Part shown: one piece after another, positions 1-56,025 of the stretch
How the letters are laid out: every line of letters starts with the position of its first letter
Numbering within the stretch: the first letter of the stretch is position 1
Assembly: GCF_025685425.1 (NCBI RefSeq)
Contig: NZ_JAGTAS010000028.1
Coordinates: 1 to 56,025 of the forward strand
DNA from: Terriglobus albidus
GTDB lineage: Bacteria; Acidobacteriota; Terriglobia; Terriglobales; Acidobacteriaceae
DNA: 56,025 nucleotides
Direction of reading: 5' to 3'
Position numbers and translations under genes: made by a program
The notes under the pieces: generated by a model
What the model was told of the DNA's origin: nothing
Database searches by the model: none
The model's input: the letters and a program-made list of their open reading frames with translations, nothing else

Positions 1-119
1 AGCCAAGCTTCCACAACGAACCAAACATCGATCTTACCCTCGCGAAATCTGGGGAAAAGGAAAATCCTTCCCCTCAAAACATCACTTCGGTCCTCTCCCA
101 AAATCAAAAAGTAAGTGAC

Positions 120-345
120 ATTAGGCTTTTAGCCCACGGTTTACAGAGCCACAAAAGATGGGCTTTAGCCTTGAGCCTCCTCTGTACGCGAGGAAAAAGC
201 CCATTTCATATCGAGCCGATATACCGTGGGCTGAAAGCCCACGCCTTTACCCCAACCAGCAACGCTGGCCGGGGACCCCGATGCTCCCACCGAATCGAGC
301 TTCGCTCGAACATTCCGCCCATCGCGTTGCGATGGATGGGAACCC
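120..345. repeat. Intergenic hairpin-rich repeat block (GGGCTTTAGCC type)
   Basis: No gene is visible in bases 1-385. Bases 1-119 show nothing recognisable. From about 120 the sequence is a chain of short inverted repeats built on agcccac/gtgggct and gggctttagcc, followed by cggggaccccgatgctcccac at 270-290. The reverse complement of that last motif recurs at 13995-14016 with one extra G. Open frames here are shadows. Similar hairpin strings lie at 13975-14400 and 33480-33665, so this is a dispersed intergenic family. Function is unknown; transcript folding or termination is possible. Confidence 0.6.
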
Positions 346-385
346 AGTGTATGGGATAAGCAAATTCAACGACACACATGACTTT

Positions 386-865
386 TTAGAAGAGCCGGTT
401 CTGCACCGGCGCCATCGCTTCGACAGAACCATCGCCACGAATATGGAGAACCTCCATCTGGCGTTCATCCATTGCCGGACCGAGAAGAAGCCAGCGGTGG
501 CAGTGCATGGGATCTTCCTCGGCGCACATGATGGCCGTGCTGCTTGCAGCGGCTGTCTTCTCCAGAAGCTCCATGCCGGTCTGGAAACGCGGTGTCGCGC
601 GGACTGCCGCATAGTCAACGGCGCCGCCGGAGCCGTGCACTGCCGGATCGCGCGGTTTGCCGCCGAGCCGGTCTCCCATCCAGACGTAGCGGATGCCGGC
701 TTCCGTCAGTGCAGCAGCCAGAGGTTGCCGCGAAAACCACGGCATGCGTCGCGAGGCGGGAATGGAACGGACATCCGCGAGCGTCCGGATGCCGTGCTGC
801 CTTAGGAGATCAATAAAGATAGCTAGTGGATGACGCGAGTGGCCGATGGTGTAAATCCGTGTCAA
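386..865 (-). CDS. DUF488 family protein
   Basis: A 159-residue protein of the DUF488 family, whose biochemical role is not established. Visible family marks are the N-terminal TIGHS motif, the DVRSIPASRR segment followed by PWFS, and a central CAEEDPMHCHR segment with the conserved cysteine and Cys-His pair. Length is normal for the short form of the family. The start is a TTG at 865, since no ATG lies upstream of the conserved TIGHS in this frame. It lies 12 bp downstream of the globin stop and so is probably the last gene of an SDR-globin-DUF488 operon. The family call is firm; function is unknown. Confidence 0.85.
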   Translation of the reverse strand: MTRIYTIGHSRHPLAIFIDLLRQHGIRTLADVRSIPASRRMPWFSRQPLAAALTEAGIRYVWMGDRLGGKPRDPAVHGSGGAVDYAAVRATPRFQTGMELLEKTAAASSTAIMCAEEDPMHCHRWLLLGPAMDERQMEVLHIRGDGSVEAMAPVQNRLF

Positions 866-877
866 TTCGTTTGCTAC

Positions 878-1357
878 TCAACCCTGATACGGTCCACCCA
901 CTGCACCCCAGCTCCATTGCGGCATCGGTGCAGTTGTATCTTCAGTCGCCGCGGGATCAAGTTTCGAGTTGATCACAGCCAACCGCGAACCCCACTCCAG
1001 ATAGCCGACAAAGGCAGATCGGAATTCCGGATCGTCCGGCAGACCTACTTCATCCGCGGTCTCCAGCAACAAGCTCATCCAGCGGCGGCGCTGCTCGTCT
1101 GTAAGATTACGGCCCATGTGTTTGCGGATCATGTGCGCATGGCCGCCATGCTCTTCGCTATAGACCTTTGGGCCGCCAAGCACCTCGCCAACAAAGACTG
1201 CAACATGCTGAGCATGATGCGGATCCATCTGCGCGAAGACATCGCGCAGCAATGGCTCCGCTGGCACACGCTGGTAAAAGCGCACGAAGAGACGCTCAAG
1301 GGCCGGTGAACCTCCGGCCCACTCATAGAGCGTTGGAACTGTTTTCTGCTCGCTCAT
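878..1357 (-). CDS. Group II truncated haemoglobin
   Basis: A 159-residue single-domain globin of the truncated (2-on-2) group II class, a cytoplasmic haem protein that binds O2 or NO. The sequence shows FVRFYQRVPAEP near the N-terminus, typical of the B/C helices, and a candidate proximal histidine in MIRKHMGRNLTDEQRRRWM followed by the conserved Trp-containing helix. A Trp also sits near the C-terminus in YLEWGSRLAV. The ATG at 1357 is preferred over a longer frame starting at 1411, because the extra 18 residues are not globin-like and would run into the SDR gene. It sits 19 bp after the SDR stop and 12 bp before the DUF488 start, so all three are probably co-transcribed. Confidence 0.85.
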   Translation of the reverse strand: MSEQKTVPTLYEWAGGSPALERLFVRFYQRVPAEPLLRDVFAQMDPHHAQHVAVFVGEVLGGPKVYSEEHGGHAHMIRKHMGRNLTDEQRRRWMSLLLETADEVGLPDDPEFRSAFVGYLEWGSRLAVINSKLDPAATEDTTAPMPQWSWGAVGGPYQG

Positions 1358-1376
1358 GCCAGCAGCATACTCTCCC

Positions 1377-2156
1377 TTAGTAAATAGAGCGCAGCAGGCC
1401 ACCCTCGGCACGGACCGCGGCTCCCGTCGTTGCCGCGCTCAATGGGCTGGCGAGATAAACCACCAGGTTGGCCACCTCGGTATCGTCGATCAACCGCTGC
1501 AGCAAGGAGCTCTGGCGATGCTTTTCGAAGAACTCCTTCTCCGCCTCCTCGGGCGTGGCGTTGGGCGTCGCGGCCATCTTCTGCAGGAACTCCACAATGC
1601 CCTCGCTGCGTGTCGGCCCGGGCATTACCGTATTGACCGTCACATTGGTTCCACGTGTGGCCTCAGCCATGCCGCGGCTGATGGCGAGCTGCGCCGACTT
1701 GGTCATGCCGTAGTGCACCATCTCGCCCGGCGTCATGATGCCGCTCTCGCTGGAGATGAAAATGACGCGGCCCTCGTTCTTCTTCAACATCTGCGGGAAG
1801 TAGTGCCGCGCCAGGCGCACGCCGCTCATCACGTTCACCTCGAAGAGCCGGAGCCAGTCGGCGTCCGTAATGTCTTCAAACTTCTTCGGTTCGTAGATCC
1901 CGAGGTTATTCACCAGGATGTCGGTCGACGGGACCGCCTTGATGATGGCCTCGGCGCCTTCAGCCGTTCCGGCATCCGCAACCAGCGTCGTCACTGCCGA
2001 CCCCAGCTCACCGAGCGCCGCCTTCAGCTTTTTCTCATCCCGGCCAGGAACCGTAACCCGTACCCCTTCGGCGACCAGCCCCTTTACGATGGCCAAGCCA
2101 ATGCCGGCACTGCCTCCGGTGACGAGCGCGTGTTTGCCTTTGAGCTTGAGATCCAT
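1377..2156 (-). CDS. SDR family NAD(P)-dependent oxidoreductase
   Basis: A 259-residue classical short-chain dehydrogenase/reductase, cytoplasmic, with the Rossmann glycine motif TGGSAGIG at about residues 13-20, the NNLGIYEPK segment (the NNAG position), and the catalytic Ser with YxxxK as SSESGIMTPGEMVHYGMTK. The substrate cannot be read from the sequence. The start chosen is the ATG at 2156 (MDLKLKGKHALVTGG). An open frame continues to 2468 but the added residues overlap the divergent AbrB gene and are not SDR-like. It is first of a presumed operon with the globin and DUF488 genes. An oxidoreductase beside an oxygen or NO-binding globin suggests a stress role; that is inference. Confidence 0.9.
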   Translation of the reverse strand: MDLKLKGKHALVTGGSAGIGLAIVKGLVAEGVRVTVPGRDEKKLKAALGELGSAVTTLVADAGTAEGAEAIIKAVPSTDILVNNLGIYEPKKFEDITDADWLRLFEVNVMSGVRLARHYFPQMLKKNEGRVIFISSESGIMTPGEMVHYGMTKSAQLAISRGMAEATRGTNVTVNTVMPGPTRSEGIVEFLQKMAATPNATPEEAEKEFFEKHRQSSLLQRLIDDTEVANLVVYLASPLSAATTGAAVRAEGGLLRSIY

Positions 2157-2250
2157 GAACTTCCTCCACAGCATCCGATGCAACGACCTTGAAGCTCGTC
2201 GCAACTTGGCCCAAAACCAGAAACTCCAAGCTCTCTCTCGCAGGGAGGAG

Positions 2251-2282
2251 GTTATAATCAAAGTTATAATTCCGAAGGAGGT
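2251..2282 (+). promoter_or_regulatory. Candidate promoter/operator and RBS of the AbrB-Doc operon
   Basis: Two direct copies of gttataat (2251-2258 and 2263-2270) lie 12 bp apart, each containing TATAAT, a perfect -10 hexamer. A strong ribosome binding site (aaggagg, 2276-2282) follows, 6 bp before the antitoxin ATG. Tandem near-identical boxes over a -10 suit autorepression by the AbrB-type antitoxin. The boxes are seen; the binding is inferred. Confidence 0.45.
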
Positions 2283-2288
2283 CAAGTC

Positions 2289-2516
2289 ATGGAAATCGAG
2301 CTCAAAGTAACGACAATTGGAAACTCCGCAGGCATCATTCTCCCCAAGGAACTGCTTGCCGAGCTCTCCCTCGAAAAAGGTGACACGCTTTATGCCACCT
2401 CCACACCGGATGGCATTCACCTCACGCCCTACAACGCAGAGTTTGCCGAGCAGATTCGGATCGCACAACAGATCATGCGGAAGAACCGCAACGCACTGCG
2501 CAAATTGGCGGAGTAA
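2289..2516 (+). CDS. AbrB/MazE-type antitoxin
   Basis: A 75-residue protein with a SpoVT-AbrB swapped-hairpin DNA-binding domain over about residues 1-45: TTIGNSAGIILPKELL is the family core, followed by LEKGDTLYATSTPDGIHLTPY. The helical tail, residues 46-75, would contact the toxin. It overlaps the downstream Doc gene by one base (TAATG), so the two are translationally coupled, which is the layout of a type II toxin-antitoxin module. The antitoxin is expected to neutralise Doc and repress its own promoter. AbrB-type antitoxins replacing Phd beside Doc are a known variation. The start is fixed by a strong aaggagg site. Confidence 0.85.
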   Translation: MEIELKVTTIGNSAGIILPKELLAELSLEKGDTLYATSTPDGIHLTPYNAEFAEQIRIAQQIMRKNRNALRKLAE

Positions 2517-2911
2517 TGGAGCCGGTCTGGATCAGCCGCCACATCGCACTGGTATTGCATGGCATGCAGTTGAAAGCCTTCGGCGGATCTGACGGAGTAC
2601 GCGATATCACGCTGCTCGAATCGGCTCTGGCAAAACCGCAGAACCTGCTTGCCTATGGTGATCCCCCGCCGGATATCTTCGATCTGGCGGCCGCATACGC
2701 CTATGGAATAGCTCGCAACCACCCGTTTGTCGATGGCAATAAGCGCACGGCTCTCGTCGTTTCAGAGACATTCCTCGTACGCAACGGCCATGAACCGGCC
2801 ATGACCGAAGAAGAAAACTACCTGACCTTCTACGCGCTCGCAGCCGGTGAAATTACAGAAAAAGAACTCGCAGCCTGGTTCCGCACCCACAGTCTTCCCC
2901 TCGAAGACTGA
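2516..2911 (+). CDS. doc: Doc (death-on-curing) family toxin, Fic fold
   Basis: A 131-residue Fic-fold protein of the Doc class. The active-site loop is HPFVDGNKRTA at about residues 66-76, matching the Doc consensus HxFx(D/N)(A/G)NKR. Characterised Doc proteins are kinases that phosphorylate elongation factor Tu and stop translation; that activity is inferred here from the family. N-terminal residues 5-30 (ISRHIALVLHGMQLKAFGG) and the LLESALAKP segment are typical. It overlaps the antitoxin stop by one base. Length is normal and all active-site residues are present, so the toxin looks functional. Confidence 0.88.
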   Translation: MEPVWISRHIALVLHGMQLKAFGGSDGVRDITLLESALAKPQNLLAYGDPPPDIFDLAAAYAYGIARNHPFVDGNKRTALVVSETFLVRNGHEPAMTEEENYLTFYALAAGEITEKELAAWFRTHSLPLED

Positions 2912-2932
2912 CGGGACCGGGCGCAAGCCTTC

Positions 2933-3439
2933 TCACAACGCACGCTGCATCAGAAGGCTGTCCAGCGCGCGGTTGAACTTCCATCCCACGCCCTGCAATA
3001 CGCCCACCCGCACAAAACCGAGCCGCTCATGGAGCCGCGCGGAGGCGGCATTTTCGTCGCCTCCGCCAATCACCGCGACCATCTGCCGTGCACCCCGCTC
3101 GGTGCATCGCTCCAGCAACTGCTCCATCAGAAGACGACCGATTCCCTGCCCTGCGGCCTCATGGTGGATATAAACCGAGTTCTCCAGGGTGAATCGATAT
3201 GCCGCCCTGGGGCGATATGGTCCGGCGTAGGCATAGCCGAGCACGCGTCCAGCCTGCTCTGCCACCAGCCACGGCAAGCCCTTCTCCGCAACCGCCGCCA
3301 TCCGCCCGCGAATCTCATCCACCGTGGGCGGCTCCAGCTCAAAGGTTGCCGTGCTGGACCGGACGTAATGCCCGTAGATCTCCGCGATCGTCTCTGCGTC
3401 CGCCGCCTCTACCGGACGCACTTGTATCTCTGTCGCCAT
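2933..3439 (-). CDS. GNAT N-acetyltransferase (phosphinothricin/methionine-sulfone acetyltransferase type)
   Basis: A 168-residue acetyl-CoA-dependent N-acetyltransferase. N-terminal IQVRPVEAADAETIAEIYGHYV and TATFELEPPTVDEI are typical of the Pat/YncA subgroup, which acylates phosphinothricin, methionine sulfone or related amino acids. The acetyl-CoA site is the GQGIGRLLMEQLL motif near residue 105, and LHERLGFVRVGVL closes the fold. The ATG at 3439 gives the normal family N-terminus; a longer frame to 3532 would overlap the divergent methyltransferase. Only 38 bp separate the two divergent starts. Exact substrate is uncertain. Confidence 0.85.
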   Translation of the reverse strand: MATEIQVRPVEAADAETIAEIYGHYVRSSTATFELEPPTVDEIRGRMAAVAEKGLPWLVAEQAGRVLGYAYAGPYRPRAAYRFTLENSVYIHHEAAGQGIGRLLMEQLLERCTERGARQMVAVIGGGDENAASARLHERLGFVRVGVLQGVGWKFNRALDSLLMQRAL

Positions 3440-3477
3440 TTCTTCATCTTGCACCGAAGCAGCCTTAGCCTGCACCC

Positions 3478-4197
3478 TTGATATACGTGGCACGTAAGCA
3501 GACAGCTCCGGTCGTTCATCCCTTCGACGCAAAGTACGGTACCGAGACCGGCGGTCTTATCCCCGGACCGAAGCTCAAGACCGGCCACATGCACGACCGC
3601 CATAACACCGCCTACCACGGCACCGCACCCTCGCTCTTCGCGCAACTGATGGAGCGCTGGCAGAACACCTGGACTCCCGTTCCCCCTAGCGACTACGCCT
3701 TCGTCGATATCGGCGCCGGCAAAGGCCGTTCCTCCCTGCTGGCGGCGCGTATGCACTTCCGCAGCGTGACCGGCGTTGAATTGAACCCGCTGCTCACCAG
3801 GATCGCGCAGGAGAACATCGCCCGCTTCGCGCCCTACGCCGTTTCTCCGGTCAGCATCGTGGAGGGAGACATCATGACCCTGCCGCTCCCTGCCGGTCCG
3901 CTGCTGCTCTACCTGTTCAATCCCTTCAGCGCCACTGTACTTCGCCGCCTGTTCAAACGGCTGGACGTGCGCCAGGCCACCACTCCTACGCCGCTGGACG
4001 TTCTCTACGTAAACGACGAGCAGCGGGCCGTCCTGGTAAAACATGGCAACCTGCGCGAGCTGTGGGCCGGCGACCTGCACCTCTCCGAAGAGGATGACGA
4101 GGCCGATCGCGCCACCATCCGCCGCGACGCGCACGGTCTCTATGCCGTGGAAGGCTACGAGCGCTGCAGTATCTGGAGATGGCAGATCGACGAGTAG
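3478..4197 (+). CDS. Class I SAM-dependent methyltransferase
   Basis: A methyltransferase-like protein of about 239 residues. The SAM-binding motif I is VDIGAGKGRSSLLAA at about residues 76-90, then an acidic strand-2 end (VTGVELNP) and VEGDIMTLPLP as the adenine-contact loop. The N-terminal HPFDAKYGTETGG segment recurs in a poorly characterised methyltransferase family. The substrate is unknown. Start is uncertain: TTG at 3478 or GTG at 3487, neither with a clear ribosome site. Its TAG stop (4195-4197) forms the first bases of a 114-bp repeat element, so the repeat may have supplied the stop and the last residues may differ from relatives. Confidence 0.8.
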   Translation: MIYVARKQTAPVVHPFDAKYGTETGGLIPGPKLKTGHMHDRHNTAYHGTAPSLFAQLMERWQNTWTPVPPSDYAFVDIGAGKGRSSLLAARMHFRSVTGVELNPLLTRIAQENIARFAPYAVSPVSIVEGDIMTLPLPAGPLLLYLFNPFSATVLRRLFKRLDVRQATTPTPLDVLYVNDEQRAVLVKHGNLRELWAGDLHLSEEDDEADRATIRRDAHGLYAVEGYERCSIWRWQIDE

Positions 4198-4310
4198 AGC
4201 ATTTTCCCTGTTGCTGGGTATCCCGGAAGAGGAGTGCCGCGGCGTTTTCATTGCGGAAAACGCCCATAAGTGCGGAAGCCCTACTCTACACTTACAGGGA
4301 AAATGCTGTA
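4195..4310. repeat. 114-bp palindromic repeat, copy A
   Basis: Copy A begins TAGAGCATTTTCCCTG and ends CAGGGAAAATGCTGTA, so a TA dinucleotide borders each side, 114 bp apart. Inside is a second inverted repeat around ggcgttttcattgcggaaaacgcc. Orientation matches copy D and is opposite to B, C, E and F. The left TA is part of the methyltransferase stop codon. The remaining 33 bp before the CHAD start show nothing else. Confidence 0.85.
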
Positions 4311-4343
4311 GCCGTCCTGGCCCTTCCCGACATCTAATCCGAG

Positions 4344-5117
4344 ATGGCACGACCGATCCAGACACTTCGTGAGCAGGCCACCGCGCTGGAAGCCGCTTTA
4401 GCTGTGTGCGTGGCGCGCCCACGGAAGAAAGCCGTGCACAATCTCCGCACCTCTACCCGGCGCATTGAAGCGCAACTCGAACTGCTGATGCAGTTGAGAG
4501 ATCTACCCGCGTACCGCACAGAGGCCGCGACATTCCGGCGTACCCTGAAATCTATCCGCAAAGAGGCTGGGCAGGTGCGTGATCTGGACGTGCTGCAACA
4601 AATACTGAAGGGGCTGCATCTGCCACAGCACAACCATCGCCCGAAGCTACTCAAGGCTCTTGATAAGAGCCGTCAGAAGAGGGCCGATGATCTGAAGAAG
4701 GATCTGGAGCAACACATTCCAAAGGTTGCAAAAGCAATCGAAAAGCTCTTCACTGCACTTAAGCCCGCCGAAGAGCTCTCCCTCCCGCTCAGGCAACTTC
4801 TTCCCCTGGCCGATACCTGGTACGAGCGGCACACACGCGGCATGAAAACCGTTCGTGAAGACGATCTGCATACCATTCGCAAGATGGCCAAGGTCGCACG
4901 CTACATCGCCGAAACCGGTCTGCCGGCCAAGCAGGCTACCGCCGTGGCCGCGCGCTACAACCGCCTGCAACAGAGCGGCGGAGACTGGCACGATGCGCTG
5001 CTGCTGGCGCAAGAGGCACAGAAGAAACTCGGCAAGAAGGACCCCCTCACAAAACTGACATGTGATCGCGTAAAGGCCCATCACAACAGCTTCGTTCGCC
5101 TGCTGCGCGCGGCGTGA
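4344..5117 (+). CDS. CHAD domain-containing protein
   Basis: A 257-residue helical protein of the CHAD (conserved histidine alpha-helical domain) family, known to bind inorganic polyphosphate and often linked to triphosphate tunnel metalloenzymes. Seen in the sequence: KAVHNLRTSTRRIEAQLELL near residues 30-50 with the conserved His and Arg, KSIRKEAGQVRDLDVL at about 73-88, LHTIRKMAKVARYIAE at about 175-190, and a C-terminal KLTCDRVKAHHNSFVRLLR. The internal symmetry of two four-helix bundles is visible in these repeated H..R motifs. No CYTH partner is adjacent. Transcription may start downstream of repeat A; no clear promoter was found. Confidence 0.88.
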   Translation: MARPIQTLREQATALEAALAVCVARPRKKAVHNLRTSTRRIEAQLELLMQLRDLPAYRTEAATFRRTLKSIRKEAGQVRDLDVLQQILKGLHLPQHNHRPKLLKALDKSRQKRADDLKKDLEQHIPKVAKAIEKLFTALKPAEELSLPLRQLLPLADTWYERHTRGMKTVREDDLHTIRKMAKVARYIAETGLPAKQATAVAARYNRLQQSGGDWHDALLLAQEAQKKLGKKDPLTKLTCDRVKAHHNSFVRLLRAA

Positions 5118-5181
5118 GTGCAGCATCGCATCTCAGGAATTGTCTCTTCTTTGTTGAAGTTTTTGAGGCTCCCTTACCCAC

Positions 5182-5280
5182 CAGGGAAAATGCTCTGGCG
5201 TTGCGAGGGTGGGGCGCCCAACTATGAGTTATCGAACCTGTTGATGCACTAGCAACCAGGAACTAGCAACCAGCAACTAG
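5182..5280. repeat. Solo end of the 114-bp repeat and a 14-bp tandem repeat
   Basis: At 5182-5196 cagggaaaatgctct is an exact copy of one end of the 114-bp repeat, with no partner end nearby: a remnant. At 5248-5280 the unit actagcaaccagga is repeated with a 14-bp period about 2.3 times, and the last unit supplies the LysR stop codon (cta at 5277-5279). The region between CHAD and LysR has no other feature. Confidence 0.6.
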
Positions 5281-6170
5281 ACTTTCCCATCCGCCTCACG
5301 GATGAGCTGTTGCAGATGATGCAGTACCGTAGATTCGCGATCCGGCGACCATGCCATGACCAGGTCGATCCACGCGTTCTTCTGTTTCAGCGGACAGAAG
5401 ACAAGTCCGGTCTTCGGCAGCTCCTGCAGTGTATTTGCCGGAAGAATCGCAATGCCCTCGCCGGCCTGCACCAGAAGCACGATAGAGCTCCACACATTCG
5501 CCGTATTCACAATCTCAGGCGAGAAGCCCGCTTCGGAGCAGAGCTCGATCATCTTGTCGAACAGTGACGGGGAAGTCTCACGTGCACACATGACAAAACG
5601 CTCATGTGAGAGCGCGCGGATGTCGACGATATCTCGCGCCAGAGGATGATTCTTCGGCAGCACGGCATAGAGAGGGTCCTTACGCAGTACCTCGGACTTC
5701 AGGAAGTTGGAGTAGGGAACCTCCAGGCGCCGCGTAAAGGCGATATCGATCGTGCCTTCGGCTAATGCTTTCCATTGCAGCGCCGGAATCATCTCATGCA
5801 GCGCAATATGCACCCGCGGGTGCGACTGCCGGAAGCGCTGGATCAGCTTCGGGAAGTTCGGCCCTACCCCGCCGGTAAAGAAGCCGATGCGGATCTCACC
5901 CAGATCACCCGAGGCTGACAGCCGTGCCACCTTGATGGCTGCATCTGCACCGGAGAGCAGCTTGCGCGCCTCCTTCAGAAACAATTCTCCAGGGGCGGTG
6001 AGTACCGTCCGCAGCCGCGAACGGTCAAATAGTTGTACTCCCAGCTCCGACTCAAGATCGGCAATCTGTTCGCTGAGCGCCGACTGCGAAACATACAGAC
6101 GGCGGGCGGCGCGGGAAAAACCGCCGTAATCCGCGACAGCTACGAAGTAGCGCAGATGACGCAGTTCCAT
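5277..6170 (-). CDS. LysR family transcriptional regulator
   Basis: A 297-residue LysR-type regulator. The winged helix-turn-helix spans about residues 1-60 (MELRHLRYFVAVADYGGFSRAA, then LYVSQSALSEQIADLE). The effector-binding domain starts near residue 90 (IRIGFFTGGVGPNFPKLIQRF). Length is normal. It lies divergent to the RND efflux operon with 138 bp between starts, the classic arrangement for a LysR protein controlling its neighbour, so it is the probable regulator of the pump. The effector is unknown; a pump substrate is a reasonable guess. Confidence 0.92.
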   Translation of the reverse strand: MELRHLRYFVAVADYGGFSRAARRLYVSQSALSEQIADLESELGVQLFDRSRLRTVLTAPGELFLKEARKLLSGADAAIKVARLSASGDLGEIRIGFFTGGVGPNFPKLIQRFRQSHPRVHIALHEMIPALQWKALAEGTIDIAFTRRLEVPYSNFLKSEVLRKDPLYAVLPKNHPLARDIVDIRALSHERFVMCARETSPSLFDKMIELCSEAGFSPEIVNTANVWSSIVLLVQAGEGIAILPANTLQELPKTGLVFCPLKQKNAWIDLVMAWSPDRESTVLHHLQQLIREADGKV

Positions 6171-6181
6171 AGCATCATCTT

Positions 6182-6233
6182 ATCGGTTTTTCCGATCAAA
6201 CCCTTCGGAACAAAACGTGCGACCCTTAAGGGT
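6182..6233. promoter_or_regulatory. Candidate LysR operators between regulator and efflux operon
   Basis: Two palindromes lie in the divergent intergenic region. ATCGG-N5-CCGAT (6182-6196) is a perfect 15-bp inverted repeat whose outer A/T pairs fit the LysR-box spacing. ACCCTTAAGGGT (6222-6233) is a perfect 12-bp palindrome nearer the pump. Paired sites for recognition and activation are usual for LysR regulators. The palindromes are seen; binding is inferred. Confidence 0.45.
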
Positions 6234-6308
6234 GAAGACCAATCATTATTAGTAAGCCGTTTCCTTGCCGCGTAATCGGCCTGAGACTCTCCTTGAAGGA
6301 AGACGCCG

Positions 6309-9300
6309 ATGTGGATCGTCAAGCTTGCTCTGAATCGTCCTTATACCTTCATCGTGCTGGCGCTGCTGATTCTGCTGCTCAGCCCGGTAATGATCCTGCG
6401 CACGCCGACGGACATCTTCCCGAATATTAATATCCCGGTCGTCTCGGTGGGCTGGACGTACACCGGCCTGAATCCCGAAGAAGTAGAAGGCCGCCTCACC
6501 ACGCCCTACGAAAAGGCGTTGACCACCCTGGTCGACAACATTCAGCACATCGAGTCCACGACCTACAACGGCGGCGCGGTCGTGAAGATCTTCCTGCAGC
6601 CAGGTGCGAGTCTCGATACCGCCAACGCGCAGGTTACAGCCGCTTCACAGTATCTGTTGCGTCAGCTCCCAGCCGGTATCCTGCCCCCGGAGATTATCAA
6701 CTTCTCCGCCTCCAGCGTGCCGATTCTGCAGCTAGGCATCAGCGGTGAGGGCCTTAGCGAACAGGTTCTCAACGACAACTCCACCAACGTCATCCGTACT
6801 CAGCTCGTCACCACGCCCGGCGCCGTGATTCCCTTGCCGTTCGGCGGAAAGCAGCGCCAGATCAACATCGCCATGGACCAGGCAGCGATGCAATCCAAGG
6901 GTATTGCGCCGGGTGAGATGCTTGCGGCTCTGGCCCAGCAGAATGTCGTCACGCCGGCGGGCACCATCAAGATCGGCACCAAAGAATATGATGTCGTTCC
7001 CAATGGGGCTCCCCGCACGGTGGAAGAACTAGGTGCGCTGCCCATCAAGCAGATCAATGGAAGCACCGTCTACCTGCGCGACATCGCGACAGTCAGTGAC
7101 GGCTTCCAGGTGCAGAGCAACGTCGTTCGTCAGGACGGACATCGCGGCGTTCTGATCAGCATTCTGAAGAGCGGTGACGCTTCCACGCTCGACGTCGTGA
7201 GCGGCACCAAGAAGCTGCTGCCGCGCGTGCAGACCCTGGTTCCACCGGAGCTGAAGATCACGCCGCTGAGCGATCAGTCGATCTTCGTACGTGGCGCCGT
7301 CCAGGGTGTGATTCGTGAGGCGGTGATCGCCGCGGCTCTCACCGGCCTGATGATCCTGCTCTTCCTTGGAAGCTGGCGTTCGACGCTGATCATCGCCGTC
7401 TCGATCCCCCTGTCGATTCTGACCAGCGTCATCATTCTTGGCCTGCTGGGCGAAACCATCAACACCATGACGTTGGGCGGCCTGGCGCTCGCTGTCGGCA
7501 TCCTGGTCGACGACGCCACCGTCACTATCGAAAACATCGAACGCTTCCTCGAAGAGGGGCAAGGGCTGCACGAGTCGATCCTTGAGGGCGCAGCGCAGAT
7601 CAGTGTTCCGGCGCTGGTCTCTACCCTTTGCATCTGCATTGTGTTTCTGCCGATGTTCTTCCTCAGCGGCGTCTCGCGCTTCCTCTTCGTTCCTCTCGCT
7701 GAGGCAGTGGTCTTCGCCATGCTGGCCTCCTACGTTCTGTCGAGAACGCTGGTGCCGACCCTGGCGATGTACCTGCTGAAAGCAAAGAGCCATCACGGAC
7801 CGGCGGCGACACGCAATCCCCTGGTCCTGTTCCAGCGCGCCTTTGAACGTGGCTTTGAATGGGTACGGAACGCTTATCACGGCCTGCTGGAGACCTTTGT
7901 CGCTCACCGCAAGCTGTTTATCCCCAGCTTTCTGGGAGCATGCCTGTTGATGTTCCTGCTGATTCCTTTCCTCGGCCAGGACTTCTTCCCCTCGACCGAC
8001 AGCGGACAGTTCATCCTGCACGTACGCGCCGCCACCGGAACCCGCATTGAAGACATGGCGCGGTTGACCGATCAGGTCGAGGACCATATCCGTCAGGAGA
8101 TTCCCGCCAACGAGGTTGCCAACATTCTCGACAACATCGGCATGCCGTACAGCCAGATGAACACGCAGCATCAGACCAACGGCACCATCGGGCCCTATGA
8201 TGGCGACGTGATGGTCTCGCTCAAGGAAGACCACCACTCGACGGACCGTTATATCGCGCATCTGCGCCGCGATCTTCCGAAGCTCTTCCCAGGCACCACT
8301 TTCTACTTCCTGCCCGCCGACATCACGACGCAGATCCTGAACTTTGGTCTGCCTGCACCCATCGATATCCAGTTCGAAGGCACCGACGTAAGGACGAGCC
8401 ACGAGCTTGCTTCACAGCTAATGGATGAGCTCCGTAAAGATGTTCCCGGCCTGACGGACCTGCGTATCCAGCAGCCTTTCGACTATCCCACGCTGAAGGT
8501 GAACGTCGACCGCACCAAGGCGCTGCAGGGCGGCTATACCTCCACCGACGTCGCCACCAGTCTGCGTAATACGCTGAGCGGCAGCTTCCAGGTGAATCCG
8601 CTCTTCTTCCTGAACTGGAAGACCGGCAACCAGTATCCGCTGGTGGCGCAGACGCCGCAATACAACATGGACACCCTCGCGGCGATGCAGAACATCCCGC
8701 TCAACCGCGGCTCGCTTGGCAACGCAGCCGGACGTCAACAGGAGACTCTGAATAACGTCGCCTCCATCGAGCGCGGTACCGAGATGGGAACCATGAACCA
8801 CTACAACATCAGGCGCGTGATCGATATCTACGGCTCGGTGCAGGGCCGCGATCTCGGCTCGGTAAGCCGCGATATCGAACGCATCCTGGACCGCCAGCGC
8901 AAGACGCTGCCGCGCGGTACCTATGTCACCCTGCGCGGACAGGTGGAGACGATGAAGAGCAGTTACATCGGCCTTCTGGGCGGTCTGGCCTTCTCCATCG
9001 TGCTGGTCTATCTGCTGATCGTGGTGAACTTCCAGAGCTGGGTCGATCCGTTCATCATCATTACGGCGCTGCCCGCGGCACTGGCCGGCATTGTTCTGTT
9101 CCTCTTCCTTACGGCGACACGCCTCAGCGTTCCAGCATTGATGGGCGCCATCATGTGCATGGGCGTGGCCACCGCGAACAGTATTCTTGTGGTCAGCTTT
9201 GCCAAGCTGCGCTATGAAGATCACGGCGACGCCATCCGCGCCGCGGTAGAAGCAGGCTTCACCCGCTTCCGTCCTGTCATGATGACCGCATTGGCCATGA

Positions 9301-9506
9301 TTATAGGCATGGTGCCTATGGCGCTTGGGCTGGGAGACGGCGGTGAGCAGAATGCGCCGCTGGGCCGCGCCGTCATTGGCGGCCTGATGTGCGCCACGGT
9401 CGCCACCCTGGTCTTTGTTCCCACCGTCTTCGCGCTGATTCACGGACGCAAGCCGAGACCGACGAACGTTCCTATGACTGAGAGCGCTGAAGCGCTGCCG
9501 GCGTAA
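6309..9506 (+). CDS. RND efflux pump, inner-membrane transporter (AcrB/HAE1 type)
   Basis: A 1065-residue proton-driven RND transporter in the inner membrane that works with the adaptor and channel encoded next. Twelve membrane segments are expected: TM1 at about residues 10-30 (YTFIVLALLILLLSPVMIL), a cluster around 335-480 and another around 880-1040. The TM4 proton-relay aspartates are present in AVGILVDDATVTIENIERFL at about residue 400, and the TM10 lysine partner in SFAKLRYEDHGD at about residue 965. The large periplasmic loops are full length. Start is the ATG at 6309 with a ggaag site. Drug, metal or lipid specificity cannot be told; the VDD signature fits the hydrophobe/amphiphile branch. 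Confidence 0.93.
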   Translation: MWIVKLALNRPYTFIVLALLILLLSPVMILRTPTDIFPNINIPVVSVGWTYTGLNPEEVEGRLTTPYEKALTTLVDNIQHIESTTYNGGAVVKIFLQPGASLDTANAQVTAASQYLLRQLPAGILPPEIINFSASSVPILQLGISGEGLSEQVLNDNSTNVIRTQLVTTPGAVIPLPFGGKQRQINIAMDQAAMQSKGIAPGEMLAALAQQNVVTPAGTIKIGTKEYDVVPNGAPRTVEELGALPIKQINGSTVYLRDIATVSDGFQVQSNVVRQDGHRGVLISILKSGDASTLDVVSGTKKLLPRVQTLVPPELKITPLSDQSIFVRGAVQGVIREAVIAAALTGLMILLFLGSWRSTLIIAVSIPLSILTSVIILGLLGETINTMTLGGLALAVGILVDDATVTIENIERFLEEGQGLHESILEGAAQISVPALVSTLCICIVFLPMFFLSGVSRFLFVPLAEAVVFAMLASYVLSRTLVPTLAMYLLKAKSHHGPAATRNPLVLFQRAFERGFEWVRNAYHGLLETFVAHRKLFIPSFLGACLLMFLLIPFLGQDFFPSTDSGQFILHVRAATGTRIEDMARLTDQVEDHIRQEIPANEVANILDNIGMPYSQMNTQHQTNGTIGPYDGDVMVSLKEDHHSTDRYIAHLRRDLPKLFPGTTFYFLPADITTQILNFGLPAPIDIQFEGTDVRTSHELASQLMDELRKDVPGLTDLRIQQPFDYPTLKVNVDRTKALQGGYTSTDVATSLRNTLSGSFQVNPLFFLNWKTGNQYPLVAQTPQYNMDTLAAMQNIPLNRGSLGNAAGRQQETLNNVASIERGTEMGTMNHYNIRRVIDIYGSVQGRDLGSVSRDIERILDRQRKTLPRGTYVTLRGQVETMKSSYIGLLGGLAFSIVLVYLLIVVNFQSWVDPFIIITALPAALAGIVLFLFLTATRLSVPALMGAIMCMGVATANSILVVSFAKLRYEDHGDAIRAAVEAGFTRFRPVMMTALAMIIGMVPMALGLGDGGEQNAPLGRAVIGGLMCATVATLVFVPTVFALIHGRKPRPTNVPMTESAEALPA

Positions 9507-9520
9507 CGGAGAAAGAGATT

Positions 9521-10723
9521 ATGAGCGAGCCAACACAGCAGACCGAAACCACACAAACGACGACCAATCGCAAGCCCATGTACATTGCCGTGGGCGTGGC
9601 CGCTGTTGCGCTGGTGGCCGCGGTCGCATGGGGTATCCACGATCGCGTTCATGCCGAAAGCGAGCTGAAGGAGGAGACCCGTATCTCCTCCTTCCAGACC
9701 GTACATGTTGTGCATCCCAATGGAGCGGGCAGCAAAGACGGCCAGGAGCTGGTGCTGCCCGGCAACGCCCAGGCGTATACCGATACGCCTATCTATGCCC
9801 GTACCGGCGGTTATCTGCGCAAGTGGTACGCCGACATCGGCCAGCATGTAAAGCAGGGACAGTTGCTGGCGCAGATTGAGACGCCGGAGCTGGACCAGCA
9901 GCTCCAGGCCGCTGAAGCCGACCTGAAGCAGGCTCAGGCCAATCTTGATCTGGCTAAAACAACGAACGACCGCTGGCAGGCTCTGGTCTCCAAGCGCGCC
10001 GTCTCCAAGCAGGAGGCCGATCAGGCGCAGTCCACCCTGGAAGCGCGTCAGTCGTTGATGGCTGCTGCGGAAGCGAACGTTCGCCGCCTGCAACAGTTGC
10101 AGAGCTTTGAGCGTGTCGTTGCACCCTTCGACGGCACCATCACCGCACGCAATACCGATGTCGGAGCCCTGATCACCGCCGCCGGCGGCGGCTCCGGAGC
10201 CACCGGAAGTGCTCAGGAGCTCTTCCACCTTGCTGCTGTGGGGAAGCTGCGCGTCTATGTAGCTGTGCCTGAGATCTACTCCAATGAGATTCAGGACGGC
10301 ATGAAGGTCGAGCTGACCCAGGATGCAACGCCCGACCAGAAGTTCACCGGCACGGTCGTCCGCAACTCCAACGCCATCGACCAGAGCTCCCGCACCTTGA
10401 ACGTCGAGGTGGACGTTGATAACCCGAAGGGCAAGCTGCTGCCCGGAGCCTACGTCTTCGCTCACTTCCGTCTTGCAGGTAAAGCACAGGCAGTGACCCT
10501 GCCCTCGAATGCGCTGCTCTTCCGCTCGGAGGGTCTGCGCGTCGGCATCGTGCGGGACAACCACGTCCAGTTGGTCCCTATCCGCATTGGCCGCGACTTC
10601 GGATCTACCGTTGAGGTCATCAGCGGCCTTAGCGGTGATGATGCTGTGATCCTGGATCCTTCCGATTCTCTTGAGAACGGTATGGAGGTAAAGGTCGCCC
10701 AGGCGAAGGGAGCGCAGAAGTGA
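9521..10723 (+). CDS. RND efflux periplasmic adaptor subunit (membrane fusion protein)
   Basis: A 400-residue HlyD/AcrA-type adaptor. It has one N-terminal membrane anchor at about residues 20-40 (YIAVGVAAVALVAAVAWG), a split lipoyl domain (YARTGGYLRKWYADIGQHVKQGQ and ERVVAPFDGTITARNTDVG), and a coiled-coil hairpin between them (residues 125-200) with heptad-like QLQAAEADLKQAQANLDLAK. Beta-barrel and membrane-proximal domains follow. It starts 14 bp after the pump gene and its TGA overlaps the GTG start of the channel gene, so the three form one operon. Anchoring is by a transmembrane helix, not a lipid. Confidence 0.93.
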   Translation: MSEPTQQTETTQTTTNRKPMYIAVGVAAVALVAAVAWGIHDRVHAESELKEETRISSFQTVHVVHPNGAGSKDGQELVLPGNAQAYTDTPIYARTGGYLRKWYADIGQHVKQGQLLAQIETPELDQQLQAAEADLKQAQANLDLAKTTNDRWQALVSKRAVSKQEADQAQSTLEARQSLMAAAEANVRRLQQLQSFERVVAPFDGTITARNTDVGALITAAGGGSGATGSAQELFHLAAVGKLRVYVAVPEIYSNEIQDGMKVELTQDATPDQKFTGTVVRNSNAIDQSSRTLNVEVDVDNPKGKLLPGAYVFAHFRLAGKAQAVTLPSNALLFRSEGLRVGIVRDNHVQLVPIRIGRDFGSTVEVISGLSGDDAVILDPSDSLENGMEVKVAQAKGAQK

Positions 10724-12156
10724 GGACGAAGAACCTTCTCGCTCTTACCACCATTGCCGTATCGCTTGCAGGCTGCCGTGTTGGTCCGAACTACGTCAAG
10801 CCTGATGTTCCGACGGCGCCGACCTTCAAGGAAGGTGACACCTGGAAGACCGCTACCCCCAATGACGCCATGGCCCATGGCAAGTGGTGGGAGATGTACG
10901 GCGATCCCCAGTTGAATGCTCTGGAAGAGCAGATCGACCCAGCCAACCAGACACTGAAGCAGGCTGAGGCCAACTTCCGCGCGTCACGTGCGGTCATCAA
11001 GCTAAACCGCGCCGACATGTCGCCGACGCTGAGCGTCGATCCCACGCTGGGCGCGACTCGCATCACTCCGAATGGCGCCTATCGCGGCAACCTGACACCC
11101 GACAATGGGCAGGGTAATTTCATCCTGCCGCTGGACCTGAACTACGAAGTCGATCTGTGGGGACGCATCCGCCGCAGCATCACCGCGGCACAAGAGACCA
11201 CGCAGGCCTTCGCCGCTGATCTCGAGACGGCCCGCCTGAGCCTGCATGCCGAACTGGCGATGGACTACTTCAACCTGCGCAGTGCGGACGCCCAGAAGAA
11301 GCTGCTGGACGAGACGGTCGCCGCCTATCGAGATGCGCTGCAGCTAACGATCGATCGTGCCGACGGCGGAGTCGCTCCGCAGTCTGACGTCGCCCAGGCA
11401 CGGACGCAGTTACAACAAGCGCTGGTGCAGTCGACTGAGATCGTGATCGCCCGCGCGCAGTTCGAACATGCGATCGCAGTGTTGACCGGCAAGCCGCCGG
11501 CGCAGCTCACGCTGACCGCCAATCCGCTCACCGAACAGACACCCGCACTGCCCGGTATTCCCGCCGTGCTACCGTCAGAGCTTCTGGAACGCCGTCCGGA
11601 TATAGCCACGGAAGAGCGCCTGATGGCCGCAGCCAACGAACAGATCGGCATCGCCAAATCAGCCTTCTATCCGCGGCTGAACCTCGCAGCCAGTGCCGGT
11701 TTCCAGGGCAGCTCCGTGCTCAACTGGTTCACCTGGCCGAGCCGTGTGTGGGCGGTCAGCCCGTTGATCTCGCAGACCGTCTTTGACGCAGGCCGCCGGC
11801 GCGCGCGCACCGACATTGCCATCGCGCAGTATGATGCTCATGTCGCCAGCTATCGCCAGTCAGCACTCGATGCCTTCCAGCAGGTGGAAGACAATCTCGT
11901 AGCGCTGAAGCAGCTTCAGACGGAAGCACAACAGCAGCGTGATGCTACCGCCTCCGCAGAAGAAGCCCTGGGACTTTTCCGGACCCGCTACGAGGGCGGT
12001 GTGGATACCTATCTCCAGGTCATCACTTCGCAGACCATCGCACTGCAGAACCAGCGCAACGAGATCGACATCCTGCGCCGCCGCCTCGATGCCAGCGTTC
12101 TGCTGGTGAAGGCCGTCGGCGGTGGATGGAACGTTTCGCAGCTTCCCAAGGTATAA
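10720..12156 (+). CDS. RND efflux outer-membrane lipoprotein (TolC/NodT family)
   Basis: A 478-residue outer-membrane factor. The N-terminus is a lipoprotein signal, LAVSLAGC-like, with the lipobox LAGC and the lipidated cysteine at residue 19, followed by RVGPNYVKPDVP, the NodT family hallmark. Two repeated outer-membrane efflux halves follow (YEVDLWGRIRRSI at about 145, then SELLERRPDIATEERLMAA at about 285). Start is a GTG that overlaps the adaptor stop (GTGA), implying translational coupling. It is the last gene of the efflux operon and is followed by two intrinsic terminators. Confidence 0.93.
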   Translation: MRTKNLLALTTIAVSLAGCRVGPNYVKPDVPTAPTFKEGDTWKTATPNDAMAHGKWWEMYGDPQLNALEEQIDPANQTLKQAEANFRASRAVIKLNRADMSPTLSVDPTLGATRITPNGAYRGNLTPDNGQGNFILPLDLNYEVDLWGRIRRSITAAQETTQAFAADLETARLSLHAELAMDYFNLRSADAQKKLLDETVAAYRDALQLTIDRADGGVAPQSDVAQARTQLQQALVQSTEIVIARAQFEHAIAVLTGKPPAQLTLTANPLTEQTPALPGIPAVLPSELLERRPDIATEERLMAAANEQIGIAKSAFYPRLNLAASAGFQGSSVLNWFTWPSRVWAVSPLISQTVFDAGRRRARTDIAIAQYDAHVASYRQSALDAFQQVEDNLVALKQLQTEAQQQRDATASAEEALGLFRTRYEGGVDTYLQVITSQTIALQNQRNEIDILRRRLDASVLLVKAVGGGWNVSQLPKV

Positions 12157-12196
12157 AGCTGGGTGCCCCATATCTCGGCCCGCCGAGATGTGGGCA

Positions 12197-12224
12197 TTCG
12201 AGCGAAAGCTCGAACCTTTTTTTT
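12197..12224 (+). terminator. Intrinsic terminator after the efflux operon
   Basis: Perfect 7-bp stem ttcgagc/gctcgaa closed by a GAAA tetraloop, then cc and eight T residues. It lies 41 bp after the channel gene. An imperfect hairpin, tgccccatatctcgg with ccgagatgtgggca, sits just upstream at about 12164-12196. Confidence 0.85.
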
Positions 12225-12233
12225 GTGCGCTCG

Positions 12234-12265
12234 AAACCCATCCGTCAATGGATGGGTTTCTTTTT
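12234..12265 (+). terminator. Second intrinsic terminator upstream of trehalase
   Basis: Perfect 10-bp stem aaacccatcc/ggatgggttt (12234-12243 with 12250-12259), 6-nt loop, then ctttttc. Placed 10 bp after the first terminator, so read-through from the pump operon into trehalase should be low and trehalase needs its own promoter in the short gap before 12304. Confidence 0.75.
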
Positions 12266-12303
12266 CGGGAAACGTGCAGCTCGGAATCATCATCGAACCA
12301 CCT

Positions 12304-13974
12304 ATGCGTTCGTATGCCCTGCTCCTGCTTCTTTGCCTTCCGTGCGCCGTTGCGCAACAGCAGGAGGTAGCGCAGCCCCCAGTTCCCAGCGCCCCATCCA
12401 CACAAGGGGACGTCCCGGTCGAGCAGTACATCCGCAATGGATGGGCGTCGCTGACGCGATCGATGACGGACTGCGCCACCGTGCACGACCCCAAGCTTGC
12501 CGGAGCCTCAGTTGTCTATCTTCCCCATGGATATCCCATTCCTTCCACCGTTGCTGCCTTGCGTACCAAGTGCAATGTCCGTGTCGAACATTTGCCGCGC
12601 GCCATCGGCAAAGAAGGCGACCTGATGCCGTCGGAGCTGAAGACACCAGGGCTCCTCTACCTGCCACATCGTTATGTCGTGCCCGGAGGCCGTTTCAATG
12701 AGATGTATGGATGGGATAGCTACTTCATCCTGCTGGGCCTCTTGAGCGAAGGCAACGAGCTCCTGGCGCGTGGAATCGTGGAGAACTTCTTCTTCGAGAT
12801 CGAAAACTACGGCGCCATCCTCAATGCCAACCGTACCTACTACCTCACCCGCTCCCAGCCTCCCTTCCTTGCGCGGATGGTTGATGAGGTCTATCGCACC
12901 ATGAATCGACGCGATCCTGACGCGGCAAAAGCATGGCTCGAAAAAGCGATGCCGTACCTCGAACGTGACCATGCGTTGTGGTTAAGCGACGCACACAAAG
13001 CCGGAGACACCGGACTCGCACGGTACTTCGACCTGGGCAGCGGGCCCGTACCGGAGATGGAAGACGACAGCACCTACTACGTCGATGTGATCAAGTGGCT
13101 GCTGGCCCATCCCGAGGTGAAGACCAATTATCTGACGAAGGCTGCCGATGGCCAGGCATGCTCCTCTGGGGCAAGCGCCGTTTGTGCTCACACCGAGTAT
13201 CAGGGGTGGCGGCTGACGCCCGCCTTCTATCGCAGCGATCGCGCCATGCGCGAGTCAGGCTTCGACGTCAGCTTCCGCTTCGGTCCCTTTAGCGGATCGA
13301 CCGAGAACTATGCGCCTGTCTGCCTGAATGCCCTGCTCTATCGTTATGAGCTCGATGTCGCCGGCCTCTATACCAAGCTTGGCGACGATGCCAAGGCAAA
13401 GCAATGGACCGATGCCGCCGAAGCGCGTAAGACGGCGATGAACCGTTATCTCTGGGATGCACGCACCGGCGCCTTTGCCGACTATGACTTTGTGCACCAT
13501 CGCCGCTCGACCTACCTCTATGCCACCGCAGCCTATCCACTCTGGGCAGGGCTTGCTACACGCACTCAGGCAGCCTCCACCATGCGCCAGCTTCGCACGC
13601 TTACGCATGAAGGAGGCCTGGCGATGAGCAATACCATCAGTGGCATGCAGTGGGATGCCCCCTTCGGCTGGGCGCCCGTGAACTGGATCGCAGTCGACGG
13701 CATGAGCTGCTACGGCTATGGCACAACCATGGGACGCATTGCCCACGGCTTCATGCACTCCGTCCGCGATAACTACGAGCGCGACGGAACCATCCGCGAG
13801 AAGTACAACGTTGTCGATCCCCGGAAGGATGTCGAAGTGGCCGCGGGCTACAAGAGCAATGTCGTCGGCTTCGGCTGGACCAATGCAGTGTACTTAAAGA
13901 TGAACGGCCTGCTCTTCACAGGCCGTTCCAGTGATTGCGCGTCAACGATTCCAGCGCGTGGGACACAACAGTAG
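12304..13974 (+). CDS. treA: Secreted alpha,alpha-trehalase (GH37)
   Basis: A 556-residue GH37 enzyme that hydrolyses trehalose to two glucoses, probably periplasmic. The signal peptide is MRSYALLLLLCLPCAVA before QQQ. Both trehalase signatures are present: PGGRFNEMYGWDSY at residues 127-140 and QWDAPFGWAP at 449-458. The candidate general acid is Asp321 in ESGFDVSFRFG and the candidate base is Glu499 in REKYNVVDP, by analogy with the Escherichia coli enzyme. The ATG at 12304 gives the signal peptide; an open frame extends back to 12163 but crosses the two terminators. No trehalose transporter is adjacent. Confidence 0.93.
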   Translation: MRSYALLLLLCLPCAVAQQQEVAQPPVPSAPSTQGDVPVEQYIRNGWASLTRSMTDCATVHDPKLAGASVVYLPHGYPIPSTVAALRTKCNVRVEHLPRAIGKEGDLMPSELKTPGLLYLPHRYVVPGGRFNEMYGWDSYFILLGLLSEGNELLARGIVENFFFEIENYGAILNANRTYYLTRSQPPFLARMVDEVYRTMNRRDPDAAKAWLEKAMPYLERDHALWLSDAHKAGDTGLARYFDLGSGPVPEMEDDSTYYVDVIKWLLAHPEVKTNYLTKAADGQACSSGASAVCAHTEYQGWRLTPAFYRSDRAMRESGFDVSFRFGPFSGSTENYAPVCLNALLYRYELDVAGLYTKLGDDAKAKQWTDAAEARKTAMNRYLWDARTGAFADYDFVHHRRSTYLYATAAYPLWAGLATRTQAASTMRQLRTLTHEGGLAMSNTISGMQWDAPFGWAPVNWIAVDGMSCYGYGTTMGRIAHGFMHSVRDNYERDGTIREKYNVVDPRKDVEVAAGYKSNVVGFGWTNAVYLKMNGLLFTGRSSDCASTIPARGTQQ

Positions 13975-14455
13975 CTATGGTGTGCGGTAATTGGGTGGGG
14001 AGCATCGGGGTCCCCGACCTACGGAAAGTCAAGCGCTGAAGGCGCGTTCTATACCAGCCTGGGGCAACGCCCCAGGTTTTGGCGCCCACAAGACGGAGGA
14101 GGGCTGAAGGCCCGCCCTATATAAGTGCCTTCAATCCGACCGTATCGTTTCGATAGGTACAACGGCTTCACGAACCGCTTCGTTTATGAAGACTGGGGAT
14201 TATAGATCGGGCCTTCAGCCCTCTTACCGTTTTCCTATCTCAGTACCTGGGGCGTTGCCCCAGGCTGGTATAGGTCGCGCCTTCAGCGCTCAAACATCTT
14301 TCTTTCGCATAAGGAATGGGCTTTTAAAGCCCAACTTCTCGTGTATCCGGCAACCGTGGGCTGAAGCATGGCTTTAGCCCACGGCTCCCACCTGATTCAA
14401 GCCATGCCTCATGCAGTGGATATTTCACACCCTCTTAGAGCGGATTGGATGACAC
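13975..14455. other. Gene-free, hairpin-rich intergenic region
   Basis: No coding sequence is supportable in these 481 bases. Contents: a gtggggagcatcggggtccccg motif at 13995-14016 shared in reverse with 270-290; the 241-bp inverted repeat listed separately; a near-perfect 17-bp palindrome tgggcttttaaagccca at 14317-14333; and a ccgtgggct/agcccacgg hairpin at 14354-14384. It lies between the convergent trehalase and NIPSNAP genes. Confidence 0.7.
14041..14281. repeat. 241-bp inverted repeat with 36-bp arms
   Basis: The outer arms, 14041-14076 and 14246-14281, are 36 bp and complementary at 34 positions. Inside, a perfect 15-bp pair (14100-14114 with 14208-14222, agggctgaaggcccg) continues the stem. 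Each outer arm itself holds a perfect 8-bp hairpin, cctggggc/gccccagg with an AAC loop. The structure could fold as a large hairpin in RNA or a cruciform in DNA. Confidence 0.85.
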
Positions 14456-15244
14456 CTACACCTGCGAGAAGGGCAGCGGATTCAGGATCAGGCTGTCAAT
14501 GTTGGTCACGATCGGTTCGAACGCATATCGCGGATCGGCAGCCAGCTTCTTCCACTCCGGGTGGGACTGAAAACCCGCCCATCCCTTTTCCAATGCTGCC
14601 AGATCCGGAAAGGTGAGCATGTAGGTCAGCGATGGCAGTTGCCGGCCGATGAGAAGGTCGCCGTAGAAGACCTGTCCGCAACCGGACTCCTGGAAGATCT
14701 TGAACTCACCGTGATGGAACATCTCCACCTTGCGGACGTGATCACCATACGTGGAACTGACATACGTGCGCAGATGGAAGATGCGCTTCTGCTTTGTATC
14801 GGGAGCAGTGAGGTGCGGCCAGCCCTCGAATGCAGCCAGCAGCGAGCTCTCTGCATCGACAAATGGCGCAGCATCTTTTCCAGGTGAGGACCAGAACGGC
14901 TCCGCCGCTTTCAAGAAGGTCTCATCTTTGGCCAATAAAAGATCGAGATTGGTCAGTGTGAAGAGGTCCGAGCTGGGGATCAGCAGATAATACGTCGGTG
15001 TCTCCGGACCGTAGTTCACCGAAAACGCGCCGATAGTCTTCATACCCATACGGTTCAGCGTAGGAATCAAGGCATCGCGGAAGTACTTCTCCGTCATTGC
15101 CGAGCCGGTGCCGCGGCTGAGGTGGTACTTGCGCAGTTGATAGTACTCGCGTCCGCCCGAAGGCTGAGCAAGCGCTGTGCCGGCGGATGCAGCCGAAGCA
15201 ACCGAAGCGGTAAGGGCGGATTTCAAAAACGTGCGGCGTTGCAT
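14456..15244 (-). CDS. Tat-exported NIPSNAP family protein
   Basis: A 262-residue protein with a Tat signal (QRRTFLKSALTASVASAAS, cleavage likely after TALA) and two NIPSNAP-type ferredoxin-like repeats: REYYQLRKYHLSRGTG at about residue 31 and KRIFHLRTYVSSTYGDHVRK at about 153. NIPSNAP proteins are small dimeric alpha-beta barrels of largely unknown function. The gene lies 17 bp downstream of the molybdopterin subunit stop on the same strand, so it is probably the last gene of the oxidoreductase operon. Export by Tat matches the Tat-exported Fe-S subunit and suggests a periplasmic accessory role, which is inference. Confidence 0.85.
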   Translation of the reverse strand: MQRRTFLKSALTASVASAASAGTALAQPSGGREYYQLRKYHLSRGTGSAMTEKYFRDALIPTLNRMGMKTIGAFSVNYGPETPTYYLLIPSSDLFTLTNLDLLLAKDETFLKAAEPFWSSPGKDAAPFVDAESSLLAAFEGWPHLTAPDTKQKRIFHLRTYVSSTYGDHVRKVEMFHHGEFKIFQESGCGQVFYGDLLIGRQLPSLTYMLTFPDLAALEKGWAGFQSHPEWKKLAADPRYAFEPIVTNIDSLILNPLPFSQV

Positions 15245-15261
15245 GAGAAGGGACTTGCTCC

Positions 15262-17520
15262 TTAGGGTTGAAATAAAGCTCGATGGTTTTTGGTGATGGG
15301 CTGCAGGAGGTCTTCGATGCGCACAGGCAGCTCGCGCACACGGACCCCGCTTGCATGATAGACCGCCGCGGTAATGGCTGGCGCGACCCCGGCGAGACCG
15401 ATCTCACCGATGCCGCGCGCGCCGATCTCGCTCATTGCCTTGTCGGGATAGTCGAGGAAGGTGACATCGATCGCCGGAGGGCAGTCGGCATGGGTTGGGA
15501 CCAGATAGTCGGCATAGTTGGCATTCACCGGATGCCCATAGCGCTGATCGTAGATGGTCTCCTCCAGCAGCCCCATCCCAACCCCCATCACAATAGCGCC
15601 CTCTACCTGATTGGTTGCTGCCTTCAGGTTGATGATCTGCCCGCCATCGATAACAGTAACCACCCGCGAAACGCGCAGACGCGCGATACCTGGATCCCAT
15701 TCCACCTCGACAAACTGCGCGCCGAAGCTATGCAAGGAGAGCCCCTTTGCTTTCGGATCCTGTTGCGATGCAACCGAGGAGCCTTCCCCAATCGCAGACC
15801 GGAGATTGGCTGAACGCAGTATCTCTTCAAAGCTCACACCGGAAGCGCTGCTATCCGCTTTGCGATAAACTCGCCCCTCAGAAAACGCGAGCTCATCAAC
15901 CTTCGCTCCCTTGAACGGAGAATGAACTCCGTTTACCGCGATCTGCAATAACTGCTTTGTCGCTGCATTCACGGCCTCCTGAATCGCGGGAAACAACGAT
16001 CCGGTCACGCGCGATCCGCCGGAGAGCGGCCCCGGTGGAAGGGAGGTATCTCCCAGTGCTACCTCAATGCGTCCCATGGAGATGCCAGTGATGTGGTGCA
16101 CCATCTGCGAGAAGACCGTGTAGGTGCCTGTGCCGATATCCTGCGTGGCACAACCGATGCGCACCGATCCGTCATCGCGGAACGCAAAATTCGCAGAGGT
16201 GGGCATGCGTCCCGCGCCCCAGGAGGCTCCGGCCATACCCCAGCCCAGAATCGTTCCATCAGGCTTCTTCATCGACCCGACAACAGGATTACGTTTCGCC
16301 CAACCGAACTTCTCAGCACCAAGCGTCAGGCACTCCTTCATATGCCGCGACGAAAATGGAAGCCCGTTCGATTCATCCTTCTCCGGCTCATTCAGCAGAC
16401 GAAGCTGTACGGGATCCATCTTCAGCCGGATAGCCAGCTCATCCATTGCGGACTCAAGAGCGAAGAGTCCCGGCACCGCTCCGGGACCGCGCATGGCCGT
16501 TGGCGTACCGACGTTACGGTGCGACATTGAGGAGCGGACACGCAGGTTCGGCGTGCTCCACAGGAACGGCGTCGACTCGCCGCAGTTTTCTCCAACGTTA
16601 TCGAGGATCGATGTCTCCGACGAATAGTCATGCTGAATGCAGGTCAGCTTGCCCTCGACAGTCGCAGCCAGCCGCAGGCGCTGCTGGGTGCGCGGACGAT
16701 GCCCCACATTCGTGAACTGCGAATGACGATCGGTGACCAGCTTAACCGGACGCCGCAGATCCCTCGCCGCCGAAGCCGCAAGCAATGAGTGCTGCCAGAC
16801 CCAGAGCTTGCCGCCGAACCCTGACCCCAGGAACTTCATGATGATCTGCACGTTCTCAACCGGAACGCCGAGCATCTGCGCCATCGCTGTTCGATGGTTC
16901 ACGATCGACTGCGTTGTCTCGTACAGTACGAACTTTCCGTTGTCGTATGTCGCGACCGAGGCATGCAGCTCCATCGGATTATGTGTCTCGACCGGCGTGA
17001 CATAGGTCGCATCGATCTTGACAGCCCCTGTGGAGAATGCCGCATCGACATCGCCGCGCTTGCTGGCTTCGTGCAATGCATCTTCCTGAAGTCCATCGGA
17101 GAGGTCCAGGTGATTGTCCGGCTTTTCCGCCGCATAGCTCACCTTCACCGCACGCGCTGCGGCACGTGCCTGCTCGATCGTCTCAGCGACGACCACCGCG
17201 ACATACTGGCCGGAGTAGTAGACGTTCTCATCCTCAAAGGCCGGACGCGCCTCATCGACACGCGCATCGCGCGGTATGGGCCGGTAGAGATGCGGGGCAT
17301 TGCCATAGTGATAGATCTTCACCACACCGCGCATCGCCTCAGCAGCCGCCGTATCGATGCCCGTGATCTTTCCTTTCGCAATGGTTGCGCAGACCGGCAC
17401 CGCATGCAGCAGGCCGGGGAAGTTGTGATCAGAGGCGTACTTCGCTGTCCCCGTCGTCTTGTAGGGGCCGTCGATACGCGGCACCGGAGTGCCGATGGTG
17501 GTTGCATTTTCTTTCAACAT
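15262..17520 (-). CDS. paoC: Periplasmic aldehyde oxidoreductase, molybdopterin subunit (PaoC/XdhA family)
   Basis: A 752-residue molybdenum-cofactor subunit of the xanthine oxidase family. The N-terminal a/b hammerhead domain begins at about residue 20 (TTGTAKYASDHNFPGLLHAVP). Cofactor-contacting segments include FLGSGFGGKLW at about 232 and RGPGAVPGLFALESAMDELA at about 342. The C-terminal GARGIGEIGLAGVAP carries the catalytic glutamate of the GxGE motif. The enzyme oxidises aldehydes to acids; substrate range here is unknown. It has no signal of its own, as expected if it is co-exported with the Tat-tagged Fe-S subunit. It begins 12 bp after the FAD subunit stop. Confidence 0.92.
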   Translation of the reverse strand: MLKENATTIGTPVPRIDGPYKTTGTAKYASDHNFPGLLHAVPVCATIAKGKITGIDTAAAEAMRGVVKIYHYGNAPHLYRPIPRDARVDEARPAFEDENVYYSGQYVAVVVAETIEQARAAARAVKVSYAAEKPDNHLDLSDGLQEDALHEASKRGDVDAAFSTGAVKIDATYVTPVETHNPMELHASVATYDNGKFVLYETTQSIVNHRTAMAQMLGVPVENVQIIMKFLGSGFGGKLWVWQHSLLAASAARDLRRPVKLVTDRHSQFTNVGHRPRTQQRLRLAATVEGKLTCIQHDYSSETSILDNVGENCGESTPFLWSTPNLRVRSSMSHRNVGTPTAMRGPGAVPGLFALESAMDELAIRLKMDPVQLRLLNEPEKDESNGLPFSSRHMKECLTLGAEKFGWAKRNPVVGSMKKPDGTILGWGMAGASWGAGRMPTSANFAFRDDGSVRIGCATQDIGTGTYTVFSQMVHHITGISMGRIEVALGDTSLPPGPLSGGSRVTGSLFPAIQEAVNAATKQLLQIAVNGVHSPFKGAKVDELAFSEGRVYRKADSSASGVSFEEILRSANLRSAIGEGSSVASQQDPKAKGLSLHSFGAQFVEVEWDPGIARLRVSRVVTVIDGGQIINLKAATNQVEGAIVMGVGMGLLEETIYDQRYGHPVNANYADYLVPTHADCPPAIDVTFLDYPDKAMSEIGARGIGEIGLAGVAPAITAAVYHASGVRVRELPVRIEDLLQPITKNHRALFQP

Positions 17521-17532
17521 CGAGCTTCCTCC

Positions 17533-18537
17533 TTATGCGTTAGTAACCGTCGTCAAAGCGCGGATCATGCAGAGCTTTGCCAGTGGGATCTTGAATGCAT
17601 TGTCTGTGTGCGGCCTGGCCGTCTTCAGCGCCGCATCCGCCGCTGCACGAAAGACCCCTTCCCCGGGGGCCTGGCCTTCGAGCGCATGTTCGGCCTCCGG
17701 CATACGCCACGGCCGTGTCCCCACCCCGCCCATCGCGACGCGAACGTGACGCAGCCTGCCACCCTGCACCTGCATCACGATGGCGGCAGAAGCCAGCGCA
17801 AACTCATACGAGGCCCGGTCGCGCAGCTTGAGGTAAATCTGCTTTGTCTCTGGAAGAGCAGGAAGTGTGACATGCGTGATCAGATCGCCGGGCTCAAGTG
17901 CATTTTCGATATGCGGCGTTGTGCCGGGAAGCTTGTAGAACTCACCGATCGGGATTGTCCGGTTTCCTTTGATGCCCTGCACGTGAATCACAGCGTCAAG
18001 CACCATGAGGGCTACATCCATATCCGAAGCATGGGTGGCAATACACTGATCGCTCACACCCAGAATGGCGTGGTTGCGGTGATATCCGCCGATAGCGGCA
18101 CAACCAGAACCCGGGGTGCGCTTGTTACACTCCGCGTACGCCAGGTCACGGAAGTAAGGGCACCGCGTGCGCTGCAGCAGATTGCCCGAAGTAGTAGCTT
18201 TGTTGCGTAGCTGCGCTGAAGCGCCTGAGAGCAGCGCCTGCGAGAGCACCGGATATTCCGCCAGCACCTCCGGCGCCTGCGCCAGATCGGAGTTCCGCAC
18301 CAGGGCGCCGATCTTCAGCGATCCATCGGGCTGCTTCTCGACCTTCGCCAGGTCGGGAATGCGGTTGATATCGACCAGATGCTGCGGCGTCTCCACATCG
18401 AGCTTCATGTAGTCGATCAGGTTGGTTCCACCGGCGATGAATCGTACGGTCGCGCCCTGCTGTGCTGTCGGTGTTGCAGCAGCGATCTGAACAGCGGCAT
18501 CGGGAGTGCCGACGCGTGTCAGCTCAAAGTCGATCAT
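17533..18537 (-). CDS. paoB: Aldehyde oxidoreductase FAD-binding subunit (PaoB family)
   Basis: A 334-residue FAD subunit of the xanthine oxidase family. FAD-contacting motifs are ATVRFIAGGTNLIDYMK at about residues 30-46 and TTSGNLLQ at about 115-122. Four cysteines at residues 126, 137, 146 and 165 lie in the segment that carries an extra [4Fe-4S] cluster in Escherichia coli PaoB, so the same cluster is likely here. The ATG at 18537 overlaps the stop of the upstream Fe-S gene (ATGA), giving translational coupling; a longer frame to 18723 is a shadow of that gene. Confidence 0.92.
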   Translation of the reverse strand: MIDFELTRVGTPDAAVQIAAATPTAQQGATVRFIAGGTNLIDYMKLDVETPQHLVDINRIPDLAKVEKQPDGSLKIGALVRNSDLAQAPEVLAEYPVLSQALLSGASAQLRNKATTSGNLLQRTRCPYFRDLAYAECNKRTPGSGCAAIGGYHRNHAILGVSDQCIATHASDMDVALMVLDAVIHVQGIKGNRTIPIGEFYKLPGTTPHIENALEPGDLITHVTLPALPETKQIYLKLRDRASYEFALASAAIVMQVQGGRLRHVRVAMGGVGTRPWRMPEAEHALEGQAPGEGVFRAAADAALKTARPHTDNAFKIPLAKLCMIRALTTVTNA

Positions 18538-19217
18538 GCGTTTACCCCCTGCTGGCTGACGCGGCTGCGCACCATCTGTATCGCCCGCACGATGTTCGGG
18601 TAAGCGCCGCAGCGGCAGATGTTGCCGGACATCGCCTCGCGTACATCCTTGTCGGCCGGCCCCCAAGACTCCTTCAACATACCCACCGCCGAAACGATCT
18701 GCCCGCTGGTGCAGTAGCCGCACTGATAGCCGTCATGCTCCACAAACGCCGCCTGCATGGGATGCATCGCTTCCGGCGTGCCCAGTCCCTCAATCGTCGT
18801 GATCTCATCGCCCTCATGCATCACCGCGAAACTCAGACAGCTATTAATGCGGCGGCCGTTCACCAGCACCGTGCAGGCCCCGCACTGTCCGTGATCGCAC
18901 CCCTTCTTCGTGCCGGTAAGCTGCACCACCTCCCGCAGGCAGTCGAGCAGTGTGACGCGGGGCTCAAGCTGCACCGTCTGGCGCTTGCCGTTGATGTTGA
19001 AATGAACCGTCTGAGCGCCGCGCCCGGTTGGGGTGGCGGGGGCATCCGCGACACTTGCAATCGCAACCGCCGGTGATGCGGTTGCAATTCCTGTGGCTCC
19101 CAACCCCGTCAGGAACGAACGGCGGCTGAGGCTGCTATATGTACCAAACGCCGGAGGCTTCTTTTCCGAGGCTGTCTCCGGCTTTGCGATTTCGGACTCC
19201 TGCGTTTTCGGATTCAT
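18534..19217 (-). CDS. paoA: Aldehyde oxidoreductase 2Fe-2S subunit with Tat signal (PaoA family)
   Basis: A 227-residue iron-sulfur subunit. The Tat motif SRRSFLTGLG is at residues 31-40, preceded by an unusually long, charged 30-residue N-region. The plant-type [2Fe-2S] cluster is held by the cysteines of KKGCDHGQCGACTVL plus NSCLSF, and the second cluster by CGYCTSGQIV and NICRCGAYPNIV. It passes electrons from the molybdenum centre to FAD. The ATG at 19217 is preferred; the frame continues upstream to 19358 without family similarity. First gene of a paoA-paoB-paoC-NIPSNAP operon. The electron acceptor is not obvious. Confidence 0.92.
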   Translation of the reverse strand: MNPKTQESEIAKPETASEKKPPAFGTYSSLSRRSFLTGLGATGIATASPAVAIASVADAPATPTGRGAQTVHFNINGKRQTVQLEPRVTLLDCLREVVQLTGTKKGCDHGQCGACTVLVNGRRINSCLSFAVMHEGDEITTIEGLGTPEAMHPMQAAFVEHDGYQCGYCTSGQIVSAVGMLKESWGPADKDVREAMSGNICRCGAYPNIVRAIQMVRSRVSQQGVNA

Positions 19218-19230
19218 GACAAACCTCATT

Positions 19231-19251
19231 CCTGTACAGGTTGCCGTACAG
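19231..19251. promoter_or_regulatory. Direct and inverted repeats ahead of paoA
   Basis: A perfect 10-bp palindrome cctgtacagg (19231-19240) holds the first of two GTACAG copies (19234-19239 and 19246-19251) spaced 12 bp apart. They lie 14-34 bp upstream of the paoA start, inside the likely promoter or leader. A regulator site is possible; no cognate regulator is adjacent. Confidence 0.35.
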
Positions 19252-19361
19252 ACGAGACGGATACGCTGACGATGTTGCAAAAACAAATGCCAGTACACGA
19301 TACGTCGGTACATCAGAGACGCCTCACCCGGGGCCTTGGTTTGCTGCGATGCCCCCATAAA

Positions 19362-19392
19362 GAAAAAAAGGCCGGCCCATTCGGGGGCCGGC
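19362..19392 (-). terminator. Intrinsic terminator after the quinoprotein pair
   Basis: Perfect 8-bp stem gccggccc/gggccggc (19371-19378 with 19385-19392), 6-nt loop, followed on the minus strand by seven T residues (a run of A at 19363-19369). It separates the quinoprotein operon from the paoABC operon, so the latter should have its own promoter. Confidence 0.85.
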
Positions 19393-19416
19393 GCAAGGAG
19401 TCGAGTATTTACGACC

Positions 19417-20931
19417 TCACTGGCGTTCCTGGGGAAAGCCGAAGGCGTAAATCGTGTTGTCGGCGGTGGCGAGATAAATCATGCCGCTGCCGGTGGCAAT
19501 TCCGCTGGTCGTCACAGGTGAGGCGATCGCTGTGCCACTGTTCCAGAGAGCTTTGCCGGATTTGGCGTCATACGCATAGAGCACTGCCGGTTTGCCCTTG
19601 GCGCGAGCTGCAGGGTCGGCGCTGCCGCGCTGCTCGCCGGTAGCCAGAACAAAGAGCACACCATTCAGGATCAACGGGCTTCCTGGCGCTTCCAGATCTG
19701 TAGAGGTCCATGCCATCTGCAGCTTGCCATCGGAAAGTTTGTAGGCCACCACTGGAGCCTTCTGCTTCGTCTTGTCTGCCACGATGACATAGCGCGTGCT
19801 TCCGTCCTCCCAGGTGGCCAGAGCCGTCGGGGTGAACTGCAGCTTCTGTTCCTCGCCTGCGGTCGCTACTGTCGCTCCGGTTCCCGCATCCATCAGCATC
19901 AACTTGCCATCGGTCGTTCCGGCAGAGACATACTCTTTCTTGTCCGCAGCGGTAAAGATCATTGGCGTGGAGGCGAAGCCGGCCTGGCTGGTCGCCAGCA
20001 CCTTGGAGCTAAGAGACTTCGGATCGAGAGCAATCAACTGCTTCGTCGTCGTGACGTAAAGATTGCCTTCGGTCGAAAACGCCGGCGCTCCGAGGATGTC
20101 ACCGCTCTCGGGCTTCCATTGCTTGATGGTGGGATTCGCCGGATCATTACGATCCATTGCAAAGAGCGTATTCGGGCTGGCTCCGCAGCCCGGCAATGTA
20201 GCCACATACACGATCTTGTCGACTGAGGAGATATCGGAGATCTGGCTTCCGGCGGGCACGAATGGCGTAGGCTTCTCGTACTCATTGCCCGTCCCGTGCG
20301 CCATGATGTGCAGTGTGCCGTCTGCCGTGATGGTGTATATCGGTGTCGCCGCGCGGCCGCCCTGGTTCAACCCGGGAACCGCAGTTTGCTGCTGGCCGAA
20401 GCCAAAACCAGTGCGCGGCGGATTCATGCCTCCGGGAATGCCCTCTCCCGGTTTGCCAATCACGCTGTGATACGGTGCCGCAAGCGGCCGCATCATCCCT
20501 GCCGCGGGCTTCAGCGGCGAAGGTCTTCCCGGAGCGCCAATGCTGGAGATTGGGCAGGCCTTAGGAGCCGTCGCGTTGAACCGCTTGTCGAAGTAGGGCA
20601 CGCCAAGGTCGCTGTCGTAGACATAGAGATCGCCATCGCCACCCTGGAAGAGCACCAGGTCTTTGAAGCCCTTCCAGCCGATGAAGGTGCCCACCATGAT
20701 GGGCTCGCTCAGGCCGACCTTCACGCCGTCAACCTTCTGCTTCCAGACGAGCTGGTATCCCGGTTTGGACATCGATGTCACGTTCACGTCTTTGTCCGCC
20801 TTCATCCAGTGCGAACGCTGCACATCGAAACCCGCAGTGTTCCAATCGGGCCCGTTACGTTGCGCAAAGATCACTGGTGTCAGCGTCAGTGCCGCGATGA
20901 GAGTGAGAGTACCGCGTTGCGCTGTCTTCAT
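19417..20931 (-). CDS. PQQ-binding-like beta-propeller protein (second of pair)
   Basis: A 504-residue secreted beta-propeller. The signal peptide is MKTAQRGTLTLIAALTLTPVIFA before QRNGPDW. Propeller blades are visible as repeated GxLYVYDSD, NTLFAMDRND, NLYVTTTKQLIALD, VLYAYDAKSGKALWNSG and NTIYAFGF segments. The AKSGKALW pattern is the tryptophan-docking type of quinoproteins. A YVATLPGCGASPNTLFAMD segment matches GCGGLTNSTFAYD in the upstream paralogue. The ATG at 20931 overlaps the upstream stop (ATGA). Neither member has a cytochrome domain. Whether PQQ is bound is unknown; a BamB-like structural role is the alternative. Confidence 0.82.
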   Translation of the reverse strand: MKTAQRGTLTLIAALTLTPVIFAQRNGPDWNTAGFDVQRSHWMKADKDVNVTSMSKPGYQLVWKQKVDGVKVGLSEPIMVGTFIGWKGFKDLVLFQGGDGDLYVYDSDLGVPYFDKRFNATAPKACPISSIGAPGRPSPLKPAAGMMRPLAAPYHSVIGKPGEGIPGGMNPPRTGFGFGQQQTAVPGLNQGGRAATPIYTITADGTLHIMAHGTGNEYEKPTPFVPAGSQISDISSVDKIVYVATLPGCGASPNTLFAMDRNDPANPTIKQWKPESGDILGAPAFSTEGNLYVTTTKQLIALDPKSLSSKVLATSQAGFASTPMIFTAADKKEYVSAGTTDGKLMLMDAGTGATVATAGEEQKLQFTPTALATWEDGSTRYVIVADKTKQKAPVVAYKLSDGKLQMAWTSTDLEAPGSPLILNGVLFVLATGEQRGSADPAARAKGKPAVLYAYDAKSGKALWNSGTAIASPVTTSGIATGSGMIYLATADNTIYAFGFPQERQ

Positions 20932-22526
20932 TTGGCAACTCCGAAGCAATACATCATGCCGTCATAGCTGGGAATGTACACACGGCCGTTCGCCGCGGTG
21001 ATGCCGGCAAAGTGATTCCAGCTTGCAATCTGGTTGCCGCTTGACCACAGCATCTTGCCGGTAGCCGCGTCCAGCGCTACCAATACCGCGTGCCGCGAGT
21101 AGTGGATACGCGTATTCGACTGCTGCGACCACGGCCCTTTGGGCAACCCCTCCGGAGTCTTGTCCCAGTAGTTGTCGTCCCACTGCTGACGCGCATCTTC
21201 TCCCGTACCGTTGACAAAGATCACACCATTCACGATCACGGCCTCATCGGGATGATCGATGTCTTCGCTCGTCCATACCGGAGTAAAGCCCAGCTTGCCG
21301 CCGGTCTCCGTTACCTTCAACGTTGTCACGCCGCCACCGCCCATCTTCGGTGCGGGTGCGTAGTGAGTAGCGCCGATGTACTTCGGATTGGCAGGCCCGA
21401 AGAACGGCACCACCACGTACAGGTCGCCCTTTGCATCCAGGTAGGTGCTGATCGCTCCCCATACGCCCTCTTCCGCGAAGTTTGCGTTGAGGTTGCAGAG
21501 CAGCGGCGTCTGGGCCAACGGGGTGCGATGGTCGTCACCGCCGAAGTTGTCGCGATCCAGAAGCCAGAGACGGCACTCTTTCGATGTGCCGATCAGCAGC
21601 TTGTGCCCCTTCCAGTCCACGGAAACTGGGGTCACATTCACATCCAGGTCGCGTTTGAACATGTACTCGGCATTCTTCGGTCCGAAGAAATCGTTCAACT
21701 GCAGCTCGCCCGACTTGTCGAGTTTCACGCCAATGATGCCGTTCCCGAGATGGCCGTTCTCCACATCCCACACTCCATCACCGGTTCCCATGTAGCTCTC
21801 GCCATCGGGGCTGAGGCCGACTCCTCGCCGTCCCCATAATCCGCCGCCTGAAGGGATGAACGCCGTCGCGATACGCGTCTTGGTGTCGTAGGCAAAGGTC
21901 GAGTTGGTCAAACCGCCGCAACCCTGCGCCGTGCTGGTGTAGATCACACCATTCAGATAGTTCAGCGCGTATGGCTTGCCGTTCGCCGGAATGAACTTCT
22001 CCGGCGCCTGCAGTTCTTTTCCATCGGCAACGTTCATCTTGCGCAGATAGCCATCCCAGCCGATCGCCCAGACGGCCCAGTCACCAGACTTCTCACCGGG
22101 AACAATCACCGGCACCGCCGTCTGACCGCCGGGGCAGAGCGTAGCGCTTGTCTTGGGCGGCTGATAGTCGGTCTTGTAGGTCATATGCCAGATCGTGTTG
22201 CCGGTATTCGCATCCAGGCCATAGAGCTCATCCAGCACACCGGCCACAACGGCGATGTTCTTTTTTCCGGCCGGGGTTTCAACATTCTCGACCAGCAGCG
22301 GCGGGAAGAGATTGTGCATCTCGCGCGGTTTGGAGTCGAGCTGTACCTTCCACAGCAGCTTCATGTTCTTCACGTTCTGTACCGTTAAGGACTTGTCTCC
22401 CTGAACCCAGCCGGTGCGGCCGGCATCGACGCCCTCGGTCAGGATGTTCACCGCCCAAGCGGCCGCGCCACCACTCAGCAGCAGAGCGGCAGGTAACAGC
22501 AGTTTCTTCCAGCAAAATCGACGCAT
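20928..22526 (-). CDS. PQQ-binding-like beta-propeller protein (first of pair)
   Basis: A 532-residue quinoprotein-like beta-propeller with an N-terminal signal or anchor (KLLLPAALLLSGGAAAWA, residues 8-25). Blade motifs include DELYGLDANTGNTIWHMTY at about 98, RLWLLDRDNFGG at about 310, ISTYLDAKGDLYVVVPFFG and VLVALDAATGKMLWSSGNQI near the C-terminus. The domain order resembles PQQ alcohol dehydrogenases but without a haem domain. It is first of a two-gene coupled operon with a smaller paralogue and is divergent from a secreted haem c-HhH protein, which may be its electron acceptor; that pairing is inference from position. Confidence 0.82.
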   Translation of the reverse strand: MRRFCWKKLLLPAALLLSGGAAAWAVNILTEGVDAGRTGWVQGDKSLTVQNVKNMKLLWKVQLDSKPREMHNLFPPLLVENVETPAGKKNIAVVAGVLDELYGLDANTGNTIWHMTYKTDYQPPKTSATLCPGGQTAVPVIVPGEKSGDWAVWAIGWDGYLRKMNVADGKELQAPEKFIPANGKPYALNYLNGVIYTSTAQGCGGLTNSTFAYDTKTRIATAFIPSGGGLWGRRGVGLSPDGESYMGTGDGVWDVENGHLGNGIIGVKLDKSGELQLNDFFGPKNAEYMFKRDLDVNVTPVSVDWKGHKLLIGTSKECRLWLLDRDNFGGDDHRTPLAQTPLLCNLNANFAEEGVWGAISTYLDAKGDLYVVVPFFGPANPKYIGATHYAPAPKMGGGGVTTLKVTETGGKLGFTPVWTSEDIDHPDEAVIVNGVIFVNGTGEDARQQWDDNYWDKTPEGLPKGPWSQQSNTRIHYSRHAVLVALDAATGKMLWSSGNQIASWNHFAGITAANGRVYIPSYDGMMYCFGVAK

Positions 22527-22578
22527 ATGCCAGCCTCGGACCCAATCGCTTTTAGGAGGGAATACCCCGCCGACGCAT

Positions 22579-22590
22579 TGAGACGTTTCA
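22579..22590. promoter_or_regulatory. LacI-type operator-like site 1
   Basis: TGAGACGTTTCA, a near-palindrome (10 of 12 positions symmetric) with the central CG typical of LacI-family operators. It sits in a 15-bp sequence (TGAGACGTTTCAATT, 22579-22593) repeated exactly at 22810-22824. It lies 53 bp upstream of the first quinoprotein start. Confidence 0.45.
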
Positions 22591-22694
22591 ATTCAGGACC
22601 GGAGATTTTCCCGCCAGAGAGTGCTTCCTACCTGCGGCCTATCTCTTATCCGATTTCGGGGGCAAGAGTACGCGCAGAAGAAAGCGCTCGTCAA

Positions 22695-22720
22695 CCGCGA
22701 AAATTCCGGGATTTTCGCGG
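22695..22720. promoter_or_regulatory. Perfect 10-bp inverted repeat in the divergent promoter region
   Basis: ccgcgaaaat and attttcgcgg separated by tccggg, midway between the two LacI-type boxes. It may be another operator or a hairpin in a 5' leader. No T-run follows, so termination is unlikely. The rest of the 342-bp region 22527-22868 holds no gene. Confidence 0.45.
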
Positions 22721-22809
22721 AACTTCGAACAAAAAATCGCGTGCGACCACAGCCTCGGCTGAGGGATCAAGGTTTGAATTTGCTTGTTCCCGGAGGGCTA
22801 AGAAAAATA

Positions 22810-22821
22810 TGAGACGTTTCA
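22810..22821. promoter_or_regulatory. LacI-type operator-like site 2
   Basis: Second exact copy of TGAGACGTTTCA (in a 15-bp identity through 22824), 48 bp upstream of the haem c-HhH gene and 231 bp from site 1. Same orientation as site 1. The spacing equals about 22 helical turns, compatible with looping. Confidence 0.45.
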
Positions 22822-22868
22822 ATTTTTCTCTTGAGTACGGCCTTCTCCCTCTGCTAGCTTGATCGATC

Positions 22869-23351
22869 ATGCGTGGTCTTCGCCTCCCTCTCGCCGCTGT
22901 CGCCGCTGCCGCGGCAGCTCTCCTCTGCCCTGCCCGCGGGGCCCAGGCGCAGCAACTTCCGGAAGGCCCCACCCGCGACCTGGTCACCAGCACCTGCTCG
23001 CGCTGCCATGAATTCGACCGCGTGCTCTCGCAGCATCAAGACAAAGAAGGCTGGAGCGCCATCGTCAACAAGATGGCAGGACTTGGCCTGCAGGCAAGCG
23101 ACGACGACATCGCGAAGATCGTGGATTACCTGGCCACGAACCTGTCGGCGGAGAAGATCGAAAAGCTGAACATCAACAAGATGACCGCAGTGCAGTTTGA
23201 AACCACACTCGGCATTCCTCGCCCCCTCTCCCGGGCCATCATCGAGTACCGCGATAAGAACGGTGACTTCAAAACCCTTGACGACCTCAAGAAAGTTCCG
23301 GGCGTAGACCCGGCCAAGGTCGAAGCAAAGAAAGACCGGCTGACAGTCTAA
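22869..23351 (+). CDS. Secreted c-type haem protein fused to a ComEA-like helix-hairpin-helix domain
   Basis: A 160-residue exported protein. The signal peptide is roughly residues 1-27, ending at AQA before QQLPEG. A single haem c motif CSRCH is at residues 43-47, with a candidate distal methionine at 69 (IVNKMAGLG), followed by DDDIAKIVDYLATNL, the last cytochrome helix. Residues 96-160 form a ComEA-type helix-hairpin-helix: LNINKMTAVQFETTLGIPRP, then FKTLDDLKKVPGVDPAKVE. Such HhH domains bind DNA in ComEA, so the combination with haem is unusual. Divergent from two quinoprotein-like genes with a shared 342-bp control region, suggesting an electron-transfer link. Domain calls are firm; function is inferred. 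Confidence 0.85.
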   Translation: MRGLRLPLAAVAAAAAALLCPARGAQAQQLPEGPTRDLVTSTCSRCHEFDRVLSQHQDKEGWSAIVNKMAGLGLQASDDDIAKIVDYLATNLSAEKIEKLNINKMTAVQFETTLGIPRPLSRAIIEYRDKNGDFKTLDDLKKVPGVDPAKVEAKKDRLTV

Positions 23352-23366
23352 ACTCGCTTCTCTGTC

Positions 23367-23482
23367 CGCAGCATTTTCCCTGGAGGTGTAGTCCAGAGCA
23401 TCCGCCCCTGATGGGCGTTTTCCTCAATGAAAACGCCGCTGCACGCCCCTTCCGGGATATCCAGCAACAGGGAAATGCTCTT
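23367..23482. repeat. 114-bp palindromic repeat, copy B
   Basis: Reads gcattttccctgg at the left (from 23371) and cagggaaatgctc at the right (to 23480), opposite orientation to copies A and D. Ends are not TA-bounded. The right end touches the trpF stop codon (tta at 23481-23483). It fills the gap between the convergent haem c-HhH and trpF genes. Confidence 0.85.
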
Positions 23483-24167
23483 ATGCCCCGTTTCTCTCAG
23501 CTTGCCTGGCGTTCGTGATGAACGCCTTCAACTTCTCAGGATCCTTCTTCCCGGGCGAGCTCTCAACGCCGCTGGCGACGTCCACGCCCCATGGGCGCAA
23601 CGTCCGGATAGCCTCGGCCACATTCTGCGGTCTAAGACCGCCGGCCAGCACCACAGGCATACCCCGCCGCGCGATCTCAAAGCTGGCCCGCGCCAGGTTC
23701 CAGTCGAAGGCCGTTCCTGTGCCTCCGCTGGCAGAAGCAGTCTTCGCATCGACCAGCAGCCGAGCGGCCAACGCATCCTGCCCGATACGACGCGCGCTCG
23801 CCTCAAAGGCCTTCGCCTGTTCCAGCCCGGCGGTCACCTGCCAGTGCAGCGTCTGAAGAATCGTGACCGGCGTGCTCAGTTCTTTACGCAATCCGAGGAT
23901 CAGTTCCGGGATGTAGTCTCCGTGCAACTGCACTGCTGTCAGTCCGGCATACTCCACCGCGGCGCGAATCGCGGCCAGATCGAGTTCGGCGAAGACACCG
24001 ACCTTCTCGATCGATTCCGGAAGCTCCTGCACGATGGGCGCCACTTGCTCGGGCGTCACCCGCCGCGAGCTTTCGGCAGCGAAGACAAATCCAAGCGCAT
24101 CCGCTCCCAGCTCCGCTGCAAGCTTCGCGTCATCAAGGTTCGTATTGGCGCAGATCTTTACCCACAT
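23481..24167 (-). CDS. trpF: Phosphoribosylanthranilate isomerase
   Basis: A 228-residue TIM-barrel enzyme of tryptophan synthesis converting phosphoribosylanthranilate to CdRP. The N-terminus MWVKICANTNLDDAKLAAELGADALGFVF carries the catalytic cysteine in KICA, with FVFAAESSRRVTPEQ next. Other marks are VQLHGDY at about residue 80, DWNLAR, and VLAGGLRPQNVAEAI at about 170. The catalytic Asp is in the GTAFDWNL segment. Five bases separate it from trpC upstream, and together they make the C-F pair of the pathway; other trp genes are not in the window. Its stop lies at the edge of repeat B. Confidence 0.93.
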   Translation of the reverse strand: MWVKICANTNLDDAKLAAELGADALGFVFAAESSRRVTPEQVAPIVQELPESIEKVGVFAELDLAAIRAAVEYAGLTAVQLHGDYIPELILGLRKELSTPVTILQTLHWQVTAGLEQAKAFEASARRIGQDALAARLLVDAKTASASGGTGTAFDWNLARASFEIARRGMPVVLAGGLRPQNVAEAIRTLRPWGVDVASGVESSPGKKDPEKLKAFITNARQAERNGA

Positions 24168-24172
24168 GATGG

Positions 24173-24955
24173 CTATCCGATCAACTCGCGCAGCATAGCG
24201 CCCGGCGAGGGCTGACGCATCAGGGTCTCGCCGATGAGGAAGGCATCGAAGCCTGCCACGCGCAGATTCTCAACATCCTGCCGCGAAGCGATACCGCTCT
24301 CCGCAACCCTCACCACGCCTTCCGGAAGCTGCGATGCCAGCTCCACGGCACGTTCGATGGAGACATCGAAGGTCTTCAAATTGCGGCTGTTCACGCCGAC
24401 GCACTCGCAGTCCAGTTCCATGGCGCGATCCAGCTCCTCCTGGTCATGCACCTCGCACAACACATCCAGACCATAGGTCCGTGCGGTATCGCGCAGCACC
24501 CGCAGATCCTCATTACCGAGCGCCGCCATGATCAGCAGAATTGCATCCGCGCCGGCGGCACGGGCTTCCAACACCTGGAAGGGCTCGACCATGAAGTCCT
24601 TGCGCAGGCAGGGAATCTTCACTGCACCCGAGACGCGGCGCAGGTTTTCAAGGCCGCCCTGAAAGAAGACCTCGTCTGTCAGCACCGAGAGGCAGGCCGC
24701 GCCTGCCGCCTCGAGCTCGGTGCCCAGAGCCACCGGTTCAAACTCAGCGCGGATCAAACCCTTGGAAGGCGACGCCTTCTTTAGCTCCGCAATCACCGCG
24801 GGGCCGGTCTTCGCACGCTCACGCAGAGCGCGGGCAAAGCCTCGCGGCGTATGTGCCGCCGCAGCTTCTTCCAGAGCGGCAAACTCCGCCGCCGCCTTGC
24901 GGGCAGAAACTTCTACGCGGGTATTGGCCAGAATACGTTCCAGATGAGTCGACAT
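24173..24955 (-). CDS. trpC: Indole-3-glycerol phosphate synthase
   Basis: A 260-residue TIM-barrel enzyme that turns CdRP into indole-3-glycerol phosphate. The signature AELKKASPSKGLI is at about residues 54-66, with catalytic Lys in PCLRKDFMVEPFQV at about 112 and CEVHDQEELDRAM, CVGVNSRNLKTF and VAESGI following. The ATG at 24955 starts MSTHLERILANTR; an in-frame ATG at 24967 adds four residues. A longer frame to 25291 is a shadow. It is divergent from the beta-barrel gene with only 33 bp between starts. Confidence 0.93.
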   Translation of the reverse strand: MSTHLERILANTRVEVSARKAAAEFAALEEAAAAHTPRGFARALRERAKTGPAVIAELKKASPSKGLIRAEFEPVALGTELEAAGAACLSVLTDEVFFQGGLENLRRVSGAVKIPCLRKDFMVEPFQVLEARAAGADAILLIMAALGNEDLRVLRDTARTYGLDVLCEVHDQEELDRAMELDCECVGVNSRNLKTFDVSIERAVELASQLPEGVVRVAESGIASRQDVENLRVAGFDAFLIGETLMRQPSPGAMLRELIG

Positions 24956-24988
24956 GCCTGTCCCCATTGTAGATACACTGGTGCCAGC

Positions 24989-25612
24989 ATGAATTTTCGT
25001 CGCCTTTCGCTGTTGCTCGCCCTTACTGTTGGTGTCTTTACCGTTTCTGCCCGTGCCCAGTTGGGCGTCTATGGCACTGTGAATGTGCAGCAGGTGGCTG
25101 TGAACGGAAAGAATGTAGCCCCGGTGGGTGGAGGCGGTGGTGTTTACTACGATTTCAAGAAGATCGGCCGCATCAAGCTGGGCGCTGATGTTCGCGCCGG
25201 TACAGCAAGCAGCAGGCAGGGCAACTTCGTCGTTGCCCACGACGCAAATGGCAATCCTGTGAGCTTCAACTCGGTGGGAACCCGCGTCCACACGGCATTG
25301 GGCGGCATTCGTGCAAGCACCACCCTCCCGGTAACCTGGATCAAACCTTATGTACAGGGATCAGTCGGCTGGGGTGGAAGCACCTTCGATCCGGAAACAG
25401 TAGTTGACATCAATAACCTCGAGGCGGCAGTCAAGAAGTCGCAAAGCATCAAGGGCGGTCTCGCGTATGAGGGCTTTGTCGGTGTCGATCTGAAGGTGGC
25501 CCCCATCATGGATATCCGCCTGGCTGAGTTCGGCATCGGCGCCATTCACGCTCAGGACAAAAATCATGAGCTGAAGTCGATCAGCTTCGGCGTCGTCTTC
25601 CACCTGCCGTGA
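24989..25612 (+). CDS. Secreted outer-membrane beta-barrel-like protein
   Basis: A 207-residue protein with a signal peptide (FRRLSLLLALTVGVFTVSARA, cleaved before QLGVYG) followed by alternating amphipathic strands rich in Gly, Val and Tyr: GVYGTVNVQQVAV, GVYYDFKKIGRIKLGADVRAG, LGGIRASTTLP, IKPYVQGSVGWGGS, LAYEGFVGVDLKVAP and a C-terminal SISFGVVFHLP. The pattern fits an eight-stranded outer-membrane barrel of the OmpW/OmpA-like type, though it does not end in Phe. No function can be assigned. Its start is the ATG at 24989, giving a clean signal; the frame back to 24851 overlaps trpC. Confidence 0.75.
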   Translation: MNFRRLSLLLALTVGVFTVSARAQLGVYGTVNVQQVAVNGKNVAPVGGGGGVYYDFKKIGRIKLGADVRAGTASSRQGNFVVAHDANGNPVSFNSVGTRVHTALGGIRASTTLPVTWIKPYVQGSVGWGGSTFDPETVVDINNLEAAVKKSQSIKGGLAYEGFVGVDLKVAPIMDIRLAEFGIGAIHAQDKNHELKSISFGVVFHLP

Positions 25613-25636
25613 GGACAGATCTGGCATGAAAACAGA

Positions 25637-25660
25637 AAACCCGGCCATCTGGCCGGGTTT
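25637..25660. terminator. Bidirectional intrinsic terminator
   Basis: Perfect 10-bp stem aaacccggcc/ggccgggttt with an ATCT loop between the beta-barrel gene (+) and tRNA-Leu (-). On the minus strand the stem is followed by a T-rich stretch (tttctgtttt), on the plus strand by ttt and then caatcttt, so it can serve both units. Confidence 0.85.
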
Positions 25661-25669
25661 CAATCTTTA

Positions 25670-25756
25670 TGGTGCCGAAGAGAGGACTCGAACCTCCACA
25701 CCCTTGCGAGTACATGGACCTGAACCATGCGCGTCTGCCAATTCCGCCACTTCGGC
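25670..25756 (-). tRNA. tRNA-Leu (anticodon CAG)
   Basis: Read on the minus strand, the gene starts GCCGAAG and ends CTTCGGCA with CCA encoded, giving a perfect 7-bp acceptor stem. The D arm has GCGGAATTGGCAGACGC, the anticodon stem CATGG/CCATG encloses TTCAGGT with anticodon CAG, a long variable arm follows, and the T arm is GGAGGTTCGAGTCCTC. The long variable arm and the anticodon both indicate a class II leucine tRNA. Size is 87 nt with CCA. Confidence 0.95.
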
Positions 25757-25930
25757 ACGGGATAACCACAACAGCGCGTCGTGGCCTTGCAGAAATACTA
25801 GTGTTTCAAACCTTTGCGGGCCTGTCAAACCAGGTAAGGAGCTTCCTGGAAGGAACATCTGCTTGCCCTTCGTTCCCCCGGCCTGTATCTTTTGTGAAAC
25901 ATCGCGGCCCCCGGAGCGTCTGAAGGAAGC

Positions 25931-26170
25931 ATGAACGACCCGAAACAGGAACAGGTCATCCCCGAGGATCTCGCTCTGGAGATCCGTAAACTCGCCCACG
26001 ATCTCTCCAATGCACTCGAGATCATCGTGCAGACCAGCTATCTGCTCTCCACCGCCGAGCTGAAACCGCCTGCCTCGGACTGGCTGGGCATGATGGACTC
26101 CGGTGTGCAGAAGGCGCTCGATCTGAACCTGCAACTCCGCAATTACATCAAGGCCCATAGCCCGAAATAA
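25931..26170 (+). CDS. Small HisKA-like (histidine kinase dimerisation) protein
   Basis: A 79-residue protein consisting of little more than a kinase H-box helix pair: residues 19-38, KLAHDLSNALEIIVQTSYLL, resemble the phosphoacceptor HDLxN motif of HisKA domains with His23, and residues 50-75 form a second helix (LGMMDSGVQKALDLNLQLRN). There is no ATPase or sensor domain. It could be a phosphotransfer relay or an inhibitor that dimerises with a full kinase. It is convergent with the M28 peptidase with 11 bp between them; no kinase or response regulator is adjacent. The HisKA relation is moderate in confidence. Confidence 0.65.
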   Translation: MNDPKQEQVIPEDLALEIRKLAHDLSNALEIIVQTSYLLSTAELKPPASDWLGMMDSGVQKALDLNLQLRNYIKAHSPK

Positions 26171-26181
26171 CACGGACCAAC

Positions 26182-27774
26182 TTACTTCGCCGCCGCCTTC
26201 GTCGCTGCGAACGAGCTCTCCGGGTACCACTCCGGCCTGCTCTTGGCGTCAGCAATGCGCGTCGCCAGTTGTGCCAACAGGCTGGTGAACTGGGCTGCTC
26301 CTACCTTATCCACCGGCTGATTCAGATCGTCCGATGGACGGTGATAGCGCCCCGCGACCCATGTATTGAAGGTCTTCTCCTCCGGTGAGCCCGGGGTCCA
26401 GCCGAACTTGAAGGCCAGGGCGGGAATCCCCTGTTTCACGAAGTTCACCTGGTCGGAGCGGATAAACCGGTTCTCGTCCGGCTGCTTGTCGAACTGCGGC
26501 TCAACATCGTTCAACTGGCATACGGCACGGGCGTCATTCCCCAGGGTCGACTCACCCAGGCCCTGAATCTCCAGGTAGCGCAGTGGGAACAATGGCAGAT
26601 ACATGTCCATGTTCAGGTCGGCGATGATCGCCGACTTCGGCACAGTCGGTTTGGTCGCGAAATACTGCGATCCCAGCTCGCCCATCTCCTCGGCGGCGAG
26701 CGCCACAAACAGGATCGACCGCTTTGGGCGAGGTCCTGAGGCCAGCAGCTTCGCCGCCTCGATCAACGAAGCCACACCGGAGGCGTTATCCATCGCTCCG
26801 TTGTAGAGGTTGTCTCCGTCCACGGGCCGGCCAATGCCCAGGTGGTCCAGATGAGCGCTGATGATCAGGTACTCCTTCTTCAGCTTCGGATCGGAACCCT
26901 CCAGCAAGCCAATCACATTCGGTGCATGAAGATGTTCCGCCGTCTTGATAGCAGTCGTTGCATGCAGCGTTCCTGGAAAGACGAAGTGCGCCAGCGGCTT
27001 GCCTGCGTCACCCGCGGCCTTGATCTCAGCAAAGCTGTGCCCGGCGGAGGCGAAGAGCTTCTCCGCCCCCTTCTCCGTAAGTGCGGCGTAGACCTTCAGG
27101 CCCGGCAGGTTCTCCAGTGCCGGATCGGCGTAGAGCATCACCGGCGGCGGTGCATTGCGGTTTCCCGCTGCGGGGTTCGGCGGAGTTCCCGGCCGCGGCG
27201 GTGTAAACAGCACCATGCCGATTGCCCCTGCGGCATGCAATGCCTTCCAGCGCTCCCCGGCGATGCGGGAATAGGCACGCTGCGGCCCCAGCAGGTTCAC
27301 CGGAGCACTGCCGTAGATCACCACCACCTTGCCCTTCAGATCTTCCCCGGTGATGTCATCCATATGCTTCTTCGGTAACGACAAGCCATAGCCGAGAAAA
27401 ACCATCCCCGCATCCACCGTTCCCGCCCCATCGACATGGGCGTTCAACTGCAGCTCAGCGGGCAGCTCGTACCGGACGTTATCCACAGCAAAGCTCGATT
27501 TTTCCACGTCGATGGATGTGGGTACGAATTCAATATCCTGCCCGTATCCATTGGTTCCCGCGGCCTTCAGGCCAATCTGCTTAAACTGGCTTTCCACATA
27601 TTCCACAGCCTTGAAATATCCCGGCGAACCGGAGCGGCGGCCCTCCAGCTTGTCGTCGGCCAGGTACTGCACGTGCGACCACCAGGCGTTTGCAGCCGAG
27701 GTCCAGTCTTTTGTCTGGGCATGAAGAACTGAGGTGAGAATAAGCGCAGAAGCAAGCAGCGGGATACGCGGCAC
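26182..27774 (-). CDS. Secreted M28 family zinc aminopeptidase
   Basis: A 530-residue exported metallopeptidase with a signal peptide (IPLLASALILTSVLHA, then QTKD). A PA-type insert covers about residues 120-260 (VVVIYGSAPVNLLGP). The M28 zinc ligands are visible: ISAHLDHLGIG (His, Asp) at about 305, NASGVASLIEAAKLL, and AAEEMGELGSQYF with the catalytic and zinc-binding Glu pair at about 360. Later metal ligands lie in NLDMYLPL-type and FVKQGIPALAFKF segments. Start is a GTG at 27774 with ggag 5 bp before it. It probably degrades peptides in the periplasm or outside the cell. Confidence 0.9.
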   Translation of the reverse strand: MPRIPLLASALILTSVLHAQTKDWTSAANAWWSHVQYLADDKLEGRRSGSPGYFKAVEYVESQFKQIGLKAAGTNGYGQDIEFVPTSIDVEKSSFAVDNVRYELPAELQLNAHVDGAGTVDAGMVFLGYGLSLPKKHMDDITGEDLKGKVVVIYGSAPVNLLGPQRAYSRIAGERWKALHAAGAIGMVLFTPPRPGTPPNPAAGNRNAPPPVMLYADPALENLPGLKVYAALTEKGAEKLFASAGHSFAEIKAAGDAGKPLAHFVFPGTLHATTAIKTAEHLHAPNVIGLLEGSDPKLKKEYLIISAHLDHLGIGRPVDGDNLYNGAMDNASGVASLIEAAKLLASGPRPKRSILFVALAAEEMGELGSQYFATKPTVPKSAIIADLNMDMYLPLFPLRYLEIQGLGESTLGNDARAVCQLNDVEPQFDKQPDENRFIRSDQVNFVKQGIPALAFKFGWTPGSPEEKTFNTWVAGRYHRPSDDLNQPVDKVGAAQFTSLLAQLATRIADAKSRPEWYPESSFAATKAAAK

Positions 27775-27860
27775 GGCGACTCCGGAATAAGGGATATGGG
27801 GAGTATGTCACGACGGAATCTAAAGAGTAATGACCGCGTAACGAGAATCCTCATCAAGTT

Positions 27861-27881
27861 CGAGTAGAGTGGCTCTACTCG
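27861..27881. promoter_or_regulatory. Perfect 21-bp inverted repeat, candidate operator
   Basis: cgagtagag-tgg-ctctactcg, two perfect 9-bp arms around a 3-bp centre, 37 bp upstream of the acyltransferase GTG and 87 bp from the M28 start. The symmetry and position suggest an operator controlling one or both divergent genes. No regulator gene is adjacent. Confidence 0.5.
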
Positions 27882-27917
27882 GGCTCGCTATATCGCTCTC
27901 ATTACCGCGAGATCATT

Positions 27918-29057
27918 GTGAACAATCAAATATCTACCAGGCTTCATGGCCTGGACACCCTTCGTGCGCTCGCCGTACTGGTCGTCGTGTTCTATCACCT
28001 GACCATCTTCGGCGAGCTGCCCATACGTCTCCTCCCCGTCACCTATCACGGCTGGATGGGCGTTGACCTTTTCTTTGTCTTGAGCGGCTTCCTTATCGGC
28101 CGGCAGGTACTGAGACCCTTGCCTGGCGGGCAAAGACTCTCGATCGCGGACTTTTACCGGCGGCGCGCCTACCGCATTCTGCCGGCGTATTTCACGGTCC
28201 TGGCGCTCTATGTCTTCGTGCCCGGCTGGCGAGACTTCCCGCGCATCATGCCGGTGTGGCAGTTCCTCACCTTCACCATGAACTTCGGCTTCACCTTCGA
28301 GCGCCGCGGCTTCTCGCATGCCTGGTCGCTCTGCGTGGAGGAGCATTTCTACCTGCTGCTGCCGTTGCTGGTGATCTGGCTCATGCGCCGGCCCTCGGCG
28401 CGTAAGACCACGGCTGTGATCGCAGGAGTCTTTCTCTTCGGAGTAGCGTTGCGATGGTTCCTGATCAGACGCTTCCCCGATGAGATCTGGACCAGCATCT
28501 ATTACCCCAGCTATACGCGTCTGGATGGCCTGCTGACAGGTGTCGCTCTCGCGGTCGTGCGCACCTTCCGGCCTGGCTGGTGGCATCGCTGGATGCGGCA
28601 CGGACATGCACTCTTTCTCACCGGAGCCGCATGTGTCGCCGTGGTGGTATGGATGTTCCGCAACCGGGACCTCGGCAACTCATCCGGACCGGCGATGTGG
28701 GGCGTTGTCTTCGGCTTTCCTCTCCTTGCCGCCGGCCTCGGCCTCATTACTGCATCGGCCGTCAGCGAGAATGGCCTACTCTCCCGGATACGCATTCCCG
28801 GCGCGGAGACGCTGGCGACCCTGGCCTTCGCCCTCTATCTCACTCACAAACCGATCGGGCACCTGGTCATGGTGCACTTCCCGTCTGTCACCACACCCAA
28901 AGGACCGGCCTCATGGCTGCTCTATGCCGTCACCTGTCTAGGTGCTGCCTGGCTGCTGCACGTCGCTGTCGAACAACCATTCATGCGTCTGCGCGACCGG
29001 CATCTTCATCGCACGGTGCCCGCGCCAGTAGCAGAAGAAACGACTGTCGCTTCCTGA
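27918..29057 (+). CDS. Acyltransferase 3 family membrane protein
   Basis: A 379-residue inner-membrane O-acyltransferase (OafA/YrhL-like), which would transfer acetyl or another acyl group to a cell-surface glycan. N-terminal GLDTLRALAVLVVVFYHL carries the conserved Arg and His of the family, then WMGVDLFFVLSGFLIGRQVL. About ten membrane segments follow, with the conserved WSLCVEEHFYLLLPLL at about residue 135. The start is a GTG at 27918. It ends 8 bp from the convergent LysR gene. There is no SGNH domain. The acceptor is unknown. Confidence 0.9.
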   Translation: MNNQISTRLHGLDTLRALAVLVVVFYHLTIFGELPIRLLPVTYHGWMGVDLFFVLSGFLIGRQVLRPLPGGQRLSIADFYRRRAYRILPAYFTVLALYVFVPGWRDFPRIMPVWQFLTFTMNFGFTFERRGFSHAWSLCVEEHFYLLLPLLVIWLMRRPSARKTTAVIAGVFLFGVALRWFLIRRFPDEIWTSIYYPSYTRLDGLLTGVALAVVRTFRPGWWHRWMRHGHALFLTGAACVAVVVWMFRNRDLGNSSGPAMWGVVFGFPLLAAGLGLITASAVSENGLLSRIRIPGAETLATLAFALYLTHKPIGHLVMVHFPSVTTPKGPASWLLYAVTCLGAAWLLHVAVEQPFMRLRDRHLHRTVPAPVAEETTVAS

Positions 29058-29065
29058 TGAAACTA

Positions 29066-29995
29066 TCAACGGGGCAATGGCTTCAGATCTACCGCTGGAG
29101 CCACTCCCCGAGGACGGTATGCCAGACGAATGAAATTGTGAACGAGCGGATCGAAGGAATCAGCTCCGCGTGAATTGGCTTTGCGCCAGGCCAGCCCGAT
29201 CTTCCATTTCGCTTCTTCCAGCCCGGTATCTACCAGGCGCACATTCGGCACGTGCATCAGATTCGCAGAGCGCGGCACCAGACTTACACCCACACCGCCG
29301 CGCACCAGATTGAGAACCGTAAACAGCTCATTAACCTCCTGCACGATGCGGGGACTGAAACCGGCAGCACGGCAGGTCCTCGCCACGTGATCGACAAAGC
29401 TGGAAGAGACGCTGCGCGAGATCACGACAAAGGGCTCATTGCGGAGACTGGCCAACCCCTTGCGGTAGGGCATGCCTCGCGGAATGGCCGCGACCAGCCT
29501 CTCTTCGAGAACCGGCACTGTCTCCAGATCAGGATGCTCGACGGGCAGGCGTACAAAACCAACATCGATATCGCCCTGTTCCAGAGCGCTAATCTGGTTC
29601 GGCGTCGACATATCCGCCATCGACACCTGCACCGCCGGAAAGCGCTGACGGAATCGCGTCAGAATATCGGGCAGGCCCGCAGCCAGCGAGGCGATGCCGA
29701 AGCCGATGCGCAACAAACCTGCCTTACCGTGTACAGCGAGACGCGTGATCTCTTCCGCCATCTCCGCCTCACGCAACAAACCCTGTGCACGCTCCCGCAG
29801 AATCTCGCCCGCAGGTGTCAGCGAGACCCGGCGATATCCACGCACCAGCAGCGGTCCGCCTACTTTCGATTCCAGCTTCTGGATTTGCTTGGTCAGCGCA
29901 GGCTGCGTGACATGCAACGCGCCTGCTGCCTCACCGAAGTGAAGATGTTGAGCAAGCACGAGAAACGAGCGCAATTCAGGGAGCTCGAGTGCCAT
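29066..29995 (-). CDS. LysR family transcriptional regulator
   Basis: A 309-residue LysR-type regulator with the N-terminal helix-turn-helix (ELRSFLVLAQHLHFGEAA, LHVTQPALTKQIQKLE) and effector domain from about residue 90 (LLRIGFGIASLAAGLPDILTRF). It is divergent from an MFS transporter with 83 bp between starts, so it probably controls that transporter. A candidate operator sits in the gap. Length and motifs are normal. Confidence 0.92.
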   Translation of the reverse strand: MALELPELRSFLVLAQHLHFGEAAGALHVTQPALTKQIQKLESKVGGPLLVRGYRRVSLTPAGEILRERAQGLLREAEMAEEITRLAVHGKAGLLRIGFGIASLAAGLPDILTRFRQRFPAVQVSMADMSTPNQISALEQGDIDVGFVRLPVEHPDLETVPVLEERLVAAIPRGMPYRKGLASLRNEPFVVISRSVSSSFVDHVARTCRAAGFSPRIVQEVNELFTVLNLVRGGVGVSLVPRSANLMHVPNVRLVDTGLEEAKWKIGLAWRKANSRGADSFDPLVHNFIRLAYRPRGVAPAVDLKPLPR

Positions 29996-30012
29996 TCCTG
30001 CAGGTTATCAAA

Positions 30013-30026
30013 ATCGCTTCCACGAT
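30013..30026. promoter_or_regulatory. Candidate LysR box between LysR and MFS genes
   Basis: ATCG-N6-CGAT inverted repeat (30013-30026) 18 bp upstream of the LysR start and 53 bp from the MFS start. The layout resembles the site ahead of the efflux operon at 6182-6196. Short arms make this tentative. Confidence 0.3.
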
Positions 30027-30078
30027 CTATTGGACAGAATCACAGAAACCTCCGAGCCTAATAACAGAGGTATTTCGC

Positions 30079-31284
30079 ATGGCGCACTCGGTGGCGCATC
30101 CTGGCAGGGCGATCAAACGGGCTAAGTGGGCACTCGCCATGCTCTTTGTGGTGGATGGCGTCGGTTTCGGAACATGGGCAGCTCACGTGCCCGTCTTCCA
30201 GCAACTCCTTCACCTTGAGAATGGATCGCTCACTTTTGTGCTGGTGAGCCTTATCATCGGCGCCATCCTTACGATGCCCGTTACCGGGCACTTGAGTGAG
30301 CGCTACGGCAGCCGTCGAGTTGTACGAGTGGCGACCGTCATCTATGTCCTGATGGTCGCGCTTCTCGCGCAGGCTTCCAACCTGTTCTTCCTGATTCTCT
30401 TCGCCGGCCTGTATGGAGCAGCAAAAGGCGCGATCGATGTCGCGGTCAACGCGCAGGCCGTTACCGTAGAGAAACAATATGGCCGGCCGATCATGAGCTT
30501 CTTTCAGGGCTGCTGGAGCGCGGGTGGATTGTTCGGTGCAGGCGCCGCAAGTCTGATGCTGCAACGCGGCGGTACTGCGCGAATCGACCTCTCGATCACC
30601 GCAGGTGTGCTGGCCCTGTGCGGGCTGTGGGCAATGCCGTTGCTTATCTCAGAGACCGAACACCAAACTGGAAAGCCGCGCAAACCTGCGAAGTTCATGT
30701 GGCCCGATGCGCTTCTCTTGCGTCTTGCTGTCCTTGCCTTCTTTGGGCTGATGGCCGAGGGAGCGATCGGAGACTGGGCATCCGTGTATCTGCATTCCAA
30801 TGTAGGCGTGACCCTCTCGCTTGCGGCTGCAGGTTACGCTGCCTATGCCATTGCGATGGCGGCCGGAAGATTCTCCGGAGACTGGCTGGCACAGCGTGTC
30901 AGTGGCAGAAACATCCTGCATGGAAGCGGCTTGCTGATCGCCGTGGGTATGGCCTGTGCTCTCCTCATCCCATCATGGTGGCCGGCGGTCGGTGGCTTGA
31001 TGCTTACCGGAATCGGAATCGCAAATATTGTGCCCATCATCTGGGGCGCTGCGGGGCGCGATACACGCATGGGCGCCGGTCCAGCGATCTCGACGGTCAC
31101 AACCATCGGCTATTGCGGCTTTCTCACCGGCCCTCCGGTCATCGGCTCGCTCTCTGTTGCCATTGGCTTACGCGCGGCGATGGCCGTCATTGCAATCGCC
31201 GGACTTATTGTTGCCGTTGGTCCAGTTTTGTTTCCAATAGAAGCCACCTCGCGAGAAGAAGAGAGACAAGTCATTAACGCTTGA
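30079..31284 (+). CDS. MFS transporter
   Basis: A 401-residue major facilitator with twelve predicted membrane helices. The first helix is WALAMLFVVDGVGFGTWAAH, and the loop 2-3 motif is GHLSERYGSRRVVR, the MFS G-x-x-D/E-R signature. The fold resembles the YbjJ/fucose-permease-like group, but the substrate is not deducible. The ATG at 30079 is chosen over the long frame from 29989, which would cover the divergent promoter. Likely regulated by the adjacent LysR. Confidence 0.88.
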   Translation: MAHSVAHPGRAIKRAKWALAMLFVVDGVGFGTWAAHVPVFQQLLHLENGSLTFVLVSLIIGAILTMPVTGHLSERYGSRRVVRVATVIYVLMVALLAQASNLFFLILFAGLYGAAKGAIDVAVNAQAVTVEKQYGRPIMSFFQGCWSAGGLFGAGAASLMLQRGGTARIDLSITAGVLALCGLWAMPLLISETEHQTGKPRKPAKFMWPDALLLRLAVLAFFGLMAEGAIGDWASVYLHSNVGVTLSLAAAGYAAYAIAMAAGRFSGDWLAQRVSGRNILHGSGLLIAVGMACALLIPSWWPAVGGLMLTGIGIANIVPIIWGAAGRDTRMGAGPAISTVTTIGYCGFLTGPPVIGSLSVAIGLRAAMAVIAIAGLIVAVGPVLFPIEATSREEERQVINA

Positions 31285-31343
31285 GCCATTCGATCGGCAA
31301 ATCAGCACGCCGGCAACGCCGGATATCGTTTTCGACTTCTACC

Positions 31344-31376
31344 AATCAGGATTCTGGTAAGCTGTTACTACTGATT
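31344..31376 (+). promoter_or_regulatory. Nested hairpin upstream of the possible leader ORF
   Basis: aatcag ... ctgatt (31344-31349 with 31371-31376) encloses gtaa-gctg-ttac (31357-31368). It lies 20 bp before the 23-codon ORF. It may be an operator or a leader hairpin; no T-run follows. Confidence 0.3.
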
Positions 31377-31395
31377 TTGACGAAAGGAAGGAACC

Positions 31396-31467
31396 ATGGA
31401 GACCATTAACATCCCCGGCGATCCCAGGACACCAGTCGAGTTCTTTCCCAACGTCTCGCGCAGCTAG
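31396..31467 (+). CDS. Possible 23-residue leader peptide
   Basis: A short ATG-to-TAG frame with an aaggaagg ribosome site 3-4 bp upstream. The peptide is hydrophilic with Pro-rich GDPRTPVEFFPNVS and has no signal sequence. It ends 127 bp before the ABC exporter start. The intervening bases end in a pyrimidine-rich tract (tctctctatttcttttt) without a strong stem. It could be a regulatory leader or a small peptide handled by the exporter; it may equally be chance. The rest of 31285-31594 shows only the hairpin listed above. Confidence 0.35.
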   Translation: METINIPGDPRTPVEFFPNVSRS

Positions 31468-31594
31468 ACTCTCCCTTCGATAGATTCAGAGTTCTTAAGC
31501 GCAGCCTGCGGGCGGCACTCTCTCTCTATTTCTTTTTCAAACCTGATTGGTCTGCAGATATATCCCGCAGGCCCTGATTCCTCTGGGAGTCCTT

Positions 31595-33436
31595 ATGAAC
31601 GAACGTTCCAGTAAAAACGCGATACGCGAAGTACTGGCTTTTTTATTCAGTCACTGGCGCCGAGAACGATGGCTCGTGCTGTGGGTGGCGCTCTGTATGA
31701 TCTCCGCCACCGCCGCGGACCTGCTGGTGCCTATCTATGCAGGCAAACTCGTAGACGCGATTGCGATGCATGGATCGCAGCGCTCCCCTGCCCTGCATAA
31801 CGCACTGCAGGCAATCGCAATGATGGCAGTGCTGGGAATCGTGCTTACGGTGCTGCGGTACGTGGCGCTGGCGGGTATCATCCGGCTGACACTACGGCTG
31901 ATGACCCGTTTTGCCAGCGAGACGTTCTGGCGAGTACAACGGTTTTCGACGGACTGGCATGCGAATAACTTCGCGGGTGCGATCGTGCGCCGCATCACGC
32001 GCGGCATGTGGGCCGTGGACATGATGGACGACATCCTGCTGCTGGAGATGCTGCCGGCGTTGCTGGTGCTGGTGGGCTCATCGCTGTTGCTCGGGCTCCA
32101 TTGGCTCACCATGGGCATACTCGTGGCGGTCGGCGCAGTGGCGTACATCGCGATCTCTATCGCGTTGTCGCTGTACTACGTTGCCCCGGCGGCGCGGCTG
32201 TCGAATGCGCAGGATACGCGCATCGGCGCGTCGATGGCGGATGCGATCACATGCAACGCAGTCGTGAAGTCATTCGGAGCCGAGAGGCGCGAAGACTATC
32301 GGCTGGCGAAGATCGTGGAGAAATGGCGTAGCCGTACCTCGCGAACCTGGATACGGGCGACACTTAACGGAAGCCTGCAGACTCTTCTCTTGCAGGCATT
32401 GCGCACCGCGGTGCTTGTCTATGCGGTATGGCTGTGGTGGCACGGAAGAGCGACAGCAGGAGACGCGACTTTTGTGCTGACGAGCTACTTCATCGTGCAG
32501 GCCTATCTGCGCGACATTGGACAGCACGTACGCAACCTGCAACGTGCGGCCAACGAGATGGAAGAGATGGTGGATTTCCACTCGCATCCGCTCGGCGTAA
32601 CCGATCGCGCCGATGCGAAGCCGATCCATGTGCGAGAGGGAGCGATCACCTATGACCGTGTGACATTCCGCTATGGAATGCACACGGAGCCGCTCTTCCA
32701 GGACTTCTCCCTCAAGATCCGTGCCGGAGAACGTGTGGGGCTGGTCGGCCACTCCGGATCCGGCAAGACCACCTTCGTGAAGCTGCTGCATCGCTTGTAC
32801 GACGTGCATAGCGGAAAGATCGTCGTCGATGGCCAGGACACTGCCCGCGTGACACAAGACTCGTTGCGTGCGCAGATGGCACTGGTTCCGCAGGAACCGA
32901 TTCTCTTTCATCGGACACTGGCGGAGAACATTGCCTATGGGAGACCAGATGCTTCGATGGAGGAGATCGAGCACGCTGCCCGGCTGGCCAACGCGCATGA
33001 GTTCATCCTGCGCCAGCCGAAGGGATATCACACTCTGGTCGGCGAACGTGGTGTGAAGCTCTCTGGCGGCGAACGGCAGCGTGTCGCACTGGCGCGTGCA
33101 TTTGTAGCGAACACTCCGGTGCTGGTGCTGGATGAAGCGACCTCAAGTCTCGATTCGGAATCCGAGGCTCTGATTCAGGAAGCGATGGAACGCCTCATGG
33201 CAGGCCGTACCTCCATCGTGATCGCCCATCGGCTTTCAACCGTGCGGATGCTCGACCGCATTCTTGTCTTCGATCGCGGAAGAGTTGTCGAGGAAGGAAC
33301 ACATGAAGAGCTGGTACGACGTGAAGGAGGCACATACAGACGGCTGTTTGAGCGGCAGGCGCTCGGTCTCGTAGTGGACGATGCGGACACCGTAGACGAC
33401 GAATCCGACTTCTCAGATAGTGTGGTCAATTACTAG
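31595..33436 (+). CDS. ABC transporter, fused permease and ATPase (exporter half)
   Basis: A 613-residue type IV ABC exporter that would dimerise in the inner membrane. The transmembrane domain covers about residues 20-320 (WLVLWVALCMISATAADLLV for TM1). The ATPase domain starts near 350 and has Walker A GHSGSGKTTFVK, Q-loop LVPQEPILFHRTL, signature LSGGERQRVALAR, Walker B VLVLDEATSSLDSE and H-loop VIAHRLSTV, all intact. The ATG at 31595 has gggag upstream. The C-terminal 25 residues are acidic (DDADTVDDESDFSD). A lipid or drug substrate is typical of the family; none can be assigned. Confidence 0.92.
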   Translation: MNERSSKNAIREVLAFLFSHWRRERWLVLWVALCMISATAADLLVPIYAGKLVDAIAMHGSQRSPALHNALQAIAMMAVLGIVLTVLRYVALAGIIRLTLRLMTRFASETFWRVQRFSTDWHANNFAGAIVRRITRGMWAVDMMDDILLLEMLPALLVLVGSSLLLGLHWLTMGILVAVGAVAYIAISIALSLYYVAPAARLSNAQDTRIGASMADAITCNAVVKSFGAERREDYRLAKIVEKWRSRTSRTWIRATLNGSLQTLLLQALRTAVLVYAVWLWWHGRATAGDATFVLTSYFIVQAYLRDIGQHVRNLQRAANEMEEMVDFHSHPLGVTDRADAKPIHVREGAITYDRVTFRYGMHTEPLFQDFSLKIRAGERVGLVGHSGSGKTTFVKLLHRLYDVHSGKIVVDGQDTARVTQDSLRAQMALVPQEPILFHRTLAENIAYGRPDASMEEIEHAARLANAHEFILRQPKGYHTLVGERGVKLSGGERQRVALARAFVANTPVLVLDEATSSLDSESEALIQEAMERLMAGRTSIVIAHRLSTVRMLDRILVFDRGRVVEEGTHEELVRREGGTYRRLFERQALGLVVDDADTVDDESDFSDSVVNY

Positions 33437-33479
33437 GGCTAGCGATAGATTCGCAACCCATGCACCGGTGCCCCATGTC

Positions 33480-33665
33480 CTCAGGGACATAGGTGGTTCG
33501 CGCGAAGCGAATCAGGTGGGAGCCGTGGGCTTTCAGCCTACGATCTATCAACTCAATATAGAAATGGGCTTTTACCCCTGGGCTTTCCTGTCAGACAAAG
33601 AAGGCCCAGGGCTAAAGCCCATTATTTTTACTGCTTTATCAGCGGGCTGAAGCCCGCTGCTCCCA
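33480..33665. repeat. Intergenic hairpin repeat block (gggctgaagcccgctgctcccacc type)
   Basis: The 320-bp gap 33437-33756 holds no gene. It contains gtgggagc ... gctcccac outer arms around cgtgggctttcagcctacg, aatgggctttta and cccagggctaaagcccatt, then gcgggctgaagcccgc as a perfect hairpin. It shares motifs with the blocks at 120-345 and 14300-14400. Confidence 0.65.
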
Positions 33666-33756
33666 CCAATCATGCTCTGAATGATGCGTTTGACGCTCGA
33701 TAGTAAACCACCGACCATCCCATGCTGCCTTGGCAAGCTGATATCGTTCCAGTGTC

Positions 33757-35328
33757 ATGCGAATGGACAGACGGCAGCTCCTTCATTTACTCGCACTCTC
33801 CGGAGCAGGTGCGGTGACCGTACATGGCTTCGGCGCTCCCGCCCGTAAGCGTCCGCCGAACATCGTCGTCATCCTGTCAGATGACGTCGGCTATGGAGAT
33901 GTCGGCTGCTACGGGGCGCAGGATGTAGAGACGCCGCACATTGATGAGTTGGCGAAGGATGGTATCCGTTTCACTAACGCACACTGTGATGCGGCGACCT
34001 GCACACCTTCTCGCTACGCATTGCTCACTGGCAGTTATGCCTGGCGACGCGATGGAATCCAGGTTCTTCCAGGCGATGCGAAGCTTCTGATCCAGCCGGG
34101 ACAGCCCACGATTGCATCGATTCTAAAGAAAGCGGGATACAGAACCGGGCTCGTCGGCAAATGGCACATTGGCCTGGGAAGCGGAGCTATCGACTGGAAT
34201 GCTGAGATTAAGCCGGGACCGTGCGAGGTTGGCTTCGACGAAGCATTCTTCTTCGCCGCAACCGCCGACCGTGTACCCACTGTCTACATCCACGATCACC
34301 ATGTCGTTGGACTTGATCCAGCAGACCCCATTCAGGTCTCGTATCGCACGAAGGTCGGAAACGATCCCACGGGACGGGAGAATCCTGACCTTCTCAAGAT
34401 GAAGCTGAGCGAAGGGCACGACGGAACGATCGTCGACGGCGTCAGCCGGATCGGATTCATGACCGGAGGAAAGTCAGCTCGCTGGACAGACGAGAACATG
34501 GCCGCCACATTCACGGATAAGGCCGTCGAATTCATCGAAAACAATCACGACCGGCCCTTCTTCCTATACTTCACATCCAGCGATATCCACGTACCGCGCA
34601 TGCCGAATGAACAATTCGCTGGGAAGAACGCCTGCGGCATCCGGTGCGATGTGCTGAATGAACTTGACTGGAGTGTTGGACGTATCGTCGAGAAGCTCAG
34701 AAGCCTGCGCCTTGAAGAAGATACGATCGTCATCTTCTCTTCCGACAACGGCCCGGTCGTGAATGACGGTTACGATGATGGCGCGGACCACCATACCGAC
34801 AGCCATCCGCCCGCCGGCCCGTGGCGGGGCGGCAAGTACACCATCACCGAAGGTGGCACACGCATTCCCTTCATCGTGCGTTGGAAAGGAAATGTAAAAC
34901 CCGGCGTCTCTGATGCGCTGATCAGCCAGTTGGATCTTACCGCGAGCTTGGCCGATGTCGCCGGAACACGAGTTCCTCGGGACGGCGCACCGGACAGCGA
35001 GAATGTTCTGCCGGCACTGCTCGGCCGCTCAAAGATTGGCCGTCAATCTCTCGTCGAAGAGGCGCAGTGCCTCGCACTGATCGAAGGAGATTGGAAACTC
35101 ATCGATCGAGCGCAAACACCTGGAACTCACGCTCAGCCGTCGCGCAAATACATTCCCGATACCATCCTCGGCGATGCCCCGCGAGAAACTCCACCGCAGT
35201 CACCGATCGAGCTCTACAATTTGAATGCTGATCCGCACGAGCTGCATAACGTTGCGGCGCAGCATCCGGAGATCGTGAGCAGGATGCAATCGAAGCTTGC
35301 AGGTATTCGTTCGCGCCGGCCTCGCTAA
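33757..35328 (+). CDS. Exported sulfatase (arylsulfatase family S1)
   Basis: A 523-residue sulfatase hydrolysing sulfate esters. The N-terminus has a Tat-like RRQLLHLLALSGAGA signal. The calcium-site aspartates are in VVILSDDVGYGDVG at about residues 37-50. The cysteine converted to formylglycine is Cys82 in ATCTPSRYALLTG, the classic CxPSR motif. GKWHIGLG at about 132 and SSDNGPVVNDG at about 328 complete the active site. Cys-type maturation needs a formylglycine-generating enzyme, not seen here. The AAC(3)-like gene follows after 39 bp. The likely substrate is a sulfated glycan or phenol; not resolved. Confidence 0.92.
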   Translation: MRMDRRQLLHLLALSGAGAVTVHGFGAPARKRPPNIVVILSDDVGYGDVGCYGAQDVETPHIDELAKDGIRFTNAHCDAATCTPSRYALLTGSYAWRRDGIQVLPGDAKLLIQPGQPTIASILKKAGYRTGLVGKWHIGLGSGAIDWNAEIKPGPCEVGFDEAFFFAATADRVPTVYIHDHHVVGLDPADPIQVSYRTKVGNDPTGRENPDLLKMKLSEGHDGTIVDGVSRIGFMTGGKSARWTDENMAATFTDKAVEFIENNHDRPFFLYFTSSDIHVPRMPNEQFAGKNACGIRCDVLNELDWSVGRIVEKLRSLRLEEDTIVIFSSDNGPVVNDGYDDGADHHTDSHPPAGPWRGGKYTITEGGTRIPFIVRWKGNVKPGVSDALISQLDLTASLADVAGTRVPRDGAPDSENVLPALLGRSKIGRQSLVEEAQCLALIEGDWKLIDRAQTPGTHAQPSRKYIPDTILGDAPRETPPQSPIELYNLNADPHELHNVAAQHPEIVSRMQSKLAGIRSRRPR

Positions 35329-35367
35329 GGGCTGGATGTAATCTCCTTGAAATCTGGAACTCCTCCA

Positions 35368-36189
35368 ATGCTTACACTCGCCAATCAGCTCTATTGGACG
35401 CGGCAACTTCTCAGATCGCATTTACAGGCCATTGGATTGACTGCAGGCGATGCGGTGATGGTGCATGCTGCACTGCGCTCCGCCGGTCTGATGATCAATG
35501 GTCCGGATACTTTAATTGAAGCAATTCTCGATGTTGTTGGTCCGGATGGCACGCTTCTCAGCTATGTCGGTTGGAATCCACTCTACGAAGACGCAGCCGA
35601 TTCGCATGGACGAGTACCGGAAGAGCTGAAGGCTGACATTCCTCCGTTCGATCCGGAACGCTCTCGGGCAAGCCGAGATCATGGCGCCTTTGCCGAGTTT
35701 GTTCGTACCACTCCAGGCGCATTGAGGAGCGGAAATTCGGGCGCATCATTCGCAGCCATCGGCGGCAAGGCCGCCTGGTTCACCGCGAATCATCCACTCC
35801 AATATGGCTACGGCGCGGAATCGCCCTTTGCCAGACTGGTTGAGACCAAAGGCAAGGTTCTGATGATAGGAGCCCCGTTCGACACAATGAGCATTCTTCA
35901 TCACGCCGAGCATTTAGCGCAGATACCCGGTAAGCGCGTACGCCGCATCGAAGTTCCGCTGCTAATCAACGATAAGACTGAATGGCGGATGGTCGAGGAG
36001 TTCGATACGACAGATCCTGTCGTCGAAGGGCTGGACGAGAATTACTTTGCCACGATCGTGGAAGAGTTTCTGGCAAAAGGACACGGCACCGCTGGGAAGA
36101 TCGGTTCCGCATTTTCGATACTGGTCCCAGCCACAGATATCGTTGCCTTCGCCGTTCAATGGCTGGAACAACGATTTCCCCAAATGTAA
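35368..36189 (+). CDS. AAC(3)-like aminoglycoside N-acetyltransferase family protein
   Basis: A 273-residue protein of the antibiotic_NAT (AAC(3)) family. Recognisable segments are GDAVMVHAALRSAGLM near residue 30, GPDGTLLSYVGWNP at about 60, HPLQYGYGAESPFARLVE at about 150 and ILHHAEHLA with the catalytic His at about 180. Many environmental members do not confer resistance and their natural substrates are unknown, so the name is a family label. The ATG at 35368 is chosen; a TTG at 35347 would add seven residues. It follows the sulfatase on the same strand and may act on the same amino-sugar-containing material; that is inference. Confidence 0.82.
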   Translation: MLTLANQLYWTRQLLRSHLQAIGLTAGDAVMVHAALRSAGLMINGPDTLIEAILDVVGPDGTLLSYVGWNPLYEDAADSHGRVPEELKADIPPFDPERSRASRDHGAFAEFVRTTPGALRSGNSGASFAAIGGKAAWFTANHPLQYGYGAESPFARLVETKGKVLMIGAPFDTMSILHHAEHLAQIPGKRVRRIEVPLLINDKTEWRMVEEFDTTDPVVEGLDENYFATIVEEFLAKGHGTAGKIGSAFSILVPATDIVAFAVQWLEQRFPQM

Positions 36190-36207
36190 TTTAATCCGGA
36201 CTGCTTC

Positions 36208-38436
36208 CTAGACCAGATCGATTGCAACCACCTCGTGCAACGCGATGGATGGTACCTCCAACTGGAGAAATCCTTCCTGGTGGGTATAGTTCGGCTTCGC
36301 TCCTGCGACAAGCAATCGCACCTGTTTCGCCCTGCGACCGGCCGGAATTTGCACTCTGACTTTCTGCGCGGAGATCGGGATAATCTCGCGCACTGGACCT
36401 TTCATCATCATCGGGTTGGTCAGATTCACCAGGTGTGCAGTAATCGAGCTCTTCTGCGCCCAGATGGAGACATCCAGCACACCCTTGCCCTCGACCGTCA
36501 ACGGAGCAGGTTCATCCGTTGCCCAGAGCACGGCATTCCGAAGCAGCCTGGCCTGATCGAAGTTCAGCGTCTCCCAGAACGTCCGATCGATATCACCCGG
36601 CAGATAGACGATACGTCCCTTACCTACCTGACGAACAATGGCGCCGGGCTGCCCAGGCGGCGCATTCTTGCGTGGAAAGACCTCTTCCATCGGAAGATCC
36701 GGATACGTGGGAACCACCTCCAAGGGATATGTTCCTTCGCCCGTAGGAGTAACCGATACCTGATTCACGGCGTTGATGATGCGTACGGCATTTTCGAAAT
36801 CCTTCACAAGCGGGTGATATTGCCCCGATGAGTCTTTCGTCAGGCTGAGGTAAGAGTTCTTCATGGGGCCTTCCACTTTTCCGGCATAATTGACGCCGAA
36901 CAGAGAGGCCAAACCAAAGTTCGTCTGCCGAACACCCCATTCGTTATAGAGCGACGTTTCATACGTGGCGATCAAGCTGCCGCCATCGCGCACAAACGCC
37001 TCAAGCTGTTTGCACTGCTCTGTGGAGAGCGCCGCGACGTTCGGCAGGATCAGCGTTCGGAATTGGTGAATGTGCTCAGCATCGAGCAGATGGTCATGGA
37101 CCATCTCAAATGGAATACGCGCCTCGATCAGTGCCTGATAGAAACCCAGACCTGGGTCCTCAACCTTGGTACGCGCTTCATCCCCTCCGTAATACGTTGC
37201 GGTCTGTTGCGAATACACCAGACCCACCCGAGCGAGCGGCCGCTCGTTGCGTAAGTAGGCCTCGTTCGCTGCGTGCCACTTATAGATCTCTTCTACGACC
37301 GGCATCCAACGTGGATCAATCACCTTGCAGTCGAATTTCGTGAACCACGGCCGGAGATCATGCGCGATGCCATCCGCAACCCACATCCGTATCTCGTCAT
37401 CACTCTGTACGGAATCCTTCCAGCGATACTTCTCCTCCAGTCCCACGCTGAAGATACCGACGATTGCTTTGCGGCCCAGTGTGGCGCGGTACTCTTTGCC
37501 ATTCTTGCCGTTGGCCCACAGAGGCATAAGACCTGACCGCCCCTGGCGGTCGGCGAAGAGCGTTGGAGCCAGTTCGCCGACGGTCTTCATATCGAGTTCG
37601 CTCAACGCCCCGCCGCCTGCGTTGGCAATGTAGCTCGCGTTCGGATTGATGCGCTGGATTCTTTCGTTCCACAGCCGCCAGAGCTCAAACAGCCGTTGCT
37701 GCCGCCAGAGGATGTATTGCCGCCGCGCCGGATCCTGCGGATTATGCGTGCGAGGAAGCGCCATGCCACTGAAAGCCTGGAAGTTCTTCTGGCAATGCTC
37801 GCAGTAGCACATGCCCGATCCCGCCCATCGATTGGTGAAGATGCCGCCGGTCATGTACTTCGTCATGATCTCTTCGTGAACTGCGGTCATGAATTCAAAG
37901 TTGTATGGACCCAGGGCGCAGGTCAGCCAGAAGTCTTTATCCGATGGATGACGAACTCTATCTCCATTGGCATCCACCATGATCCAGTCCGGGTGCGCGT
38001 CATAGACGTCCTGATGACAGGCATGAGCATCCGTGCGTGCAACGACGACCATGCCGAGTTCACGGCAACTCTTCTGCAAATCACCAAACGTATCCATATC
38101 GCCGAGCCACTTGCTGCGGTAGTGGAAAGGAACCCGGGTGGGATAGAACGCAACCGCTCCGCCGGCGTTCAGGGTCACCGCATCGATTCGCAAACGCTTG
38201 AAGTAGTCCAACCAGAACTGCGGATCGTAGTTGCCAGGGTCGTCCTCGGCGAAAGCGATCTGAGCCCAGCGCATGGGTTTGCCGTACCAGCCGCCGGTCG
38301 ACTCGCCTGCGGAACCGGTTGCCTGCGTGAATTCGCCGAAAATAGATTGTGCATGTGCAGTAATCGATGATGCCATCATCATCGCGGTGGAAAGAAGGAA
38401 GTCTCTCCGGGTGATACCGTTACGATCGTCTCTCAC
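36208..38436 (-). CDS. Tat-exported putative glycoside hydrolase (GHL6-like with beta-galactosidase trimerisation-type domain)
   Basis: A 742-residue exported protein. The Tat signal is ITRRDFLLSTAMMMASSITA at about residues 8-27. Residues 50-400 resemble the hypothetical glycosyl hydrolase 6 (GHL6) barrel: FWLDYFKRLRIDAVTLNAGG, VVARTDAHACHQDV, GGIFTNRWAGSGMCYCEHC. Residues 430-620 resemble the class I glutamine amidotransferase-like trimerisation domain of GH42 enzymes (RTLILPNVAALSTEQCKQLEAF, GGSLIATYETSLYNEWG). Start is a GTG at 38436 with ttggag upstream; the longer frame crosses repeat C. Substrate unknown; neighbours suggest a sulfated or acylated plant or algal glycan. Confidence 0.75.
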   Translation of the reverse strand: MRDDRNGITRRDFLLSTAMMMASSITAHAQSIFGEFTQATGSAGESTGGWYGKPMRWAQIAFAEDDPGNYDPQFWLDYFKRLRIDAVTLNAGGAVAFYPTRVPFHYRSKWLGDMDTFGDLQKSCRELGMVVVARTDAHACHQDVYDAHPDWIMVDANGDRVRHPSDKDFWLTCALGPYNFEFMTAVHEEIMTKYMTGGIFTNRWAGSGMCYCEHCQKNFQAFSGMALPRTHNPQDPARRQYILWRQQRLFELWRLWNERIQRINPNASYIANAGGGALSELDMKTVGELAPTLFADRQGRSGLMPLWANGKNGKEYRATLGRKAIVGIFSVGLEEKYRWKDSVQSDDEIRMWVADGIAHDLRPWFTKFDCKVIDPRWMPVVEEIYKWHAANEAYLRNERPLARVGLVYSQQTATYYGGDEARTKVEDPGLGFYQALIEARIPFEMVHDHLLDAEHIHQFRTLILPNVAALSTEQCKQLEAFVRDGGSLIATYETSLYNEWGVRQTNFGLASLFGVNYAGKVEGPMKNSYLSLTKDSSGQYHPLVKDFENAVRIINAVNQVSVTPTGEGTYPLEVVPTYPDLPMEEVFPRKNAPPGQPGAIVRQVGKGRIVYLPGDIDRTFWETLNFDQARLLRNAVLWATDEPAPLTVEGKGVLDVSIWAQKSSITAHLVNLTNPMMMKGPVREIIPISAQKVRVQIPAGRRAKQVRLLVAGAKPNYTHQEGFLQLEVPSIALHEVVAIDLV

Positions 38437-38468
38437 AATCGCTCCAAGGGTGTGATCACGGCCAGCAA

Positions 38469-38580
38469 TGGAGCATTTTCCCTGCAGGTGTAGAGTAGTT
38501 CCGCATCTATGGCGTTTTCCGCAATGAAAACGCCGTTGCGCTCCTCTTCCTGAATACCCAGCAACAGGGAAAATGCTCTG
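38469..38580. repeat. 114-bp palindromic repeat, copy C
   Basis: Starts TGGAGCATTTTCCCTG and ends CAGGGAAAATGCTCTG, so TG rather than TA borders both sides 110 bp apart. Orientation as copies B, E and F. It lies just upstream of the GHL6-like gene and could affect its promoter. Confidence 0.85.
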
Positions 38581-38637
38581 GCGGCCCACTGTAGCATCCC
38601 CCGGCAGGAAAGAGCTAACTGCGAAAAGGTGAAATAG

Positions 38638-38673
38638 AAAACCGATGCCCCTCTCACGAGGGGCATCGGTTTT
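38638..38673. terminator. Strong intrinsic terminator after the TonB receptor
   Basis: Perfect 16-bp stem from aaaaccgatgcccctc to gaggggcatcggtttt around a TCAC loop, 20 bp after the receptor stop. On the minus strand the stem ends in TTTT and is followed by ctatttcacctttt. Confidence 0.9.
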
Positions 38674-38692
38674 CCAGACGAATCAAAGCTGG

Positions 38693-41600
38693 TTAGAAGT
38701 TGATCTTGAGCGCGAACTGACCGAAGCGGCGTTCGTCGTTCGCTCCACTGTTGTTGCCAATACCGCCTTTGGACGCTGTGACCGGCAAAGGGTCTCCCTC
38801 GTTGACATTGGCAGCATCATTCAGTCCTTGCTGGATAAAGAGATTGTGATGGTTGAGAAGGTCGAAGCCTTCCGCGCGGAACTCGATGTTGACCCTCTCA
38901 TGAATAGGGAAGGTCTTGCTGACAGACGCATCGAAGGTCCATGCGCCAGGTCCGCGGAAGCTGTTCCGGGAGACCATGGTCGCAGGGAACGGGCCCCAAT
39001 CGGAGATTCCGCCCAGCGCAGGATTTCCGAAGGAGACGGCCGGCGGAAGATTGCCGATGACGTAGCTGTTCAGTCCGCCGCCATTCTGGCCACTCGGAAT
39101 TGATTTGAAGGTGCGTTGTGGGACCGCGCCACCGCGTGGTGTATAGCGCGCCACCTGATAGCCGCTGTTATTGTTCGTGCTGTCGAAGTAGCTGAACGGC
39201 GTACCCGTACGGACAGTATAGATACCCGTTATCTGCCAGCCGCCTACTGTCTGTGCCATGAAGCGATTGCCGTTGGCAAAGGAAGGCGTCCGGAAGATGG
39301 GGGCGACCACCAGACGATGACGGATGTCGAGATCTCCGTTGCCCCGGTCGAAACCAGGATTGAATGGCTGCAAGTATCCAAGCGCGAACGCGTTGTTGGT
39401 CTCAGAGAACGTCGTGCTTAGATCATCAATCTGGTGCGCAAGCGTGTAATTGGCCACGATGCTCAGCCCGGAATTATGAAGGTTCGTACTTTGGAACTGG
39501 ATGTTCATTGCTTCGTAGTACGAATCGCCATTTGACCCCCGGTTATTGATATTGGAGTACTGGTTCGTTAGCCTTGTGAGTCCCGTGTTGCCACTCGCAT
39601 CTGATCTTGGGTCGCCAAGAAGCACATTGCCCGAACCCAGGGCATTGATGTTCTTGATGTCATACAGATGGATCCCGCGAGCGCCGGCATACTGCAGCGA
39701 GAGCATCGTATTGCGTGCAAGTTGCTGCTCAAGTGCCGCATCCCAGAACTGCGTCTGCGCCGTGCGGATGTTTTGATCCACATGCCGCAGGCTGGTGGGT
39801 GGCAGCGGAACACTTCCCGAGGCTCCCCCAAGTGGACCAGCGTTCGAAGTAGTGATCCTCGTATTGTTGACTACGACGACAGCATAGTTCGGGGGATTCT
39901 GAATCACGTTGAAGGTGACATTGCCGAAGTTCCGTTCGTAGCTGATACCAAAGCCGCCACGAATCGCAGTCCTTCCTGTCCCGAATACATCAAACGCGAA
40001 ACCAACACGCGGCGAAACCGTGCCCCACTGCGGCTTCCATAGTTCGCCGATAGGACTCTTTGGAGTGGTATATACCTGACCGTTGCGAATGCTCTGGAAG
40101 AGATTTCCGCCCGAGCCATAGTAGAAGTTCGACTCCAGGTCCTGCTTGTTGTTGTGTTGCACGCCATAGTGCTCATAACGCACACCATAGTTAAAGGTAA
40201 ACCTCGGCGTCAGCTTGTATGAGTCTTGCGCGTAAACGGCCCAGTCGTGGAAACGATTGCTGCGCGCAAAGACGGGTTGGCTAGCCGGCAGGTTGATGGA
40301 GCAGGCCGGGGTCCGCGTCAGCGTGCCTGTATAAGGGTTGCGTACGCAGGGCAATGCACCGTTTGGATTCACTGCGGCCTGGAACTGGAACAGATCGCCG
40401 GTGATCAGATTCTGCAGTCCGGCCGTCCGATTGACACCAACCTGCTCTGTGGCCTGCGCATATGCACCATAGGCGTTATTGGCCTGCAGGTAGATATACT
40501 GTCCACCAAACTGCATGGAATGCTTCCCCTTCTGGGCGTGTAAATCCTGATTGATCTGGATTGTGTTTTGCGGTCCGCCGAACGGAAGGCCGCCATTCGC
40601 TGGGTTGAAATCATAAAATCCCGGCAGTTGGATAAACGTGCTCGTCTTTGGCAGCTGCGCATTCACGGAAACGATCAGCGTTGGCACATTCTGTAACTTC
40701 GCATCGTAGGTAACGGGAGCGTTGAACCTGCTGAAGCTGAGCTTTGTGGTCGAAGCCACGAAGGGATTGAACTCGTGAAATGCGCTCAGGAGATAGGCCC
40801 GAGCCCGGGTGGCCGCGCCTACGTTGTATTGCGAGTAAGGTGACGCGAACGCTGTACCGTTTGCATCTGTCTCCTCATAGTCCGCATAGCGGAAGAACAT
40901 TCGAGTGCGGTCGGTTGGGTTAAAGTCAGCCCGCCCCACGATGTTATAGGTGTTTTGCGGAACACTACCGCCGGCGTTGATTGGCGCGGTATACGCCACG
41001 ACACCAAAAGCCGGGGTGGCGGCCGGAATCCCGGTTATTCCCAGCTGGCTGGCAGTGTAAGTGTTCGTGAAGTTGAAGCTCTTGCCGCCGCCGTAAGCCG
41101 TAAAGAAGGCTTGCGTGTTTGCTGCCGAAAGGGCAAGAAACTGAGGCGTGGGAACGGCCGCAAAGGCGATTCCGGAGCTGCGTACCCGGATCCACTCCGT
41201 GCTGCCGAAGAAGAACAGCTTATCTTTAACAACGGGTCCACCCACCGCAAAGCCAAACTGATTACGGGTGTACTTTCCCCTGGGCTGACCTGCCTGCGCA
41301 TTCAACACCGTATTCGCTGTGTAAGCGGAAAGACGGTTGAACTCCCATAGAGAGCCGTGGAGTGCATTGGTTCCGCTCTTCGTCGTGACGTTGACGATTC
41401 CACCCGAAGCTCGACCATACTGGGGCTCAAAATTGCTGGTCTGTACACGAAACTCCTGCGTTGCATCGATCGGCACATACACTCCTATGCCATCCGTGAA
41501 GACGCTGATGTTTTCAACGCCATCCAGAAGAATTTCAGTACCGCTGGATCGCTGTCCGTTCACGTTAAATCCGACGCCGCGTGTGGTCGCATTCTGCGAG

Positions 41601-42181
41601 TTTCCACTCGACCCGCCTGAAACGCCTCTCGAATCGCCACTGTTTGTGCTGTCGCCGGCGGACACATTGCCTGCGAGCGCCACAAAGTCATAGGGGTTGC
41701 GCGTAAGGCTAGGCATTTGCGCGACCTGGGTTCCGTTTACGATCTGCGACAACTCTTGTGACTGCGTGTTTACCTGTGCGCCCCCCTCAGCGGTCACCTC
41801 TACGGTGCTGATGGCTTGCGTCACCGATAGCTTGGCATCCACCGTTACTTTGGCTGCCACCGTAACCTCAACACGCGTCGTGTACGCCTGGAAGCCACTG
41901 GCTTTTATAGCGACCTCATAGGTAGCAGGCTGCAGGCCCGTGACCACATAAGTACCGTCACTATTGGTCGTTGCGGAACGAATCGCATTTGTCCCCAGGT
42001 TCGTGATGGTGACGGCGGCATTGGGAACAACCGCACCGGTAGGGTCATTCACTGTTCCTGAGATCTGTCCGGTCTCCTGAGCGAATGCGCTTTGATTTGG
42101 GGAAGCAAGAATGAACATTGCTACGCCAAACAGAAGAGTTATCTTGCTGAGTAGGTTAAATAGACTGACTGTATTTTTCAT
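38693..42181 (-). CDS. Oar-like TonB-dependent receptor with carboxypeptidase regulatory-like domain
   Basis: A 1162-residue outer-membrane receptor of the acidobacterial SusC/Oar-like type. The signal peptide ends at SAFA before QETG (about residue 34). Residues 36-120 form a transthyretin-like domain (GQISGTVNDPTGAVVPNAAV, GTYVVTGLQPATYEV). The plug follows from about 140 (VEVTAEGGAQVNT ... QIVNGTQVAQMPSLTRNPYD) and the barrel runs to the C-terminal FALKINF with terminal Phe. It probably imports large glycans or glycan fragments. ATG at 42181 with gggag upstream; the frame continues further without similarity. Its neighbours are a GHL6-like enzyme, a sulfatase and a sugar-binding lipoprotein. 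Confidence 0.9.
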   Translation of the reverse strand: MKNTVSLFNLLSKITLLFGVAMFILASPNQSAFAQETGQISGTVNDPTGAVVPNAAVTITNLGTNAIRSATTNSDGTYVVTGLQPATYEVAIKASGFQAYTTRVEVTVAAKVTVDAKLSVTQAISTVEVTAEGGAQVNTQSQELSQIVNGTQVAQMPSLTRNPYDFVALAGNVSAGDSTNSGDSRGVSGGSSGNSQNATTRGVGFNVNGQRSSGTEILLDGVENISVFTDGIGVYVPIDATQEFRVQTSNFEPQYGRASGGIVNVTTKSGTNALHGSLWEFNRLSAYTANTVLNAQAGQPRGKYTRNQFGFAVGGPVVKDKLFFFGSTEWIRVRSSGIAFAAVPTPQFLALSAANTQAFFTAYGGGKSFNFTNTYTASQLGITGIPAATPAFGVVAYTAPINAGGSVPQNTYNIVGRADFNPTDRTRMFFRYADYEETDANGTAFASPYSQYNVGAATRARAYLLSAFHEFNPFVASTTKLSFSRFNAPVTYDAKLQNVPTLIVSVNAQLPKTSTFIQLPGFYDFNPANGGLPFGGPQNTIQINQDLHAQKGKHSMQFGGQYIYLQANNAYGAYAQATEQVGVNRTAGLQNLITGDLFQFQAAVNPNGALPCVRNPYTGTLTRTPACSINLPASQPVFARSNRFHDWAVYAQDSYKLTPRFTFNYGVRYEHYGVQHNNKQDLESNFYYGSGGNLFQSIRNGQVYTTPKSPIGELWKPQWGTVSPRVGFAFDVFGTGRTAIRGGFGISYERNFGNVTFNVIQNPPNYAVVVVNNTRITTSNAGPLGGASGSVPLPPTSLRHVDQNIRTAQTQFWDAALEQQLARNTMLSLQYAGARGIHLYDIKNINALGSGNVLLGDPRSDASGNTGLTRLTNQYSNINNRGSNGDSYYEAMNIQFQSTNLHNSGLSIVANYTLAHQIDDLSTTFSETNNAFALGYLQPFNPGFDRGNGDLDIRHRLVVAPIFRTPSFANGNRFMAQTVGGWQITGIYTVRTGTPFSYFDSTNNNSGYQVARYTPRGGAVPQRTFKSIPSGQNGGGLNSYVIGNLPPAVSFGNPALGGISDWGPFPATMVSRNSFRGPGAWTFDASVSKTFPIHERVNIEFRAEGFDLLNHHNLFIQQGLNDAANVNEGDPLPVTASKGGIGNNSGANDERRFGQFALKINF

Positions 42182-42524
42182 TGGCACTCCCTCGACGCTT
42201 CGGCAAGCGTTCGTACGGAGCGCGCGCAGCCCTGTTGCTGTTGGCCGGGCAGTAACCGGGGAGTCTGCAAAAGCACCCCGTGCGCCAGTTTGTCCACGCA
42301 GCCTTGCACTGACGAGCAAAAGACCAAGGCCGCGATAAATTATTATTGCATATTTTAATAAAATGTGGTAGGCAATGTCATCAAGCTGACAAACCCCTGA
42401 AAACAGGGATCTTCTCGCCGACCATCAATTCGGACACGATTGCGACCATTGATTGATTACTCAGACAACAATCCTGGGTAGGAGGCGCCATGCGGCCCAC
42501 CAGGAGCCGGCATCGTTCCACCGC
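42182..42524. other. Intergenic region upstream of the TonB receptor
   Basis: No gene is visible. An AT-rich stretch at about 42336-42366 (aaattattattgcatatttt and flanks) is the likely promoter area of the receptor on the minus strand. A small hairpin ccctg-aaaa-caggg at 42395-42408 lies downstream of the binding-protein gene and may be a weak terminator. Confidence 0.4.
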
Positions 42525-43514
42525 CTACTGGTTCGCTATTCGTCTCCTCAAAATGGGATCCAGGTTTGTCTTATCGATCAGCGCTTCCCCTGTATCGACA
42601 AACACCGGAAATGGCGAGTCTGGATCCAGGAAATAGTCTCCACTCATTGGCTTAATGGGATAGTGATGGACTTGGTCCAATGCCTTCAGCCCCAGAAAAG
42701 CCATCGTGTAGGGCTTTTGGGCGATCGTTGAATCGATCGTTCCATCCCCCACCAGCTGCAACGTATCGGTATCGGTATCCATCGCTATCAGCACCCGATC
42801 GGCGGCATTCCTCCGCTTGAAGGCTTCGGCAACGTTTGCACCTGACCTTGATTCCAGGCAAATGAATGCGTCAACCTTCGCAGGGCCAGTCCGCGCCAGG
42901 TACTCCATCGCCTGATCCAACGCCTTACCTGGATCTGCCTTGATGTCGTACACCTCTACTGTCTTGATCCCTGGGAAATCCTTCAGGATGTCCTGATAGC
43001 CCTTGAGCCGCTCCTCCAGGTTCGGCTGCCCCGGATTGGTGAAAAACACGACATTTCCTTTCCCGTTCAGTCGCGCCGTCAGACGCCTCCCCCCCAGCTT
43101 GCCCGCCTCGAGGTTATTGGTTCCGATGAAGTACAGCCGCTTACTCTCCGGCGAATCCGAGTCAATCGTAATTACCGGAATGCCTGCCGCAATGGCAGCA
43201 TCGATCTCCGGCGCCATCAGGCTTGAGTTCGCCACCGAGACCAGAATTCCGGCGGGTTTCCTTGCCACCACCGCTTTGAACTCATCCACCTCGGCCTGAG
43301 GATTGTGGCCCGCCGGCCCACGCGTATCCACCGTGACCCCGTATTGCGCTGCAGCCGCCGCAAATCCTGCAGCCGCCGACTTCCAGTACGGCACTTCCGT
43401 GTTGGTGGCGATCAGATAATACCGCTCGCTCTTGCTATGCCGGGTACAGCCCGTAATCAAGGCAAGCACCGCCGTTAAAAGCCCTAAAGAAATCCGTTTG
43501 CTCAACGTCATCAT
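42525..43514 (-). CDS. Sugar-type periplasmic substrate-binding lipoprotein (RbsB-like)
   Basis: A 329-residue ABC-type solute-binding protein of the ribose/LacI-fold class. The lipoprotein signal ends in LITGC with Cys at about residue 23. The two lobes show YYLIATNTEVPYWKSAAAGF, GILVSVANSSLMAPEIDAAIAAGIPVITIDSDS and RLYFIGTNNLEAGKLGG, a pattern typical of sugar-binding proteins. No permease or ATPase gene is nearby, so it is an orphan binding protein, possibly a sensor or used by a transporter elsewhere. Start is ATG at 43514 after a ggagg site. It lies upstream of the TonB receptor on the same strand, 343 bp apart. Confidence 0.88.
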   Translation of the reverse strand: MMTLSKRISLGLLTAVLALITGCTRHSKSERYYLIATNTEVPYWKSAAAGFAAAAAQYGVTVDTRGPAGHNPQAEVDEFKAVVARKPAGILVSVANSSLMAPEIDAAIAAGIPVITIDSDSPESKRLYFIGTNNLEAGKLGGRRLTARLNGKGNVVFFTNPGQPNLEERLKGYQDILKDFPGIKTVEVYDIKADPGKALDQAMEYLARTGPAKVDAFICLESRSGANVAEAFKRRNAADRVLIAMDTDTDTLQLVGDGTIDSTIAQKPYTMAFLGLKALDQVHHYPIKPMSGDYFLDPDSPFPVFVDTGEALIDKTNLDPILRRRIANQ

Positions 43515-43736
43515 CGTCAACCTCCGGAACTTCTCTTGTGAAGCACAGCATATCCTCCGCAGTAGGTGGACACCCATGGGTCATCGCCGCATGGGAGCCA
43601 GATATTACTCCACTTGGATGAGAAAAGGCTAAGTAGCCTGAAGTCAGCATGAGTGCAATGCCTTGATTACCGATGTCGTGATACTACGATCGTGCTGTGC
43701 CCTGTTCAGGCCATTGCAGTCAAGTAAGAGATGACG

Positions 43737-43813
43737 CTAGAACAACTCTCCTGGAGATGTAGAGCGAAGCCTTGGCACTTTGCGCCGTTTTCCTGCGATG
43801 AAAACGGCCTTAG
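43737..43813. repeat. Diverged, truncated copy of the 114-bp repeat
   Basis: Begins ctagaacaactctcctggag and keeps the central cgttttcctgcgatgaaaacg inverted repeat, but the right end is lost where copy D begins. Orientation as copies B, C, E and F. Confidence 0.6.
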
Positions 43814-43819
43814 CAGATT

Positions 43820-43934
43820 TAGAGCATTTTCCCTGTTGCTGGGTATCCCGGAAGAGGAGTGCAGCGGCGTTTTCATTGCGGAAACGCCCATAGATGCGGA
43901 GGCTCTGGACTACGCCTACAGGGAAAATGCTCTT
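43820..43934. repeat. 114-bp palindromic repeat, copy D
   Basis: Starts TAGAGCATTTTCCCTG and ends CAGGGAAAATGCTCTT. Same orientation as copy A, with the central gcgttttcattgcggaaacgc intact. The left border has TA, the right has TT. Confidence 0.85.
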
Positions 43935-44250
43935 TCCAGAGCTTCGGCAGGCGGCTTCCAGTGTGCAAAAGTCCTCTCACCACGTCTATCAATGCGAATA
44001 AAGCGGCCGGCCGGAACTCTGTGGATATGCTGGAAGGCGCTCCACCCGGTGGCTTCAAACGGGGCACGAGGAGTGATCTCCAGAATCTGTAACAAGCCTT
44101 CCTCGTTCACTTCGGCCGGACCTCATCTAGAGTGAGGAGTCACTCCGGCTCGATCAACGCGATTGTTAACCGAGCTTGCAAGCCCATAAAGCAGCGGGAC
44201 GTTCGGACCGAGATGGGTGGACGGGATCGGTATCAGGAGAATTGCTCTAG

Positions 44251-44266
44251 TGTGATCGGAATCACA
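44251..44266. promoter_or_regulatory. CRP-type consensus site upstream of the penicillin-binding protein
   Basis: TGTGATCGGAATCACA is a perfect 16-bp palindrome matching TGTGA-N6-TCACA, the CRP/FNR-family consensus. It ends 52 bp before the chosen ATG of the PBP gene, where it could activate or repress. No CRP gene is in the window. The match is seen; binding is inferred. Confidence 0.5.
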
Positions 44267-44318
44267 GCCTCCCCGACGGCTCAGCATCAACCTGTAGATG
44301 CTGCACGATGGGGTCCAT

Positions 44319-47300
44319 ATGGGGTCGTCTCCTGCTGATCACTCGTTGTCCCAGAATTTTGCGATCCTGAAGCCAAGAGCCGAAGCGCCAAACCAGAAAT
44401 CCTTCCACTGGGCCCGAATGGGTGCGGCGGCAATTCTCTTGTTGGGGACCGGGTTGCTGGTTGAGATGGAGCTGAGGTTCTCATGGATCGAGTCGCGCTT
44501 GTTTGCGGCGGAAGCTTCCAAAATGGGTTACAAGCTCGCGGCGGGGCCGAGTGGAAGCATTCGCTTCCCGGATGCCGGGCCGTATGACCTGAAGTACGGC
44601 TACTCGAATCTGCCGGCGTACCTGAACCGCCTGCACGGAGAGCATTTCAATATCGAGGAACAGGCCCGGGTTTCCAGCAGCTTCCTCCTTTGGACGCACC
44701 TCGGTGCGTATCCTATCTACCACGAGAAGAGTCAGGCGGGATTGGACATCGTCGACGAACGGGGCGAGAGCCTCTATTCATTTCGAGATCCACGGCGAGC
44801 CTATGGGGATTTCACTTCCATTCCGCCGCTGGTTGTTCAGACACTGCTGTTTATCGAAAACCGGCACATGCTCACTGACAAAGAACCGGATCGAAATCCG
44901 GCCATCGAATGGGATCGTCTGGCTCACGCGACGTTCGACTTCGGGCTGCATAAGATGGATCGTCATCATTCCGTGATCGGCGGCAGCACGCTGGCTACGC
45001 AGCTTGAAAAGCTTCGCCATTCGCCGGCGGGAAGAACCCATTCGCCCGCCGAAAAACTCCGCCAGATCACTTCGGCAACGTTGCGCAGCTACCAGGACGG
45101 ACGTCAGACACTCGGAGCTCAGCGCACAGTCATCCGCGATTACATCAACTCGATTCCTCTCTCTTCCACGCCAGAACACGGCGAGGTGACCGGCCTGGCA
45201 GACGGTTTGGCGGTTTGGTATGGCGCGAATTTTGACGCAGTCAATCGGCTGCTTGCAGCCAGTGAGGACGCGTCGGCCCCGCAGCAAATGCAGGAGCGGG
45301 CACGCGCCTATCGACAAGTGCTCTCGCTTTTTCTTGCCCTGCGGAAGCCCTCCATCTACTTGGCAGGGAATCCGGACGCGCTTGCCGCGCAGACCGACCG
45401 GTATTTGCGGGCCTTGTGCAAGGCTGGTGTGATCTCAAGCCAGCTTCGCGACGCCTCCCTGCGAGAGCGCGTCTCACTGACACCTCCGATGCACGTCCGC
45501 CGGGCTGGCGACTTTGTGGCGAACAAGGCTGCCAACGCGGTTCGGGCACAATTGCTCGGACTGCTGGGCATTGAAAAGAGCTATGAGTTGGATCGGCTTG
45601 ACCTCAACGTGCAAACCACGATCGATCAGCGGGTGCAGCAATCAGTGACTCGCTTTTTCCAGCAGCTCGCCAACCCCGAAAACGCCCGGCGCGCCGGACT
45701 TGACGAGGACCGCTTGCTTTCGGCCGGCGACCCGAGCCAGGTGATCTACAGCTTCACCCTGTACGAGCGCGGCGACGGAGTCAATCTGCTCCGTGCACAG
45801 AGCGACAATTTCAACCAGCCGCTGAGCATCGTGGATGGGACCCGGCTGCAATTGGGTTCAACCGCCAAACTGCGCACTCTCATCAGCTACCTTCAGATCA
45901 TTGAAAGCCTCCATGGCCTATACAGCGCACTGACCCCATCGCAATTGGCCGCAGTATCCGTTCTGCCTGGTGACCGGCTTACTGAGTGGGCGCTCCAATA
46001 CCTGTCGACGGCGCAGGATCGCACATTGAAAACGATGCTCGAAGCCGCGCTCAACCGCCAATACTCAGGCAACCCAGGCGAGGTTTTCTTTACTGCCGGC
46101 GGGCGACATGTTTTTGCTAATTTCGAACGACCTGAGAACAACAGAGCCTTTACCGTACGTGATGCTTTCGAACAGTCTGTCAACCTGGTGTTCATCCGCC
46201 TGATGCGGGATATAGAGGGGTACTACAAATGGCGCCTTCCCGGCGTCTCGCCATCTATTCTCAGCGATCCCCAGGATCCGGCGCGCCAGACATATTTGAA
46301 GCGCTTCGCTGACCAGGATGGCTCCGTGTTCCTTCGCCGGTTCTACGAAAAATATCGCGGCCTCGATACGGATCAGGCTTTGGAAAAGTTGATCAAAGGA
46401 ATCAAGCCCACTCCAGTGCGAGTCGCGGTGATCTTCCGTTCTACGCGGCCGCAAGCGGACTTCTTCGCTTTCTCCGCCTTCATGAATCGGCATGTTGCGT
46501 CGTCGCTTTTGAGCAATCACAAACTGGAGAAGCTGTATGCCGACCACGCTCGCGGCAAGTTCAATCTCTCCGACTGCGGTTACCTGGCGCACGTTCATCC
46601 TCTCGAACTGTGGCTTATGGCCTATTTGCAGCAGCATCCAGGCACAAGCCTGTCGCAGGTGATTGCGCAAAGCGCGCCCGAACGCCAGGAGGTGTATCGC
46701 TGGTTGTTCCGCGCCAAGATGCGGCACGGACAAGATGTGCGCATCAGCATTCTGCTCGAACAGGATGCGTTTCACGAGATCTGGAGGGATTGGAAACGTC
46801 TGGGCTATCCCTTCGATTCACTCGTGCCTTCGTACGCCACATCGATTGGAGTGTCCGGTGACACCCCGCGAGCGCTTGCAGAGTTGGCCGGCATCATCGC
46901 GAACGGTGGTATTCGCTATCCGGAGGAGACCATCCATCAATTAACGTTCGCTCACAATACGCCGATGGAGACCAACCTCGCATTCCGTGCTGCCGGCGGC
47001 GAAGCTGTACTTTCTCCCGTAGTGGCAGGCCTGGCGCACGAGGCGATGCTGGGCGTGGTCAGAAACGGGACCGGGCGGCGCGCCCTGCGAGCATTCGCCC
47101 TGCCCGACGGCAAATATGTTCCCGTAGCCGGAAAGACCGGCACGGGTGACAATCGGTTCAAGACCTTCGCTAAGGGAAAGGACGTCGTGTCCGAACGGGC
47201 GGTGAATCGCACCGCAGCATTCGTGTTTATCATTGGCGATCGTCTGTTCGGAACCGTGATGGCATTCGTGCCCGGCGAGAGCGCGTCCTCGTATAAATTC

Positions 47301-47477
47301 ACCAGCGCCCTGGCGGTTCAGATCCTGAAGGACCTGGCTCCAACCTTACAGCCCTTGATCTCCGATCACCCCGGAGTAAAGCGCCCGGCATTGTCCGAGA
47401 AGTCCCTGCCGGTGACGTTGAACAACGCTGGCGACGCGCTTATAGGCCGCGTGCCCAAAAGACCGGTTTCTTCATAG
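44319..47477 (+). CDS. Atypical class A penicillin-binding protein (transglycosylase/transpeptidase)
   Basis: A 1052-residue bifunctional peptidoglycan synthase with one membrane anchor near residue 40 (GAAAILLLGTGLLVEM). The GT51 domain has LLFIENRHM (catalytic Glu about 180; ENR replaces the usual EDR) and GGSTLATQLEKL at about 220. The transpeptidase has STAK with Ser514, SVN with Ser620 and KTG with Lys939. The gap between SxN and KTG, about 320 residues, is far longer than usual and holds a helical insert (FRSTRPQADFFAF, HPLELWLMAYLQQHPG). ATG at 44319 has gatgggg 5 bp upstream; ATG at 44298 is an alternative. The 3' end overlaps the convergent acyl-CoA ligase by 38 bp. Confidence 0.85.
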   Translation: MGSSPADHSLSQNFAILKPRAEAPNQKSFHWARMGAAAILLLGTGLLVEMELRFSWIESRLFAAEASKMGYKLAAGPSGSIRFPDAGPYDLKYGYSNLPAYLNRLHGEHFNIEEQARVSSSFLLWTHLGAYPIYHEKSQAGLDIVDERGESLYSFRDPRRAYGDFTSIPPLVVQTLLFIENRHMLTDKEPDRNPAIEWDRLAHATFDFGLHKMDRHHSVIGGSTLATQLEKLRHSPAGRTHSPAEKLRQITSATLRSYQDGRQTLGAQRTVIRDYINSIPLSSTPEHGEVTGLADGLAVWYGANFDAVNRLLAASEDASAPQQMQERARAYRQVLSLFLALRKPSIYLAGNPDALAAQTDRYLRALCKAGVISSQLRDASLRERVSLTPPMHVRRAGDFVANKAANAVRAQLLGLLGIEKSYELDRLDLNVQTTIDQRVQQSVTRFFQQLANPENARRAGLDEDRLLSAGDPSQVIYSFTLYERGDGVNLLRAQSDNFNQPLSIVDGTRLQLGSTAKLRTLISYLQIIESLHGLYSALTPSQLAAVSVLPGDRLTEWALQYLSTAQDRTLKTMLEAALNRQYSGNPGEVFFTAGGRHVFANFERPENNRAFTVRDAFEQSVNLVFIRLMRDIEGYYKWRLPGVSPSILSDPQDPARQTYLKRFADQDGSVFLRRFYEKYRGLDTDQALEKLIKGIKPTPVRVAVIFRSTRPQADFFAFSAFMNRHVASSLLSNHKLEKLYADHARGKFNLSDCGYLAHVHPLELWLMAYLQQHPGTSLSQVIAQSAPERQEVYRWLFRAKMRHGQDVRISILLEQDAFHEIWRDWKRLGYPFDSLVPSYATSIGVSGDTPRALAELAGIIANGGIRYPEETIHQLTFAHNTPMETNLAFRAAGGEAVLSPVVAGLAHEAMLGVVRNGTGRRALRAFALPDGKYVPVAGKTGTGDNRFKTFAKGKDVVSERAVNRTAAFVFIIGDRLFGTVMAFVPGESASSYKFTSALAVQILKDLAPTLQPLISDHPGVKRPALSEKSLPVTLNNAGDALIGRVPKRPVSS

Positions 47478-49131
47478 CAATCCAGCCATCCACATGGGGG
47501 GCGTACCGCTTCTCGAGTGCATCCCGCTTGAGCTTGAGAGTCGGCGTGATCAAACCGCTCGCGATGTCCCAGGGCCCATCGACGAGCGCCAGAAAGGAGA
47601 GCCGCTCGTGGGGGTCGAGCTCCGCGTTGATGTGAGTGAGCAGTTTTTCGAGCTCCTGGCCGAGTTCGCCATTTAGTCCGCCGCTCTCGCACTGCTTACG
47701 CGCTTCCGCAGAGAGCACGGAGATCGCAAAGGGATGTGCGCGGCCATCACCCATGACACATGTGGCCTCGAGAGCGGGGTGAAGGGCAAAGCGCTTTTCG
47801 ATCGGTACGGGTAAGACGTATTTGCCATTATTGGTCTTGAATTGCTCCTTGATGCGGCCAACGATCTTCAGCTGCCCATCGGGAGCTATCTCTCCTTTAT
47901 CGCCGGTACGGAAGAAGCCATCCGCCGTGAAGCACTCGCGCGTTGCTTCCTCATCGCGGTAGTAGCCAATCATGTTCATCGCACTGCGCATCTGAATCTC
48001 TTCGTCAGGACCGATGCGTACTTCGACGCCGGGCAGTGCGGGGCCGACGTATCCCATGCGAAAGTTGGCTGGTCTGGGTGCGTGGGTGATGCCGGTCTCC
48101 GTGAGGCCATAGCCTTCGACAAGAGTGAGCCCGACACTGCGATACCAGGCGAGGACCTCGCTCGGCAGCGCAGCCCCACCTGAAGCAGCCAGGCGCACGT
48201 GGGCCAGCCCGAGCTGGCGCAGGATCTTCCGCTTCACATAGCTGCTGAGGATAGGGATGCGGAGCAGGCGATTGAGTCTGGGTTGCGGCACTTTCTCCAG
48301 TACGCCCTGACGGAGGTGCAGATACAGCAGTGGCACAGAGAAGAAGACCGTAGGGCGGGCGCGTTTGAGAGCTGCGAGGAAGCTATTCCGCCCTGCGGTG
48401 AAGTAGACGGTACAACCGATGTGCAGGCTGGTAGCCTCAATGGCGCCGCGCTCGGCGATATGTGCCAGCGGCAGATACGAGATGAACCGCTCATTGCTGT
48501 CCATATTGACCAGCGCGGCGATGGTGCTGCCCATCTGCGGGAAGAGGGAGAAGCGATGCATCACACCCTTGGGCTGATCGGTGGTACCGGCGGTGTAGAT
48601 GATGGTGGCCAGTTCATCGGCCCTGCGGGTGGGCGAGTCCGAGATCGGCGCGCATTCGGTGAGTATCTCGTCCCAGCGGCGGTCACAGCCGCGGAGCACC
48701 TCAGGCGCAGCGTTGGGCATAGCGATACGCAGCACTCCTCCTGGAAGGCCCTGCTGCATAGCCTCACGGTCGTCCATGGCGCCGAGGAAACAGGCGCGGA
48801 CATCGGCGTACTGCAGAAGGGCGTGGATGGACTCCGCGCGGAGCGATGGATAGAGAGGCACGGTGACCATGCCGGCCATCCATGCGCCCAGCTCGGCGAT
48901 GATCCACCAGGCACTGTTTCGGGCCAGCGTAGCCACGCGTGCGCCAGGCTCCCAGCCTTGCGAGCGCAAGAAGGCTGCGATACGGCGCGCCTCGTCCATG
49001 GTCTGCTGCCAGGTCCAGGAGCGGATGCTGCCCTCGCTCATGGGCTGGACGAGATAAACCTCCGCGGCACGGACGTGTTCCCAGTGGTAGGCCCGCCCAA
49101 GCGGGAGAAGATCATCGCCGAACTGCGCCAT
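47440..49131 (-). CDS. fadD: Long-chain acyl-CoA synthetase (AMP-dependent ligase)
   Basis: A 563-residue ANL-superfamily enzyme that activates fatty acids to acyl-CoA. The phosphate-binding loop is IIYTAGTTDQPKGVMHRF at about residues 177-194, the adenine motif is GYGLTETG at about 338, and RTGDKGEIAPDGQLKIVGRIKEQF with the hinge is at about 415. The C-terminal FFRTGD ... KRDALEKRY matches long-chain (FACL) members. It is divergent from the TetR gene and the beta-oxidation operon it presumably feeds. Its 3' end overlaps the PBP gene by 38 bp. Gene symbol by role; chain-length preference is not known. Confidence 0.9.
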   Translation of the reverse strand: MAQFGDDLLPLGRAYHWEHVRAAEVYLVQPMSEGSIRSWTWQQTMDEARRIAAFLRSQGWEPGARVATLARNSAWWIIAELGAWMAGMVTVPLYPSLRAESIHALLQYADVRACFLGAMDDREAMQQGLPGGVLRIAMPNAAPEVLRGCDRRWDEILTECAPISDSPTRRADELATIIYTAGTTDQPKGVMHRFSLFPQMGSTIAALVNMDSNERFISYLPLAHIAERGAIEATSLHIGCTVYFTAGRNSFLAALKRARPTVFFSVPLLYLHLRQGVLEKVPQPRLNRLLRIPILSSYVKRKILRQLGLAHVRLAASGGAALPSEVLAWYRSVGLTLVEGYGLTETGITHAPRPANFRMGYVGPALPGVEVRIGPDEEIQMRSAMNMIGYYRDEEATRECFTADGFFRTGDKGEIAPDGQLKIVGRIKEQFKTNNGKYVLPVPIEKRFALHPALEATCVMGDGRAHPFAISVLSAEARKQCESGGLNGELGQELEKLLTHINAELDPHERLSFLALVDGPWDIASGLITPTLKLKRDALEKRYAPHVDGWIAMKKPVFWARGL

Positions 49132-49158
49132 CCAGGTACCCTCCGTGTGCGGTCAGCG

Positions 49159-49198
49159 CTTTGTTCGTTCGGCTGTAACCTGGCCCGAACCTACAAAG
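49159..49198. promoter_or_regulatory. Candidate TetR-family operator between fadD and the tetR gene
   Basis: Inverted repeat with 14-bp arms: ctttgttcgttcgg (49159-49172) and ccgaacctacaaag (49185-49198), 12 of 14 positions complementary, 12-bp spacer. It starts 28 bp upstream of the ligase ATG. The core gttcgg-N12-ccgaac is perfect. Either an operator for the adjacent TetR regulator or a leader hairpin. Confidence 0.5.
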
Positions 49199-49346
49199 TG
49201 AAAGGCCCTCTTACTCCGGTAAATTTGCACCCCAAATTTCGCTTGCGCAATCCAAGCGAGAGCGCGTAGAACGGGTGCTGCAAATCCGACCGGCGAGTAA
49301 GATATCAACCGGAAGGGGCAGTGTCAATTGCTGCCGGGGTGAAACG

Positions 49347-50027
49347 ATGCCCAAACAGTCCGCAGCCTTACGGCCGCATCGACAGTTGTTCGCTGACCGC
49401 AGACGCAATCCGGACGCGAAGCGGGAGGCCGTGCTCCACACGGCTGTTCGCATATTCCTCGAGCGCTCCTACGCGCGCACGTCGATGAATGACGTAGCGA
49501 CGCAGTTGAATATCACAAAACCGGCGCTCTACCACTACTTCCGCAACAAGGAAGAGATCCTGGTGGAGATTTACCGGCTGGGGACGGACCTGATCGACGA
49601 GATGCTGGATTCGATCGAAGCCGATGAAAAAACCGGACTGGACAAGGTAGCAGACTTTATCGCCGGCTACACCCGGATCATTGCCGGGGACTTTGGCCGG
49701 GCGGTTGTCCGGCTGGATGACGGAGAGTTATCGAAGGCTGGCCGCAAGCTGGTGCGCGCCCGCAAGCGCGAGATCGACCATCGATTGCGAGCCCTTATCG
49801 AAAGCGGCATTGAGGACGGCTCCATTGCCTCCTGCGATGCAAAGATTGCGGCCTTCATTCTGGCCGGGGCCATTCACGGAATGGCCAGTTGGTATGAGCC
49901 TGCCGGGTCAATGGACCTGGCCGATATCACCGCGCAATACGTTCGGATGCTGGCGGCGGGGCTGGCGATGGGAGGCCTGCCGGCGTTGGCCGAGCGCCAG
50001 CCAATTGCGCCACGTCGCTTTGAGTAG
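49347..50027 (+). CDS. TetR family regulator of beta-oxidation genes
   Basis: A 226-residue TetR-type repressor. The helix-turn-helix is at about residues 33-65 (SMNDVATQLNITKPALYHYF, then RNKEEIL). The C-terminal ligand domain resembles those of acyl-CoA-responsive TetR regulators (IAGYTRIIAGDFGRAVVRLDD, AAFILAGAIHGMASWY). The ATG at 49347 has ggggtga upstream; a frame back to 49275 adds non-conserved residues. It is the first gene of the beta-oxidation operon (12 bp from the next gene) and divergent from the acyl-CoA ligase, so it most likely represses both and is released by fatty acyl-CoA, by analogy with FadR of Bacillus. Confidence 0.88.
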   Translation: MPKQSAALRPHRQLFADRRRNPDAKREAVLHTAVRIFLERSYARTSMNDVATQLNITKPALYHYFRNKEEILVEIYRLGTDLIDEMLDSIEADEKTGLDKVADFIAGYTRIIAGDFGRAVVRLDDGELSKAGRKLVRARKREIDHRLRALIESGIEDGSIASCDAKIAAFILAGAIHGMASWYEPAGSMDLADITAQYVRMLAAGLAMGGLPALAERQPIAPRRFE

Positions 50028-50039
50028 AGGACTGCACGC

Positions 50040-52532
50040 ATGGAATCAAACGAGGCGAGCATGGGATCTGTTGCTGAGCAGGAAGTGAAGACGACCAAGG
50101 TCGAACGGCCACTGCTGTTGCGCAAGGCTGCCGTCCTGGGTGCGGGGACAATGGGATCGAGGATTGCGGCGCAGCTGGCCAATGTAGGTCTGAATGTCCT
50201 GCTCCTGGATCTGCCAAGCAGCGATCTGCCAAGCAGCGATCTGCCGAGCAGCGAGGCTGGCCGAAACGCTGTTGCCGACAAGGCACTCGAGGCGCTCAAG
50301 AAGAGCAAGCCGGCTGCGTTCTACACACCCAGCGCCGCCATGCGCATCCAGACGGGCAACTTCGAGGATGACCTGGCCCAACTCGCCGAGTACGACTGGA
50401 TCGTCGAGGCGGTAACGGAGAACCTGGAGATCAAGCAACAACTACTGGCGCGCGTAGCACCGCACGTGCAGCCGCATGCCTTCCTCACCACCAATACCAG
50501 CGGCATCCCGGTTGCTTCGATTGCCAGCGTGCTGCCTCCCGAACTAAGCCGCCGGTGGTTTGGCACACACTTCTTCAATCCGCCACGTTATATGCGGCTG
50601 GTGGAGGTGGTTCCAGGACCGGCTACCGACCCGGCGGCCATGGCCGCACTCTCCGTCTTCCTCGACCAGAACCTCGGCAAAGAGGTGGTCCGGGCACGGG
50701 ACACGCCGAACTTCATCGCGAACCGCATCGGCATCTTCTTCATCCTGGAAACGCTGCGCGTGATGCGGGAAGAGGACCTGAACGTTGAGGAGGTAGACGC
50801 CCTGACCGGCACCGCCATCGGCCTGCCGCGCACCGGCACCTTCCGGCTGGCAGACATGGTCGGGCTGGACATCCTGGCGCACGTGGCGCGAAACTTCGCG
50901 CAAGCCCGCACCGATGCCGGCGGACAGGCGGCGCTGCCACCCTTCCTGGAAACCATGCTTGAGCGCAAGTGGCTGGGCGACAAGACAGGTGGAGGCTTCT
51001 ACAAGAAAGAGCGAGGCGCGGACGGGAAAGAGGTGCGCTTCGTTCTCGACCTAAAGACGCTGGAATACCAGCCGGCGTCGAAGCCCAGATTTCCGGCGCT
51101 GGATATGGCGAAAAACGTGGAGTCGCTGCCGGAGCGGCTGCGGATGCTGTTATCCGGCGACCAGAAGAAGGACAAGGCGGCGCGCTTCCACTGGAAGCTG
51201 CTGACGCGGCTTTGGAACTACTCCGCCGATTGCCTGCCTGAGATTGCAGACTCCGCGGCCAACATCGATGCAGCGATGCGCGCCGGCTACAACTGGCAAC
51301 TTGGCCCGTTCGAGATGTGGGATGCGGCCGGCGTAGCGGAGACAGTCGCCCGCATGCGGGCAGCGGGCGAGCCTATCAGCCCGGTTATCGAGGCGATGCT
51401 GGCCAGCGGGGCAAAGACCTGGTATGCCGACAATGGCGCCGCCTGTTATGACCTGGCGACAAGACGTTATCAAACGGTGGCGCGGCCTGCGGGCATTGCC
51501 CGCATCGCTAGCTTCCGCGCCAGCAACGGGGTCGTGCGTGCGAACCCGGGCGCATCGCTCATCGACCTCGGCGACGGCGTCGGGTGCATCGAGCTGCACT
51601 CGACGAAGAGCACGATGGGTGATGACATCATGCGGCTGATCACAAAAACACTTGAGCCCTCGTCGGAGTTCGTGCGCGACTTCCGCGCCTTTGTGATCTC
51701 CAGCGATGCGGAGAATTTCTCGGTTGGTGCAAATCTGATGCAGCTGCTGCTTGCCGCCCAGGAAGGCGAATGGGAGGACATCGACCTGACGGTTCGCGCC
51801 TTCCAGCGCATGACACAGTCAATCAAGTTCTGCCCGCGGCCAGTGGTGGTTGCGCCCTACGCATTGTGCCTGGGGGGCGGGACGGAGATCTCGCTGCACG
51901 GCGCACGGCGGCAGGCACATGCCGAACTGTATATGGGGCTGGTAGAGACCGGTGTCGGCCTGATTCCCGGTGGCGGAGGCACCAAGGAGTTCGCGCTGAA
52001 GGCGACGGATGAGGCAATTCGCGCCTTCGGCGATGCATCCCGCGTCGCGATCTCAACCGAGATCGTAGACACCATGAAGCAGGCCTTCGAGACGATCGCG
52101 ATGGCAAAGGTCTCCACCTCTGCGGCCGAAGCGCGATCGCTGAACCTGTTGACTGAAGAAGACGGCATCACGCTGAACCGCGAGCGGCTGCTGCTGGAGG
52201 CAAAAAACGCCGCTCTTGCCCTGGCGGACGCCGGCCATCTGCCGCCGGTGATGCGCTCCGGGATTCCCGCTGCGGGCGAGAGCGTACGCGCGACGCTCCG
52301 GTTGGGGGCATACATCATGCAGCAGTCCGGTTACGCGAGCGAACACGACGTGAAGGTGGCCGGGCACGTTGCGCATATTCTGTGCGGCGGCAGCGTCGCA
52401 CCCGGAACGCGCGTAAGTGAGCAGTATTACCTGGATCTGGAGCGCGAGGCCTTCCTCTCGCTTTGCGGCGAGCGCAAGACGCAGGAACGCATCGCCTACA
52501 CGTTGAGCAACGGCAAACCCCTGAGGAACTAG
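50040..52532 (+). CDS. fadN: 3-hydroxyacyl-CoA dehydrogenase / enoyl-CoA hydratase fusion (FadN type)
   Basis: An 830-residue bifunctional beta-oxidation enzyme. The NAD-binding HAD half is N-terminal ([21 protein letters not shown] at about residues 30-50, [18 protein letters not shown] at about 176), and the crotonase half is C-terminal ([29 protein letters not shown] at about 602, [12 protein letters not shown]). This order is that of Bacillus FadN, opposite to Escherichia coli FadB. Residues 57-71 hold three DLPSS units (the fold usually has one acidic turn there). It starts 12 bp after the TetR gene and is followed by the thiolase 2 bp later. Confidence 0.92.
50208..50252 (+). repeat. 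Tandem 15-bp in-frame repeat inside fadN
   Basis: Three consecutive 15-bp units: gatctgccaagcagc twice, then gatctgccgagcagc. Two are identical and the third differs at one base. They encode DLPSS three times, extending the loop after beta-strand 2 of the NAD-binding domain. The near identity suggests recent slippage. Confidence 0.9.
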
Positions 52533-52534
52533 TT

Positions 52535-53719
52535 ATGCAGGAAGCAATGATTGTCAGCAGCGTCCGTACACCGGTCGGCAAGGCAGGGCGAGGCAGCCTG
52601 GCTACAACGCGGCCGGATGACCTGGCGGCCACCGCGATTGAGGGCGCATTCGCGCGCGTGCCGCAGCTAGACAAAAGCGAAGTGGATGACGTCGTCCTGG
52701 GCTGCGCGCATCCCGAAGCAGAACAGGGCATGAACGTGGCGCGAATCGCGAGCCTGCGTGCTGGTCTGCCGGTGGAGGCCTCGGCGATGACGGTGAACCG
52801 CTTCTGCGCATCGGGCCTGCAGGCGATTGCGCAGGCAGCAGATCGTATCCGCGGCGGTGGCGCATCGGTGGTCGTGGCCGGCGGCACGGAGTCGATGAGC
52901 ATGATCCCTATGGGTGGTCACAAGATCAGCGCCAACCCATGGCTGGTTGACAATATGCCCGCCGCCTATCTCTCGATGGGATTGACAGCGGAGCGGGTGA
53001 GCGAGCGATTCCATATCAGCCGCGAGGACGCTGATAGCTTCGCGCTGGCCAGTCATCAGAAGGCCTTGAAGGCGATCGCTGAAGGATGCTTCACCGACGA
53101 GATCGTGCCGGTGGAATGGATCGAACGCACACCGAAAGCGGGCTCTGCAAAGCCGGTAGAACAGAAGCGCAGCTTCCAGATCGACGAAGGGCCGCGCGCC
53201 GATACCTCCGCTGAGGCGCTGGCCAAACTGAAGCCGGTCTTCCATGTGAAGGGCACGGTGACGGCGGGCAATTCGTCGCAGACCTCCGATGGCGCGGCGG
53301 CCACCATTGTGACCAGCGCGGAACGAGCGGCCGCCTTGGGCATGAAGCCGATGGCACGTTTCGTCGCCTTTGCTACCGCGGGTTGCGCTCCGGAGGTGAT
53401 GGGAATCGGACCGGTACATGCCGTGCCGAAGGCGCTCAAGATCGCTGGCCTGAAACTGGAGGACATTGGCCTGGTGGAGTTGAACGAGGCCTTCGCCGCA
53501 CAGGCGCTCGCGGTCATTCGGGAACTTGGTCTCGATCCGGCGAAGGTAAACGTGAATGGCGGCGCGATCGCATTGGGACATCCGCTGGGCTGCACCGGTG
53601 CGAAGCTGACCGCCACATTGCTGCATGAGATGCAGCGCCGCAAGGTGCGCTATGGCCTGGTGACGATGTGCGTGGGCGGCGGGATGGGTGCAGCAGGCAT
53701 CTTCGAGAATCTGAACTGA
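52535..53719 (+). CDS. fadA: Acetyl-CoA acyltransferase (thiolase)
   Basis: A 394-residue thiolase completing the beta-oxidation cycle by releasing acetyl-CoA. The active-site cysteine is in [20 protein letters not shown] at about residue 90, the histidine in [17 protein letters not shown] at about 349, and the second cysteine in [17 protein letters not shown] at the C-terminus. The start is the ATG at 52535, only 2 bp after the fadN stop, so translation is likely coupled. A frame from 52463 overlaps fadN and is a shadow. Confidence 0.93.
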
Positions 53720-53743
53720 TTTGTTAGAGACAGGAGCGGCTTG

Positions 53744-55561
53744 ATGACAACGCCGGCATCACAACCCACTACGACGGTCAAAGCCGCTGCTGGCGGCAGC
53801 TTTCTGCTCGAGGAGCGCACACCACAAGAGGTCTTTACACCCGAGGACTTCAACGACGAACAGCGGCTGATCGCCGAGACCGCCTCGAACTTTGCACAGA
53901 AGGAGGTTCTCCCGGCAGCCGGCGCGATCGAGGCGAAGGACTATAAGGTGACACGCGGGCTGCTGGCGAAGGCCGGCGAACTGGGACTGATGGCCACCGA
54001 CACGCCGGAGGAGTATGGCGGCCTTGCGATGGACAAGGTAACGTCGGCCATTGTGGGGGAGAAGCTCTCTGTGCTGGGCAGTTTTGCCGTTACCTTCAGC
54101 GCACACGTGGGCATCGGCATGCTGCCCATCATCTGGTACGGCACTCCGGAGCAAAAGCAGAAGTATCTGCCGAAGCTGGCGACCGGCGAGTGGGTGGGGG
54201 CTTACGCCCTCTCTGAGGCATCCTCCGGCTCAGACGCGATGGGCCTGCGTACACGCGCCGTGCTCTCCCCGGATGGGCAACATTACGTCGTGAACGGCGA
54301 AAAGATGTGGACCACCAATGCAGGCTTCGCGGATCTCTTCACCGTCTTCGCAAAGGTGGACGGCGAGAAGTTCACTGCCTTTCTGATCGAGCGCAATACG
54401 CCCGGCTTTTCCGTCGGCAAAGAGGAGCACAAGCTGGGCATCCGCGGCTCCTCCACCTGTCCACTGATCCTGATCGATTGCAAAGTCCCGGTGGCCAACC
54501 TGCTGGGCGAATTGGGTAAGGGACACCACATCGCATTCAACATCCTGAATATCGGCCGTTTCAAGCTGGGCGCAAGCGCGATTGGCGCCGCAAAGAATTC
54601 ACTTGCAAATGCGGTGCGCTATGCCAAAGAACGCAAGGCCTTCGGCAAGGCCATCGGCGAGTTCGGCTTGATCCAGCAGAAGCTGGCTGAAAGCGCGACC
54701 GGCATTTTCGTGGGCGAGAGCATGGCCTATCGCACCATCGGCATGATCGATGCGGCACTGAGCTCGCTCGAAGGCAACAAGGCGCATGACCCGCAGGAGA
54801 TCCAGAAGAAGGTCGAAGAGTATGTGGTTGAATGCTCCATCCTCAAGGTATGGGGATCCGAGATGCTGGACATGGTGGTGGACCATACGATGCAGATTTA
54901 CGGTGGCTACGGTTACGTCGAGGAGTATCCGGCAGAGCGTGCGTATCGCGACTCGCGCATCAATCGCATCTTCGAGGGCACGAACGAGATCAACCGGCTG
55001 ATCATCACCGGATGGCTGATGAAGCGTGCGGCGAGTGGACAGCTGCCGCTGCTGAACGCGATCAAGACGTTGATGGCAGAGGCGATGGAACCGCCCTCCC
55101 TCGACGCCAGCGACGATACCGATGACCCATTGAGAACCGAGGCAGCGTTGCTTGCGAATTTGAAGAAGACGGCCCTCTTCTGCTCTGGCTCAGCGACGCA
55201 GAAGTACCTGCACGCACTGCAGGATCAGCAGGAGATCATGGGTGATCTGGCGGACATGACGATGCAGGTCTTCGCGCTGGAATCAGCGCTGCTACGAGCA
55301 CGCAAGCTGGCGTCGCAACCCCAGGCCCAAGAGTCGCAATCCCAGACTGCGCACGCGATGCTGAAGCTCTTCGCAGCCGATGCGCTTGCGGTGGTCGAAA
55401 AGGCCGCGCGACGCGTGCTGGCCGCTGTTGCCGAGGGTGACACGTTGCGCACCCAGCTCGCTATCCTGCGACGGCTGCTGAAACATACACCAGAGGACAC
55501 CATCGCGCTGAGCCGCGCTGTGGCACAGCGGCAGCTCGAGGCGTGTGGCTACAAACTCTGA
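53744..55561 (+). CDS. fadE: Acyl-CoA dehydrogenase
   Basis: A 605-residue FAD enzyme for the first step of beta-oxidation. N-terminal FTPEDFNDEQRLIAETASNFAQKEV, central GAYALSEASSGSDAMGLRTRA (FAD/substrate), VNGEKMWTTNAG, and the catalytic-base region MQIYGGYGYVEEYPAERAYRD with RIFEGTNEINRLIITGWLMK at about 410-430. It has a C-terminal extension of some 180 residues typical of the Bacillus FadE/very-long-chain type. An aggag site 7 bp upstream favours the ATG at 53744. Last gene of the tetR-fadN-fadA-fadE operon. Bases 55562-55675 after it show nothing. Confidence 0.92.
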   Translation: MTTPASQPTTTVKAAAGGSFLLEERTPQEVFTPEDFNDEQRLIAETASNFAQKEVLPAAGAIEAKDYKVTRGLLAKAGELGLMATDTPEEYGGLAMDKVTSAIVGEKLSVLGSFAVTFSAHVGIGMLPIIWYGTPEQKQKYLPKLATGEWVGAYALSEASSGSDAMGLRTRAVLSPDGQHYVVNGEKMWTTNAGFADLFTVFAKVDGEKFTAFLIERNTPGFSVGKEEHKLGIRGSSTCPLILIDCKVPVANLLGELGKGHHIAFNILNIGRFKLGASAIGAAKNSLANAVRYAKERKAFGKAIGEFGLIQQKLAESATGIFVGESMAYRTIGMIDAALSSLEGNKAHDPQEIQKKVEEYVVECSILKVWGSEMLDMVVDHTMQIYGGYGYVEEYPAERAYRDSRINRIFEGTNEINRLIITGWLMKRAASGQLPLLNAIKTLMAEAMEPPSLDASDDTDDPLRTEAALLANLKKTALFCSGSATQKYLHALQDQQEIMGDLADMTMQVFALESALLRARKLASQPQAQESQSQTAHAMLKLFAADALAVVEKAARRVLAAVAEGDTLRTQLAILRRLLKHTPEDTIALSRAVAQRQLEACGYKL

Positions 55562-55675
55562 ATGAGAGTATCTTGCCAGGCGATCACATCTGCCCACGGT
55601 ACTGAAAATTCCGGGAATGTAGTATCCGGCCAACAGTACGGCCCTGGGATAAATCGCGAGTCATGGACTTGCCCG

Positions 55676-55793
55676 CTAGAGCATTTTCCCTGCAGGTGTA
55701 GTCCAGGGCATCCGCATCTATGGGTGTTTTCCGCAATGAAAACGCCGCTCCACTCCCCTTCCGGGATACCCAGCAACGGGGAAAATGCTCTAG
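55676..55793. repeat. 114-bp palindromic repeat, copy E
   Basis: Begins CTAGAGCATTTTCCCTG and ends GGGGAAAATGCTCTAG. The CTAG at 55790-55793 is shared with copy F. TA-to-TA spacing is 114 bp, as in copy A. Confidence 0.9.
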
Positions 55794-55907
55794 AGCATCT
55801 TCCCTGCAGGTGTAGTCCAGGGCATCCGCATCTATGGGTGTTTTCCGCAATCAAAACGCCGCTGCACGCCTCTTCCGGGAAACCCGGCAACAGTGAACAT
55901 GCTCTAG
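55790..55907. repeat. 114-bp palindromic repeat, copy F
   Basis: Begins CTAGAGCATCTTCCCTG and ends CAGTGAACATGCTCTAG, tandem to copy E in the same orientation. Most of the sequence is shared with E, with differences concentrated at the right end. The final CTAG (55904-55907) is the junction with the IS630-type element. Confidence 0.9.
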
Positions 55908-56025
55908 TGTCCTGAGTCATTAATTCGTTGGCAATATTTTGCGAGGGAGTTGAGTATGTCGTCCGCGGTTTTAGTCCAGACGAAGGGTTTTGGGTGTTGG
56001 TTGTGGTGCTGGAGGTAGTGTCGAA
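55904..56025 (-). mobile_element. IS630 family transposase, C-terminal part (cut by window end)
   Basis: Reading the minus strand, the last 39 codons encode the C-terminus of an IS630-type DDE transposase: RHYLQHHNQHPKPFVWTKT, then ADDILNSLAKYCQRINDSGH and a TAG stop at 55906-55904. The HNxxPKPFVWTKTADxIL pattern is a hallmark of the family. The 5' part lies beyond the window, so intactness is unknown. The stop codon falls in the CTAG that ends repeat copy F, and agtgtcctgagtca beside it is the likely terminal inverted repeat. Confidence 0.88.

Follow-up and report, generated by a model that had tools for sequence, protein, structure and literature searches.

A gene-less, MITE-like palindrome of Acidobacteriaceae with a directional target and an excess of insertions at stop codons

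The closest known kind of element to the one analyzed here is the palindromic MITE, such as ERIC and RUP. ERIC/IRU/RU-1, a 127-bp repeat of enterobacteria, is likewise described in the cited excerpts as a gene-less palindrome of more than 100 nt with terminal TA and a TA duplication; it occurs in about 30 to 711 copies depending on the species, and its mode of transfer had not been demonstrated at the time of these papers (PMC2229807, PMC2759123, PMC10969869). Excerpts of two of these accounts report open frames in ERIC and no demonstrated mobiliser for ERIC-type palindromic MITEs (PMC2229807, PMC2759123). The present element differs from ERIC in sequence and phylum, and a directional target and landing on stop codons are absent from these excerpts of the ERIC accounts. 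RUP of Streptococcus pneumoniae (107 bp) is similar in size, is present in about a hundred copies and also targets TA, but its ends are described as resembling IS630-Spn1 (PMC2229807), whereas no such partner was found for our element. The Correia/NEMIS repeats of Neisseria, excerpted as 107-155 bp repeats with stem-loop transcripts (PMC2229807), are unlike it in sequence. REP/BIME repeats with their RAYT (Y1) genes are extragenic palindromes as well, and tandem arrays and Y1 genes occur here too; REPs, however, are given as 20-40 bp in the excerpt (PMC3733652), and the Y1 locus L019 carries REP-like repeats of its own. A full-text literature search returned, in the passages it covered, no description of this element family, of directional MITE insertion or of stop-codon targeting.

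The window, a 56,025-nt stretch of a Terriglobus albidus contig, carries all six full copies listed by the initial annotation. The 114-bp unit proposed there corresponds to the spacing of the repeats, that is a 112-nt element plus one dinucleotide. Copy A (4195..4310, plus strand) reads TA, 112 nt, TA, and an ORF of 239 codons (3478-4197) uses the left TAG as its stop codon; the site of copy A is also filled in the sister species G002 (L075). Copies E (55677..55792, minus) and F (55791..55906, minus) stand head to tail. Each of A, E and F has TA at both borders, as annotated, with one TA common to E and F. A 92% alignment between window positions 47439-55792 and a sister-species contig (G012:C504) extends through copy E. 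Copy D (43820..43934, plus) has TA on one side only, again as annotated, with left TA and right TT. Copies B and C had been listed as lacking TA; C (38469..38580, minus), read in element orientation, is in fact flanked by CA at either end (TG/TG on the plus strand), and B (23367..23480, minus) has a left end 1 nt shorter. Copy B is absent from the orthologous stretch of G002, where the junction is ambiguous. A diverged copy had been placed at 43737 and is recovered only as a weak partial profile match adjoining D (43739..43807, minus; 19.9 bits, E 4e-4). One of the two solo ends holds up as an exact 14-nt relic (5182..5195, minus), while the other (44234..44247, minus) has three mismatches and is alone not above chance.

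The palindromic element is 112 nt long, counting the outer G and C of the consensus, and has ends GAGCATTTTCCCTG/CAGGGAAAATGCTC, each bordered by a target dinucleotide that in most cases is TA. It is built of a 14-bp terminal inverted repeat, an internal hairpin and subterminal sequences that are unlike on the two sides (TTGNTGGG-like on the left, CTACACCTA-like on the right). Element plus TA amounts to 114 nt, or 38 codons, and the consensus is open in two plus-strand frames and one minus-strand frame. The window's genome (G000; 6.10 Mb, 58 contigs) contains 269 exact 14-nt ends (134 plus, 135 minus; none for the reversed control), and the 16-nt end with at most one mismatch is found 450 times there and 290 times in the sister species G002, again with no reversed match in either genome. 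Within the window, the 14-nt end with up to three mismatches occurs 16 times against 5.3 expected, a count reached in none of 100 shuffles. We estimate the genomic copy number in G000 at roughly two hundred. The element is thus short, gene-less, bounded by terminal inverted repeats and dispersed in many copies, as is a MITE. Ends lacking the usual next base were found at 24 places, of which 18 are ordinary copies and six are solo ends, fragments or shortened hairpins. We also observe very short derivatives (about 35-51 nt) that retain both ends (L037 282-316, L188 17672-17722 and L116 about 1501-1534) and may be internal deletions that are still mobile.

Copies were compared in a G000 sample of 0.854 Mb picked for known end matches (138 hits, 115 near full length, 92 with clear ends; slightly laxer ends give 98, or 77 after removal of 21 array-linked copies) and in G002 stretches that partly overlap and total 1.64 Mb (138 copies after de-duplication of 139 hits, 114 near full length, 94 clean). 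The 112 G000 copies whose ends could be used have a median identity of 92% to the consensus. By their orthologous flanks, 32 of the 115 near-full-length copies from G000 could be located in G002 stretches, and 20 of the 114 from G002 in G000 stretches, with scripted calls of 22 and 8 empty, 9 and 8 occupied, and 1 and 4 other, respectively. Inspection by eye of the 30 scripted empties left 15 clean single copies, six array members with fewer units in the other species, and nine decayed or ambiguous sites. In all 15 clean comparisons the empty allele has a single TA and the filled allele has the element between two dinucleotides, the left one always TA and the right one TA in 10, TG in three and CA in two. 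This check, which the initial annotation had proposed, bears out its view of the repeat as a non-autonomous mobile palindrome, and its MITE reading with a 2-bp target duplication is supported.

Across 171 clean copies from both genomes, the borders are TA/TA in 98, left TA only in 40, right TA only in 19 and neither in 14. TA is preferred, and eight of the 14 copies without TA carry another dinucleotide that is identical at the two borders (CA in five; GA, TT and AA in one each). Such matching borders are predicted by a 2-bp duplication and so support it; in this test, devised post hoc after seeing the data, a permutation gives a mean of 3.3 (p=0.0012), and a null inside the 14 gives a mean of 4.0 (p=0.006). 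None of these 14 copies is common to both species, and the median profile score of copies without TA borders, pooled from two profiles, is not below that of TA/TA copies. We further note more copies without a right TA than without a left one (40:19, p=0.009; 37:16 without shared sites), an imbalance of 22:7 in G000 and of 18:12 in G002, where it is not significant on its own. Where the right TA is missing, CA or TG mostly stands in its place, including in species-specific insertions, and the imbalance is not predicted by simple decay of a duplication. A 4-bp duplication (CTAG/GTAG), suggested by copies A, E and F, was rejected, as the left -4 base equals the right +1 base in 33 of 92 copies, with about 30 expected by a hand calculation.

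The target is asymmetric, with a consensus TYTA|KCG that is biased on both sides of the dinucleotide. For TA/TA copies, a pyrimidine precedes the left TA in 37 of 42 cases (G000) and 49 of 56 (G002); at the corresponding place just beyond the right TA, a purine occurs in 21 and 29 of these copies, respectively. Because TA is its own reverse complement, the genomic background cannot yield such a directional asymmetry. A matrix of five plus five flanking bases was trained on 64 G000 sites, using left-TA copies only, and applied to the 74 left-TA copies of G002 minus nine sites shared with G000. Sixty of the remaining 65 sites fit the matrix better in element orientation and five in reverse (p=5e-13), and the split is 30 versus 3 at sites where no edge coincides with the end of a 50-codon ORF. 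The element thus enters its target mostly in one orientation, a statistical result that holds in two sister species, which suggests that its two ends are distinguished at insertion. The preference is not significant in other genera, where 11 of 18 copies fit better in element orientation and seven in reverse.

Gene ends are frequent landing sites. Since both ends begin with G after the TA, landing on TAA or TAG leaves TAG. When targets were reconstructed by rejoining the flanks and genes were called by a simple ORF and GC3 rule, 42 of 138 sites (about 30%), including sites common to both species, fell on stop codons, 69 in noncoding and 27 in coding DNA; the gene reaches the right border in 27 of the stop-codon sites and the left border in 15. 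Stops make up 37.8% of stop plus noncoding sites against a motif-weighted expectation of 11.0% (p=2e-13), and they outnumber sites in the first 60 nt downstream of stops by 36:16 (expected share 0.41, p=5e-5). Both results persist when 20 same-site-like copies among the 171 are dropped and the expectations of the full set are reused, with 35 of 121 sites at stops (36.1%, p=8e-11) and a ratio of 31:12 to the 60 nt downstream (p=4e-5). The size of the excess is approximate, as the gene caller is crude and called window copy A 'coding' from an antisense ORF. This local excess is not produced by selection against gene insertion alone.

The G000 sample also contains twelve arrays (nine of two copies, two of three and one of four), eleven of them arranged head to tail and one, in which copy D of the window has its weak partner, arranged otherwise. 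Nine of them have a junction TA(G/A/none)(T/C)CGCATTTTCCC that differs from the ordinary left end, while the junction of the E-F array in the window is ordinary. The G002 sample has three head-to-tail pairs with ordinary or near-ordinary junctions, plus one nested insertion. The G000 arrays may be read as dimers that spread as units or grow by recombination.

Taken together, the element is probably a gene-less MITE mobilised in trans by a DDE-type enzyme that makes a 2-bp staggered cut at an asymmetric target, with stop codons serving as safe harbours. A transposase acting on both ends would move the element in trans, cutting with a 2-bp stagger, usually at TA, so that gap repair would double the dinucleotide. 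Asymmetric reading of the target would give the single element orientation, and restoration of TAG upon landing on a stop would make gene ends safe harbours. The enzyme would resemble IS630/Tc1 in its chemistry, including the stagger, rather than be any IS630 located in the carriers, and the mobiliser itself may be lost, rare or of an unrecognised family. Against this reading, directionality is unusual for a DDE target and the orientation preference in other genera is not significant. We put forward more tentatively, as a doubtful but possible extension, that a transposase, acting alone or in complex with an end-specific partner, reads an asymmetric target and so inserts in one orientation, prefers stop codons and restores them. 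If true, this would represent directional, gene-end-seeking transposition, a mode that we do not know for TA-duplicating elements. Because about two hundred copies can be compared with a sister genome that is complete, empty sites are clean and the target is sharp, directional and stop-biased, both the mobiliser and the cause of gene-end targeting are directly testable here.

Plain IS630/Tc1 elements have a symmetric TA target and no orientation preference. The initial annotation had suggested an IS630-type MITE as a possibility. By such an origin an internally deleted IS630 would keep its GAGCATTTTCCC-type ends and insert symmetrically at TA, and the TA borders, single-TA empty sites, short inverted ends, 112-nt length and matching non-TA borders are all consistent with it. 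The directional target (60:5) and a search for the parent argue the other way; the IS630 assignment is not supported, and we consider this origin unlikely. A PF13358 (DDE_3) profile search (E up to 0.001) of 16 genomes, 12 of them with paired copies, gave matches in five of the latter (G000, G002, G015, G194 and G157) and none in the other seven (G012, G322, G388, G390, G142, G325 and G134). Including the four genomes with one to three end-like hits only (G422, G374, G168 and G392), of which G422 and G392 match PF13358, nine of the 16 give no match. When the element ends were compared with those of the IS630 loci, as the annotation had suggested, none of the 12 PF13358 loci, drawn from all seven genomes with matches, was bounded by element ends within the fetched flanks, where a single 3-mismatch match was found; resident IS630 copies were thus rejected as parents, their ends being different. 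PF01609 (IS4/IS5-type) has no match in G000, and none of its 15 matches in G002 is bounded by element ends, an ordinary copy lying in the flank of one of them (L100). In 2.49 Mb of stretches from G000 and G002, well under half of the two, no transposase was recognised between end pairs. Five candidate pairs lie 0.5-6 kb apart, of which two were read: in L184, host genes lie between two separate copies, and no ORF of L221 is recognisable as a transposase. The remaining three fall within L033 and L050, where ordinary copies are present.

The asymmetric target also fits two routes other than a DDE enzyme. IS200/IS605 or RAYT (Y1) elements make no target duplication and have an element-encoded right end. 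A single-strand HUH/Y1 enzyme of this kind would insert 3' of TYTA, with the right TA borne by the element, and the resemblance of the left-flank TYTA to the element's right end TCTA, the strong palindrome and ten Y1-domain matches in G000 are in its favor. We regard it as distinctly unlikely, because non-TA borders match on both sides, copies with similar interiors do not significantly share the right dinucleotide (p 0.06-0.26), replication-strand bias is not significant (67:47, p=0.075 in G002; none in G000) and none of the ten Y1 loci has inward-facing element ends on its two sides. The boundaries of the IS200-type copies L011 and L012 are likewise other than element ends. IS110-like elements combine a cognate recombinase with a guide RNA. 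An RNA-guided or site-specific recombinase of this type, using TA as a core dinucleotide with guides perhaps carried by the folded element or its RNA, would agree with the bias flanking the dinucleotide on both sides, the fixed orientation and the stable fold; the perfect terminal inverted repeats and matching non-TA borders make it very improbable. The Y1 and RNA-guided routes thus account for direction and not for the matching borders. Least of all do we expect the repeat to be a conserved structured RNA or a signal at gene ends (3' UTR element) without mobility. Its gene-end location and stable fold (z -3.5 to -5.3 on three strands tested) would suit such a role, as would two-sided changes in 6 of 23 pairs (shuffled mean 1.8; 5 when slid by +1) in an alignment of 24 copies, including 18 of the 19 relatives' paired elements described below and excluding an 83-nt copy. 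Across these 24, 94.3% of the cells of two stems pair, compared with 91.8% when shuffled and 41-62% when slid, the number of pair types is not above that of shuffles, and the RNAalifold covariation energy is almost zero. Any element with matched ends shows covariation of its ends, so that only the inner stem (three pairs) could indicate structure, and the covariation evidence is weak. No Rfam family exceeds the threshold at a copy, 'drum' (RF02958) overlapping one copy far below it. Clean empty sites and the nested insertion refute RNA as a sole explanation, though the element may have a secondary role at mRNA ends.

The distribution of the element is patchy. Among 18 relatives of the same genus, exact 14-nt ends number more than 100 in three and are absent from 15, and single 14-mer matches in G032 and G058 were set aside as being at about chance level (hand estimate with uniform bases). 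In a public genome collection, which may leave out the window's own genome, an internal 42-mer matches four stretches from two MAGs, one named as an Acidobacteria and the other as an Acidobacteriaceae bacterium. Paired ends are also present, in low copy number, in four further genera of the family, as a search of 399 genomes of the class shows. Seventeen of 20 stretches fetched from relatives contain 19 paired elements from eight genomes, 18 of them 114-117 nt including the dinucleotides and one of 83 nt (G142). These relatives keep the ends, the inner stem and the distinct left and right subterminal parts, and some have end variants of their own that are altered on both arms (CCCTA/TAGGG, CCCCG/CGGGG). 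We read the family as a MITE-like, gene-less palindromic element of Acidobacteriaceae.

Other palindromic sequences were observed alongside these copies. The orthologue of copy A in G002 contains a second palindromic insert of about 260 nt (L075 about 1763-2026) with inverted ends near GAGGGTGTGTCATCAAACTC. In the window, two matches to the Acido-Lenti-1 RNA (RF01687) at 14032-14077 and 14245-14290 are inverted, 167 nt apart and 96% complementary, and may represent a pair of mobile palindromes and not an RNA gene. At 153-246 and 33521-33627, inverted repeats that have diverged and bear GTGGGCTTTCAGCC/TGGGCTTTAGCC motifs are possibly REP-like palindromes of Y1 (RAYT) genes.
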